A stretch of 64,000 bases of DNA, taken from assembly GCA_015178975.1 (NCBI GenBank), contig WHVD01000108.1:124001-188000 (forward strand), written 5' to 3'. The stretch comes from Hysterangium stoloniferum (lineage: Eukaryota; Basidiomycota; Agaricomycetes; Hysterangiales; Hysterangiaceae). The notes beneath the pieces are model-generated. The model was not told the origin of the DNA, searched no databases, and saw nothing but the letters and a program-made list of their open reading frames with translations. This document shows, piece by piece, positions 1 to 64,000 of this stretch. A program made the translations under genes and the position numbers. How positions within the stretch are numbered: the stretch's first letter is position 1; each line of letters begins with the position of its first letter.

Positions 1-2480
1 ATCCCTTCCACGATATACGTGTGTATGATAAATGTTGATGCAACCTCATCCAAGTTGGTGTGCAGCGGTGACTTGACTAAAACGTTGTATAGTGATGACG
101 TAATCAACGGTGACGCGTCTCTATCTACCCAACGGACGCCGGGGCAGTAAAAGAAGGCCGCAGCCAAGAATGTCATGAGCTTCATAGTGTGACTCTTGTC
201 GCTCCCGAAAGAAAATATCGGGAAACTCTCTAAAACCACTGTCGCTCTTCTCCGAATTTGAGGCGGGTATATAGGTCTACGACTCAGATGTGAGTATTTC
301 CAGTGTATTAAATGATTGAGGTCTACCTACCTCGCCAAATCAGCACTGTCTTGAACTAGTCTTCCTAGTCTTGGCAGCGTGAGATGCTTGTGTAGAAACT
401 TGCCAAAGGCACCATTGTCTCGTAACAAACGGGTGATTTCCCGGTATATTGTCAGCTTTGCGATCAGTGAAGCTGTCTTAGCACTGTGAAGGACTTTCAT
501 CCCAACCCTTTCCAAACCGACTCCACAGTAATACTCGCGGCCAATTTCAATACCTGACATTGTCCCCTGACTCCGTGAGATCATTCCCCAGTCATCGGCA
601 TGACTGAAATAGGGGCTGAGGTTGGATGTCGTGTTGGTGGATATCTTAACAACATTCGGTGGGTCAGGGTAGCCCGCTTCTCCTCGACACTGAAATGCTC
701 AGCATGTGACACATATCACATAGAAATAGAATTATACTTTACTCACCCACTCGTCAACCCAAATCTTTATATGGTTTGCAGACAGCTGTATGTGTTGCCT
801 ACCATCCCGATAACATAAATCATGGCCGGGTTCATTACAACCCCATCGTTCTCGAAGCTTCTCCCTGAATCTCTCTCTCATCTCTTTAACGATCTCGTCC
901 CGTTGCTCTGAACTCAATACACCGGGGGAAACTAAGGGTGGGAGTTCCTCAATGTCTTCAAGGTCGATCCCAGCCGTTGCCGAATTGTGATTCCCCGGAG
1001 TCGTCTCGTCGGAAGTAGACATTGGTGGGTAGCAGTCTTACTTACACGAGAAGGGGTGGCCTCGCCTTTATGCCCCCATTGGTCGGAGAGTTAATTCCAC
1101 CAAGGTACAGCCTTATGGCCGTGCTTACACAGGATTCACAGCATGTCATCCCTGCCATCGGAAGCAAAATCCCTTCACCTTCCTTGACCTATATAGATTC
1201 CAGTGGACGTAGTTACTTTACTACGTTCTTACGCCTTCTGCTGAAGGCTCACACAGTATCTAATAATAGTTTAGACAATTGTGACCCCATGATATAGTAT
1301 TTAAGGGTGTTATTGAGCGTCAGGGTTGAAAGTAAAACGGCTTTTCTCTTATTCGAGAAGTGGGATTACCTTGAATAATATAAATGCAGTGCAGAGCTAT
1401 GCTGATCCGCTGCCGCTTTCAAGTTGTCGTTGTTAACCTGAAAATTTTTCTTGCGAGAGTGCGGGCTGGCTGTTTAATTTTATCACAACCTTCAACGAGG
1501 AGAAACCCAAGGCAAGTGATGGTCTAGTCGGGTTGATGGCAAGCAACGTTGTTTCATCCTTCACCCTTGACATATCAATCGGCTTGAATTTTGTGCAACG
1601 TATGAACAAAACAAATAGTGACATAAGACCAAAGTTCTCATCGTAGATTTTCTTGAGGTACATAAGGGTCTGACTTGGAATTATTTTGATTATGGCGTGT
1701 CTATCAGAATTTGTATTGACAAATTGTACATACAATCGCGTGTCAAGTCATACTTACCCACAACAGGCTCTATTATTCCCTGTATGGCTGAATGGAATTG
1801 ATTCTTTGATACTGCGATGATCCCGTAGGTCAATGATTGTGACCCACCTGTAGCTTGAACTATTGCAGGCGGAGTTCTTCCAATATCTAAAGATTGACTA
1901 TGCCTGGCTGCGCTTGCACGTGTCCATTTCTGCAATCGGAGCTGTCCCTTCGTTGCTGCCCACTCCACTTTGAGCTCCACAAAGGTGGCCGTCACAGTCC
2001 CTCTTCTCTCCCACATGATGGTCATTCATCCCGGGTCTCAGTGTGTGACCCCAATCCATCCTTCATGTTCTCGTGTTTCATGATTGTTTGTCAAGGAAAT
2101 AATGAACTCTGTGGGTCATATGAACTTCTTAGCTGATCAATGGCTATTGTCATCAACAAATGGGTGTAGAAGATACGGTGCTTGCCAAGGTAATGCATCA
2201 TAATACAATGACTCTGAGGATGATCTTCAGTGCAGCAGGATCACAACAAAAATATTTCTTCAGAATACATTTGGGATCACTCGAAGACAGTTAAGCTTCG
2301 GAGTCCTGAGGCCAGACCAAAAATGACAGGAATTCCCTTTAAGACAGTGGCAATGAGAGTTACCCCGATTATTTCTTCGCCACATAATGTAGCAACTCTG
2401 TTCGATGTGATGGTGGCAAAGTAGATTAAGGATTGTGAAGCGCTGTGAGTCTTTGGCAATGTTAAAGCTGTCATCCATCT
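1..2480 (-). pseudogene. R-family unit 1 (blocks a-h), unrecognised multi-exon gene family
   Basis: Read on the minus strand this copy contains, in order, block a (about 2480-2410), b (2424-2260, motif GIPVIFGL), c (2025-1745), d (1690-1433, NSDRHAIIKIIPSQTLMYL), e (about 1200-1050), f (1022-735, with CNEPGHDLCYR), g (about 690-310, GVGLERVGMKVLH) and h (240 to the window edge). A GTAAGT donor after block c at about 1743 and an acceptor before the NSDRHA stretch look like a real intron of about 55 nt. I do not recognise the protein. Reading frames are interrupted between blocks, so this is probably a decayed copy. It is followed head to tail by another unit to its right. Confidence 0.6.
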
Positions 2481-3609
2481 GGCAGTGTCTCCTGGGCTAG
2501 CACCATTATGGCGACTAACTCACCAGCGATATTTGTGATAAAACGGCCTAGGACTACGCATAGGAAGGAACAGGTGACGACAACTAACTTTCAAAGTCCC
2601 ACGTATCTAGTCGACGATTGCATTAATATTAGATTGAATCAAATGACTGTTTTGCTACTATTCGAAATGAAATAATACAAACATGACAATTGGTGGAATG
2701 AACTCCAGTCGACTGGAGTGGGGAAATGTCAGGATAGCGAGTGAAATAAATTGACGTGGTGTGTAGTGTGACGTTAGCGACTGAAACATTGAAACACAAC
2801 ACAGACAGGACTTCTCGTGGATTGTCTGCTCCACACGGTTGTGGGTATTCTTCAGCTCTTAGCTGATATCTTCGCTGTTAAATTGTGTTAAATTATGTAG
2901 CTTCATACGACTTTCAAGTCCATATCTTGTTTGAAATGACTGTCATTTATAAATAGGATGTCAGTCTAGCCATGGGTGGTGCTTGCAAGTGTATTCAATG
3001 CATGTATGGCGTGCAACATGCAGAGCTCGCGGCAATGGTGAAAGATGACTGTATACGCTCTCATATTTGATCGACCTATGGCAGCTGTATTGTCACGTTT
3101 TCAATGAAAGAGAATCAATTCAGGATTTCGCCCAACACATTGACTCGCACGGTGTGAAGGCCCTCGGTTTTAAGACGATGGATCATGTCGATTGAAAACT
3201 GACCTGAAAGTATAATGAGCCTGAACGAGAGATGTATTGAAATGGCGAGGGGGGAGGCCTTGTTCAGACCTTCAATGATATCTTATTTAAAGCAAGTGTC
3301 GTTCATGGTTCGGGTCTTAGTCTAGGTACGGGTTGTGTCCCCAGATGTATTAAACACATGTATGGGGACAACTGCAGAGCTTGGGGTGATATTACAAAAT
3401 GACTATATGCGGTCGTACGTCAGCCCAAGTCATATAGCTTTATAACATCTGCAACCGCGGCTGCAACCGCGACGCTATTGGGCTCCTGCCGGTTTGGTTG
3501 AGATGTGTCGGCATTATCAAACAGAAATGATTAGGAAGTCTGTTCAATTAATGGTGCAAGACCTTTGTCAGGGCAACCATGTTCCTCCACCACTGATATG
3601 GGGGTCCAA
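2481..3609 (-). repeat. R-family spacer (blocks k-l) between units 1 and 2
   Basis: About 1.1 kb of non-ORF or weakly coding R sequence. It holds a perfect 14-bp palindrome, TCCAGTCGACTGGA, near 2703-2716 and the tract that elsewhere encodes block k (motif SIDKIHDLKTE on the minus strand). The same tract recurs at about 9160-10180, 18050-19060, 25200-26470, 33650-34980 and 46320-47250. It links the 3' side of one unit to the 5' side of the next, so it may hold the boundary or promoter of the unit. No autonomous feature is otherwise visible. Confidence 0.5.
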
Positions 3610-4409
3610 TTAGACCCTACCGACACGAGTGGAAGGTGTGGCGACCACGGAAAAAAAATAACGTGCGGTCGAATCTAAACCCTCAAGCGTGTACCTGACG
3701 GATTGGGCATTGCGCGAGCCGCGGATTATGTCACAATGTGGAAGAAGAGAAACGAGTGTGGCGATGGTGTCGAGGCTGTGCACTGTGTTACATGCAGATT
3801 CGTGCTCGGAACATCCAGCTATCAGGTTCAGAGTCAACTTGATTATTTGTGCGCCAGACGCAAGTAGGTCCCGACTTGGAATCGTGTGCGTCAGAATCTG
3901 ACTGGTAGGCAAGTTTCATAGGCGGAGGTCAGATGGTGCCGGAAGGTAAAATATTGTGAACGTACCGTACGATGGGCTTCATGAGTGAAGAAACCACTTT
4001 CAGCTGGTTAATGTGATCGGTGAGAAGTGTGCTGTCGTCAAAGAAGGGTTTCAAGCAGTGAATACTCCAATATAGTGAATGTAATGTCCCCAAATCAATG
4101 TTAAGTGTCAATGACGCTATATGTATGTTTATCCCGTCCAGTATAACATTTAATACAGCTCCAGCAATATCTCGAAACCATGCATCTTGGTGGATGCAAC
4201 ACGCGAGAAGCCGTATAGCATATTCAGGAAAGGAACGTCGTCGTGTGTGAGACTCTCTGTCATGGTGTTGGTGGGCAGAATGAAATGATGTGATGTCGCG
4301 ACACACCGTTGTAACCCGAATTCAATGTAACCTCTGATCGCCGTGAGCTCCTCTACAGATAGTTGACGCATGTGGCGGATCACTTTCATGATATGCACAA
4401 GGCCCAAAG

Positions 4410-4723
4410 TGTTAAATTGAATGGAAGCCTGGGGACCATAGTATGAGGACTCTCTACTATTGGAGTGTAGCCACTAAGAGTAGAGCGGTGTAGGTATTTG
4501 ACCGGTGATATTGCTAGGCTTCCAGACAAGGATCCTACTCCTTGTCTGGACTAACTATATACTATGTACATGGTCTGTGCACTGGTCTGTGCACGATGGC
4601 ATGCTACAGATCTAGTGAACACTAAACTAAATATACAGAATCACATAATATGAACTGGTCAGATCTATACAGTCACAAGATGAGATATGAGATTAGACTA
4701 AATGCATATCCCATATTCTAACA
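4410..4723 (-). mobile_element. Solo LTR, Copia-type (LTR family 1)
   Basis: A 314-bp insertion in R block h begins TGTTAAATTG and ends ATTCTAACA, with flanking 5-bp repeats caaag/caaaa. Relatives of about 310 bp lie at 15903-16211 and 31718-32033 and share internal stretches such as the one around the ACTATATACTA motif. On the minus strand the start TGTTAGAATATG resembles fungal Copia LTRs. It is a fossil with no internal coding domain. Confidence 0.78.
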
Positions 4724-4795
4724 CAAAATGGGAAAGGGATGATGAAATCCTGTTAGATAATGGGCAATGTGTATGATAAATGATGATGCAACCTC

Positions 4796-5216
4796 TGTTA
4801 GTAATCAAGTCTTCGTGTAAAATGTAACCGAAATATGGATCTGATGACGAATATATGCACATATATTGAGGTGCCGTCAAGAGGGGAATAACTCCTAATC
4901 ACAAATTTCTCCTTAATGATGCAATCGACTAGAAACTTCGAGTATCTAAATTTCCCCTATTTACTCTCCTAATATCTCTCCTAAAACAATTAGAAAGTAG
5001 ATAAAAAAGTCGCAATATTTCACCATATACCTCAGTGAAGTTTACTCACTCACTCACTGAGGTATATGCACAATCATGTATTATTCATTCTATTACTTAT
5101 TAAATATCTTGTAGCTTCGCAAACAGGTACTATAATATATAGTGAAGTTTACTCACTCACTCACTGAGCTTCGCAAACAGACTCAATCCTTTCGAAATCT
5201 TGTCTACTACTTAACA
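4796..5216. mobile_element. Solo LTR with internal hairpins (LTR family 2)
   Basis: A 421-bp insertion bounded by TGTTAGTAAT and CTACTTAACA is flanked by perfect 5-bp duplications, acctc at 4791-4795 and 5217-5221. Inside are strong palindromes built around a CTCACTCACTCACTGAGG motif near 5046-5063 and again near 5150-5167. A second copy in opposite orientation lies at 54849-55278. Fossil LTR; which internal region it belonged to is unknown. Confidence 0.8.
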
Positions 5217-6291
5217 ACCTCATCAAAGTTGGTGTGCAGTGGTGACTTGACCAGAACGTTGTACAGTGATGACATAATCACAGTTGACGCATCTCTATCT
5301 GACCAATGGATGCCAGGACACCACGTGAAGGCCGAAGCAAAAGATAGTATAAGTTGGGTAGTATGACCCTTGCTACTCTGCTGTACATAAAGTGTAGACA
5401 CTGGGAGCCTTTCTAAGATCATCACCACTCGTCTCCGAATTTGAAGTGGATATGTGGGTCTATGAAGACATCAGTATTTCAAGTGTATTCAACATTGACG
5501 CTGAGTTATCCCTACCTCATAAATCAACACTCTCTTGAACTAGTATTCCCAATTTTGGCAGGGTGAGATGCTTGTGTAGAAACTTGTTAAAGGCATTGTT
5601 GTATTGAGACAATCCACTCATTATTTGCCCGTATATTGTTAGCTTTACCATCAGCAAAGCTTTCTTTGCACTATGAAGGACTTTCATCCCAACCCTTTCC
5701 AAACCGACTCCACAGTAATACCTGGGGCCAATTCCAACACTTGAAGATGTCCCAAGACTCCATGAGATCATTCCCCAGTCCTCAGCATGACTGTGATATG
5801 GGCTGAGGTTGGATGTCGTATTGGTGGATATCTTGGACAACAATGGGTGGGTCATGGTAGGTCATTTCTCCTTGACACTGAAATCTGCCACATCTGACAC
5901 ATCACATGGAAATTGCATTATACTTTACTCACCAACTCATCAACCCAGACCTCTATATGGTTTTCAGATAGATGTATGTGCTGCTCATCATTGGGGGCCT
6001 GTAACATAAATCATGGCCAGGTTCATCACAGCCCCATCGTTCTTGAAGCTTCTCCCTGAATATTTCTCTCATCCCCTGAATGATCTCGTCCCATTGCTCT
6101 GAGCTCAATACACCCGGGGAAGCTAAGGGTGGTAGCTTCTCAATGTCTTCAATGTAGATCCCAGCCGTTGCCGAATTGTGATGCCCCAAAGTCGTCTCAT
6201 TGGAAGTAGACATATGGGTAGCAGTCTTCCCTACACAAGAAGGGGGTGCCTCACTTTGTGCTGCCATCACTCGGAGAGTTACTTCCACCAA

Positions 6292-7400
6292 GGTACAGCC
6301 TCATGGCCATGCTCACACGAGATACACAGCGTTTCATTCCTGCCTTTGTACACAAGGTTCCCTCACCTTCCTTGAACCTTATATGCTCCACTGTAATGAG
6401 GTTGCCTTGCTACTCTCTTACGCCTCCCACTGAAGGTTCACACAGCATCTAATAATAGTTTAATCGATGTGTCACCTCATTGTATAGTATTTCTAGTATT
6501 CTTGTGCGTCAGAGTTGAAAGCGAATGGCTTTTCTGATATTGAGAAGTGACATTGCCATGTGTAATATAAATGCAGTCCAGAGCGATGCCCACCGGTTGC
6601 TGTCTCCAACTTGGCACTGTCAGCCTCAGGCTTTGTCCAGAGAGATTGCACGCTTCCTGTTTAATTTTACAAGCTTTCACCCAGGAGAAACCCAGGGCAA
6701 GTGATGGCCCAGTCACATTACATAATAGTAAGCACCTGATTTCTTTATTCGCCTTCGCCATATCCTTCATCGTGACGAATCCATCCGGATGTGTATTAAT
6801 AGATTCCAAATATAATCCCCTGTCACTTACTTACAGCCAGCCTTTTTTATTATCTGTCTGTCTGAGTCGAATGTTTCGCCCCAGGCTCATATTGATGCGT
6901 GGCTATGGCGCTTCAAAGCGACAACAAGGTAGACCAACCATTGTGACCTCCTGTAGCTTCACGTATTGGGTGGATCTCTTCCGGTATGTAAATATTTACC
7001 ATGCTGGGCTATGCCTACACATCCTCCTTTTCTGCCGTTTTTCTCCCCCCTTTGTTGCTGCCCATTTCACTCTGCCCTTTGAGCCCCACATAGGTCACTG
7101 TAACAGTCCCTCTTCGTTCCCACACGATGGTCATTCATCGTAACTCCGGGTTTATCACTCCAATTCATCCTTGATTTTCTCGTTTTTGCTGATTTATCAT
7201 TCAAGGAATTATCGAGCCACTCTGAGTCTTAACAAACTTCTAAGCTGATAATTGGCTATTGTCATAAAGAGAATGGGCAGAGTATACGACACTTGTCAAG
7301 ACTATGCATCATAATGTCATGACTCTCAGATATTGTCAAGTGCAGCAGGATAACAACAAAATCATCCCTCAAAATTTCTTTTTGAGATAACTAATGGACA
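6292..7400 (-). pseudogene. R-family unit 2, blocks c-e
   Basis: Minus-strand continuation upstream of block f. Block e is at about 6460-6250 (SMAMRLYLGGSNSP), d at about 6809-6580 (VTGPSLALGFSWVKA) and c at about 7143-6900 (VWERRGTVTV). A plus-strand ORF of 190 codons at 6571-7143 is the antisense shadow of these blocks. Homologous blocks occur at 1433-2025, 28430-29400 and 49320-50040. Reading frames are not continuous. Confidence 0.5.
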
Positions 7401-8214
7401 AAAATATTTCTTGGGAATATAGTATTGAGTGCCGCATGATCCCTAGCTAGCCAGGAGTAGTTCGGCACTCAACGTCCAGCCGAGCGTATGAAGTACTTCC
7501 ATGCTTTTGTTCTCTTATGACGACGCTGTCGATCCACAGTCTTTAGTTTTCACCCACTGACGTCTTATAATTTCTCTATAAAACTTATCTAATTAATTTT
7601 TACCCACCGACCCTGGCCCTTTCTTCAAAGGCAGTTGCATTATTGCAATAATCATTCGTTTTCGAAGTAGTATATTGATCACATTATATCGGATTGGACA
7701 ATATCATGGGCTGTTAATGCGCAATGAATACCTGCCCTCCCGAGCGGTGAGTCTTCCCACACACGCAGAGAGCTAGCGCTCTCCCTCTACCCAACCATAC
7801 AGCTCTTTACAGTGTCTGTCCGAAATAGACAAAGCTGGACCATTAGGATGAGACAACTATCGGCATCGTAGTGGATTGGTCAGTGATTGTTGTAGTGTTC
7901 TTTATTATTCTTCAATGGCTTGCTTCGTGCCATCCCAATTGACATGAGAATAACAATCGCGGGACTTTCTTTCACACTTTCCAGCGGCATTCTAATTGAA
8001 GTGATTGTCGTTCATAAATCGGATGTCATTCTAGCCACCTGCCAATATATTCAACGTATACGCTTGCCATCAACGAATAGGAGGTGCGGAGAATCCGCGA
8101 AGGTAAAAAGTAGCTATATGCGCTCTTACATTGACTCAAACTATGTAAATTTATACCACTTGGAAATCCAGGTACGAAGCGAAGAAATTAAAGTGAAATA
8201 GCACTATCCTCCTC
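7401..8214. other. Interval without recognised gene
   Basis: About 800 bp that only partly matches R spacer sequence: 7920-8210 resembles the k-l spacer on the plus strand. A 93-codon plus-strand ORF at 7920-8201 has no recognisable domain and lies in spacer sequence. Nothing convincing is seen at 7430-7900. Confidence 0.4.
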
Positions 8215-9160
8215 CTAGGGGAGATGTGTCGGCATTATCGAAGAGAAACAATTATAAATCGGGCCAAATTGATCGAACAAGACCTTCCCCAGGCCAACGA
8301 TGTTTCTTCGCCGCTGGGACCACGTTGAAATTAGACGATACGTATGCGCCAGTGAAGGTGTGGTGTCGACACGTAAGAAGGAATTGGCGGTGAGAACTGG
8401 ACCTTCATAGTCGATCATGGATCCTTCGTTGATCGAACTGTGGATCGCGTCCCAATGTATGAGGAGAGAAACGAGAATGGCGATGGTATTGAAGCTGGGC
8501 ACAGTGGTACACGCGGGTCCGTGGTCGAGAGATCCACAGCTATCAGGATCAGACTAACCTCGATTATTTCTTCGCCGCATAATGTAGCAACTCTGTTCGA
8601 TGTGACAATGGAAAGGTAGATTAAGGATTATGAAGTACTGTGAGTCCTTGCCAATGTTAAAGCTGACATCTGGGAGTGTCTCCTTGGCTAGCACCATTAT
8701 GGCGACTAACTCACCAGCATTATTTTTGGTAAAACGGCCTGGAAGCCTCATAGTTATGTTCTGGGGGTTATTTTCCTCAAAATAGAGAGGTAAGTGGAAT
8801 TCTTGAAAGGTGTGGCGACTACGCATAGAAAGGAACAGGTGACGACAACTAACATTCAAGAGGCCCACGGATCTAGTCGATGAGTTCCTCAATATTAGAT
8901 TCAATCAAATGGCTTTTTTGCTACTACTCGAAATGAAACAATTCAAACATCACAATTAGTGGAATAAACTCCAGTGAACATAGATGGAAGCAATAGGGGA
9001 AATGTCGGGATAGCGAGTAAAATAAACTGTCGTGGCGCGTAGTGTCATGTTAGCGACTGAAACATTGAAGCGCAGAAATTTCTCGGGGGCTTAGCTTCTG
9101 TACGCGGCGGGTCGGGTATTGTATTCTTCAGATATGAGTTGATAAGTGATCCCACCTGAC
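8215..9160 (-). pseudogene. R-family fragment: block a joined to block j
   Basis: Minus strand. Block a is at 8904-8570 (ELVAIMVLAKETLPDVSFNIG) and is followed directly by a block-j-like stretch at 8545-8215 (FNTIAILVSLLIHWDAI). In unit 1 block a is followed by block b, so b-i are missing here. The same a-to-j join is seen on the plus strand at about 12540-12610, which points to an old deletion or an alternative unit type copied more than once. 8905-9160 is the palindrome-bearing spacer. Confidence 0.45.
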
Positions 9161-10188
9161 ATGACCACGAGCTACGTTTCTCTTATCCAAGGTGAAAGCT
9201 CACGACAATGTGAAGAAGTGTCGCTGTTTTGATGATGCATGGTGTTTTCCAATGACTTGGCCCAGCTTCCTGTTCTCCCAAACAAGTGACCTTCTTCGAG
9301 TACCCCTAGTGGTATTAGATTGACATTATTACCGCTAGTATATGCGATGTGATTTCAGCGAGTAGTCCTCGGAATATATTCAACACCAGTCTAGAGAACC
9401 TCGTAGTGATCATCACAAGTGGATATCTTTACTTTTAAAGTGCGTCAAATTATGTAGTTTCATACAATTCTCAAGTCGACGGTCTGTTTGAAATGACTGT
9501 CATTTATAAATAGGATGTCAGTCTAGCCACAGGTGGTGCCTGCAAGTGTATTCGACTGACGTATGTCATCAACGCGTACAAGCTGCAGAGCTCGGGGCAA
9601 TGGTGAAAAGTGACTGTATGTGCTCTTAGATTTGTTCGACCTGTGGGAGCTTTATTGCCAAGTTGTCAATGGAAGGAACTTAGGTTAAGGAATTCGCCTA
9701 ATGCATTGCCTCGCACGGTGTGAAGGCACTCGGTGTGAAGGTACTCGGTTTGAAGATCATGGATCTTGTCAATTGAACACTGGCGTGAAAGTATGATGAG
9801 CCTGAAGGAGACATGCATCGAAATGGCGACGGGGGGTCCTTTTTGAGCCATTAGGTGACATCTTATTTAAAACAACTGTCGTTTATGATTCGGATGTTTG
9901 TGTAGGCACGGCTAGTGCCTCCAAATGTATTCAACACATGTATGGGGACAACTGCAGAGCTCACGGAGATAATACAAAGTGACTATATGCGTTGGTACAT
10001 CGGCTCAAATAATATAGCTTTATACCATCTGCAACCCCGGCTGCAAAGTGAGTTGAATAAAGGACGACGCTATTGGGCTCCTCGTGGTTTGGTTGAGATG
10101 TATCGAAGAGAAATGATCAGCGAGTGTATCCAAATGATGGTGCAAGACCGTCAGGGCAACCATGCTCCTCCACCACTGATCTGGGGTT
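9161..10188 (-). repeat. R-family spacer (blocks k-l)
   Basis: About 1 kb of R spacer. A 61-codon minus-strand ORF at 9851-9666 carries the block-k signature (FRLIILSRQCSIDKIHDL) and may be a real exon. The remainder is non-coding repeat sequence shared with 2481-3609 and 33650-34980. Confidence 0.45.
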
Positions 10189-11868
10189 CTAATTGGACCT
10201 TACCGACACACGAGCGGAAGGAGTGGCTACGACGCAAAGGAAGGAACGCGCGGTGAAATCTAAAGTTTTAAGCGAGTAATCGAAGAATTTGTCGTTGGTC
10301 GAGCCGCGCATTACGTCACAATGTGGAAGGAGAGAAACCAGAATGTAGATGGTATCGAGGCTGCGCACTGTGGTACATGCGGATTCGGGCTCGGAAGATC
10401 TAGCTATCAGCTTCAGAGTAACCGCTATTATTATGTCGGCAGAATGCAAGAGCGCATAATGTTCCATCAGAATGAGACTGGTAGGACAGTTCCATGGGCG
10501 GATGTAAGACGGTGCTATAAGGTAAAATGTTGTGAACGTACCGTACGATGGGCCCAATGAGCGCAGAAACCACATTCAGCTGGTTGATGTGATCGGTGAG
10601 AAGCGTGCTGTCGTTGAAGAAGGTTTCCAAGGAGCGAATACTCGAATACAGTGAGTTCGACGTGTACCAATGAAGATGAAGTGTCAATGACGCCATATGC
10701 ATGCGTATGTCGTCCAATACAACCCTCAATACAGTGTCAACGATATCTCGAAACCATGCATGCAACATACGAGAAGCCGTATCGGATATTCATACAATCT
10801 AACTCGTGTCTGATATTCCCTGTTATGGTTTTGGTGGGAAGGATGAAATGGTGTGATGGCACGACGCACGGTTGTAACCAGAATTCAATGCAACCTCTGA
10901 TCGCTGTGAGCTCCTTTACAGATAGTGGACGCATGTGGCAGATCGTTTCCACGATAGAAAGAAGGCCCAAAAAGGGTAAGCGCGGATCAAATCCTGAGAC
11001 ACAGTGAGATTCTGAGAAATAACCGGCCATGTGTATGATAAATGTTGATGCAACCTCATCAAAGTTGGTGTGCAGCGGTGACTTGATTAAAACGTTGTAA
11101 AGTGACGTAATCACATGTGACGCGATGGCAGGTGACGCGTCTCTCTAACCGGTAAACGCCGGGGCAGTAAAAGAAGGCCGAAGCTAAGAATGTCTGGGCA
11201 GTGTGACCTTTTCCGCTCCGCCACATGTGACGTGAAAATATCAAACTACTTAAAACTTCCGTCGCTCTTCTCCGAATTTGAAGCGGGTATAGGTCTACGA
11301 CTCAGATATGAGTATTTCCCCAGTGTATTCAATGATTGATGTATCCCTACCTCGCTAAATCAGCACTGTCTTGAACTAGTCTTCCCAGTCTGGGCAGCGT
11401 AAGATACTTCTGTAGCAACTTGCTAAAGGCACCATCGTCTGGTGACAAACGGGTGATTTTCCGGTATATTTTCAGCTTTGCGATCAGCAAAGCTGTCTTA
11501 GCACTGTGAAGGACTTTCATCCCAACCCTTTCCAAACCAGCTCCACAGTAATACCTGGGGCCAATGTCAATACTTGACATTGTCCCCTGACTCCGCGAGA
11601 TCATTCCCCAGTCATCAGCACGACTGTAATAGGGGCTGAGGTTGGATGCTGTGTTGGTGGATCTCTTAACGTTCGGTGGGTCATGATAGCCCGTTTCTCC
11701 TTGACACTGAATGCGCAACATGTGACACACTTTGCATGGAAATAGCATTATACTTTACTCACCCACTCGTCAACCCAAATCTCTATATGGTTGGCAGACA
11801 GCTGTATGTGTTGCCTACCATCGGGGGCCCGATAACATAGATCATGGCTGGGTTCATTACAACCCTAC
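10189..11868 (-). pseudogene. R-family unit 3, blocks f (partial)-j
   Basis: Minus strand. The 3' part of block f ends near 11868, where a different sequence joins it. Then come g (11748-11347, with CQGETGYHDPPNVKR and GLERVGMKVLHSAKTA), h (11280-10740), i (10768-10400, LETFFNDSTLLTDHINQLNV) and j (10575-10189, SSEPESACTTVRSLDTIYIL). GTGAGT/CAG borders flank the f-g intron and GTAGGG/TAG borders the g-h intron. Block h runs into block i by a change of frame. Unrecognised product; probably decayed. Confidence 0.58.
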
Positions 11869-11918
11869 ATGGCACAACAATTTATTTCACTCGCTATCCT
11901 GACATTTCCCCTACTGCT

Positions 11919-12188
11919 TATTAAAAAGAGTATGAGTTGACTCTATTGCAATACACAATCTACAAGGGTTTAATAAGCTTGTAATGAAGTACTTGTGTCT
12001 CAATATCTTGTGTCAGTTAGTGTAGCACCTCCTGATAATATAGGTTTGGTGCTCTGGGAGGTGTATAGTGGTTCTGACACACATTAACCTCCAAATGCAT
12101 GGTCCGCAATTAGCATCTTCATATGAAAAGTTGCAATAATTGGTGGACTCCCCCTATAAAAAGGTGTGTTTCATCATCAAATTTAACA
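11919..12188 (-). mobile_element. Short solo LTR-like element (LTR family 3)
   Basis: A 270-bp insertion begins TATTAAAAAG and ends AAATTTAACA, flanked by perfect 5-bp repeats ctgct at 11914-11918 and 12189-12193. Copies lie at 43084-43361 and 45227-45483. On the minus strand the ends read TGTTAAATTTGATGATGAAA, similar to Copia-type LTRs. Fossil. Confidence 0.65.
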
Positions 12189-12193
12189 CTGCT

Positions 12194-13770
12194 TCCAGTC
12201 CAGTCGACTGGAGTTCATTCTACCAATTGTCATGTTTGAATTATTTCATTTCGAGTAGTAGCAAAACAGTCATTTGATTTAATCTAATATTAATGCAATC
12301 GTCGACTAGATCTGTGGGCCTCTTGAACGTGAGTTGTTGTCACCTGTTCCTTCCTATGCATACTCCCAGGCCATTTTATGAAAAGTAATGCCGGTGAGTT
12401 AGTCGCCAGAATGGTGCTAGCCAAAGAGACACTGCCAGATGTCAGCTTGAACATTGGCAACGACTCACAGTACTTCACAATCCTTAATATACCTTGCACT
12501 TGTCACATTGAACAGAGTTGCTACATTATGCGGTGAAGAAATAATCGGGGTCACTCTCACCCTGATAGCTGGATCTTTCCACCCTGGACTCGCGTGTACC
12601 ACTGTGAACTTGAAGGCAGCAACCGGTCGGCATCACTCTGGACTGCATTTATCATATACAAAGGCAATGTCACTTCTCGATATCAGAAAAGCCGTTTTGA
12701 TTTCAACTCTGATGCTCAAGAATGCTAGATATACTATACTATGCAGTCCCAATTTTTGTTTGTCTCCTTGCAGATTAAGATATCAAGACACAATGCACAG
12801 CCCATCAACAAGCAGTTCAGCCTTGAGTGTCTTGAAAATTTAGTTTCCACCGCTCTTTCCTTTCTTTCTGTGGTGGCCACATGTTTCACTGATGTAGCAG
12901 CAATATCTTCTTCGAACTCCATATCAGCCTTGGAAAGACGTTGTTTGACCTGGCAAACGTCCTGCTCCATAACTCAACACAATTTCTCCTCAGACAATGC
13001 TGACAGATTTGGAACAAACTAACAGGAGGATCTCATCGTTCCAATTTTTAACTAGCCTTGGAGGGTGAATAAAAGGTGAATAAACCTCCGTAGTTTGGGG
13101 CAATTTCAGAGCATGTCCAATCACTTCTCATTCAAATTCAGCTCGGCACTGAGTCTGTGATGAAAACTGGGTCGATGATACCTCTGAATTTGTAGGATTC
13201 GTGGTTTGTGACTATATATTGTAGGACTACATGTGTACATCTCACCAGGGATGATTATTCTTGGACCGTTTTTGAACCGAACAGAGACAACTTGGTCAGG
13301 AATGTTTACACACCAATCCGAGACCGGATGTGGCCATTGCCACTGTCTTGAAGGGAATTCCTGTCATTTTTGGTCTGGCCCCAGGATACTGAAGTTTAAT
13401 TGTCATTGAGAGTGATCCCAACTGTATATTATTCAATGTAATCCCACTTCTCGAATAAGAAAAAAGCCGTTTTACTTTCAACCATGACACTCAATAACAC
13501 CCTTAAATACTATATTATGGGGTCACAATTGTCTAAACTATTATTAGATACTGTGTGAGCCTTCAGCAGAAGGCGTAAGAAAGTAGTAAAATAACTACGT
13601 CCACTGGAATCAATATAGGGAAGGAAGGTAAGGGGATTTTGCTTCCGATAGCAGGGATGACATGCTGTGAATCCCATGTAAGCACAGCCATAAGGCTGTA
13701 CCTTGGTGGAATTAACTCTCCAACCGATGGGGCATAAAGGTGAGGCGCCCCCTTCTAGTGTAAGTCAGAC
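12194..13770 (+). pseudogene. R-family unit 4, blocks a, j-like, b, e (plus strand)
   Basis: This is the first plus-strand copy. Block a is at about 12310-12530 (ELVARMVLAKETLPDVSLNIG in frame), a block-j-like join at 12540-12620, a diverged j tail at 12741-13022 (FSLECLENLVSTALSFLSVV), block b at about 13230-13400 (LGPFLNRTETTW) and block e at 13560-13770. A 129-codon ORF at 12454-12843 spans the block-a/j junction but is a patchwork. It is followed without a gap by block f. Confidence 0.5.
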
Positions 13771-14419
13771 CGCTACCCACCAATGTCTACTTTCAATGAG
13801 ACGACTCCGGGGAATCACGATTCGGCAACGGCTGGGATCGACCTTGAAGACATTGAGAAACTCCCACCCTTAGTTTCCCCTGGTGTATTGAGTTCAGAGC
13901 AACGGGACGAGAACGTTAAAGGGATGAGAGAGATGTTCAGGAAGAAGCTTCAAGAACGATGGGGTTGTAACGAACCTGGCCATGATTTATGTTATCAGGC
14001 CCCGGATGGTAGGCAACACATACAGCTGTCTGCAAACCATATAGAGATTTGGGTTGACGAGTGGGTGAGTAAAGTATAATGCTATTTCCATGTGATGTGT
14101 CACATGCTGCGTATTCAGTGTCAAGGAGAAATGGGCTACCATGCCCACCGAATGTTGTTAAGATATCCACCAACACGGCATCCAACCTCAGCCCCTATTG
14201 CAGTCATGCCGATGACTGGGGAATGATCTCACGGAGTCAGGGACAATGTCAAGTATTGACATTGGCCCAGGGTATTGCTGTGGAGTCGGTTTGGAATGGG
14301 TTGGGATGAAAGTCCTTCACAGTGCTAGGACAGCTTCGCTGATCGCAAAGCTGACAATATACCGGGAAATTGCCCATTTGTTACGAGACGATGGTGCCTT
14401 TGGCAAGTTTCTACGCAAG

Positions 14420-15780
14420 TGTAGTGTATTCAGGGGATTCTCTTAGATAGCTCAATATATGCTATAGTGTCACAGAGCTTCAACAATAAAACAAGCAAAG
14501 GTCCAGTAATTTAAATACTGATAGATTAATGAGCTGCGCTATTAAGCTTAAACAACTTAAATCAATGCTTATTTTGATTATTGAAAGGTTCAAAAGAACA
14601 ATATATGACTCTTTTAGCAAATAAAAGAACTATTCCTTGAGAATAGGGGCTGGAAGCTGAATATATGTGCAGTAACTTGGCAGAGACTTGATATAAAGCT
14701 TCGGATTCTTGTATGCTTATTTGTAACTATTAGTAGTTATTTAAAAAGGTGTTAAATAATTTATTAATAGAGAAGATAATTTGTTTTGGATTATCTGAGT
14801 GCTTGTACTTGATTAATTCAATAAACTTAGGGCTGGGCCTTGAATAATCTAGTATTGGCAGGGATTTCAGTAAGGATACTTATTAGGTTTATTATGTAAT
14901 TAATAAACCTAAGGGTAGCTGTGAGGCTGGGGAACTTAGATGATTAGCTAAGTCCAAGAGTTGCTGACAAAGATTCAAGATGCTGCAAGTGTAGGTGCTT
15001 GCAGGTAGTGTATCAGACTAAGGCTATTATTGTCCTTAGGATGACGAGGTAAGCTTTTGTGCTGTACTGTAAAATATGTGTGTGATAGATTATTTTATTG
15101 GAAAGTTGGCCCTCCTTATATACATTTTGATAACTAAATGATTAGCTAATTATTTGGTTTATGAGGTCACTAGTTAAATCATAATGACCTCATATTCTAC
15201 TCATTATTTACCCTTTATTTATCACATGATTCCCCTCTCTGAGACAAGGGTTCTAAGCTTTGGCTTGAACATGAAGGTTCAAGGCCGCGGTCCCGGGGAC
15301 GGAATCAAATGATGAGTCGGCGGGATCAAATAATGACTCGGGGGTAGTCACATCCGTGACCTGTGTGACATCCCAACACCGTACTGTGACTTGTGTGACA
15401 GTCACTTGTGTGACAGTCACTTGTGTGACTAGTGTTACAGTCACTTGTGTGACTAGGGTTACAGTCACTCGTGTGACTGTGTGAGCCAGATTAGGTATTG
15501 TGTCATGTGACGCCCAAATGCACACATACAAGTAAGCAATGTGCCGGACAGTAATAACTAAGTAAATAAAATATAAATAATTAGTTAAAAATTATAATAA
15601 ATTAATTAAGTAATAATAGCATAATATGAGTCTGTATATGCTATTATTTATGTGAAGTCAAAAGGAATAAGGCCTATTTTTCACAATAAACATAGTAAAA
15701 ATACAATAAAAATTTGAAAGAATATTAAATAATCCACAGAAAATTAAGAGAATATTATGAGATGATGCTGATACATCACA
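14420..15780. mobile_element. Long solo LTR-like insertion, 1,361 bp
   Basis: It interrupts R block g and starts TGTAGTGTAT and ends ATACATCACA, near-inverted ends obeying the TG...CA rule. Perfect 5-bp duplications gcaag lie at 14415-14419 and 15781-15785. It is AT-rich apart from a GTGAC-rich tract at about 15330-15480 made of short quasi-palindromic repeats. No RT, gag or other coding domain is visible, so I read it as a fossil solo LTR of a large retroelement. Confidence 0.68.
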
Positions 15781-15902
15781 GCAAGCATATTATGCTGCCA
15801 AAACTGGGAAGACTGGTTCAAGAAAGTGCTGATTTAGTGAGGTAGGGATACCTCAAGCATTTAATACACTGGAAATACTCACATCTGAGTCATAGACCTA
15901 TA

Positions 15903-16211
15903 TGTTGAAATCTGCTAGCCTGGGAATCACAGTATGAGGACTCTCTACTGTTGGAGCATAGCCACTAACAGTAGAGCGGGTAGATGCTAAGCCAGTGATA
16001 TTGCTAGGCTTTCAGATGAGGGATCTACTCCTCATCTGAACTAACTATATACTAGTATACATGGTCTGTGCACTGGTCTGTACACGATGGCGTGCTACGG
16101 ATCTAGTGAACTTTAACTAAATATATCAATCACATGTGTGAACCAGCCGGAACCTATACAGTCACAGACAAGATATGAGATTACAGTTAATCACGTTATC
16201 ATATTCTAACA
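15903..16211 (-). mobile_element. Solo LTR, Copia-type (LTR family 1)
   Basis: A 309-bp insertion, TGTTGAAATC...ATTCTAACA, at the R g-h intron acceptor region, flanked by perfect 5-bp repeats ctata at 15898-15902 and 16212-16216. It is homologous over its length to 4410-4723 and 31718-32033. Fossil. Confidence 0.85.
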
Positions 16212-16553
16212 CTATATACCCGCCTCAAATTTGGAGAAGAGTGACGGAAGTTTTAAACAGTTTCCCGATATTTTCACACATACGGGGGAGCAGAAATGGT
16301 CACACTACTGAGCTTATGACATTCTTGGCTTGGGCCTTCTTTTACTGCCCCGGCATTTATAGAGACGCGTCACCAACGGCGATTACGTCCTCACTATACA
16401 ATGTTGTAGTCAAGTCACCACTGCACACCAACTTGGATGAGATTGTATCAACATTTATCATACACATCGTCCGTTCTCTATCAGAATTTGATCAGGACTT
16501 ACCCCTTTTCATCCTTATGTATATTATGGAAGCGATCTGCCACATGCGTCCAC

Positions 16554-17276
16554 TTTTTTTTTTTTTTTTTAAAATACATTTATATACCGCATCACATAAC
16601 GAAGATACATAGCAGTTGGGGAGAGAACTACCCTAACGGTCAGTGGAGAAAAGGTGGGATGTGAATGCAGCGGATTGGGATACATGGGAGGGTCTAATGC
16701 AGGGCAGGGGTGATTAGGTCTTCCAGAAAGCGTCTGAGGCGGCAATGAACTCAGCTAGGGCTTCAAGGCCCTTGTGTGTGCCGAGGATGATGGGGAGTGA
16801 CAATGCTCCTCATAAAGGGGGCACTCGGAAAGGATGTGGAGTCGAGATTGCATGTCAGTTTCCCACAGGGGCAGGTGGTGGGGAGGTCGGGGAGGAAGCG
16901 GTTGTAGTAGGCGCCGAGGAATCTGTGGCCAGTGATGGTTTGGATGATGCATGTGTGGATGTGGTGGGGGCCCCCATATTCTTTGTGGAACTTGGCCAGT
17001 TTGAGGGCAGGGGGTTTGTGGAGTCCAATGGCAGTGAGGTTGGTGTGGGGGAGGTGGTGCCAATCCTGGTGCCAGACTTTTAGGGAGCACGCTTTTGCAC
17101 GTTCCAAGGCCCAGGAGACTGTGGAGTGCAGGATGGGGGGGTGCAGGTTGACGGCTTCCTTTGCAAGGGAGTCGGCCTCCTCATTGCCTTGGAAGCCATT
17201 GTGGCCTGGGACCCAGGAGAGGGAGACATCATGGGAGGGGTTGGTTAGGAAATTGTCAATATGCTTTCGAAAGATC
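16554..17276 (-). mobile_element. 5'-truncated non-LTR retrotransposon (LINE, Tad1-like), RNase H end
   Basis: A 723-bp insertion in R block h. A T-run at 16554-16571 is the poly(A) tail on the minus strand, and imperfect 13-bp duplications (CACATGCGTCCAC and CACGTGCATCCAC) flank it at 16541-16553 and 17277-17289. The minus-strand ORF (part of 17464-16763) encodes the end of an RNase H domain, with motif LSWVPGHNGFQGNEEADSLA, then the C-terminal segment with TGHRFLGAYYNRF and a CPCG motif, as in fungal Tad1-clade LINEs. Endonuclease and reverse transcriptase are absent, as expected from 5' truncation. The first part of the ORF is read-in from R block h, not LINE. Confidence 0.85.
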
Positions 17277-18046
17277 CACGTGCATCCACTATCTGTAGAG
17301 GAGCTCACGGGGATCAGAGGTTGCATTAAATTCTGGTTACAACCATGCGTTGTGCCATCACACCATTTCATCCTTCCCACCAAAACCATAGCAGAGAATA
17401 TCAGAGACAACAACTGAACTTTTATGAATATCCTACACGGCTTCTCGTGTGTTGCATGCACCAAGATGCATGGTTTCGAGACATCGCTGGAGCTGTATTG
17501 AGGGTTTTATTGACGACATACACATGCATATAGCCTCATTTACACTTCATCTTGATTGGTACACGTCGAACTCACTGTCTTGGAGTATTTTATCCTTGGA
17601 AACCTTCTTCAATGACAGCATGCTTCTCACCGATCATGTCAACCAGCTGAATGTCGTTTCTTCATTCATTGGGCCCATCGTACGGTATGTTCACTATGCT
17701 TTATCTTCCAGCACTGTCTTACATCCACCCACGAAACTGTCCTACCAGTCTCATTCTGACCCAGACAACTCCTAATCGGGATCTCCTTGGGTATGGTGAG
17801 TGAATAATCGCATTGACTCTGAAGCTGATAGCTGGATCTTCCGAGCCTGAATCTGCGTTGATCACAGTGCACAGCCATGATACCATCCCCATTCACATTT
17901 CTCTTCTTCCACATTGTGACATTATGCGTGGCATGACCAACGACAAATTCTTCAATTATTCGGTTAAAGATTTAGATTTCACTGCGCAGTCCTTCCTTTG
18001 CGTGGTCGCCACACCTTCCACTTGTGTGTCAGTACGGTCCAATTAG

Positions 18047-19060
18047 ACCCCCCTATCAGTGTTGAAGGCACATAGTTGCCCTGACAAAGGTCTTATACCA
18101 TCGATTGAACACACTTTCTAATCATTTCTCTTTGATGATGCCAACACATCTCAACCAAAACTAGGATTGCAGCCGGGGTTGCAGATGTTATAAATCTATA
18201 TGGTTTGAACTATGGAAGAACTATATAGTCACTTTTCATTGTCACGGCGAGCTCCTCAGTTGTCCACATAACTGTGTTGAATACATTTGGGGGCACTAGC
18301 CGTGATTAGACTATCATCTGCATTTTAAAGTAAGATATCACTGGAGGTCTGAAAAGGTCACCCCCACCCCAAATTGGATGCTTGTCTCGTTCAGGCTCAT
18401 CATACCTTCAGGGTAATGTTCAATCGACAAGATCCATGATCTTCCCACCCAGAGCCTCCACACCGCGCGAGTCAATGTCCTGGGCGAATTCCTTAAACTA
18501 ATTCTCTTCCATTGAAAACTTAACAATAAAGCTGCCATAGGGCGAGCAAATATAAGAGCCCATACAGTCACTTTTCATCGCCGCGGTGCGCTCTGCATGT
18601 TGCACGCGCTGATGCCATACATGCATTGAATACACTCGCGGCCACTACCAGCGGCTAGACTGATGTCCTATTTATGAATGACAATCATTTCAAACAGGAC
18701 GAGAACTTGAGACTTGTATGAAGCTACATAATTTGATACAATTTAAAAGTGAAGATAGTCACTTGTAATAGTCGCGGTGAGGTTCTCTACACTGGTGTTG
18801 AATATACTTCAATGACTACTCGCTGAAATCGCATATACTAGCAGTAACAATGTCAATCAAATACCACTACGGCCTCTCAAAGAAGGTGGTCGCACCATTC
18901 TTCTCGTGTCTGTTGTTTGGGAGAACAGGAAGCCGGGGCCAAACCAATGGACAACACCATGATCAAGACACCGACATTTCTTCACATGTCGTGAGTTCTC
19001 ACCTTGTATAAGGGAAAGGTAGCTCGTGGTCATGTCAGGTGGAATCCCATATCAACTAAG
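18047..19060 (+). repeat. R-family spacer (blocks k-l), plus orientation
   Basis: About 1 kb of R spacer. The plus strand carries block k near 18400-18530 (SIDKIHDLP-type stretch), with the same order of landmarks as 2481-3609 read in reverse. A 77-codon minus-strand ORF at 18571-18338 is its antisense shadow. Confidence 0.45.
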
Positions 19061-19380
19061 AGTTGAATAATAGCCACGACCCGCCGCATGGAGCAGTCAC
19101 ATCGAACAGCCACAGCAATGTTTGGATTATATGAGCCTGGGGCGTCGCGGCGAACAGTTCACTGAGCAAGACAGAGAACAAAGTATATTCATGTTTGATG
19201 GTCAGCCACCTCCTGACAAATTGCTCTGACCTCCTCTTGCATATTTCAGCAGACATTTCAATTAGTCATCTTTCTCTCAGACATTTGGGAAGATACAAAC
19301 CCCATGATATGGCAAGGGCACACGAGGAATACCACCCTCATTGAGGTGACAAAAAGTTGTTTAAACTAGAAATCTCGTGG

Positions 19381-21120
19381 TGGGATGATGATAGAATTGA
19401 ATATGGATGGCCATTATTCAAGGAACAGATGGCTTGAGTTTAATTCTCGCTGCACGACTGTTGTCAAACTGGATATTTCACTGCCAAGGAGAGACAAATT
19501 ACCATGACCCCCCGACTATGGTTGGGATGCTAGGGAATCCACGAATGCCACATCCTGCCTTACCCGGTATTTCAGTCATACCGTGGACTGGGGAATGGTC
19601 TCACAGCATCCTGGCTTGATGGGTTCCTGACCCAGAATTACACTCTGGCAAGACTTGGCAGACTAATTCAACAGATCATTGACTGAATGAGGTAGGGATA
19701 GCTCAGTGTCAATCATTAAATACACTCGAAATACTCACGTCTTCTTAGACCCACGAAATTCTGGAGGAAGCGTTGATTATTTTATCCCTGTTCTGGTGGT
19801 GTTCACTTTATATACAGTGGAGAGATCACACTGCCAAGCTCCTGACATCTTTGGGTTTTACCTTCATATGGTGCCCCAGTGTCAAACAATTGCAATGAGG
19901 TTATTATTTTATAATAGTACCGCCAAACCACCACTAAACCCCAACTTTGATGATGTTGTATCAACATTTGATCGTCAAGATACTTTACTCATTGGCGGGC
20001 TTGCATATTTCGGGGAAACCATCTACCATGTGCGTCAGGAGTGTGTAGAAGAAGTCACTGCGATCAGAGGCTACTTGAATTCTTGTTATGGCCGTGCATC
20101 ACGCCATCACACCTCATCCTGCTGACGAAAACCATTGTCTCCAGAATAGCCAGTAACGACGTTGAGATCCTATTCAGCTATTCGTGGGTATTCTTAATGC
20201 AGCTCTGCGGACTCCATGACGAAAGCTGGATTGATGATACCTTTAAATTTGTAGGGCTCGGGGTTGTGACTAATAATTCAAACTAGATTTATATATCTCA
20301 CAGGCAATGTCTATTCCCGGACCATTCGTGAACCGAAACGTGACGACTTCATTAGGAATTCTTGAACCAGTCCAAGACCAGGTGCGGCCTTTGCCCCTAT
20401 CTTTGAAGGGAATTACTGTCCTTTTCGGACTGGTATTATCATACAGATGGTTCATCATGAGTGGCAATAATGGATTTACATTGTCATCGTCGCATTGAAA
20501 AGCCGTGTCCACGCATCAAGAGTATGAGCCTGGGGCGAAACATTGCACTTGGCAAGACAGGTAATGATAAAGCTAGGTGTAAGCAAGTATTGCCTGACAT
20601 AGAATTATGTGTGCAGTTTATTAATAGAAATTCTGATGGACATGCCACAATCGAAGATAATCCAAGTTCGACCATTACGTAACTCAATAAAATCTACCCT
20701 GAGAACTCTGGTCTTACCTTACTCTTTGTCTTGTTCAGACAATCTAGAAAATTTAAGGCGTTTAATGTGGCAAGGGTGCATGAAGAAACCACGCTGCTTG
20801 CCATTAACCTGACTAGACCATCATTGACCCTGGTTTCTTCTCATTGAAAGTTTTGATAAAATTAAACAGGAAGTGCGAAATTTCGCCGGATAAAGTCTGC
20901 GGTTGACAGCGCCAACTTGAATACGGCACCCAGTGAGCATCGCTCTGGAGTGCATTTATATTATGCTTGGCGATGCCACTTCTGGAATGTCAGAAAAGCT
21001 GCATTGCAACTCTGACACTCAATAATATTATACTATGGGGTAACAATTGACTGAACTATTATTAAATGCTGTGTGAGCTTCAGTAGAAGGTGTAAGAAAG
21101 TAGTAAGGTAACTTAGTTCG
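19381..21120 (+). pseudogene. R2 subfamily unit, plus strand
   Basis: A diverged relative of R with the same block order. Block g starts near 19481 (CQGETNYHDPPTM) and ends at a GTAGGG donor near 19693; an acceptor TAG near 19749 precedes block h (NPNFDDVVSTF, then VEEVTAIRGYLN at about 20050-20090). Block b is at 20307-20450 (VRPLPLSLKGITVLFGL), d at 20600-20820 (NRNSDGHATIEDNPSS) and e-like sequence at 20930-21100. Intron positions match those of R although the sequence is clearly diverged. Frames are broken. Confidence 0.52.
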
Positions 21121-23290
21121 CCAAATTTAGCTTCCGTCCGCCCTCGCGGGATACTTTTAGACGATCGATCACACTACTATCCCATGCAGGCGCCTCTTTG
21201 TATTATGTAATGAGACGGTGTTTCCCACACTGTTTGGTTCCTGTGGTTAATCAAAAAAAAAAAAACATAATATAATATAGGAAAGACGAGGGATCATCAG
21301 CACTCGATGAGGATAATGACCGACGCTGATGCTGATGTTCAATAAATACCAACCAGGCGTCTTCCAAGGCAAAGTTTTCGGTGGCAGTGGTGATGGTGAC
21401 ACCTTTTTATTGTTCATCTACTTGAGTATACCTGAAACCGCTCTTCGCCGTTAATTCAGTGAAGCTATTTGAAAAGGTAGCACATGATGAAATCCAGATT
21501 TATTTATATTTAAAAAAGGAAAGAAAAGATACGTGATTAATTACTTCTTAATGCATGAGATAGGACTCTGACCGTGATTATCTATATAGCGGTTTCCCAA
21601 AATGGAGATGAGGAGAGACTACACTTGCTGCCTGAGGCACATATACAGCATTAAATGTGAGCATCTACATACCTGGTTAAATTTTGGAAAAAAGATAAAC
21701 ATATCACTGATATAATAGATGCTTTTAGGCTGTGAAGGCATTGAGTGGGATACTTTGTGACGGGTGGCAAGTGAAGTACACAATTTATGTTGACAATTGG
21801 AGGTCACCAAGAGGCCAGTCTTGCTTGGGCTCCTTCAGTTGGCAGTTTTGGATTGGTAATACTTTTTTTTTTGTTTTTTCATATAGGAGGATATCTGAAA
21901 ACTATTAAGTATACCAAATTCTAATGTACTCTAAACGTCATTTAAACATCTGGGATGTGATTCAAACATAATTTGGTTTTTAAAACTTTCAAAAAGTTTT
22001 AAACTCTCTCATACATTACAAACTAAAGAATCTCTCCAGACACAAGTAGACAATAAAAAAAGTTAGTAGTTTGAAACACCAATACTTTTAAAAAATAGAT
22101 ACCTTTAGATAGTCCATTCCATACATATGTATATCATTGGCACCTCTAAATACATATGTATTACTTCAGAATAGATCTGTCAATCTGAACAGATTTCTAC
22201 TTGATTCAACATACCCAGAATATATAGGAGGATAACCGAAAACTTTAAAAGTTGTTTATCCACTAAAGTATATATATTTATATTGTTTGTTGTAAAATTA
22301 ATATTTAATCAAATTCAGCCTATCAGATAATATTCTGGAGAATAAGAAAATATTAATATTTATCTTGTATCTGACAAAAGTTAGTCAAACAAACATATAT
22401 AGATTATCCTTTTGGGGATAAATTCCACAACATGGATTGGTTGGCCAGATAGTTCTGGTTAACTTTCTAAACCAAATAAATTTAAATTATATGAACTACA
22501 TTTGAAAGTTTGTATAATATACAAGAGAATGCATCTCATCCCAAGGATTAAGTCATAACCCAAATAATTTTGGTTAACTATAATGTTTGTGGACATTTTA
22601 AAAGTCATGGGGATACTAGAGAATGTATTTTATCCCAAAGATTAGGTAACAACCCAGATAATCTTGTATAACCATGACATTTGTGCATATTTTAAGGGAA
22701 TGTACAAGTCTTAAAGATGAAATTTTGGGTTAATGAAATATAAATTTCTAAAACATGTAGTCATAGCCAAGAGAAATAGTCTCACTTAAAAATATGAGGA
22801 GTTTTTCATAAAATTTTGTGTATTCAATTAATTGTGACTATCCTCCATAGGTAATTTCACTTAATAAAGAAGGCCATAGGATGAAAAATTTCCAATGACA
22901 TCTTATATATTTTACTAGGAAATAACTACATTACAGCTTTTAAAAGACAAAGTACCAATAAAAGTATTAGTAGGCATCTGTAAAAGGAAGGAAATTATAT
23001 ACAATGGAATTTGTTAAATAACTATGGGTTGTATAAGATGTAATATGGAGAACTATTTCTGATGGTTGTTTTTTGATAATATATTGTTTCAGAATAGATA
23101 TCACTATTTAAAGATGGAGTTTTGTAAAAATAAGACTTTTATTAGTAAATATTTGAGATTATAGTAATTATAAACACCCTCCATATACAGTCTTGACATT
23201 TACTGGGATTAGGTGGAGCTAAGGTAATTGGAAATACCGCTCAAATGATGGGACCATTGGTTGCAAGGTTCTATATATTTGTGAGACCAC
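21121..23290. other. AT-rich interval, no recognised gene
   Basis: About 2.2 kb, strongly AT-rich and CpG-poor. It has a 13-A run near 21254-21266 and loosely repeated segments: two imperfect copies of about 90 bp at about 22525-22612 and 22615-22700, and two GGAGGATAWCYGAAAAC motifs at about 21885-21902 and 22225-22242. No coding domain is visible on either strand; the longest ORF (63 codons, minus strand, 21810-21619) is unconvincing. Confidence 0.5.
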
Positions 23291-23398
23291 ACACTTGATT
23301 CCAATTAGCTAATTTTACAGGAAATCATCAATTTTGGTAAAGAGCATTTTGCTGCACAAACATCTAGTGAACCTAACCCCAATGTCGGATGAGGAATT

Positions 23399-24130
23399 AT
23401 GAAATCCATGGAAATTGGAGTTCCACAGCAGCTCTGGTACAGGAAGTTGCTTAAGCAGACCATAGAGTCTGTGTCTCTGCAGATTATGCATATATTGCTC
23501 AGAGGGGACCACATCGTGCCAAGGGTTGATACGGATTTCATATACATTCAAACATTGAAGGAATCCATATATGGTAAACCCTCGAATGTGTGCTTCGCCT
23601 ACTTTACTCTCAGGTCGAGATTGATGCACAACCTGGAGAGATGTAACAAGATGATGGCGGAATTGCTCAGTAGATTTGATGAGCCAGAACAAACATCTTC
23701 ATCTTCCAGCTCTGGCCCCTTTCACAAAGAATGTCCTGGAATCTATGCCAGATCAACTGCCGAAAAAGGACAGTCGTCTTTCTCGAATGTGTCTGCAGAA
23801 AAGATCACAGTCAAAGCCATCTCCAGTTCCCCATCATCCTCAGGTCGAGATTCGCAGTGTCCTGACGAATCTCACCATCCATCACCTATCCATCCCATCC
23901 CATTTACTTCACCGAGTGGACCCTCCAATAAGTCGTCCAATAGCTCAAATGATTGGGACTGCAGTAAAGGCTTGGGAACTGGGGAGCAGAAATCAGATTA
24001 TGGTATTGACAATAGAAAAGGCCCGGGACAGGACTCACCAACCAAAAGCCTTCCCATGCAGATACCACTGGGAATTCGTCGACATAAACCCCTAATCCCA
24101 GAATGGGGGGCACTGACAAAGTTTCTGTGA
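23399..24130 (+). CDS. Unassigned 243-aa ORF, Ser/Pro-rich C-terminal half
   Basis: An open frame from ATG 23399 to TGA 24128. Residues 1-95 are mixed and possibly helical (IESVSLQIMHILLRGDHI; SRLMHNLERCNKMMAELLSRF). Residues 96-190 are rich in Ser and Pro (TSSSSSSGPF, SSSPSSSGRD), and the tail is charged. A second plus-strand frame is open at 23676-24095 (139 aa), so coding status is uncertain. I recognise no domain. It abuts R sequence from about 24230. It could be an exon of a larger gene, a domesticated element fragment or chance. Confidence 0.35.
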   Translation: MKSMEIGVPQQLWYRKLLKQTIESVSLQIMHILLRGDHIVPRVDTDFIYIQTLKESIYGKPSNVCFAYFTLRSRLMHNLERCNKMMAELLSRFDEPEQTSSSSSSGPFHKECPGIYARSTAEKGQSSFSNVSAEKITVKAISSSPSSSGRDSQCPDESHHPSPIHPIPFTSPSGPSNKSSNSSNDWDCSKGLGTGEQKSDYGIDNRKGPGQDSPTKSLPMQIPLGIRRHKPLIPEWGALTKFL

Positions 24131-24229
24131 ATGGAAGGCAATCATGGACACACCGCGAAGGATACTCCTCGACAGACCAAGCCGAGGACAGATACATTTC
24201 CATTTGACCCGGGACGCTCCCTCGAAAAT

Positions 24230-25200
24230 TACATCACATGGGGGACAATCATTATGTTGCTGTTGTGTCGGCATTATCGAAGAGAAATGATTAGAAGGCG
24301 TGACCAATTGATGGTGCAAGACTGGTGTCGGCCCAACCATGTTTCTCCAACACTGATATGAGACTCTAATTAGACCCTACCAATACATGAGTGGAAGGTG
24401 TGGCGAACATGCAAAAGAAGGAAGTGCGGTCAAATCTAAACACTTGGGCGGGTAACTGATGGAGTGGTCATTGCTCGAGCTGTGCATTATGTCACAATGT
24501 GGAAGAATAGAAATGAGCAGGGGGATGATATCGAGGCTGCGCACTGTGGTACATGTGGATTCGGGCTCGGAAGATCCAACTATCAGTTTCAGAGTCAGTG
24601 CGATTATTCATTTACCACACATAAGGAGACGCCAATTAGGACTCGTGTGTGTCAGAACGAGACTGGTAGGACAGTTTCATGGGCGGATGTAAGACTGTGC
24701 TATAAGGTGAACATACCGTAGGATAGACCCAACGAGCGAAGAAACCACATTCAGCTGGCAGATGTGATCGGTGAGAAGCGTGCTGTAGTTGAAGAAGGTT
24801 TGCAATGAGTAAATACTCCCCCACAATAAATCTAATGTCTCCAAATCAAGATGACGTGTCAATGACGCTATATGCACGTTTATGTCGTCCAATATAACCC
24901 TCAATGCCGCTGCAGAAAAATATCGAAACCATGCATCTTGGTGGATGCAGCACACGAGAAGCCGTATAGGATGTTCAGATGAGGAAATTAGCGGCCGGTG
25001 ACTTTGTCTGTTGTGCCTTTGGTGGGCGGGATGAAATGATGTGATGTGGGGACGCACGGTTGTAACCAGAATTCAAAGTAACCTCTGATCGCTGTGAGCT
25101 CCTCTACAGATAGTTGACGTGGCAGATCGCTTCCACGATATACACAAGGCCAAAAATTGGGAAGAGATGATGAAATTCTATGAGATAACGGGCAATATGT
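24230..25200 (-). pseudogene. R-family fragment, blocks h (end)-j
   Basis: Minus strand: the end of block h at about 25190-25020 (GAGCTCACAGCGATCAGAGG region), block i at 25057-24677 (CIHQDAWFRYFSAAALRVIL; LLTDHICQLNVVSSL) and block j at about 24680-24440. It joins the spacer of the next unit at about 25200, so h-j of this copy lie downstream of a complete unit with a-g missing. Confidence 0.5.
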
Positions 25201-26482
25201 TCAAGAGGCCCACGGATCGTGTCGAATAGTCCTTTGATATTAGATTGAATCAAATGAATTTTTCGCTACTACTCGCGATGAAATAATTCAAACATGCCAA
25301 TTGGTGGAATGAACTCCAGTCAACTGAACTGGAGGCAGCAGGGGAATTGTTGGAATAAGGAGTAAAATAAATTGTCGTGGCGTGTAGTATGACGCTAACG
25401 ACTGACCCATTGAAACAGACCATAAACCAGAAAATCTAGGGGAATGACTGCTCCACACGGCGGGTCGTGGGTATTATTCAGCTCTTAGTTGATATGGGAT
25501 TCCACCTGACATGACCACGAGTTACCTTTCTCTTATACACGGTGAATGCTCACGACATGTGAAGAAATGTCGGTGTCTTGATCATGTGTTGTTCATTGGT
25601 TTGGCCCCGGCTTCCTGTTCTCCCAAATAAAGGACACGAGAAGAATGGTGGGACCGCCTTCTTTGAGACGCCGTAGTGGTATTCGATTGACATTGTTACT
25701 GCTAGTATATGCGATGCGATTTCAGCGAGTAGTCGTTGAAGTATACTGTATTCAATACCAGTGTAGATAACCTCACAGCGACTATTTCAAGTGACGCTTC
25801 GCTTCTAAATTGTATCAAATTATGTAGCTTCATACAACTCTCAAGTTCGCGTCCTCTTTGAAATGATTGTTAAAATATCAGTTTAGCCGCTGGTGGTGGC
25901 CGCGAGTGTATTCAATGCATATATGGCATCAACGCGTGGAACCTGCAGAGCGCGCGGCGGTGGCGAAAGAGACTGTATGCGCCCTTATATTTGCTGGGCC
26001 TATGGCGGCTTTATTGTCAAATTTTCAATGGGAGAGAATCAGTTTAAGGAATTCGCCCAGTATATTGACTCGCACGGTATGGAGGCCCTTGGTGGGAAGA
26101 TCATGGATCTTGTCGATTGAACATTATTCCCCTGAAGGTATGATGAGCCTGAACGAGACATGGGTCGAATTGGGGGTGGGGAGACCTTTTTCAGACCTCC
26201 AGTGATACCTTACTTTAAAATGCGAATGTTAGTCTAATCACGGCTAGTGCAAATGTATTCAACACATTTATGGGGACAACTGAGGAGCTCGCAGCGATAA
26301 CGAAAAGTGACTAATTCTTACATAGGTTCAAACCATATAGATTTATAACATCTGCAACCCAGGCTGCAACCCTGGTTTGGTTGAGATGTGTCGGCATCAT
26401 CGAAGAGAAATAATTAGACAGTGTGTCCAATCGATGGTGTAAGACCTTTGTCAGGGCAACCATGTGCCTTCAGCACTGATGG
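25201..26482 (-). repeat. R-family spacer (blocks k-l)
   Basis: About 1.3 kb of R spacer with block k on the minus strand near 26140-26010. It includes the CCAGTCAACTG...CTGGAG degenerate palindrome near 25316-25335. Plus-strand ORFs at 25867-26205 and 25893-26120 are antisense to k. It leads into the best-preserved R unit. Confidence 0.45.
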
Positions 26483-28379
26483 GGGGTCTAATTAGACCGT
26501 AATGAAACACAAGTGGAAGGTGTGGCGACCACGCAAAGGAAGGAACGCGCGGTGGAATCTAATCTTTTAACCGAGTAATTGGAGAATTTGTCGTTGGTCG
26601 TGCCGCGCAAAATGTCACAATGTAGGAGAAGAGAAATGAGAATGAGGATGGTATCGTGGCTGCGCACCGTGGTCAACGCAGATTCGGGCTCGGAAGATCC
26701 AGCTATCAGCTTCAGAGTCAATGCGATTATTCGCTCACCATACCCAAAGTGATCCCGATTAGGATTCGTGTGGGTCACAATGAGACTGGTAGGACAGTTT
26801 CGTGGGCGGATGTAAGACGGTGCTGGAAGATAAAATATAGTGAACGTACCGTACGATGGGCCCAATGAACGAAGAAACCACATTCAGCTGGTTGATGTGA
26901 TCGGTGAGAAGCGTGATGTCGTTGAAGAAGGTTTCCAAGGAGCCAATACTCCGAGACAGTGAGTCCAACGTGTCGAAATCAAGATGAAGTGTCAATGACG
27001 CTGTATGCATGGGTATGTCGTCCAATACAACCCTCAATACAGCGCCAGCGATATCTCGAAACCATGCATCTTGTTGGATGCAACACACGAGAAGCTCTAT
27101 AGGATATTCATAAAATCTAAGTCGTTGTGTCTGATATTCTCTGTTATCGTTTTGGTGGGAAGGATGAAATGGTGTAATGGCACAACGCACGGTTGTAACC
27201 AGAATTCAATGCGACCTCTGATCGCCGTCAGCTCCTTTACAGATAGTGGACGCATGTGGCAGATCGCTTCCACGATCAGAATAAGGCCGAAAAGGGGTAA
27301 GCGCCGATCAAATTCTGAGACACAGTGAGATTCGGAGAAATAACCGGCGATGTGTATGACAAATGTTGATGCAACCTCATCCAAGTTGGTGTGCAGCGGT
27401 GACTTGACTAAAACGTTGTAAAGTGATGACGTAATGGCAGTGGACGCGTCGGCAGGTGACGCGGCTCCATCTAACCAATGAACCCCGGGGCAGAAAAAGA
27501 AGGCCGCACCCAAGAATGTCATAAGCTGAGTAGTGTGACCTTTACCGCTCCGCCACATGGGATGTGAAAATATGAAACTATTTAAAACTTCCGTCGCTCT
27601 TCTCCGAATTTGAGGCGGGTATATAGGTCTACGAGTCAGATATGAGTATTTCCAGTGTATTCAATGATTGAGGTATCCCTACCTCGCTAAATCAGCACTG
27701 TCCTGAACTAGTCTTCCCAGTTTTAGCAGCAAAAGATGCTTGTGTAGAAACTTGCTAAAGGCACCATCGTCTTGTAACACACGGGTGATTTTCCCGTATA
27801 TTGTCAGCTTTGCGATCAGCGAGGCTGTCTTAGCACAGTGAAGGACTTTCATCCCAACCCTTTCCAAACCGACTCCACAGTAATACCCGGGGCCAATGTC
27901 AATACTTGACATTGTCCCCTGACTCCGCGAGATCATTCCCCAGTCATCGGCATGACTGCAATAGGGGCTGAGGTTGGATGTCGTGTTGGTTGATATCTTA
28001 ACAACATTCGGTGGGTCATGGTAGCCCGTTTCTCCTTGACACTGAATACGCAGCATGTGACACATATCACATGGAAATAGCATTATACTTTACTCACCCA
28101 TTCGTCAACCCAAATCTCTATATGGTTTGCAGACAGCTGGATGTGTTGCCTACCATCGGGGGCCCGATAACATAAATCGTGGCCGGGTTCGTTACAACCC
28201 CATCGTTCTCGAAGTTTCTCCCTGAATCTCTCTCTCATCTCTTTAACGATCTCGTCCCGTTTCTCTGAAGTCAATACACCTGGGGAAACTAAGGGTGGTA
28301 GCTCTTCAATGTCTTCGAGGTAGATCCCAGCCGTTGCCGAATCGTCATTCCCCAGAGTCATCTCGTTGAGGGTGGACAT
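26483..28379 (-). CDS. Best-preserved R-family unit (blocks f-j), multi-exon, function unknown
   Basis: Minus strand. Exon f runs 28379-28098 (98-codon ORF; start MSTLNEMTLG; CNEPGHDLCYRAPDGRQHI at its 3' end). The intron runs from donor GTGAGT at 28097 to acceptor CAG at 28042. Exon g is 28041-27683 (CQGETGYHDPPNVV; GVGLERVGMKVLH). The next intron has GTAGGG at 27682 and TAG at 27629 (54 nt). Exon h runs from 27628 to about 27100 (SLYNVLVKSPLHTNLDEV; RPLSVKELTAIRG). Blocks i (27190-26759, CIQQDAWFRDIAGAVL) and j (26883-26488, SSEPESALTTVRSHDTI) follow in other frames, so one more intron or frameshift is needed. Leu-rich helical stretches in h-j could be HEAT/ARM-like, but I cannot assign a family. 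Whether the ATG at 28379 is the true start is unclear, because upstream blocks b-e lie on the same strand. Confidence 0.5.
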
Positions 28380-29620
28380 TAGTTGGTAGCAGTCTCACCT
28401 ACACTAGAAGGGGGTGCCTTGCTTTTGTGCCGCCACCAGTCGGAGAGCTAATTCCATGAAGGTACAGTGTTATGGCTGTACTTACACGGGATACACAGCA
28501 TTTCATTCCTGCCTTCGTCCATAAGGTTCCCTCACCTTCCTTGAACCTTATGGGCTCCACCGTAATGAGGTCACTACTTCTTACACAGCATATAATAATG
28601 GTTCAGTCGATTGTCACATAGTATAGCATTTCTCAACGTCAGAGTTGCAAGCAAAACGGCTTTTCTGATATCGAGAAGTGACATTGCCATGTACCTTATA
28701 AATGCAGTCCAAAGCGATACCCAATGGTTTCTGCCTTCAAGTTGCCGCTGTCAGCCTCAGGCTTTGTCCAGAGAGATTGCACACTTCCCGTGTTTAATTT
28801 TGCAAACTTTCGCCGAGGAGAAACCCGGGGCCAGTGATGACCTAGTCCCATTAATGGTAAGCAATGTGATTTTTTCATTCGCCCTCGCCATATCCTTGGT
28901 TGTGACGAATCCATCCAGGTGTGTATTAACACATTCTAAATATAATCTCGTCTCAGGCGACGTTGACAGCTAGCCTTAGTATTATCTCCTCTGTCTGAGT
29001 GGAATGTTTCGCCCCACGCTCACACGATTGATGCATGGACATTGCTCTTCAAAGCGACGATGACAAGGTAGATCAAGCATTGTGACCCACCCGTAGTTTG
29101 ACCTATTTCAGCTCTTGCGGTATGTAAAGATTCACCATGCTGGCTATGCTAATTTACATTCCCATTTCCTGCCATCTTTCTACCCCCTTCGGTGCTGCCA
29201 ATTCCACTCTGCCCTTGGAGCTCCACATGGGTCACCGTAGCAATCCCTCTTCGTTCCCACACGAGAGCCATTCATCGCAGCCCTGGGTTTGTCACCACAA
29301 TCAATCCTTCATTTTCTCGTTTTGGCTAATTTCTCAGTCAAGGAATGGACGAGGTATCCTGAGTCTTAACATACTTCCGAGCTGATAATCGGCTATTGTC
29401 ATCGAAAAATGGGCAGGTGATGCTTTCCACGGCAATACATCATAGTGGCTCTCAGATAATCTCAAGTGCAGCAGGATAACAAAAAGATTATGTCTTGGGA
29501 ATACCATTTGGATCACTCTTGACGACAATTATACTTCGGTACGCTGGTCCCGGACCGAAAACGACAGCAATTCCTTTCAAAGACAGTGGAAATGGTTGAA
29601 CCCAGTCTCAGAATGGTTCA
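28380..29620 (-). pseudogene. R-family blocks b-e upstream of the best unit
   Basis: Minus strand. Block e is at about 28560-28400, d at about 28932-28690 (homologous to SLALGFS-type block d), c at about 29330-29140 (VWERRGLLR-type) and b near 29600-29500. The order b-c-d-e-f matches unit 1. Frames are interrupted in c and d. Confidence 0.45.
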
Positions 29621-29752
29621 GAACCACTCCAAGGATATTTGCTGCCGTGAGACGTATATATATAGTCTTACAATATATTTAATTATTAGTCACAAAACAC
29701 ACAGTCCTACAAAGCCAAAGGTATCATCGACACAATACTCGTCAGCAATGAA

Positions 29753-30340
29753 TCAGAGTTGCAATGAGCATAAGAAGTGATTGAATGAGCTTTCAACCCG
29801 ACTCAAATGATGTAAGTTTATGTAACTATTAATGCCGCCAAAGCGAGCTGAAAAAAAGGAGACAGGAAAGGTATTATCCTCTTCCTGGCTTGCTTTCAAT
29901 ATACCAGTGAAAGGTGTGGCCACCGTGCAAAGGAAGGAACGAGGGGTAGAAACTAAATTCCCAAAACATTCAAGGTTGAACCAGTTCGTTGAGTTGCGCA
30001 TTGTCCCTTAATGTGGAAGGACGTAAACAAGAATGGTAAGTGGAGAGAGCTTGACAGCTGGGGTACATGCAGATTCCAGGCCAGACGATCCAGCTATTAG
30101 TTCAGAAGCACCGTGTTATCATTGAAGAAGGTTAGCAAGGCGAAAAATTCCACGACAGTGATTACTATGTCGAAAATGAATATGACCCCCCAAGGATGTC
30201 ATATTTATGTTTATTCCATCCACCACAATATTGAATGGGTTAAAGGCCCTTTGGGCTATCGGTTGCCAAATCATGATCCCCAGAGTCATCTCGGGGGCAG
30301 TAGACATTGGTGGGTAGCCGTCGTACTTACACTCCAAAAG
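29753..30340 (-). pseudogene. R-related fragment (j tail, i remnant, f start)
   Basis: A minus-strand ORF at 30001-29753 (NLECFGNLVSTPRSFLCTV) resembles the j tail at 12741-13022. At 30337-30119 an ORF starts like block f (MSTAPEMTLGIMIWQ) and passes directly into block-i-like sequence (VVDGININMTSLGGHIHF). Blocks g and h are missing, so this is a deletion derivative of a diverged unit. Confidence 0.4.
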
Positions 30341-30641
30341 GATGTTGAGCTTTTATGGTAATTCCACCAAGGTACAGCCTTGTGGCTGTGCTTACACAGG
30401 ATTCACAGCCTGTCACCCCTACCTTTGTAAATAACATCCCTCACCCTTCATAAAGGCTCCAGTGCACTAAGTTACCTTACTACTTTCTTACACCTTTTGC
30501 TGAAGCTCACACAACATTTAATAATTTTTTAGTCAATTGTCACCCCATAGTATAATATTTCTGGCATTATTGAGTGTCAGAGTTGTAATGCAGTTTTTCT
30601 GACATTCCAGAAGTGGTATCGCCAAGCATAATATAAATGCA

Positions 30642-31193
30642 TGTTACGACCCGTTCCCGGAAGTTTCAATATCCAACTTCCGACTTCTGATCTCCGACTA
30701 CGGGACATCATAGTTACTGTATCATCCACATTCTTCCCTTGTTCCGCATTTGGAAATTTGTCTGTTGACAAGTATTCACTCGTTTGTTTGTTATATTCCC
30801 GTTTCGGAATATTGTCTCCCTAATATGTCTTATTGTATTTCCATTTTAAGAACACTTCCGTTTCCGTCTTATTATGGTCTTAGTTTGTAGTACAATAACG
30901 AGTAGACTTATATTAGTTTCCGTGAATTTGTACTTTACCTTAGATCTGATATCGACTTAGTTTCTTATTCCTTCTCCCGTCTTTCTGTATGCTCGATATT
31001 CGGAACTCTTCGGAACTCTGAATATCCATATCTTCCATCGTAAAATCTCACTTCTGAAATTAAGGACATTGAGCGTTTGTGTAGAGGCGCAGCACATAAG
31101 CTGAAGCTGACGTCCTGACCCTATCCAATAGTTCCCGACTTCCCGGTGACTTTCCGATAGTTCTGGAATAAGTTCCCGACACGGCACTTAACA
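30642..31193 (+). mobile_element. Solo LTR, Gypsy-type (LTR family 4)
   Basis: A 552-bp insertion, TGTTACGACC...GCACTTAACA, flanked by perfect 5-bp repeats atgca at 30637-30641 and 31194-31198. The TGTTAC start and the GCTGAAGC...TTAACA end are shared with 43850-44673 and, inverted, with 63664-64000. Fossil. Confidence 0.83.
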
Positions 31194-31717
31194 ATGCACT
31201 CCAGAGCGATGCTCACTGGGTGCTGCATTCAAGTTGGCACCGTCAACCTCAGACTTTCTCTGGCAAGATTGCACACTTCCCATTTAAGTTTTTCAAAACT
31301 TTCAATGAGAAGGAACCTGGATCAATAATGGTCTACTCAGGTTAATGGTCACATGAAATGGCTTGAATTTTGTGAAATGTCTGAAGAAGACAAAGAGTAA
31401 GGTAAGACCAGAGTTCTCAGTGTAGACATTATTGAGGTACATAACAGTCAAACTTGGAATATCTTTGATTGTGGCATGTCCATCAGAATTTGTATTAATA
31501 AACAGCATACATAACCCCATGCCAGGCAATACTTACTTACATCTAGCATTATTATTACCTGTCTTGCCCAGTGGAATATTTCACCCCAGGCTCGGATTCT
31601 TGATGTGTGGACATGGCTGTTCAATGTGATGATGACAATGTAATCCATTTTGCGACTCATGCAGCTTGACCGATCACAGGTGGAGTTTGTCTGGTACATG
31701 CAGATTTACCATGCTGG

Positions 31718-32033
31718 AGTTAAAATAATCTGGTAGCAAGGGGGAGCAAAGTATGAGGACTCTCTATCTAGGAGCAAATGCCACTTAAGAGTAGAGCAGT
31801 GTGGAGTAAACCAATGCTATAGCTAGGCTTCCAGATGAGGATCCACTCCTCAGCTGGGGTGAACTATATACTAGAATACATGCTCTGTGCACTGGTCTGT
31901 GCAGCAAATGTGTGCAACATGGAACTAGATGAACACTAAACTAAATATAACTATCATGTAAACTGGTAGGATCTAATCAGTCACAAGACAAGGTATGAGA
32001 TCATCACTAATCGGACTATCCCGTACTCTAACA
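31718..32033 (-). mobile_element. Solo LTR, Copia-type (LTR family 1)
   Basis: A 316-bp insertion ending CTCTAACA, flanked by perfect 5-bp repeats gctgg at 31713-31717 and 32034-32038. It is homologous to 4410-4723 and 15903-16211. It sits within R2 block c. Fossil. Confidence 0.82.
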
Positions 32034-32390
32034 GCTGGGAATGCTTGTATGTCTCCGTTTTCTGCTTTCTTACCGGCTCCATTGGGGCTGGCCATGACAG
32101 TCCCTCTTCTGTCCCTGATATGAATTCCAAGTTGATCATCAGCTATTCTCATCACAAAGTGGGCAGAAGATATGATGCTTGCCGGGGTAATACATCATAA
32201 TGTAATGACTCCGGGGAAAGTGTTCAGTGCAGCGGAAAAAATTGAATACCACTTGCGTCACTCTCGACGACAATAAAACTTCGGTATGCTAGCAACAGTC
32301 CGAAAAGGACATGAATTCCCTTCAAAGACAGTGGCAAAGGCCGCACGTGGTCTTGGACTGGTTCAAGAATTCCTAATGAAGTCGTACTGT

Positions 32391-33364
32391 TGACAAACTG
32401 GATGTTTCACTGACAAGGAGAGACAACTTACCATGAACCTTCGAGTATGGTTGGGATGCCAGGGAGTCCACGAACGCCACATCCTGCCTCACCCCGTATC
32501 TCAGTCATACCATGGACTGGGGAATGGTCTCACAGTATTTTGGGTTGATGGGTTTTTGATTTAGAATTGAAATGTGGCAAGACTAGGCAGACTGATTCAA
32601 CAGAGCATTGATTGAATAAGGTAGGGATAGCTTAGCGTCATTGAATATACTCGAAATCCTCACATCTTCGTAGAACCACGAATTCTGGAGGGAACGTCGA
32701 TGGTTTTATGCCTGTTCCGCTGGTATTCACTCTATATACAGCGGAGAGATCACATTGGCAAGCCGTTATTTTATAATACTGCCGCCAAGCCACCACTAAA
32801 CACCAACCTTGATGATGTCGCATCGACATTTATCATGCAAATTGCCCGAAATCTATCAACATTTGATGGTCAAGATACTTTACTCATTGGTAGGTTTGCG
32901 TATATCGTGGAAACCATCTCCCACGTCCGTCAGCAGTGTGGAAGTGACTTCGATCAGAGGCTACTTGAATTCTTGTTATAACAGTGCATCGCACCATCAC
33001 ACCTCATCCTGCTGACAAAAACCATTGTCATCATAATAGCCAGTAACGACGTTGAGTTACCCAAGATCCTATTCAGCTATTCGGTTGCAACCACCAAGAT
33101 TTATGGTTTCGACATGTTGCTAAAGTGGTATTCAAGATGATGGTGTGAAGCAATTTCAGAGCCCATATAATCACTTCTTATTCTTAATGCAGTTCTGTGC
33201 GGAGTCCGTGACGAAAGCTGGATCGATTATCCCTTTGAATTTGCAGGGCTCGTGTTTTGTGACTAATAATTAAATATGTTGTAGGACTAGATATATATAT
33301 CTCACAGGCAATGATTATTCCCGGACCATTCTTGAACCGAACCTCGGGCTCACACTATTCACCC
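32391..33364 (+). pseudogene. R2 subfamily unit, plus strand
   Basis: Plus strand: block g from about 32395 (end of an exon resembling CQGETTYHEP) to a GTAGGG donor near 32622, an acceptor near 32674, and block h at about 32760-33015 (NTNLDDVASTFIMQIARNL; TSIRGYLNSCYN). Block b begins near 33305 (GPFLNRT-type) and stops at about 33360, where a minus-strand R unit begins. Close to 19381-20320 in sequence and order. Confidence 0.5.
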
Positions 33365-34980
33365 ATTGCTGTGGCTGTTCAATCTGATGATGCAAAGGTA
33401 GATTACGGATTGTGAAGTACTGTGAGTCCTTGCGAATGTCAAAGCTGACATCTGACGGTGTCTCCTCGGCGAGCACCATTATGGCGACGAACCCACTAGC
33501 ATTGTTTGATGAAACGGTATGGAAGCCACATAATTATGTTCCGGGGGTTAGGCTCCGGAAAAGGAAGATGTAATTTGAATTCGTCAACGGTGTCGACACA
33601 CCAGTGAAAGGTGTAAAGACTAACGAATAAGAAGGATCAGGGGATGACAACTAACGTTCAAGAGGCCCACGGATCTAGTCGAATAGCTCTTTAATATTAG
33701 ATAGAATCAAATAACCTTTTCGCTACTACTCGCAATGAAATAATTCAAACATGACAATTGGTGGAATGAACTCCAGTCAACTGAAATTGGAGCAGCAGGA
33801 GGGGAGTGAAATAAATTATCGTGGCATGTAGTATGACGTTGACGACTGAAACATTGAAACAGAAGACAAACGAGAAAATCTTGGGGAATGACTGCTCCAC
33901 GCGGTGGGTCGTGGGTATTCTTCAGCTCTTCGTTGATATTTGATTCCCCCTGACATGACCACGAGCTACTTTCCTCTTAACCAAAGTGAAAGCTCACGAC
34001 ATGTGTAGAAATGTCGGTGTCTTTATCATGGTGTTGTCCATTGGTTTGTTCCCGGCTTCCTGTTCTCCCAAACAAAGGACACGACAAGAATGTTAGGACT
34101 TGAGAGGCCCTAGTGGTGTTCAATTGACACTGTTACTGCTAGCATATGCGATGTCATTTCAGCGAGGGGTAGTCCTCGGAATGTATTCAACACCAATCTA
34201 GAGAACCCCGCAGCGATCATTACAAGTGACTATCTTCGCTTTTAAATTGTGCCAAATTATGTACCTTCATACAACTCTCAAGTTCGCGTTCTGTTTGAAA
34301 TAATTGTAATTTATAAATAGGATGTCAGTCTAGTCACGGGTGGTGCCCGCAAGTGTATTCAATGCATATATGGCATCAACGTGTGCAACATCACCGCAAA
34401 GGTGAAAAGTGACTGTATGCGCTCTTATATTTGCTCGACGTATGGCAGCTGTATTGTCAAGTTTTCAATGGAAGAGCATTAGTTTAAGGAATTCCCCCAA
34501 CACATTGACTCGCAGTGTGAAGGCCCTCGGTTTTACGATCATGGATCTTTTTATTGAACACTGGCGAAGATATGATGAGCCTGAACAAGACATGCATCAA
34601 AATGGCGACGGGGGAGGACTTTTTCAGACATTCAGTAATATCTCATTTAAAACATATCTTGTTCATGATTCGAATGTTATCCTGGGCACGGCTGGTGGCC
34701 CCAAATGTATTCAACACATGGAGGGGTACAACTGCAGAGCTTGCGGCGATAATACATGGTGACTATATGCGTTCTTACATAGGCTCAAATCATATAGCTT
34801 TATAACATCTACAGCCCTGGCTGCAAAGTCAGTTGAAGAAAAGGCGACGGTATTGGGCTACTCCTGGTTTGGTTGAGAAATGTGTCCGGATTAGCCAAGA
34901 GAAACGAATAGGAAGTGTGTCCAATTGATGGTGGAAGACCTTTTTCAGGGTAACCATGTTTTCCAAACTGTTATGGAGTT
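33365..34980 (-). pseudogene. R-family block a plus spacer k-l
   Basis: Minus strand. Block a lies at about 33640-33390 in a decayed frame. The palindrome-bearing spacer follows at 33650-34200 (degenerate TCCAGTCAACTG near 33775). Block k is at about 34690-34450, where the long plus-strand ORF at 34409-34762 is antisense. It continues into blocks j-h at higher coordinates, that is, upstream in the coding direction. Confidence 0.45.
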
Positions 34981-35955
34981 CTAATTATACCCTACCGACA
35001 CACGAGTGGAAGGAGTGGCGACCACGCAAAGGAAGGAACGCGCGGTGAAATCTAAAGTTTTAAGCGAGCAATTGAAGAATTTGTCGTTGGTCGTGCCGCG
35101 CATAATGTCACAATGTGGAAGAAGAGAAACGAGAATGGGGATGGTATCGTGGCTGCGCACCGTGATCAACGCAGATTCAGGCTCGGAAGATCCAGCTATC
35201 AGCTTCAGAGTCAATGCGATTATTCGCTCACCATACCCAAGGAGATCCCGATTAGGAGTCGTGTGGGTCAGAATGAGACTGGTAGGACAGTTTCGTGGGT
35301 GGATGTAAGACGGTGCTGGAAGATAAAGCATAGTGAACGTACCGTACGATGGGCCCAATGAACGAAGAAACGACATTCAGCTGGTTGACGTGATCGGTGA
35401 GAAGCGTGCTGTCGTTGAAGAAGGTTTCCAAGGAGAAAATACTCCGAGACAGTGAGTTCGACGTGTACCAATCAAGATGAAGTGTAAATGAGGCTATATG
35501 CATGGGTATGTCGTCCAATAAAACCCTCAATACAGCTCCAGCGATATCTCGAAACCATGCATCTTGGTGCATGCAACACACGAGAAGCCGTATAGGATAT
35601 TCATAAAAGTTCAGTTGTTGTCTCTGATATTCTCTGCTATGGTTTTGGTGGGAAGGATGAAATGGTGTGATGGCACGACGCACGGTTGTAACCAGAATTT
35701 AATGCAACCTCTGATCGCCGTGAGCTCCTCTACAGATAGTGGACGCACGTGGCAGATCACTTCCACGATATACGTAAGGACGAAAAGGGGTAAGTCCCGA
35801 TCAAATTCTGATAGAGAACGGGGGATGTGTATGATAAATGTTGATATAACCTCATCCAAGTTGGTGTGCAGCGGTGACTTGACTAAAACGTTGTATAGTG
35901 ATGACGTAATCGCCGTTGGTGACGCGTCTCTATAAACGCCGGGGCAGTAAAAGAA
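34981..35955 (-). pseudogene. R-family unit, blocks h-j, cut by the Helitron junction
   Basis: Minus strand: block h from 35955 (SLYNVLVKSPLHTNLDEVIS), block i (35683-35252, CMHQDAWFRDIAGAVL; LLTDHVNQLNVVSSF) and block j (35376-34981, SSEPESALITVRSHDTIPIL). A 56-nt GTTACA...CATAG segment near 35692-35637 would put block h in the frame of block i, as in the plus-strand copy at 17.3 kb. The exon stops abruptly at about 35955, where Helitron sequence begins. Confidence 0.55.
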
Positions 35956-37997
35956 TGCCACGTGCCCAGGACACATTTTATATGGACTTTAATGAGTATT
36001 TCACATATGTACCCAAGAAGAAATTATGGAAGCCACGTCAAAGTGGGTTTTCCATAGGGCACATTCATTTTGTCAATATTGCCAGTGGGGAAAGATTCCA
36101 CCTCCGTACTTTGCTCACTGTTGTCAAAGATGCCACCTCATTTGAACAGCTCAAGACTTTTCAGGGTGAGACTTATCCCACATTTCAGCAAGCCTGTGTT
36201 GCACATGGTTTGCTTGAAGATGACTGCCAGTGGCACATGTGCCTCACAGAAGCCAGTCACATAGAGTCTGGGTTTCAACTTCGCAGATTGTTTGCTATCA
36301 TTTTGACCATGTCCTCCCCTGCACAACCCCATGAACTCTGGAATGACTTTAAAGTATTTCTTTGTGATGATTTGAAGTTCATACTTCAGCAACAACATGG
36401 TATTGTCAATCCATCACCAAACAGCATTTATGACTTTGGTCTCTATGAGATTGATAAGATCCTCCACTATTCTGGAAAGTCCCTCTCACACTATCCAACC
36501 ATGCCAAACTGCACTGATGTTTGGCATGGGATTCTTGGCAACTGTCTTATTAAGGAGCAGTCAGATTATGATGTTGATGTTGAGCATGCCAGTGCCCAAG
36601 CTAATCTTGAAAAGTGCAATCCTGAACAATGAGCTGCCTTTGAGACTATCATGAAGGCAGTAGATGAGGAGCAGCAGGGCAAGTTGTTTTTTGTGAATGG
36701 TCCAGGTGGCACTGGGAAGTCCTTTGTGTGGAATACTCTGGCACATGCATGTTGTGCCAAGGGCTATATTGTGCTTTGTGTGGCATCTTCTGGAATTGCA
36801 TGAATGATTCTTAAGGATGGTCACACTTCTCACAGCACATTTTCAATCCCCGTTCCCTGTGAGAAGGATGCTCTATGTCATATCAAAAAGGGTTCAGAAA
36901 AAGCAGAGCTCATGAAGAATGTCTGACTGATTATCTGGGATGAAGTTCCAATGCAGTCACATTTCACATGTGAGGCAGTTGACAGAACCCTGAGAGATTT
37001 ATTAGACAAGGAGGATCTTCCCTTTGGAGGGATTCCTGTTGCCTGGGGAGGTGACTTTCAGCAGACTTTGCCTGTTGTACCAAAGGGTTCAAAAGAACAG
37101 ATCATTGGACAATGTATCCAGAAATCAGAACTGTGGAAGCATATCAAGGTACTCTTCTTGAAAAAGAATATGTGGGTGGACCAGGATGATCCAGACAGTC
37201 AACAGTTTGCTCAGTGGCTATTGGATATAGGCCATGGAAAGGATTTACCTTTGGATCATACAATGGATATCCCTCCTCATATGATCTGTGGTCCAGAAAT
37301 GTCTAATATAATTGCTGAGATATATCCAGACATCCATGTGGATAGAGACCAAAGGGATTCACAAGATGAAGACTTCTTAGACCAGGCAATTCTGTATCCA
37401 AGGAATTCAGAAATAGATGAGATTAATTCAGAACTTTTGAATAAATTCCCTGGAGAGAGTCGTATGTACCACAGTGCTGATACTGCAGAGGGAGACAGTG
37501 AGACAGAGATGTATCCTGTAGAGTATTTGAATGGCCTGAATTTTGGTGGAATCTCACCAAGTCGACTTGAGGTGAAGCCAGGAGTACCTTTGATACTGTT
37601 ATGGAACATAGATCCACAGAGGGGGCTTTTCAATGGGACACGATTGCAACTGGTGAAAATGGAAAATCATTTGCTTCAAGTGCGGATTCTAACTGGACCA
37701 TGTACTGGAAAAATGGCATTTCTTTCACGGATCAAAATAATTACAAATGATGATCAACTGCCATTTAAACTGCATCGTATTCAGTTTCCAGTGCAGTTGT
37801 CATTTGCAATGACAATTAACAAGTCACAGGGACAGTCTTTGAAAGTGGTAGGAATAGATTTGAGAATGGCAGTGTTTGGACATGGGCAATTGTATGTGGG
37901 ACTTTCAAGGGGAAGAAGTTGGAATAGGATAAAAATATTATTAAAGGAGAAAAAGAGAACAGCAAATATAGTGTACCAAGATGTATTATTAGATTGA
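35955..37997 (+). pseudogene. Helitron Rep/Hel C-terminal part: PIF1-family helicase with three in-frame TGA codons
   Basis: One reading frame spans 35955-37997. The first part (to 36632) is the segment that precedes the helicase in fungal Helitrons (SFEQLKTFQGETYPTFQQAC; LFAIILTM). The helicase shows Walker A GPGGTGKSF (about 36698), Walker B LIIWDE (about 36930), WGGDFQQTLPVV (about 37050), NKSQGQSL (about 37820) and the last motif YVGLSRGRSW (about 37893). TGA codons interrupt it at 36630, at about 36802 and at about 36924; at the first and third the family usually has Arg or Gln (CGA or CAA to TGA is plausible). The last 349 codons are uninterrupted. The ORF's apparent first 13 residues (from 35916) come from R sequence. 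Confidence 0.85.
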
Positions 37998-38234
37998 AGT
38001 TTTAATGTATTTTGATTGAATGTTTCTAACTTTTCTAACTTCTAACAGTGATATGTAAATACTTAGAAATGCTCAGAAATACTTAGAAGTGCTGAGAAAT
38101 ACTTAAGAGTCATGGATGCAGGGGGGTTTGGGGGGCTTGGCTTTGCCCCCCAACAAGCCGGAGCCCGCAGCGAAGTTGTGGGGCTAGTCGCAAAGTGACT
38201 GCCCTGCAGCGTAGCAAGGGTTCCCAGGCTTGTC
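35956..38234 (+). mobile_element. 5'-truncated Helitron, helicase half and 3' end
   Basis: It starts abruptly inside R block h at about 35956 and ends with a GC-rich tail at about 38081-38234. It encodes the region upstream of and including a PIF1-like Hel domain, while the HUH replication initiator expected at the N-terminus of Rep/Hel is absent. The tail has a GGGGGGCTTNGCCCCCC-type hairpin and is repeated, nearly unchanged, at 41661-41797 and in part at 39841-39914, so it probably marks the element's 3' end. I see no unambiguous CTRR terminus. The tract is strikingly CpG-poor. Confidence 0.75.
38081..38234 (+). repeat. Helitron tail / GC-hairpin box, copy 1
   Basis: Begins near a TGCTGAGAAATACTTAAGAG run and contains a G-run, a long C/G hairpin, the CCGGAGCCCGCAGCGAAGTTG segment and a small hairpin around CTGCAGCGTAGCAAGGGTTCC, and ends near GGCTTGTC. 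The same order of parts occurs at 41661-41797, with different sequence beyond CTTGTC in the two cases, which suggests CTTGTC is at or near an element boundary. Confidence 0.6.
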
Positions 38235-38339
38235 AATCAATATACATATAGTAAAGTTGTACGGTGGGTGGTGGGCGTTTTTAGGTGCCACAGGCACCCC
38301 AATGCGTGAGGGCGTGGAGTGCCCGAATTCTCTTATTAG

Positions 38340-38700
38340 TCAGCACGGGTGCATTTCTGCACTTGTGGGAGTATTCCATAGTGCCGTGGGAGTTTTTCTG
38401 CACTCACGGGAGTATTTTTGGCACCATGGGAGTATTTTGTAATAGGCGCGGAAGTATTATGTCATGCGTGGAAGTATTTTGTGACACACGGAGGTATTTT
38501 TACATGTGTGGAGGTATTTTTACATGCACAGGAGTATTTTTGACATGTGCAGGAGTATTATATCAGGGTGTGCGGAGGTATTTTGTAATGCTGCGGGAGT
38601 ATTCTTACATGCGTGGGAGTATTCTTACATGCGCGGGAGTATTCTTACATGCGCGGGAGTATTCTTACATGCGCGGGAGTATTTCTCACATTCATGGAAC
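38340..38700 (+). repeat. 18-bp G-rich minisatellite
   Basis: About 18 imperfect units with the core GGGAGTATTCTTACATGC; the last five (about 38590-38680) are nearly identical. It leaves open frames in several phases. No protein is inferred. Confidence 0.8.
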
Positions 38701-38960
38701 CAGTTCACACGCCCTAATGGAGATATTTCCCACGACTCTCTCCTGCGCCGTTCACATAAGCATTTCCCCTGCCATTGATGTAACCGTTTCCCATGCTGCT
38801 CACGGGACCATTTCCCGTGCCCTTCATATCAGCATTTCCCACGCTACACACGGGCACATTTCCCACAGCCTTCAATCGAGGGATTTAGAGGCCAGTTCTC
38901 TGGAGAAGGATCCCATATCCCTGGGGAGGTCTATAAGGATTTCTGGGAAAATCTCAATAA
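38700..38960 (+). repeat. Degenerate CATTTCCC-rich repeats
   Basis: Roughly 28-30 bp imperfect units built on CATTTCCC(A/G)YGC at about 38755-38870. They grade into non-repetitive sequence. Nothing coding is seen. Confidence 0.45.
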
Positions 38961-38974
38961 AGTCATAATAATTC

Positions 38975-39275
38975 AAATAAAATACAATAAATGAAAATAG
39001 AATGTGATGAATCAAGAAGAAAAAATAATAATTGAAAATAAAATAAGATAAATCAAATTCAAATTCAATGAATCCAAAAACAATATAATAAATCAAAATA
39101 AAATATAATAAATCAAAATAAAATACAGTACATCAAAATAAAATACAATAAATCAAAATAAGATACAGTAAATCAAAATGGGATACAATAAATCAAAATA
39201 AAATATATTAAATCAAAATAAAATACATTAAATCAAAATAAGATACATTAAATCAAAATAAAATACATTAAGTTG
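38975..39275 (+). repeat. 17-bp AT-rich minisatellite (AAATCAAAATAAAATAC)
   Basis: Tandem units of about 17-18 bp with consensus AAATCAAAATAAAATACA between about 39050 and 39270, degenerate at the left. A similar short tract is at 40700-40800. AT-rich, non-coding. Confidence 0.8.
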
Positions 39276-39324
39276 AATCAACAATTCAGGTGACCACAGT
39301 AATTGAATTCAACCATTGAAACTG

Positions 39325-39630
39325 TTATTTCTTTTGTAACCTTTGCTTCCTTTTGTAATCATTGTTTTCTTTTGTAACCATTGACTGCTTTGTAACCGTT
39401 GACTGCTTTGTAACTGTTGACTGCTTTGTAACTGTTGACTGCTTTGTAACCGTTGACTGCTTTGTAACTGTTCACAACTTTGTCCGTTGACTGCTGTGTA
39501 ACCATTGACTGCTTTGTAACCTTTGACTGCTTTGTACCCTTTGACTGCTTTGTAACCTTTGACTGCTTTGTAACCTTTGACTGCTTTGTAACCATTGACT
39601 CCTTTGTAACCATTGACTCCTTTGTAACCT
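39325..39630 (+). repeat. 17-18-bp minisatellite (TTTGTAACCRTTGACTGC)
   Basis: About 17 imperfect tandem units. It is followed immediately by a second minisatellite (39635-39832). A related array with core TTTGTAACCATTGTTTCC lies at 40850-41165, also followed by an 18-bp GAACAC array, so the pair of arrays is itself duplicated. Confidence 0.85.
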
Positions 39631-39634
39631 TTGA

Positions 39635-39832
39635 CTTTCCGTTCTACGAACACTTTCCGTTCTACGAACACTTTCCGTTCTATGAACACTTTCCGTTCTA
39701 CGAACACTTTCCGTTCTACGAACACTTTCCGTTCTACGAACACTTTCCGTTCTACGAACACTTTCCGTTCTATGAACACTTTCCGTTCTACGAACACTTT
39801 CCGTTCTACGAACACTCTCCATTCTATGAACA
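39635..39832 (+). repeat. 18-bp minisatellite (TTTCCGTTCTACGAACAC), 11 units
   Basis: Eleven units of exactly 18 bp with a few substitutions. Because 18 is divisible by three and the unit has no stop in several phases, hexapeptide repeats such as HFPFYE (plus) and VFVERK (minus) appear as long ORFs. These are artefacts of the repeat. The unit contains the partial palindrome GTTCTACGAAC. Confidence 0.9.
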
Positions 39833-39840
39833 AATGGACT

Positions 39841-39914
39841 TCAGAAATACTTTAGAGTTGTGGACATGGGGGGGTTTGGGGGGCTTCGCCCCCCAACAAG
39901 CCGGAGCCCGCAGC
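39841..39914 (+). repeat. GC-hairpin box, copy 2 (partial)
   Basis: Starts TCAGAAATACTTTAGAGTTG and carries the same G-run and GGGGGGCTTCGCCCCCC hairpin as copies 1 and 3, but stops after CCGCAGCG, where the CT-rich repeat begins. It directly follows an 18-bp array, as copy 3 does. Confidence 0.75.
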
Positions 39915-39929
39915 GCATCCTCCTCTCCT

Positions 39930-40700
39930 CGGGACCCTCTCTCTTTCCTCCAGCCGGTGCGTCTACCATTTCCTTCTTCCTCTGTCCTGCACTGATTTGC
40001 CTCCTCTCTCTTTCCTCCAGCCAGTGCATGTACCATTTCCTTCTCTCTTCGTCCCCCTCTAATTGGCCTCCTCTCTTTCCTCCAGCCGGTGTGTGTACTG
40101 TTTCTGCATGTACCATTTCCTTCTCTCTTCGTCCTCCTCTAATTGGCCTCCTCTCTCTTTCCTCCAGCCGGTGCATGTACCATTTCCTTCTCCCTTTGTT
40201 CTCTCTCTTTCTTCCAGGAGGTGTGTGTACCGTTTTCTTCTCTCTTCATCCTCTGATCGGCCTCCTCTCTCTTTCCTCCAGCCACTGCATGTACCGTTTC
40301 CTTCTCCCTTCATCCTCCTCTCTCTTTTCTCCAAAAGGTGCATGTCCCCTTTCCTCCTCCCTCCATCCTGCTCTGATTGGCCCCCTCTCCAGCAAGTGCA
40401 TGTACTATTTCCTTCTCTCTCCATCCCGCTCTTATTGGCCCTCTCTCTTCCCTCCAGGTGGTTTGTGTACTCTTTCCTTCTCTCTTCATCCTGCCCTGAT
40501 TGGCCTCCATTCTCTTTCCTCCAGCCAGTGCATGTTCCTCTGATTGGCCTACTCTCTCTTTCCTACAGTATGTCTACCATTTCCTTCTTCCACCATCCTC
40601 CTCTGACCAGCCCTCTCTTTCCTCCAGGTGGTGTGTGTACCCTTTCTTCAGTGAGTGTGTGTACTGTTTCCTTCTTCCTCCATCCCCCTCTGATCGGCCT
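39930..40700 (+). repeat. CT-rich 60-75-bp tandem repeat
   Basis: About 11 imperfect units with shared parts TCTCTCTTTCCTCCAG, GTGCATGTACCATTTCCTTCT and TCTGATTGGCCTCC. Long ORFs on both strands (for example 227 codons at 39860-40543) reflect low complexity and lack any domain. Each unit contains a polypyrimidine tract ending CAG that resembles a splice acceptor. Confidence 0.8.
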
Positions 40701-40849
40701 CAATAAAATCAGAATAATTCAAATAAAATATAATAAATGAATATAAAATGTTTTAAAATAAAATTCAATAAATCAAGATAAAATATGTTAAATCAAAATA
40801 AATAAATTGAGTGACCACAGTAATTACTTGCAGTTGAGAGTCAATTTAA

Positions 40850-41165
40850 CCACTGTTTCCATTTGTAACCATTGTTTCCTTTTGTAACCATTGTTTCCTT
40901 TTGTAACCATTGTCTCCTTTGTAACCATTGTTTCCTTTGTAACCTTTGTCTCCTTTTGTAACCATTGTTTCCTGTGTAACTGTTGTTTCCTGTGTAACTG
41001 TTGTTTCCTTTTGTAACCATTGTCTCCTTTGTAACCGTTGTTTCCTTTTATAACCATTGTTTCCTTTGTAACTGTTGTCTCCTTTGTAACCATTGTTTCC
41101 TTTTGTAACTGTTGTTTCCTTTTGTAACCTTTGTCTCCTTTTGTAACCATTGTTTCCTTTTGGGG
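40850..41165 (+). repeat. 18-bp minisatellite (TTTGTAACCATTGTTTCC)
   Basis: About 18 imperfect units. It is the counterpart of 39325-39630 and directly precedes the GAACAC array at 41205-41657. Confidence 0.85.
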
Positions 41166-41204
41166 CTGTGGCTTCCATTTGTGACTGATGTTTCTGTTTG
41201 TAGA

Positions 41205-41657
41205 ACACTTTCCCTTCTTAGAACACTTTCCCTTCTTAGAACACTTTCCATTCTTAGAACACTTTCCATTCTTAGAACACTTTCCGTTCTCTGAACACTT
41301 TCCGTTCTCTGAACACTTTCCGTTCTCTGAACACTTTCCGTTCTCTGAACACTTTCCGTTCTCTGAACACTTTCCGTTCTCTGAACACTTTCCGTTCTCT
41401 GAACACTTTCCGTTCTCTGAACACTTTCCGTTCTCTGAACACTTTCCGTTCTCTGAACACTTTCCGTTCTCTGAACACTTTCCGTTCTCTGAACACTTTC
41501 CGTTCTCTGAACACTTTCCGTTCTCTGAACACTTTCCGTTCTCTGAACACTTTCCATTCTCTGAACACTTTCCGTTCTCTGAACACTTTCCGTTCTCTGA
41601 ACACTTTCCGTTCTCTGAACACTTTCCGTTCTCTGAACACTTTCCGTTCTCTGAACA
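41205..41657 (+). repeat. 18-bp minisatellite (TTTCCGTTCTCTGAACAC), about 25 units
   Basis: About 25 exact-length units. The first four carry CTTCTTAGAACAC variants, then about 20 are almost identical. It is open in several frames on both strands (HFPFSE, FRERKV, ESVQRT). It ends directly at the Helitron-like tail at 41661. The homogeneity of the central units suggests recent expansion. Confidence 0.92.
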
Positions 41658-41660
41658 GTC

Positions 41661-41797
41661 TCAGAAATACTTAAAAGTTGTGATGCAGGGGGGTTTGGGG
41701 GGCTTCGCCCCCCAACAAGCTGGAGCCCACAGCGAAGTTGCGGGGCTGGTCGCGAAGCGACTGCCCTGCAGCGTAGCAAGGGTTCCTAAGCTTGTCT
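41661..41797 (+). repeat. Helitron tail / GC-hairpin box, copy 3
   Basis: TCAGAAATACTTAAAAGTTG, the G-run, GGGGGGCTTCGCCCCCC, CGAAGTTGCGGGGCTGGTCG, the small hairpin GTCGCGAAGCGAC and CTTGTC at its end. It matches copy 1 next to the helicase nearly base for base, which suggests that the minisatellite tract is a non-autonomous Helitron relative. Confidence 0.7.
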
Positions 41798-41811
41798 ATA
41801 TTATGAAAATA

Positions 41812-42457
41812 CAGTGCCATTACATAAGATCCAAATATGGAAATACTACAAATATCTATATATAGGAGACTCATTGGGAGGGATTTTGTGTGAGGTTTGG
41901 AGAAGGATTTGTGATGTTATGGGACTACATGCTGTGGGAAGGACCTGGGTATTCTTTCAAGATAGATGAGAGGATGGATGGAAACCTTTATCTCAATATT
42001 ATGGAGGAGAACCTTCAAGCCAGCCTCAGCTATTATGGAAAATATGTGGATGATGTCATCTTTTAGCAAGGTCATGACTCTGAACACACCTGCAAGAATG
42101 CCCAGACTTGGTTTCAAGATAATTATTTTAATGTCCTCCCATGGCCAGCACAGTCTCCAGACCTCAACCCTATTGAACACTTGTGGGATCATAAAAAGAG
42201 GAGGCTAAGGAATACTGGAGTTGTGGGAGAGGGTAAAGGAGGAGTGGAACAAGATTGATGCCAAGATGTGTCAGAATTTGATTGAGAGTATGCCTAGGAG
42301 GGTTGGAGGTGTGTTGAAGGCAAAGGATGGCCATACTAAGTACTGAATATAACTAGTTTTGTGGGTCAGAGTTGTCAGCCAAAAAACCCTTCCAATGAGT
42401 CTCCTATATATATATATTTGTAGTATTTCCATATTTGGAGCGTATGTAATGGCATTG
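41812..42457 (+). mobile_element. Tc1/mariner deletion derivative, 646 bp, TA target duplication
   Basis: Bounded by CAGTGCCATTACAT and its inverted counterpart ATGTAATGGCATTG, with TA at 41810-41811 and 42458-42459. The inverted repeats extend about 65-70 bp with few mismatches. Between them is the C-terminal part of a Tc1-like transposase on the plus strand (about 41885-42200): FKIDERMDGNLY, then PWPAQSPDLNPIEHLWDH, which holds the last catalytic acid (E of PIEHLW). One TAG stop lies near 42063 and the region of the first catalytic Asp is missing. It is non-autonomous. Confidence 0.9.
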
Positions 42458-42569
42458 TATTTCAACAATCTAGATATGATAGAGCATATTCACAAATAAT
42501 TTTGATATTTTTGCAATTTTATCCTCTGAGTTATTGAGGATATACATCTGAAGTACCAAACATTGGAAG

Positions 42570-42956
42570 GGTTTTTTGAGTCACTGTATCAGTCTAGCCA
42601 CAGGTGCTGCCCACAAGTGTATTCAATGCATGTATGGCATCAATGTGTGCAACATGCAGACCTCGTGGTGGCTAAAAGTGAAAGTATGTGCTCTCATCTT
42701 TGCTCGACCTATGGTACCTGTATTGTCAGGTGTTCAATGGAAGAGCATTAGTTAATGAATTTGTGCAAAAGATTGACTCGCTTGTTGTGAAGGCTCTTGC
42801 TTTTAAGATCGTGGATCTTGTTGACTGAACACTGAGCTGAAGGTATGATCAGCCTGAACGAGACATGCATCGAAATGGAGATGAAGGAGCCATTTTTCAG
42901 ACCTCCATTGATATCTTAATTTAAAACAAGCATCGTTCATTATTCTGATGTTAGTC
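42570..42956 (-). pseudogene. R-family fragment, block k
   Basis: A single block-k stretch on the minus strand (about 42910-42740) with flanking spacer, truncated on both sides by other elements. It corresponds to the k-l spacer at 46750-47100. Confidence 0.5.
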
Positions 42957-43083
42957 TGTTGGAGTAGGTGATGGTTAACTTGTTGTAAATGGATAAGGAC
43001 TAAACAAATACAAATAGACCTTATATAACCCAAAATACCCAGTGAATTCCCAACTGCAGTGACCTGAGCCCTAATGCTTGTGA

Positions 43084-43361
43084 TATTAGAAATAGTGTGA
43101 GTTGGCTTATTGTAATATGTACACAATCTACAAGGGGGTAATAGTCTTGTTATAAAAGTATTTGTTTGTCAATCAATGTGTCAGTTAGTGAATCACCTTC
43201 TGACATGATATGTAGGTAGGGTGCTAGTTTAGGTGTACACTGGTTCTGGCATGCATTAACCTCAGAAAACATGGTCCACAATTAGGATCCTCCTATGAAA
43301 AAGTGAAGAAATGGGTGAACTGCCCCTAGGAAAAAGGGTGGTTTCATCACTAATTCCAACA
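43084..43361 (-). mobile_element. Short solo LTR-like element (LTR family 3), nested
   Basis: A 278-bp insertion, TATTAGAAAT...AATTCCAACA, inside the left LTR of the 42957-44931 element. Perfect 5-bp repeats tgtga lie at 43079-43083 and 43362-43366. The uninterrupted right LTR shows the empty site (GCTTGTGATCCC). Fossil. Confidence 0.85.
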
Positions 43362-43849
43362 TGTGATCCCTCACTAACCCAGATCCCAGAAACATTAACA
43401 CACTCCCTCAAGCATAAGGGGCTCACAGTGACCATCCCCACTCCCTCAAACAGATATCCATACTGTCCAAGTCACCCACAGCCCAAGCACTCCCTGAATT
43501 TGAGCAACTCCCAATCTGAACAAAATGCCTCTACCATGAATAGCAAGCCTGCCAACCCAAGCTCCCTCACTGCAACTCCCATTCCCAATCAATCCCAAGG
43601 CCCTTTAAGAAGTGTGATGGCAGATGGCAACATCTAAACAGTGAACCAGGACAAACATGACCTGGCTCAGTATTTTGCACAGCCCTTTGTGCCAGCAGTG
43701 AAAATTGATTGTTTATAAGTGATAAGTCTCACATGGTGTGTGATAATGATGATGGAATGTGAGTGGTGGTATGAAAAGAGTGAAATCCATGTGACAAATG
43801 ACAGTGTGTGGAATGGTGATTCATAGTGATGAGATCAAAGATGGTCTGC

Positions 43850-44673
43850 TGTTACAACCGGAAAACTTGCCGGACTCCAGGCACTAACTTATATGCACCC
43901 ACACCCTACACACACCAGTTATCGGTTTACCGGAATGCCCACTGGACTCCGGACGTCAGACCTGTCCATGATTGACCTTCGTCACTTCATGTATCAGTCA
44001 CTGGAATACCTGCCAGAACCCACACCTGTCTATCTCTGACCCTGTCCCACATACCAGTTACTGGACCCCACTCGGAAAACCCATCAGCTCTCTAACTGAA
44101 CCCTGTTCCCATTATGGTGAAATGACCTGTCACGTTTCAGACTCCACTCCACTCCATTCCATTCCTAACACCAAGTGTGGTGTTTACTTATCTCATTTCA
44201 TGTTTACTAGTTTAGATTTCATTATTACTGGATTTGGTATGTTATACATCCCACAGTCTATATAGTCTTGCAGATGTTGTACATACAATCCAGTCAGAAA
44301 ATCAGCTTAGATTCTCCCTAGTAATCTCAGTACATTTTCCACTCTAATCTCCTCTTTGAAACACACCACTCTTTACCTCATCAGGGCCCATGGGCTTCAA
44401 CCCATCTATCACTTGACCTCTGACCTATCTATCACTTGACCTCCAACTCATCTCCACCCGACCCCTTGACTTCCATGGGATTCCCACAGTGGACCCTCCA
44501 ACCTCACAACCCACCAACTACTTCCAGACTCCCTGGGATTCCTGTCCATATGTCTGAAATTGGATGACATGATCTCACGAGGGTGCAGCCTATAAGCTGA
44601 AGCCAAGTCCTACCAGCTTTCCTGTGGATTTCTCTGGAAACCCTCCAATAAGCTCTGCGCATGACTCTTAACA
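43850..44673 (+). mobile_element. Solo LTR, Gypsy-type (LTR family 4), nested
   Basis: An 824-bp insertion, TGTTACAACC...GACTCTTAACA, with perfect 5-bp repeats tctgc at 43845-43849 and 44674-44678. It is related to 30642-31193 and, inverted, to the sequence at the right end of the window. Fossil. Confidence 0.85.
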
Positions 44674-44935
44674 TCTGCACAGCACCTAGCTTTGATTAAT
44701 GGGAGCTAGCCATGATCTGTTTATGTTAAGTTTTCAGTGGTGCTGTTCCTAGACCATATAACTTTCCATTTGTCTGAGTAGGTGACAATTAACTCATTGT
44801 AAATGGATAAGGACTAAACAAATACAAATACACCTTATATAACCCAAAGTATGTGGTGAATTCCCGACTGCAGTGACTTGAGCACTAATGCTTGTGATCC
44901 CTCACTAACCCAAATCCCAGAAAGGTTAACAGAGG

Positions 44936-46009
44936 CATCCCTACCTCACTAAATTGGCAGTGTCTTGAACTAGTCTTCCCAGTCTTGGGATTGTAAGATG
45001 CCTGTGTAGAAACCTACTAAATGCACCATCATCTCGAGACAATCCTCTCATAATGTCCCTGTATATTGTCAGCTTTGGGATCAGTGAAGCTTTCTTTCCA
45101 CTGTAAAGGACTTTGGTCCTGACCCTTTCCAAACCGACTCCACAATAATACCTGGGGCCAATTTCAATACTTGACAATGTCCCATGACTCTGTGAAATCA
45201 TTCCCCAGTTTTCAGCATGACTGTCCTATTACAAATAGTATTAGTTGGCTTATTGTAATACACAATCTACAAGTGGTAATAGACTTGTAATAATAGTACT
45301 TGTTTGTCAATCAATGTGTCAGTTAGTGAATCACCTTCTGACTTGATAGGTAGGATGCTAGTTTAGGTGTACACTGGTTCTGGCATGCATTAACCTCAGA
45401 AAACATGGTCCACAATTAGCATCCTCCTATGAAAAAGTGAACCCCCCCTAGAAAAAAGGGTGGTTTCATCACCAATTCCAACATGCGATATGGGCTGAGG
45501 TTGTATGTCATGTTGGTGGATATCTTGAAAACTGTGGCTGGGTCATGGCAGGTCGTTTCTCCTTGACACTGAAATGTGCCACATGTGACACAGATCACAT
45601 GGAAATAGCATTATACTTTCCTCACCAACTCGTTAACCCAGCCCTCTATATGTTTTGCAGATAGCTGTATGTGCTGCTCATCATCGGGGGCCCGATAACA
45701 TAAATCATGGCCGGGTTCGTTACAGCCCCATCGTTCTTGAAGCTTCTCCCTGAATATCTCTCTCATCCCTTGAATAATCTCGCCTCGTTGCTCTGAGCTC
45801 AATACACCCAGGGAAACTAAGGGTGGTAGCTCGCATTGTCTTCAAAGTAGATCCCAGCCGTTTCCGAATTGTGATTCCCCAGAGTCGTCTCTTGGAAGCA
45901 GACATTGTTGGGTAGCAGTCTCACTTACACTAGAAGGGGGTGCCTCGCCTTTATGCCGCCATCACTCGGAGAATTAATTCGACCAAGGTACAGCCTCACG
46001 CGGTGGGTC
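44936..46009 (-). pseudogene. R-family unit, blocks e-g, with an inserted short LTR
   Basis: Minus strand: block e at about 46000-45930, f at about 45905-45625 (CNEPGHDLCYRAPDDEQHI), then g split by a 257-bp LTR into about 45560-45489 and 45221-44941 (GVGLERVRTKVLYSGKKAS). The f-g splice borders are kept. Unknown function; frames interrupted in f. Confidence 0.52.
45227..45483 (-). mobile_element. Short solo LTR-like element (LTR family 3)
   Basis: A 257-bp insertion, TATTACAAAT...AATTCCAACA, in R block g. The flanks tgtcc/tgcga are imperfect versions of the tgtga found at the uninterrupted R site. Homologous to 11919-12188 and 43084-43361. Fossil. Confidence 0.68.
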
Positions 46010-46320
46010 GTTGTAATCCTGGCTGGATTACCACATACTGATCACTCTTGAGCTCCTATTGTCTATCAATTTCTCTTTTTTCCCTCGGCCCTGACAAAAC
46101 ATTTCATCTTTTATGGTCTGCCCAATCTCAGCCGTAATACTCCTTTTGTTCGCCATGCCATTGTTGTCGCCACTCCATTGTTATACAAAAGATATATTAC
46201 CAAGGACACTTTTCAAGAACGGTAGGTACTATCTCCATCGGGGCGTTTCGATTACCTGTATTCCTCATTACTGTCATAAAATAAAAATAACCTAGTCATA
46301 TCTGTACCAACCGAATGAAG
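46010..46320 (+). pseudogene. Unassigned fragment shared with 53270-53455
   Basis: About 150 bp near 46150-46300 (CCACTCCATTGTTATACAAAAG ... CTGTATTCCTCATTACTG) is clearly homologous to 53320-53440. A short plus-strand ORF at 46113-46295 crosses it. No domain is recognised. It is bounded on both sides by R sequence. Confidence 0.4.
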
Positions 46321-49274
46321 TCACTCAACGACCTTACAGTCGTCGTGGGTATTCTTCAGCTGTTAGTTAACCGGTGATTTCACCTGAAATGACCACGAGC
46401 TACCTTTCTCTTTTCCAAGGTGAAAGCTTGCGACATGTCGGTGTCTAGATCAGGGTGTTTGTTGTCCATTAGTTTGGCCCGGCTTCCTGTACTCCCAAAC
46501 AAATGACACGAAAATAACGGTGGGACCGCCTTCTTTGAGGCGTCCTAGTGGTATTCTATTGAAATTGTTCTCGCTAAATATGCCATGTGATTTCAGGGAC
46601 GGGTGGTCCTCGGAATATATTTAACACCAGTCTAGAGAACCTCGCAGCGACCATTACAAGTGACTATCCGCTTTTACATTTTGTCAAATTATGTAGTTTC
46701 ATACAATTTTCGAGTCCACGTTCTGTTTGAAATGATTGTCATTTATGAATAGGATGTCAGTCTAACCACGGGTGGTGCCCTCAACTGTATTCAATGCATG
46801 TATGGGATCGGTGCGTGCAACATTCAGAGGTCGCGGCAATGATGAAATGTGACTGTATGCACTCTTATATTTGGTGGACCTATGGCAGCTGTATTGTCAA
46901 GTTTTCGATGGAAGAGCATTAGTTTAAGGAATTCGCGCAAGAGATTGACTCGTTTGGTGTGAAGGCCCTCGGTTTTAAGATCGTGGATCTTGTCAATTGA
47001 ACACTGGCCTGAAGGTATGATAAGCCTGAACGAGACATCCATCGAAATGGCGACGGGGGAGCCATTTTTCACACCTCCATTGATATTTTATTTAAAACGA
47101 GTGTCATTAATGACTGGGATGTTAGTATGGCCAAGGCTAGTTCCCCAAAATGTATTCAACACCTGCACGAGTACAAGCCGCAGTGTTCACGGCGATGGCA
47201 AAAAGTGGCTATATGCGCTCTTACATTGGGTCAAGCTATATATCTTAATACATTTTTTCAAATCTGGTTGCAAAGTGGATTAAAGGTGGACGGGGTTGTG
47301 CTCCTCCTGGTTAGGTTGAAATGTGTCGGCATCATCGAAGAGAAATGATTAGGAAGTGTATCCAATTGATGGTGCAAGACCTTTGTCAGGGCAACTATGT
47401 TCCTCCAACAGTGATATAGGGGTCTAATCAGACCCCACCGACACACGAGTGGCAGGTGTGGCGACCACGCACAGGAGGAACGCGCGGTGAAATCCAAACG
47501 GCCAAGCATGTAACTGATGGATTCGTCATTGGTCGAGCAGCGCATTACGTCACAATGTGGAAGGAGAGAAATGAGCATGCGGATGGTATCGAGGCTGCGG
47601 ACTGTGGTGCATGCGGATTCGGGCTCGGAAGATCCAGCTATCAGCTTCAGGGTCAACTCGAGTATTCTTTCGCCAGACCACAGGAGATCTCGATATGGAA
47701 ACGGGTGCGTCAGAATCAGACTGGTAGAAAAGGTTAATAGGCGGATGTGAAACGGTAAAATATTGTGACAGTACCGTACGATGCGCACAATGAACGAAGA
47801 AACCACATTCAGCTCGTTGATGTGATCGGTGAGAAGCGTGCTGTCGTTGAAGAAAGTTTGCAAGGAGTCAATACTCCCCCACAAGAAACGTAATGTCTCC
47901 AAATCAAGAGGACGTGTCAATGACGCTAGGTGCACGTTTATGTCGCCCAATATAACCCTCAATACCGCTGCAGCAAAATCTCGAAACCATGCATCTTGGT
48001 GGATGCAACACACGAGAAGCCGTATAGGATATTCAGATTGGGAAATAAGTCGCCGGTGACTTTGTCTGTCAAGCTATTAGTGGGCTGCATGAAATAATGT
48101 GAGGTCGCGACGCACGCTTGTAACCAGAATTCAAAGTAACCTCCGATCGCCGTGAGCTCCTCTACAGATAGTTGACGCACGTCGCAGATCGCTTCCACGA
48201 TATACACAAGGCCGAAAAGGGGCAAGGGATGACCAAATTCTGACAGAAAACGGGCGATGTTTATAAATTTTGAGGCAACCTCATCAAAGTGGGTGTGCAG
48301 CGGTGACTTGACTAAAACTTTGTAAAGTGATGACGTAATCGCAGTTGACGCGTCTCTTTCTGACCAAAGGACGCCAGGACACCACTTGAAGGCCAAAGCT
48401 AAAGATAGCATAAGTTGGGAAGTATGGCCTTTGCTACTCTGCATGCTAAATGAAGACACCCGGGAATCTTTTAAAATCCTGCTCGCTCTTCTCCGAATTT
48501 GAGGCGGGTATGTAGGTCTACGCAGACATAAGTATTTCAAGTATCCAATGATTGACGCTGAGGTATCCCTACTTCATTAAATCAACACTCTCTTGAAGTA
48601 ATCTTCCCAATCTTGGCAGGGGGAGACGCTTGTGTACAATCTTGCTAAAGGCACCCTTGTCTTGAGACAATTGACTCATTATTTTCCCGTATAATGTCAG
48701 CTTTGCGATCAGTGAAGCTTTCTTTGCAATGTGGAGGACTTTCATCCCAACCCTTTCCAAACTGACTCCACAGTAATACCTGGGGCCAATTTCAATACTT
48801 GAAGATGTCACAAGACTCCGTGAGATCATTCCCCACTCCTGGCCATGACTATGATACGGGCTGAGGTTGTATGTCGTATTGGTGGATATCTGAACAACAG
48901 TGGGTGGGTCATGGCAGGTTGTTTCTCCTTGACACTGAAATCTGCCGCATATGACACATCACATGGAAATAGCATTTTACTTTACTCACCCACTCATCAA
49001 CCCAGACCTCTATATGGCTTGCAGATAGTTTTATGTGCTGCTCTTCATCAGGGGCCCGATAACATAAATCATGGCCGGGTTCATTACAACCCCATCGCTC
49101 GCGAAGTTTCTTTCTGAATATCTCTCTCATCCCCGTCTTAATGATCTGGTCCCGTTGCTCTGAACTCAATACACCTGGGGAAACTAAGGGTGGTAGCTCC
49201 TCAACGTCTTCAAGGTAGGTGTGAACCATTGCCTCATTGTGATTCCCCAGAGTTGTCTCGTTGAAAGCAGACAT
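46321..49274 (-). pseudogene. R-family unit, blocks f-l, long continuous copy
   Basis: Minus strand: block f 49274-48990 (CNEPGHDLCYRAPDEEQHI), a GTGAGT donor at about 48988, g (about 48930-48570, GVSLERVGMKVLHIAKKAS), h (48540-47959, SLYKVLVKSPLHTHFDEVA; RQLSVEELTAIGGYFEF), then a 251-codon ORF 48013-47258 joining i (CIHQDAWFRDFAAAVL; LLTDHINELNVVSSF) and j (SSEPESACTTVRSLDTIRML). Block k lies at 47072-46824 (SIDKIHDLKTE). A GTGTGT...CTGCAG segment near 48016-47971 could be an intron. The i-j fusion in one frame is the longest single R ORF in the window, so i and j are probably one coding region. Confidence 0.58.
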
Positions 49275-50040
49275 TTGCGTGTTGTACTTACACCAGAAGG
49301 AGGTACCAGCCTTTATGGCGCAGTCTGTCAGAGTGTTCTATTGACTTGTGGCTTTGCTTACACAGGATTCACAGCATGTCATCCCTGACTTCGTCAGCAA
49401 AATCCCCTCACCTGCTTTGAACTATAGGACCCAGTGGACTTGGTTACCCTGCTACTTTCTTGGGCCTTCTGCTGAAGGCTCACACAGCATCTAATAATAG
49501 TTTTGACAATTGTCACCCATGATATAGTATTTAGGGCGTTATTGAGTGTCAGAGTTGAAATAAAATTGGCTTTTCTGATCTTCGAGAGAAGTGGCATTGC
49601 CATGAAGAACACAAATGCAGTCCAGAGCTATGCTTACCCACTGTGGCTTTCAGGTTAGCATAGTATCAACCTGGAGCTTTTTCTGGCAAGAGTGCGTGCT
49701 GCCTGTTTAATTTTATCAACCTTTCAATGAGGAGAAAGCCAGGGCAAGTGATAGTCTAGTCGGGTTAATGGTAAGCAACGCCATTTCTTCCTTCACCCTT
49801 GCAATATCAATCGGAATTTTGTGCAGCGTCTGAGCCAGACAAAGAGTGATGTAAGACCAAAGTTCTCATTGCAGATTTTATTGAGGTACATAAAGTATGA
49901 CTTGGACATATTTTGATTTTTGCCTGTCCATCAGAATTCGGATTGACACATTGTACATATAACCGCGCATCATGTCATACTTACATACAACAAGCTGTAT
50001 TATTACCTGTGTAGCTGAATGGGATTGATTCTTTACTCAG
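49275..50040 (-). pseudogene. R-family blocks c-e
   Basis: Minus strand: e at about 49430-49280, d at about 49930-49690 (homologous to the SLALGFS block) and the beginning of c at about 50040-49990. Frames are decayed; no ORF above 72 codons. It joins a plus-strand R fragment at about 50041. Confidence 0.45.
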
Positions 50041-50449
50041 GGCATCATAGACAGCGCCCCAAGTATTGAGCACATGTAGGCCCTTAATTGCAACCCATCT
50101 ACCAGCTGAATGTGGTTTCTTCGCTCATTGGGTTCATCTTAAGGTACGTTCACATTATTTTACATTACAGTTCCGTCTTACATCCACCAATGAAACTGTC
50201 ATACAAGTCTGATTCCGATGGAAGCAAGTCCAAATTACCCGTTCTTGCATTCTGCCGAGATAATAATAGTGGTTACTCTGGCGCTGATCACTGAATCTTC
50301 CGAGCCTGGACCAGCATCATCTGCGTGTACCATACATAGTGCGCAGCCTCGATACCATCGCCATGCTGGTTTTTTTTCTTCCATATTGTGACATAATACG
50401 TGGCTCGAGCAATGACCAATCTATCAGTAAGTCCATCGGAGTTCGTATA
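50041..50449 (+). pseudogene. R-family fragment i-j, plus strand
   Basis: The end of block i (QLNVVSSLIGFILRYVHII at 50095-50155) followed by block j. It is parallel to 57522-57780, where the same block enters the MULE ORF, and both continue into the same downstream sequence (CAAATTGTGCCTATAA), so the two loci are copies of one chimeric segment. Confidence 0.5.
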
Positions 50450-50682
50450 TGTTGGAATTCGATCATCATGGACAACACTAAATTCCGAGACAACGCAATC
50501 AAGTAGCGAGCGCAGCTATTTTTGGCTACACAATGGGACCGTGCCACTCACATTGTCTCATACCATTCCCATTGTCCCCTTCACATATATAAACTATCTT
50601 TTCTATTATACTAGACCTCAGTCCATTATATGCTACTGTTATATGAGACTGAGCTATAATATTTAGGTCTTACATTCTAACA
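50450..50682 (-). mobile_element. Solo LTR, Copia-type
   Basis: A 233-bp insertion, TGTTGGAATT...ACATTCTAACA, with perfect 5-bp repeats gtata at 50445-50449 and 50683-50687. The homologous locus at about 57757 shows the empty site. It contains a TATATAAAC stretch near 50587. Fossil. Confidence 0.85.
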
Positions 50683-50687
50683 GTATA

Positions 50688-51104
50688 CACAAATTGTGCC
50701 TATAACTCATAATCAGTCATAATGAAGTACAACTAGTCATATTATGTCTATCCTGTTCGCACCCAGCTCACATTTTTCATCAATTATTGTGGCCATTTGA
50801 TACGACGATGGCAAGGTAGATTAAGGATTGTGAAGCACTGTGAGTCCTCGCCAATGTTGAAATTGACATCTGGTGGTGTCTCCTTGGCTAGCACCATTCT
50901 GGCGACCAAGTCACCAACATTGTACTTGATGAAACGGTCTGGAAGCCCCATGGTTATCTTCCAGGCATTATATTCCGGAAAGCGGAGATATAATTCTAAT
51001 CGTCGATGCCCCAACACAGTGAAAGGTGTGGCGACTACTCGAAATGACATCGGTCAAACATGACAATTGGCTAGTAAATCCAATGTGACTCCCGCCATGG
51101 CCAG
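50688..51104 (-). pseudogene. R-family block a fragment
   Basis: Block a in minus orientation at 51050-50784 (DLVARMVLAKETPPDVNFNIG), next to the plus-strand i-j fragment. The same head-on arrangement recurs at 57786-58260. It ends at the truncated Copia element at about 51105. Confidence 0.5.
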
Positions 51105-51978
51105 TGCTCCAATGTGACCTTCGCCGTTGCATCTATAGCAATTCTTCAGCTGTCGCACATTTGGTGAGTCGACTTTCATTTTCATGGCAATTTGACTCTC
51201 ATTTTCTTTCCACCCTTTTAGATGGCTTTCTTCTTCTACCAGTGCCATGGAAATTTCTTCAATGGTAAGTGATCCCACACGCTGCATAAGAGCAGTTGCT
51301 ACCGCACCAAATTCCGGAGCCAAACAATAGATGAGGACATCCAGCACATCCTCATCACGTAACTCGACTCCAATCGTTCAAAGCTGCAAAGCCAGAGTCA
51401 AAATGCCATGGACATATTCCATCACTGGCTTTTTGACATCATGCTGATACATATAGAGCTGGCATTTCAATGAAATCCGATTGGCCCGATTACTTGCCTG
51501 ATAGATTTTCACAAGTGCTTGCCATGCCTCTGGTCCAGTGGTGCAATCCTGAATATACAATTGTTGGCTTGACACAATTGTCAATCCAATTGCCATGTAA
51601 CCATCCTCCGAATGCTTTGCCCAATCCAAATACTCCTTGCTATTCTCATCTTTAGGTGCCTTTGTTCCACCATTAACAACACTCCATGATCCAGCATGCT
51701 GCAAAACCATTGACAATGAAAACTTCCATTTGTGGTAGTTATCACCTGAGAGTTTTGGGATACTTGCAAGTAAGGCATTGATATTAGACATAAGATGATG
51801 AGATAGTATTAGTGTGACTTTTTAAAGCAATGGGGCGGGGCCCATAACCTGTTCAATGTTGACGTTATAGCAAAAATGGACGAAGTTTATTTATGATGAC
51901 TAAGCTACTGTAAAGTACGAAATAGCAGAGCATTGAGATAAAATGCGTCAACGGCTTGCAATACAATGTACTCTAACA
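51105..51978 (-). mobile_element. Copia (Ty1-like) LTR retrotransposon fragment: LTR plus gag
   Basis: Minus strand: an LTR at 51978-51850 (129 bp, TGTTAGAGTA...), a likely primer-binding site GGTTATGGGCCC just inside, then a gag region from 51791 with the Ty1/copia-type start (LSGDNYHKWKFSLSMVL) and a zinc knuckle (CYRCNGEGHIG) near 51120. The element is broken and lacks pol and the second LTR. Its right-hand side in coding direction is joined to R sequence. Fossil. Confidence 0.85.
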
Positions 51979-52011
51979 TCCAATTGATGGTGCAAGACCT
52001 TTGTCAGGCCA
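51979..52011 (-). other. R-family remnant between LTRs
   Basis: Short R spacer sequence (CAATTGATGGTGCAAGACC) that separates the Copia fragment from the tandem LTR pair. Confidence 0.45.
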
Positions 52012-52486
52012 TGTTCTGTTGAAACAGTTGAATAACTCTTGACAAACACCCTGTGAGTTTGAGGAAAGTAAACACTAAGGAGACTTTCCCACACCCACAG
52101 TGGAGTATACTACAGGGTGCTTACCTAAGCACCTACACATCAGTTACCTTACTAGGTAACTCACTCAATACTGCACCTACAGCGCTGGGAAAAATACTAC
52201 AAATATCAGAAAAATATAGGGAACATCATAGACTATGTAAGAGCTGTAATATCATACTCTAACATGTTCTTTGTGTGAGTGTGAGGAAAGTAAACACTAA
52301 GGAGACCTTCCCACACCCACAGTGGAGTATGCTACAGGGTGCTTACCTAAGCACCTATACATCAGTTACCTTACTAGGTAACTCACTCAATACTGCACCT
52401 ACAGTGCTGGGAAAAATACTACAAATATCAGAAGAATATAGGGAACATCATAGACTATGTGAGAGCTGTAATATCATACTCTAACA
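52012..52486 (-). mobile_element. Tandem pair of Copia-type LTRs
   Basis: Two head-to-tail copies ending CTCTAACA at 52264 and 52486. The second is 222 bp (52265-52486), and over that length the two differ at only a handful of sites. The first has a longer 5' flank. On the minus strand both begin TGTTAGAGTATGATATTAC, the Copia-type start. No internal domain remains. Fossil. Confidence 0.72.
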
Positions 52487-52760
52487 CTTTGAACACCAAT
52501 ATGGGGCTCTAATTATACCCTTCCAATACACAAGCAGAAGATGTGGCAATTACGCAAAGGAAGGAACGTGTAATGAAACCTAAAAGCTCAAGCCAGTAAA
52601 TGATGGATTAGACATTGTTCGAGCCGCGCATTCTGTCACACTGTGGAAGAAGAGAAATGAGCGTGGTCATGGTATCGAGGCTGCGTACTGTAGTACATGC
52701 AGATTCAGGCTCGGAAGATCCGGCTCTCAGCTTCAGAGTAACCGCCATAACCATCAGTCA
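52487..52760 (-). pseudogene. R-family block j fragment
   Basis: Block j in minus orientation, seen antisense in the plus-strand ORF at 52615-52851. It is cut at about 52755, where unrelated sequence begins. Confidence 0.45.
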
Positions 52761-53455
52761 TCCAAGTGTTGCTTTCACACACAAGCTAAAACATCTGGGA
52801 AGCTCGCCGATTTTCTCTCACCTGCAAAATCAAGTCAAGCAGAGTTTCTGATGCCAAATTCTGTATGCAAAGCAATTGGCAGAACTTCATGCAGAATTAC
52901 ATCGAACCGGGACTTAAAACGTTTGGTTTTCTGACAAATGAGGAGGGTCAGGCACTCGAAGGCAGTCTGATCAGTGCATGACTGAGCATGCGAAGCAATT
53001 GTGGAACTCGCTGCATGCAGAGAAAGAAGACCCGGAAAGTTGGGGGAGTCGGAATGCGTTTGTGAGTGAGTATTTCAGCAACAATATGTGAACCAAATTT
53101 CCCGAATTTCGGTGGTGGGAGGGCGATTTGAAGGTTCAAGCATTTGCGACAATGCAGTATCCAGGCTGGGTTGGCCAAACTCAGAAATCAAGTGAAATTA
53201 TCATATGTAGGCCTCCCCTCCCCACGGCGTTATCATTAACCTCACCAGTGATGAGCAATCCCAGTTCTTCATCATTGTTACCTCCATCCATAGACGGACA
53301 TTGCACGCTTTCGATTACAACTGGCCACTCCATTGTTCTGCGAAAGATATATTATCAAGGACACTTCTCAAGAACGGTAGCTACTCTCTCTATCGAGACA
53401 CTTCGATTAACTGTATTCCTCATTACTGCCTTAAAGGAAAAATAACTTAGTCCTG
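52760..53455 (+). pseudogene. Degenerate protein-coding fragment, unassigned
   Basis: A plus-strand frame near 52980-53165 reads EHAKQLWNSLHAEKEDPESW, then FVSEYFSNNM, then FPEFRWWEGDLKVQAFATMQ, separated by stops. The W-x-L-x-x-E-K-x-x-P-x-x-W and F-x-x-C/W-x-x-x-x-K-x-x-x-x-A-T pattern resembles a family of uncharacterised agaricomycete proteins as I remember it; this is tentative. The right third (53320-53440) is shared with 46150-46300. Confidence 0.4.
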
Positions 53456-54421
53456 TTATGCAATTGATGGTGCAAGACATTTGTCCGGGCAACTATGTTC
53501 CTCCAACACTGATATATGTGGTCTAATTAGACCCCACCAACACACAAGTAGCAGGTGTGGCGACCACCCAAAGGAAAGAAGGCGCAGTGAAATATAAACT
53601 CTTGAGCGAATAACTACTGATGTCCTGGTCATTGGTCGAGCTGCGGATTATGTCACAATGTGGAAGGAGAGAAATGAGCATGGGGATGGTATCGAGGCTG
53701 CGTACTGTGGTACATGTGGATTCGGGCTCCGAAGATCCAGCTATCAGCTTCATAGTCAATTCGATTATTCTTTTGCCAGACGCCAGGAGATAGTAATCAG
53801 GACTCGTTTGCGTCAGAATCAGACTAGTAAGAAAGTTTCATAGGCGGATGCAAGATGGTGTAGGTAAGTAAAAGATTGTGAACGTACTGTAAGACGAAGA
53901 AACCACATTCAGCTGGTAGATGTGATCGGTGAGAAGCATGCTGTCGTTGAACAAAGTTTGCAGGGAGGAAATACTCCAATACAGTGCATTTGATGCCTTT
54001 AAGTCAATATGAGATGTCAATGACGCTGTATGCACGTTTATGTTGTCCAATATAACCCTCAATGCCTCTGCACCAAAATCTCGAAACCATGTATCTTGGT
54101 GGATGCAACACAAGAGAAGGCGTATAGGACAGTCATAATGGAGAGATAGTCGCCGGTGACTTTGTCTGTTATGGTTTTGATGGGAAAGATGAAACGGTGT
54201 GAGGTCGCGACGCACGTTTGTAACCAGAATTCAAAGTAACCTCTGATTGCCGTGAGCTCCTCTACAGATAGTTGACGCACATGGCAGATCGCTTCCACGA
54301 TATACACAAGGCCGATAATGGTCCAGGAATCATGAAATTCTGATAGATAACGGGTTATGTGTGTGATAAATGTTGATGTAACCTCATCCAAGTTGGTGTG
54401 CAGCGGTGACTTGACTAAAAC
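53456..54421 (-). pseudogene. R-family unit, blocks h-j, cut by the MULE inverted repeat
   Basis: Minus strand: block h from 54421 (VLVKSPLHTNLDEVTSTFI; RQLSVEELTAIRGYFEFWLQ), i (54215-53838, CIHQDTWFRDFGAEALRVIL) and j (53759-53523, SSEPESTCTTVRSLDTIPML). Block h ends exactly where the terminal inverted repeat starts at 54422. Confidence 0.55.
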
Positions 54422-54848
54422 GGGCCATGGGAAAGTGCCGCGCAGGGTGTCGCACTGCTGCACAAGTGCCGCGACACCTCAAAATGACCTCAAATACGCA
54501 TTTAACTAGCATAAAATAAATATAGTTTTGTATATATTCTTCCTAATATATCATATGTCTACTGGGGCTCTGCTAATTTACTTTAGACTGGGTTTTAATG
54601 TTTAAAATTGTGAATTAGCCACTTTTTTAAGAGTATATATCATTTAAAATGGTATTTTGAGTATTAACATTCAAAATATAGCTATGTTTTAGTTTGAAGC
54701 CAAAATGTATATTCGTGGCAATTTTCCACTTTTTGCGGCACCCCTGCAGCAGTGCGTGGCACCTACACAGTGAGATTCAATGTCGGAGTTTGAAAAACTT
54801 CCGAGTCTCGACAGTCAATATTTGCAAGTCCTGATCCAAAGCACACTA

Positions 54849-55278
54849 TGTTGAGTAGGAGACAAGAATTCGGAAGGATTGAGTCTAAATTCGAAGCTCA
54901 GTGAGTGAGTGAGTAAACTTCACTATATATTATAATACCTAAATTCGAAGCTATAAGACGTTTCGTAAGTAATAGAATAAGAATAGATAATTGCACATAT
55001 ACCTCAGTGAGTGAGTGAGTAAACTTCACTGAGGTATATGGCGAAATATTGCGACTTTTTATTTACTTTCTAATTATTTTAGGAGAGTTATTAGGGGAGT
55101 AAATAGGGGAAATTTTTGATGCTCAAAGTTTCTAGTCAATTGCATCATAAAGGAGAAATTCGTAATTAGGAGTTACTCCCCCCTTAACGGCACTTCAATA
55201 TATGTGCATATATGAGCATATACTCATCATCAGATCCATATTTTGGTTACGTTTTACGCGAAGACTTGATTACTAACA
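54849..55278. mobile_element. Solo LTR with internal hairpins (LTR family 2), nested in the MULE left TIR
   Basis: A 430-bp insertion, TGTTGAGTAG...GATTACTAACA, with perfect 5-bp repeats cacta at 54844-54848 and 55279-55283. It is an inverted copy of 4796-5216. The right MULE TIR shows the uninterrupted site, so the LTR is younger than the TIRs. Fossil. Confidence 0.85.
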
Positions 55279-56017
55279 CACTATATCATTTGGTGACACT
55301 CTGATCGGCTTTTCTACTATCCACTGTTATTGAGCATTGTTTCTTTCCAGTTATTCTACACTTCTGTAAGAGTTTTGGAATCTCTTACTTTGGAAAGGTA
55401 CTATCCTTCCTCTTAGATAGTTGTCTCATTTTCCTATTTTTTATAGCTTGCTCTTTGATTAGGTTAGGAGTACCTGGCTGATAGATTAAGACAGTGAGAA
55501 GTTACCTCTTTCACTTATACAGTGTGAGTGGCTTCCACTCTAGACTCTAAGGTGTAGTTTAGTGTTTATCTGTTTTGGTCACTCCCACAGCAACAGATTA
55601 TATTATACCAGTCAGGGAAATATATATACAATACAGTGCTTACTGGACTTCCTGAAATTTACAGTATTCAGTTATTCCTCTTACATATTTCCCTAATGGT
55701 ATATCATCATAACATTTTTATGAACTGATTCTCATGTATTATTTATATAGTTTCTGTTCCATCATTTTCACAAACTATTTGGATTTCATTCTAGGCCTGA
55801 TATTGTCAATACCAATGACAATAAACCAAAAATATTTATTCCTGGAAAAGGTATGCCAAGCTTCCCTTAGTGATGTCTTTATTTTACAAATTATATACAT
55901 ACTGGATGTAGTTGTTGGACTGTACTGTACCATCATGGACCTTATCCACCTAGGATGTTACCTGGTTATGACCAGGATGGTATGTACAAGCTATACTCAA
56001 TTATTTAATACAGACTA

Positions 56018-57521
56018 ATGAATTCATTATTGACAGGAAATCCTTTTGGTTATTTTTTAAATCCAAATTATATCAACCCATCTATATTCAATTCCCAAGC
56101 CCAATCTCACACTGTTCCTGATGATATTGCTTCCAAGCCACCAATGCCCAACATTACTATTACTACTCCCTCAATTCCTTTATCAAAATTACCACCAAAG
56201 CCCAACATTACCATTACTGCTCCCTCAGCTCCTGTCCCAAAATTAGAGAAATTATCACCATCTCCTAACTTCATATCTGGGAACCATCTCAAGGATTTAC
56301 AATCATCTATTGGACCAATGGAAAATAGAAAAGTTAAAGACTAGGATGGATGGCCCAATGGTAAATGGTCATATCAGTTTACACATTCTGAATATGAAGC
56401 CCTCAACAAATTATCTGTTCACTGGGCAACCATAGTGCTAGGTGGGGATAAACACCATGATATAAATTCTTTAACTTTAGATGGTGGAAAGCATACAAAG
56501 CATAAATGTTTGGGTATCATACATTGCAAAAATCCTGACTGTGATATTGTCATTTGGCCTCAGACCAGAGATGCTGGTATTCAAAAGCAATTAACATGTA
56601 GTTGTGACTGTGGATGGAATTTACATCATGTGACATGCAATGTACTGTCCACACTTATTCATTATAAAAATGGGATTATGTATCACAATGGTGGGACACA
56701 TCTTCACCAACGACCCACTCATAAACTCCATCTTCTTCCCAATGAACGATCTCAGCTCCACAAAATATTTCAGGAACATCCAAAAATGGGCTCACTACAA
56801 TTAGCTGTTGGCATTCCTGGATTTTCTGGTCCAGGTACATCTGTGACAGAGATATCCCCAGTTCTATTAAATGTTGATCGTATTTGGTATGAGAAGAAAA
56901 TTGTTCACAAGAGAAATAAGATTATTGGAGGGACTGCAGAATCAGGATTGGAACAGTTGGCTGAGTTTGGATCTCATCATCCTGATTTCTTATGTTATAG
57001 TGAGGTTGGACCAACTACAATCCTTGTACTTCAAACTTCTTGGATGGAGCTACAAATAATGCTACATGTTGTTCAGTATGATGCTGTCCATGGATTTGTC
57101 TCTGATGCTGCACATGGCTATTGGAGAATGAGTGATTGGGTGCTTATAGTATCATCTGTATATTCTCGACATCTTTATTGTTGGGTTCCAGTTCTCTTCT
57201 CAGCAGCTAATGGCACCACTTCCAATCATTATCGAATACACTTTCTAATGCTGTTTCAAAGTATTGCCTCTCAATGTCAGAAGCAGGGACACCAATTAAC
57301 TGATGAAATATTTGCATGTGTTGTTGATTTCAGTCAAGCTCAGTCAAATGGCTTTGTGGAGGCTTTTATTCAGTTTTGGTCAACTATGGAAGGCAATACA
57401 CGAAATAATGAGGAATTAACTAAGGCAGCAAACTCACTTTTGAAAGGATGCTATCAGCATTTTTGTACTGGCATCACCCGTCTCAAAAGGATTAGTGGTG
57501 TGGTACAACCCCAGCTACAAG
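56018..57521 (+). pseudogene. MULE transposase with WRKY-GCM1-like zinc finger, C-terminally truncated
   Basis: One frame runs from ATG 56018 with a single TAG at 56342-56344. A Pro-rich N-terminal segment is followed by a zinc-binding module (CLGIIHCKNPDCDIVIWPQ, CDCGWNLHHVTC, GGTHLHQRPTHKLHL; Cys and His spacing as in WRKY-GCM1 fingers). Then comes the DDE region, with YDAVHGFVSDAAHGYWR (first Asp) at about 57080-57130, SSVYSRHLYCWVPVLFSAANGTTSNHYR, ACVVDFSQAQSNGF (second Asp) at about 57320-57355, and GCYQHFCTGITRLKRISGVV. The segment beyond, including the usual C-terminal third, is replaced by R-family sequence in the same frame. It is not functional as it stands. An upstream 94-codon ORF at 55734 is hydrophobic and probably not part of it. 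Confidence 0.8.
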
Positions 57522-58420
57522 ACACTGCCGTACTGATTCTGATGGAAGCGAGACCAAATTTCCCGCTCTTGCATTCTGCCGAGATAATAATGGTGGTTAC
57601 TCTGGCGCTGATAGCTGGATCTTCCGAGCCAGAAGCTGTGTGTATCATAGTGCGCAGCCTCGATACCATCGCCATGCTCACTTCTCTTCTTCCATATTGT
57701 AACATAATGCACAGCTTGAGCAATGACCATTCCATCAGTAAGTCCATCAGAGTTCGTACGAACAAATTGTGCCTATAATTCATAATCAGTTATACTTACA
57801 TACAACTAGTGTTCGCACCAAGCTCACACTTTTCATCAATTTCTGTGGCCATTCGATTTGACGATGGGAAGGTGGATTAAGGAGTGTGAAGGAGTGTGAG
57901 TCCTTGCCAATGTTGAAATTGACATCTGGCGGTGTCTCCTTGGCTAGCACTCCTCCGGCGACCAACTCACCAACATTGTGTTTGATACAACGGTCTGTAA
58001 GCCTCATAGTTATCTTCAAGGCATTATATTCCGGAAAGCGGAGATGTAACTCGAATCGTCAACCCACCAACACGGTGAAAGGTGTGGCCACTATGCATAG
58101 GCAGGAACAGGTGGCGACAACTAATGTGCAAGAGGCCCTACGGATCTAGTCAATGCCCTCTTTAATATTAGATTGAATCAAGTGGCTGTTTTGCGACTAC
58201 TCGAAATAAAATTGGTCGAACATGACAATTGGCTAGTAAATCCGATGTGACTCCCACCATGGTCAGTGCTCACAATATATTCAACACCAGTGGTGAGAAC
58301 CTCACAGCTATCATCACAAGTGACTATCTTCGCCATTAAATTGAGTCAAATTGAGTAGCGTCATACAACTCTCAAATCCGCGTTCTGTTTGAAATGATTG
58401 TCGAAGTCTAGTTGTATTTT
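57522..58420 (+). pseudogene. R-family block j (plus) and block a (minus) inside the MULE
   Basis: Block j on the plus strand (SSEPEAVCIIVRSLDTIAML, 57610-57690) extends the transposase frame by about 86 codons to TAA 57776. Block a then lies in minus orientation (58019-57786, ELVAGGVLAKETPPDVNFNIG). The same j(+)/a(-) arrangement and the same intervening sequence occur at 50170-51060, so this is a copied chimeric segment, captured by or inserted in the element. Confidence 0.6.
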
Positions 58421-58704
58421 GTATTTGGGCTTTTTGGATTTACACCTCAGTCCTTTACATATATACACATAACCATTATATATATTTAAGACCTGTCCAT
58501 CTTAGATTTTCAGAGATACTAGTGCTCCAAATGACACCAGGTGAACCTGAGTGCGCGAAGGTCAGTAACGAAACACTCCTGTTGATGGTTCTAAAGATCG
58601 TATTGTTGGAGAAAATTTCTCGGTTACTACATTACATAAGCAGGGCAACTGCACGTTGTGACAAGAACGATCCATAAACGTATGAAGTCCATCATATTTC
58701 GTCA
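58421..58704. other. MULE internal non-coding tract
   Basis: About 280 bp between the R segment and the right TIR, AT-rich, with no ORF of note. Confidence 0.4.
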
Positions 58705-59317
58705 CCAAAGCAACAAATTCTCACAATTCTTACAGAAGTGTAGAGTAACTGGAAAGAAAAAAATCACAAATAGCAATGGATTGATAAAAAGGCTAATAAG
58801 AGTCTCAACCAGGAATATAATGTGATTTGAATAGGAATTGCAGAAGTTGACTGCCAGAGGCTCAAAAGATTTCAAACTCCGACACAGCAATGTGCTGCGC
58901 ACTGCTGCGAGGGGTGCCGCGAAAAGTAGGCAATTGCCACGAACACACATTTTGGTTTCAAACTAACACAGAGTCATATTTTGAAAGGTAATACTCAAAA
59001 TATCATGTTAAATGATATATGCTATTAAAAAAGGGCCTAATACACTATTTTAAACATTAAAACTGAGTCTTAAAGTAAATTAACAGTCCCCCAGTACCCA
59101 TATTGATGTATTAGAAGTATAGATGGAAAGTTATATCTATTTATGCTAGTCAAATGTGTTTTTGAGGGCATTTTGAGGTGTTCGCGGCAGTCGCGACACC
59201 TGCGCGGCACTTTCCCATGGCCCTGTGACATTGTACGCTGCGGATTGTGACTGTTTGCAACCACCGCCATCGATCAACACTCTTGCAACTACGCCTCTTC
59301 TTTGACTACCGTTAAAC

Positions 59318-62300
59318 ATGTCTACCGTCCTCTCGCCTTCTACAAATATCATACCCGCCGATGGATCCAACTTCGGGGTGAAAGTTCTTGCGTCTGGGGG
59401 GGATTTCCCTACCGTGGAGTAAGTCATTTGATCTAAACCTAACGATGAAATTGCTACATGTCCCCCTTCTAGTATCGTCGCCATCCACGGTCTCGACGGG
59501 CACCGTGAGGGATCCTTCACAGCTCCCAATAATGTTCTTTGGCCTCGTGATCTATTGCCGAAAATCCTTCCCACTGCGAGGATTCTGACCTATGGCTATG
59601 ATGCACGCACTCGTGGCGTGAATAGAACCAACCAAACACTTCATGACTTAGCCATTGACTTTTTCGCAAAATTGTCTATTTTCAGAGAATATTCAACAAC
59701 CAATGTATGTCATTCGTTGTGAGCAGATGAGGTAATCTCCATGATCTATGTATTTGCAGCAGAGACCATTGATCTTTATTTTCGGTGGTATAATCCTCAA
59801 AGAAGTACGCTCAATCATTTCGTGAATAATATTCTCATCTCTTATCGCATATTTGTGAGGCTCTCATACATGCGAATACAACTCATATCGGACATCTACC
59901 TGCACACAAAGCGGTTGAGGTGTCGACCTATGGCATCATTTATTTAGGTACTCCACATCAGGGAATTGATCTCACAAATTGGAGCCAATCTCTTTTGGAA
60001 TACCTTTCTTTTACCAATGATCCGATTATAAAGCACTTAGGGTTGCATTCTGAGATGCTACAGCGACAAACACATAATTACAACGCTATCAGTAGTAGAT
60101 TTCGTACTGTCTTTTGTTATGAGACATATCATACTCTGGGACCGGATGGTTTATCAATAGGGGTAAGTAGGTTTGTACCCTGAGCATTCTTTTTTAAACC
60201 TTAACCGAATCATTCTGCAGCATGTTCCCGTTAGCTCGGCTGTTGTTCCAGGATCTGTTGATACTCAAGTGGTTGCAATCCATAAGAATCACTTAGGACT
60301 GGCCCAGTTTGACTCAAATGCTGATGAGGGATATGATTCCATCACTCGGCTTATCCATCAAATAACTAACCAGGCACCGTTAGCTATTCACAAAAATTGG
60401 GAAACAAATAGCCTTGTGTTGTGCAAAGGCTCTCAGTGGTGCAATAACCCAGGTATTGTGCTTGGAACCTAATGGCTTTTACAAACTAACATAAAGTCTT
60501 CAGAGACCAGAGAACTCCGCAAAGATATTGATGAATGGCTATCTGCTCCAAATCCATCAAAAAACCTGAATGCAGCACAGGAGCAATGTATGGAAAATAC
60601 AGGCTCCTGGTTTCTCAATAGCAAGCAATTCATACAATGGAAGGAAGGTGTCAACCAGTGTCTCTGGATCTATGGTACTTGTATGTGGTATGTCACTTCT
60701 ATAGATCCCTCTTGCCTTACTACTCTATCTTCAGCTGGATCTGGGAAAACAATTTTATGGTATCTCTCCTGCTTTTGAGCAGGTACTTGTTAGCTGAAAA
60801 TTACCCTTGGTTGTAGTTCATCAATTGTTGTCAATGTTCAAGAGCTTTGTGTTAATAACCCTTCACAAGCTGTTGTCTACTTCTTCTTTGATTCTAGGGA
60901 TTCTCAAGAGAATTTCCAATCCCATCACAAACTAATCAGATCTCTCATCAAACAGCTACTTCCAATTTGCTTTGATGCACCTGAATTTTTGCTCCAAATC
61001 TTTAAAAGCCATAAAAATGGAGCTGATGAACCATCTCTGGTATCACTTCAGAGAGCATTTAGTGATTTATTCATCATGTTTGAAGATATTTACATTATAT
61101 TGGATGCACTTGATGAATGCTTGGAGCATTCCAAAGTGATCACATGGATCAAAGGCTTACTGATCCAAAATGGTTCAAAGATACACATTCTAGTAACTCT
61201 TCGACCAGATATATCCAACCGAGGAGAAATGGACAAACTACACAGAATGCTTGTTCCTACATAATGCAAAGAATAATGATGACATTACAACATATATCTG
61301 TGGTGCTTTACAATCACATGCCTTTTCTTCAGTCTCTCAAAGTCTTCAAAATGACATATTCACTACATTGAAGCATGGTGCAGATGGAATGTCAGTAAAG
61401 CCTTGACATTGTGTGATCTCTAATACTGATTGATCTTCTTGTTTCCTCTTAGGTTCAGATGGGTTGCACTACAACTCCAGGAGCTCTCTATCTGCTACAG
61501 TGATTATGATCTACAAGAGCAGCTGGGCAGACTTCCAACAACTCTCCCTGAAACTTATAGAAAGATTATTCTCAATATTCCTGAGAAACAGAAGAAGGAT
61601 GTGTTGAAATTCTTACAATGGTTGGCCTTTTCTTTCAAGCCCTTAAAAGCCAAAGAGTTGGCCCAGATCACAGGAATAAACATGGATTATGTAGTTGGTG
61701 GCTTGAAACCTCCCTTCAAACATGAAGCTGTATACTGAAATTCAACTAATCTGTTAAATATCTGTGCAGGTCTAGTTGTACAGTCAGCTGGTGGGTGCTG
61801 GACAATCTGCAGTAAAGAAAGTATGTTAATATACCTATTGTAGGCACTGTCAAATTGGCACACTTCTCAGTAAAGGAGTATCTCATGATGGATACATCTA
61901 GTGGAGGATCACCTCCAAGCCTTCATCTTGAAGCACAATTGGCACACACACACATCACAAAGATGTGTCTAGTCTATTTACTTCAGTTTCAAGACACCTT
62001 AATGCCATCTGTTACACATCAACAAGATCTTGAGGATCACTATCCTCTGAGAACATATAGTAGTAGATATTGGGTTTTGCATGCAAAAGCTGGTAGAGAT
62101 GACTCTGTGGAGAAGTACCACAGTCTAATAATGAAGCTTTTTGAAGAAGGAAGTCAACAATTCAGACTCTGGAACAAACATGGCTGGGGCAAACTGAAGC
62201 CACCAGTACATGTGGCTGCATACTATGAATTGCATAGTGTGATAGAAGCTTTATTGAGCAGTGGTGCTGATCCCAATGTCCAGGCAGGTCGATATAGGAC

Positions 62301-63075
62301 AGCACTAGTTGCAGTAGCAATAAGGGGTAGAATAGAAGTGCTCAAGGTCCTTCTTGCTCATGGTGCTGATCCCAATGTCTGGGCAGGAAAATATGGGACA
62401 GCACTAGTTGCAGCAGCAACAAGGGGTCATCTGGGAGTGCTCAAGGTCCTCCTTGCCCATGGTGCAGATCCAAATGTCCGGGCAGGTCACTATGGGACAC
62501 CACTAATTGAAGCAGCAACAAAGGGTCATCTGGAAGTGCTTCAGATCCTCCTTTCTCATGGTGCAAATCCAAATGTCCGGGCAGGTTACTATGGGACAGC
62601 ACTAGCTGGAGCAGTAATAAGCGGTCATGTGAAAGTGCTTCAGTTCCTGCTTACCCATGGTGCAGATCCCAATATCCAAGCATATAAATATATGGTGCCA
62701 CTAGTTATAGCAGCAAGCCGTGGTCATTTTGGAGCACTTCAGGTCCTCCTTGACCATGGTGCAGATCCAAATGTCCAGACAGGTCAACATAGGACAGCAC
62801 TAGTTGCAGCAGCAACAAAGGGTCATCTGGGAGTGGTTAAGATCCTCCTTGCCCATGGTGCTAATCCAAATGTCCAGGCAGGTCAATATGGGACAGCACT
62901 AGTTGCAGCAGCAACAAGGGGTCATCTGGGAGTGCTCAAGGTCCTCCTTGCCCATGGTGCAGATCCAAATGTCCAGGTAGGTCACTATGGGACACCACCA
63001 ATTGAAGCAGCAACAAAGGGTCATCTGGAAGTGCTTCAGTTCCTCCTTGCCCATGGTGCTGATCCCAATGTCTAG
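59318..63075 (+). pseudogene. NLR-type gene: alpha/beta-hydrolase (SesB-like) - NACHT - 9 ankyrin repeats, decayed
   Basis: Mushroom-type NLR with many short introns. Exon 1 is 59318-59418 (FGVKVLASGGDFPTV), the intron 59419-59472, exon 2 59473-59703 (IVAIHGLDGHREGSF; LWPRDLLPKILPTARILTYG), exon 3 59760-59804 (QRPLIFIFGGIILKE), exon 4 59860-60162 (STYGIIYLGTPHQG) and exon 5 from 60221 (SAVVPGSVDTQVVAIHKNH). A P-loop GTSGSGKTIL is formed across the 60681-60734 intron, and Walker B is IYIILDALDEC (about 61090-61122). GADGM|FRWVALQLQELS spans the 61392-61452 region and VKLAHFSVKEYL is at about 61846. Nine ankyrin repeats of 33 aa end at 63075. Lesions: GHSLGG is reduced to FGG, so the nucleophile Ser is missing; a 1-nt frameshift near 61250; TGA at 61736; TAG at 63073. 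Fungal NLRs act as cytosolic sensors in nonself recognition; the hydrolase would be the effector, but here it should be inactive. Confidence 0.85.
62200..63075 (+). repeat. Ankyrin-encoding 99-bp tandem array
   Basis: Nine 33-codon repeats with core GHLGVLKVLLAHGADPNV. Repeats 3-4 (about 62380-62570) and 8-9 (about 62880-63075) are almost identical at a 495-bp offset (five repeats), pointing to block duplication or gene conversion. Two further, decayed repeats follow the stop, at about 63076-63165 and 63180-63260. Confidence 0.9.
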
Positions 63076-63663
63076 GCTGGTCCATATGGGCAGCACTTGT
63101 AGAGGGAGCATTAAATAATCATCTGGAAGTGGTCAAGGTCCTTCTTCCTCATGCTACTGTTTCACTATCCATAATAGGTGAATACTGGAATAGTACTTGC
63201 TGCAGCAGCAACAAAGAAAATACTGGAGGTCTTCCTTTCCTTTATTGCTGCTACTAATGTCTAGCCCAATTATGTGATTACTGTTGTCTGATATACAGTA
63301 TGATTCAAATTATTTTATCATAGGGGCATCATTCCCTGAGCATTTATAACATCCATTAATTCTGTAAACCATATGTACTGTATCTAAACTATGGATGATA
63401 GTTATATACTTTAAAACAATTTATTCAATTCAATCTCTCAGAAAATGGAAAACTCTCAAAGTATATGCTGGATTTGTGAAGCAGGTCAACTATGACATGA
63501 ACACTATATTTTTGACAGGTGACTTCCACCAATATGTAGATGGAGATAATTCTGGTTTTTTTTATATACTAATCATATTTAAAAGTTAGACAAATCCTAT
63601 AGACTATGGGGCTACATTGTTAGCCATGACATTGCTATTTATTGCTGAGGTCATGCCTGCTTT
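63076..63663 (+). other. Decayed ankyrin repeats, then nothing recognised
   Basis: 63076-63260 retains repeats 10 and 11 in broken frame (CATCTGGAAGTGGTCAAGG; GCAGCAGCAACAAAG). 63270-63663 shows no ORF of note except 64 codons at 63395-63589 without a domain. Confidence 0.55.
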
Positions 63664-64000
63664 TGTTAGGATACACACTCAGGCCGGGTTTCCGGAGAAA
63701 CCCGCAGGATATCCGGTAAGACTTGGCTTCAGCTTATAGGCTGCGCCCTCGCTAGATCGTGTTGTCCAATTTCAGACAGGCGGACGGGAATCCCGGGGAG
63801 TCCGGGCGGGGGTTCGTGGGTCATGAGTCGTAGGTCGTGAGTCGAGAGTTGTGAATCGAGATAGTCGAGAGAGATAGATGCGCCGGAGCCCGTGGGCTCC
63901 GACTAGTGCGAGCAGTCTGATAAGAGTAGGGTTTTAGAGAGGAAAATGTATTAGATTACTGGGGGGAATCTAAGCTAATTTTCTGACTGGATTGTATGTA
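63664..64000 (-). mobile_element. Gypsy-type LTR (family 4), partial, runs off the window
   Basis: On the minus strand it ends ...CCTAACA at 63664 and is an inverted relative of 44280-44673 (shared GCTTAGATT, CAGCTTATAGGCTGC and GACTGGATTGTATGTA stretches). Its start lies beyond the window. Unlike the copy at 44 kb it is rich in CpG. Fossil; whether solo or part of a longer element cannot be told. Confidence 0.7.

What the first reader, a model, noticed from the sequence alone, without database searches (positions are those of the whole stretch)
1..54421. An undescribed, intron-bearing, multi-copy gene-like family (R) fills much of the window
About a dozen copies of the same ordered blocks occur on both strands, with conserved splice borders (GTGAGT/CAG between f and g; GTAGGG/TAG between g and h) and no reverse transcriptase, integrase or transposase in any of them. 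Intron retention argues for DNA-level spread, by tandem duplication or an unknown DNA element. I cannot match the protein to any family.
Basis: partly seen in the sequence, partly recalled or inferred. Interest (0 to 1): 0.75.

Follow-up and report, generated by a model that had tools for sequence, protein, structure and literature searches.

The report
Giant tandem orphan gene family, fungus
The repeated blocks are pieces of a real five-exon protein gene that this fungal genome carries in several hundred copies, many lined up head to tail, and the protein resembles nothing in the libraries searched.

Summary
The window carries 17-18 pieces of one gene family ("R") on both strands. One is complete and intact (26,488-28,379, minus strand); the rest are cut, frameshifted, split or run off the window. 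Among 18 aligned copies from elsewhere in the same 111-Mb genome, 12 give an open spliced frame of 541-555 codons. Frame-breaking indels are almost absent from exons 1, 2, 4 and 5 and common in the flanks. A 35-base exon-2 word occurs 444 times (up to 3 mismatches; control 0). I placed 323 exon-2 copies on 35 of 554 contigs; 82 of 103 close neighbours share orientation. A distant subfamily sits mostly on contigs of its own. Copies are mosaics, so they recombine. R is most likely a hugely amplified host gene family spread by tandem and segmental duplication with gene conversion, not a transposon. Pfam, NCBIfam, PHROGs, PADLOC, PDB and viral contigs give no credible relative. The product may be helical and intracellular. 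Its function is unknown; a recognition or conflict role is my guess. No expression data and no relative's genome were available.

The parts
21..1022 (-). R copy (subfamily A): E1 747-1022, E2 330-689, start of E3 21-275; continues beyond the window edge
   Evidence: no stops; exon-4 match at C11:123587-123859 just left of the window
3622..6213 (-). R copy, probably one gene split by about 0.8 kb: E5 3622-3897, E4 3965-4255, E3 end 4309-4404 | E3 start 5213-5458, E2 5520-5846, E1 5936-6213 (frameshifted)
   Evidence: that the two parts are one gene is inference
8350..8520 (-). E5 relic
10192..11864 (-). R copy with broken frames in E3/E4, truncated in E1
13783..18043 (+). R copy: E1 13783-14064; E2 frame break near 14,240-14,273; insertions at 14,420-15,782 (within E2) and about 16,553-17,237 (within E3); E4 17467-17685; E5 17750-18043 with one stop
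   Evidence: an RNase H ORF (16,763-17,506 -) overlaps the second insertion
19508..20080 (+). diverged E2/E3 relic
24407..25199 (-). 5'-truncated R copy (end of E3, E4, E5 with one stop), abutting the next copy
   Evidence: homology spans this junction in L008-L010
26488..28379 (-). complete R gene, 555 codons: E1 28098-28379, E2 27683-28041, E3 27191-27628, E4 26850-27140, E5 26491-26785, stop 26488-26490
   Evidence: ATG, four GT-AG introns of 56, 54, 50 and 64 bases, no stop inside
29912..30103 (-). E5 relic with a stop
32467..32933 (+). diverged E2/E3 relic
34984..35958 (-). 5'-truncated R copy (part of E3, E4, E5)
44944..45832 (-). R remnant: E2 in two parts, part of E1
47477..49274 (-). 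nearly complete R copy (subfamily B): E1 48990-49274, E2 48572-48934, E3 48118-48516, E4 47774-48064, E5 from 47719 with a frame break near its end
50339..50428 (+). E5 fragment
52527..52751 (-). E5 fragment with a stop
53526..54421 (-). 5'-truncated R copy (end of E3, E4, E5)
57533..57739 (+). E5 fragment in the frame of the long ORF 56,345-57,778

Best explanation
R is a host protein-coding gene family of a basidiomycete-like fungus: a five-exon, four-intron gene for a protein of about 545 residues. It multiplied at the DNA level by head-to-tail tandem duplication (unequal crossing over), with some segmental copying to other contigs. Recombination or gene conversion keeps the copies mosaic (birth-and-death evolution). 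Transposons then insert into the arrays and break copies, which gives the mosaic in this window. Shown: gene structure at sequence level, open frames, selection on the frame, copy number as lower bounds, array geometry, mosaicism. Inferred: the duplication mechanism. Guessed (about 0.3 on its own): the protein is an intracellular, mostly helical recognition or conflict protein for which diversity is useful.
For: Eleven of 18 aligned copies have an open spliced frame of 541-555 codons and all eight GT/AG borders; a twelfth (L014) is open but lacks the last acceptor AG. Non-triplet indels per kb over 153 pairs: 7.7 and 5.3 in the flanks, 0.05, 0, 0.38 and 0.38 in E1, E2, E4 and E5. dN/dS 0.74, codon-bootstrap 95% interval 0.64-0.86. 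Simulated neutral substitution leaves no stop in 0.4-5.2% of runs. 444 copies of a 35-base exon-2 word, control 0. Of 103 neighbouring exon-2 places under 15 kb apart, 82 share orientation, p = 1e-9. The distant subfamily C (42-56% identity per exon to A and B for the second copy in L035) has the same five exon blocks in tandem with other spacers, and homology stops close to the gene ends. 138 of 150 subfamily-C places lie on contigs absent from the capped list. Site incompatibility within 20 sites is 0.35 against 0.49 when sites are shuffled, lowest of 200 shuffles 0.465. Spacers without frame conservation.
Against: No transcript, protein or relative's genome was seen. Six of 18 aligned copies are broken. 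Of ten more distant loci fetched, only three (L025, L031, L032) gave a full open spliced frame: L030's model ended after 356 codons and six had stops, frame breaks or missing parts. Most window copies are broken. dN/dS is close to 1 in exons 3 and 4 (0.86 and 0.92, both intervals including 1). E3 shows 3.3 non-triplet indels per kb, which I read as gaps split by the aligner in a length-variable stretch but did not prove. Some places stand alone on their contig in the lists (C46, C33, C539), which simple tandem duplication does not explain. 21 of the 103 close neighbours are in opposite orientation, and L013 and L017 hold inverted neighbours. The array statistics use listed places only: 150 scored of 1,367 candidates and 100 of 444.
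Confidence: 0.72

Rival explanations
1. R is a new kind of self-mobilising DNA element whose five-exon gene is its own unrecognised transposition protein.
For: Several hundred copies, a few of them alone on their contig in the lists; introns kept; no known domain.
Against: No common element ends seen: homology runs through the spacer into the next copy and, between subfamilies, ends close to the gene. Neighbours are mostly on one strand. Target-site duplications and terminal repeats were not searched for at isolated copies.
Confidence: 0.1
2. R is a selfish gene family that favours its own inheritance, as the wtf genes of fission yeast do (named from memory).
For: Hundreds of fast-evolving, recombining, intron-bearing orphan copies among transposons.
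Against: No functional data, and I did not look for paired poison and antidote products. The copy number is far above what I recall for known drivers.
Confidence: 0.1
3. R is a non-functional, decaying repeat whose open frames are leftovers of recent amplification.
For: Weak constraint (dN/dS 0.74); most window copies and seven of ten more distant fetched loci are not fully open; introns diverge slightly less than nonsynonymous sites (0.122 against 0.139).
Against: Indels in E1, E2, E4 and E5 rarely break the frame while those of the flanks do. Copies as different as subfamilies A and B include full open spliced frames with the same introns, and a subfamily-C copy has five exon blocks without stops. 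By my count of the listings 133 of 150, 144 of 150 and 124 of 150 scored exon matches have no stop, though those lists are chosen by similarity.
Confidence: 0.08

Closest known systems
Large birth-and-death multigene families in tandem arrays (effector, surface-antigen and receptor families of eukaryotes; recalled, not tested by homology)
   Same: Head-to-tail arrays, shared exon structure, mixture of intact copies and pseudogenes, mosaic copies, fast protein change
   Different: No known domain; no clear N-terminal signal sequence by simple hydropathy of three proteins; several hundred copies in one fungus
Fungal NACHT/ankyrin receptor genes such as the one at 60,794-63,075 in this window
   Same: Gene in the same region, likewise without an evident secretion signal in what was read (not tested)
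   Different: R has no NACHT or ankyrin match in Pfam
Copia and non-LTR retrotransposon pieces and the Helitron-like helicase that interrupt or flank R
   Same: Share the same stretches of genome
   Different: R has none of their Pfam domains and keeps its introns

Membership tests
Tandem birth-and-death gene family | Neighbouring copies in the same orientation at short spacing | tested here: met
   82 of 103 neighbours under 15 kb on one strand; median spacing of 165 neighbour pairs 11.2 kb
Tandem birth-and-death gene family | Common exon-intron structure across subfamilies | tested here: met
   Same four intron positions in A and B members; order of five exon blocks kept in C
Tandem birth-and-death gene family | Intact copies together with pseudogenes | tested here: met
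   12 of 18 open; broken window copies
Tandem birth-and-death gene family | Exchange between copies | tested here: met
   Clustered site incompatibility among 12 subfamily-A copies; distance correlation 0.60 for E1-E2 and -0.15 to 0.32 for the other nine exon pairs
Tandem birth-and-death gene family | Copies are expressed | not testable with these tools
   No transcript data
DNA transposon | Transposase or known mobilisation domain | tested here: not met
   No Pfam match over cut-off for R; none at E 0.01 for nine upstream ORFs
DNA transposon | Discrete common ends | tested here: not met
   Homology passes through spacers into neighbours in the fetched arrays
DNA transposon | Target-site duplication | not tested
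Retrotransposon or retrocopy | Loss of introns, reverse transcriptase in the unit | tested here: not met
   Introns kept in the aligned copies; no reverse transcriptase domain in R
NACHT/NLR-like receptor | NACHT or NB-ARC domain | tested here: not met
   Pfam scan of seven spliced proteins
Secreted effector family | N-terminal signal peptide | tested here: inconclusive
   N-terminal hydropathy at most 0.25 in three proteins; no dedicated predictor was run

The most novel reading that the evidence does not exclude
R is a new, hyper-amplified class of intracellular recognition or genetic-conflict protein with a fold not yet solved. Hundreds of recombining genes in arrays of hundreds of kilobases to over a megabase would give one fungus a large, rapidly changing repertoire.
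Probability: 0.2. Interest if true: 0.8.

Novelty: new member of a known kind. Interest (0 to 1): 0.5.

Why it matters
A family of several hundred, perhaps over a thousand, copies, many of them open, would be a very large fungal gene family by my recollection, and gene predictors or repeat maskers may hide it as repeats or hypothetical proteins. It offers a case for asking what keeps so many copies open while their sequence drifts, and for separating gene families from transposons in repeat-rich fungal genomes.

Tried and rejected
Transposon with a boundary at 25,200: first suspected because many copies shared an alignment end there, but the other copies run on past it; that end is a junction of this copy that L008-L010 share. 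A break near L004:1868 is a deletion relative to L012, L020 and others. Telomere-linked arrays: TTAGGG x4 occurs 11 times on seven contigs; two of these (C112, C179) hold two and one listed subfamily-C places, far from the match, and none is an R-rich contig. AlphaFold of E4-E5 (mean pLDDT 46) and E3 (54) gave all-helix models too weak for a fold search, so none was run. Viral contigs: 23 pattern matches, none a relative. PDB: best E 0.096; Pfam SIR2_2 0.087 in one of seven and HAAS 0.27; PHROG 0.022 in two of seven; PADLOC 0.024 in one of seven; all treated as chance. Positive selection: codons 326-367 give dN/dS 1.47, but the interval 0.93-2.51 includes 1; exchange between copies makes such tests unsafe. 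The resemblance of 'CNEPGHDLCY...HIQLS..HI.VWV.E...GE...DPP' to a motif of other mushroom proteins is recalled, not tested. Searches ended in script errors and were redone.
Full report
Observation. Self-comparison shows a dispersed family on both strands. The window lies in a genome of 111,116,353 bases in 554 contigs, at C11:124,001-188,000.

Gene structure. Twenty loci with long matches to the window copy were fetched, chosen by DNA similarity and not by open frame; 18 of the 20 were aligned, leaving out L010 and L019. The conserved gene has E1 (MST...WVDEW), E2 (CQGE...ADLAR), E3 (P[IT]YPPQIR...FWLQP), E4 and E5 (mostly ending in ...SN). GT donors are present in 16, 18, 18 and 17 of 18 copies and AG acceptors in 18, 18, 18 and 17 of 18. 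The spliced frame is open over 541-555 codons in 12 of 18; L004, L007, L008, L009, L013 and L020 are broken. L010 and L019 show all five exons of their main copy without stops but were not spliced. In the window, the copy at 26,488-28,379 minus is complete with 555 codons. Of ten more distant loci, L025, L031 and L032 gave full open spliced frames; L030's model ended after 356 codons; L026, L027, L028, L029, L033 and L034 had stops, frame breaks or missing parts.

It is under selection as a protein. Over all 153 pairs of the 18 copies, indels not divisible by three run at 7.7 and 5.3 per kb in the 500-base flanks but 0.05, 0, 0.38 and 0.38 in E1, E2, E4 and E5; E3 has 3.3, together with 5.3 triplet indels, in a length-variable stretch. 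Over 15 sequences with open frames (105 pairs; L014 included), mean dN is 0.139, dS 0.188, intron divergence 0.122 and 5'-flank divergence 0.192. Pooled dN/dS is 0.74, bootstrap interval 0.64-0.86: constrained, but weakly. Neutral substitution at 0.05-0.09 per site leaves a stop-free frame in 0.4-5.2% of runs.

Copy number and layout. A 35-base exon-2 word with up to 3 mismatches occurs 444 times; the reversed control occurs 0 times. A subfamily-C exon-2 query filled another 150, 86 of them on contig C522, from 15.6 kb to 1.28 Mb. The listed exon-2 places (150, 100 of the 444, and 150) merge to 323 distinct places on 35 of 554 contigs. Without the subfamily-C search, 188 places lie on 23 contigs, with median neighbour spacing 11.2 kb and 82 of 103 close neighbours on the same strand. 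In L004, L015, L016, L020 and L021 successive exon-1 matches on one strand start 5.8-6.1 kb apart; L013 and L017 hold inverted neighbours. In L035 two subfamily-C copies start 3.2 kb apart; L036 is less regular.

Subfamilies. The B and the related L031 protein share 67-69% of residues with an A protein. The second C copy of L035 matches A and B at 42-56% per exon and keeps the order of five exon blocks. 138 of 150 C places lie on contigs absent from the capped list. DNA homology between C and A/B ends close to the start codon and a little past the stop, so the gene, and not a surrounding element, is what is conserved.

Exchange. Among 12 subfamily-A copies and 171 informative sites, site-pair incompatibility within 20 sites is 0.35 against a shuffled mean of 0.49 (lowest of 200 shuffles 0.465). 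E1 and E2 distances correlate (0.60); the other nine exon pairs correlate at -0.15 to 0.32. Copies are therefore mosaics.

What surrounds it. Transposon pieces lie in and between copies: an RNase H fragment in the copy at 13,783-18,043, a copia gag ORF at 51,378-51,821 and a PIF1-type helicase at 36,927-37,997 in the window, and in L022 ORFs that read like a copia element (by eye, no domain search). The stretch upstream of exon 1 shows no frame conservation, and nine ORFs from that region have no Pfam match at E 0.01.

What the protein is. Seven spliced proteins have no credible match in Pfam, PHROGs or PADLOC, their profile none in the PDB, one spliced protein none in NCBIfam, and IMG/VR no relative. 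Two partial AlphaFold models are all-helical but below useful confidence. In three proteins hydropathy shows no clear signal peptide; the highest 19-residue average is 1.74, in L016. An intracellular helical protein is a reasonable inference, no more.

Interpretation. Tandem duplication by unequal crossing over, followed by gene conversion, decay and transposon insertion, explains the arrays, the mosaic copies, the truncated copies next to full ones and the contig preference of subfamily C. Copies that stand alone in the lists need segmental or ectopic copying. A mobile element is disfavoured but not excluded: of the stand-alone places asked for only two could be fetched, and both proved to lie in subfamily-C arrays. 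A role in recognition or genetic conflict is suggested only by copy number, fast change and exchange.

Literature. Five searches were read as listings and abstract openings only; none named such a family. This does not show that it is unpublished.

Noticed in passing
36,927-37,997 (+): PIF1-type helicase ORF (Pfam PIF1 1.1e-31), probably a Helitron-like element; the ORF 35,910-36,632 upstream has no Pfam match.
   Followed up: partly
38,448-41,657: Dense minisatellites of 18-20 and about 37 base units (one of 18 bases x25 at 98% match) with long frames on both strands that look like repeat artefacts.
   Followed up: no
60,794-63,075 (+): NPHP3_N/NACHT-type ORF followed by an ORF with nine ankyrin stretches; a 99-base tandem array lies at 62,262-63,153.
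   Followed up: partly
56,345-57,778 (+): 477-codon open frame that ends in an R exon-5 fragment; no Pfam match over cut-off. It reads like a GCM/MULE-type element (recalled, not tested).
   Followed up: partly
52,052-52,486: Two near-identical 222-base tandem copies (96% match), unexplained.
   Followed up: no
G000 contigs C316, C63, C547: R exon-2 matches with equal scores on different contigs (C316:5104, C63:92503, C547:342477) suggest recent segmental copies or uncollapsed haplotypes.
   Followed up: no
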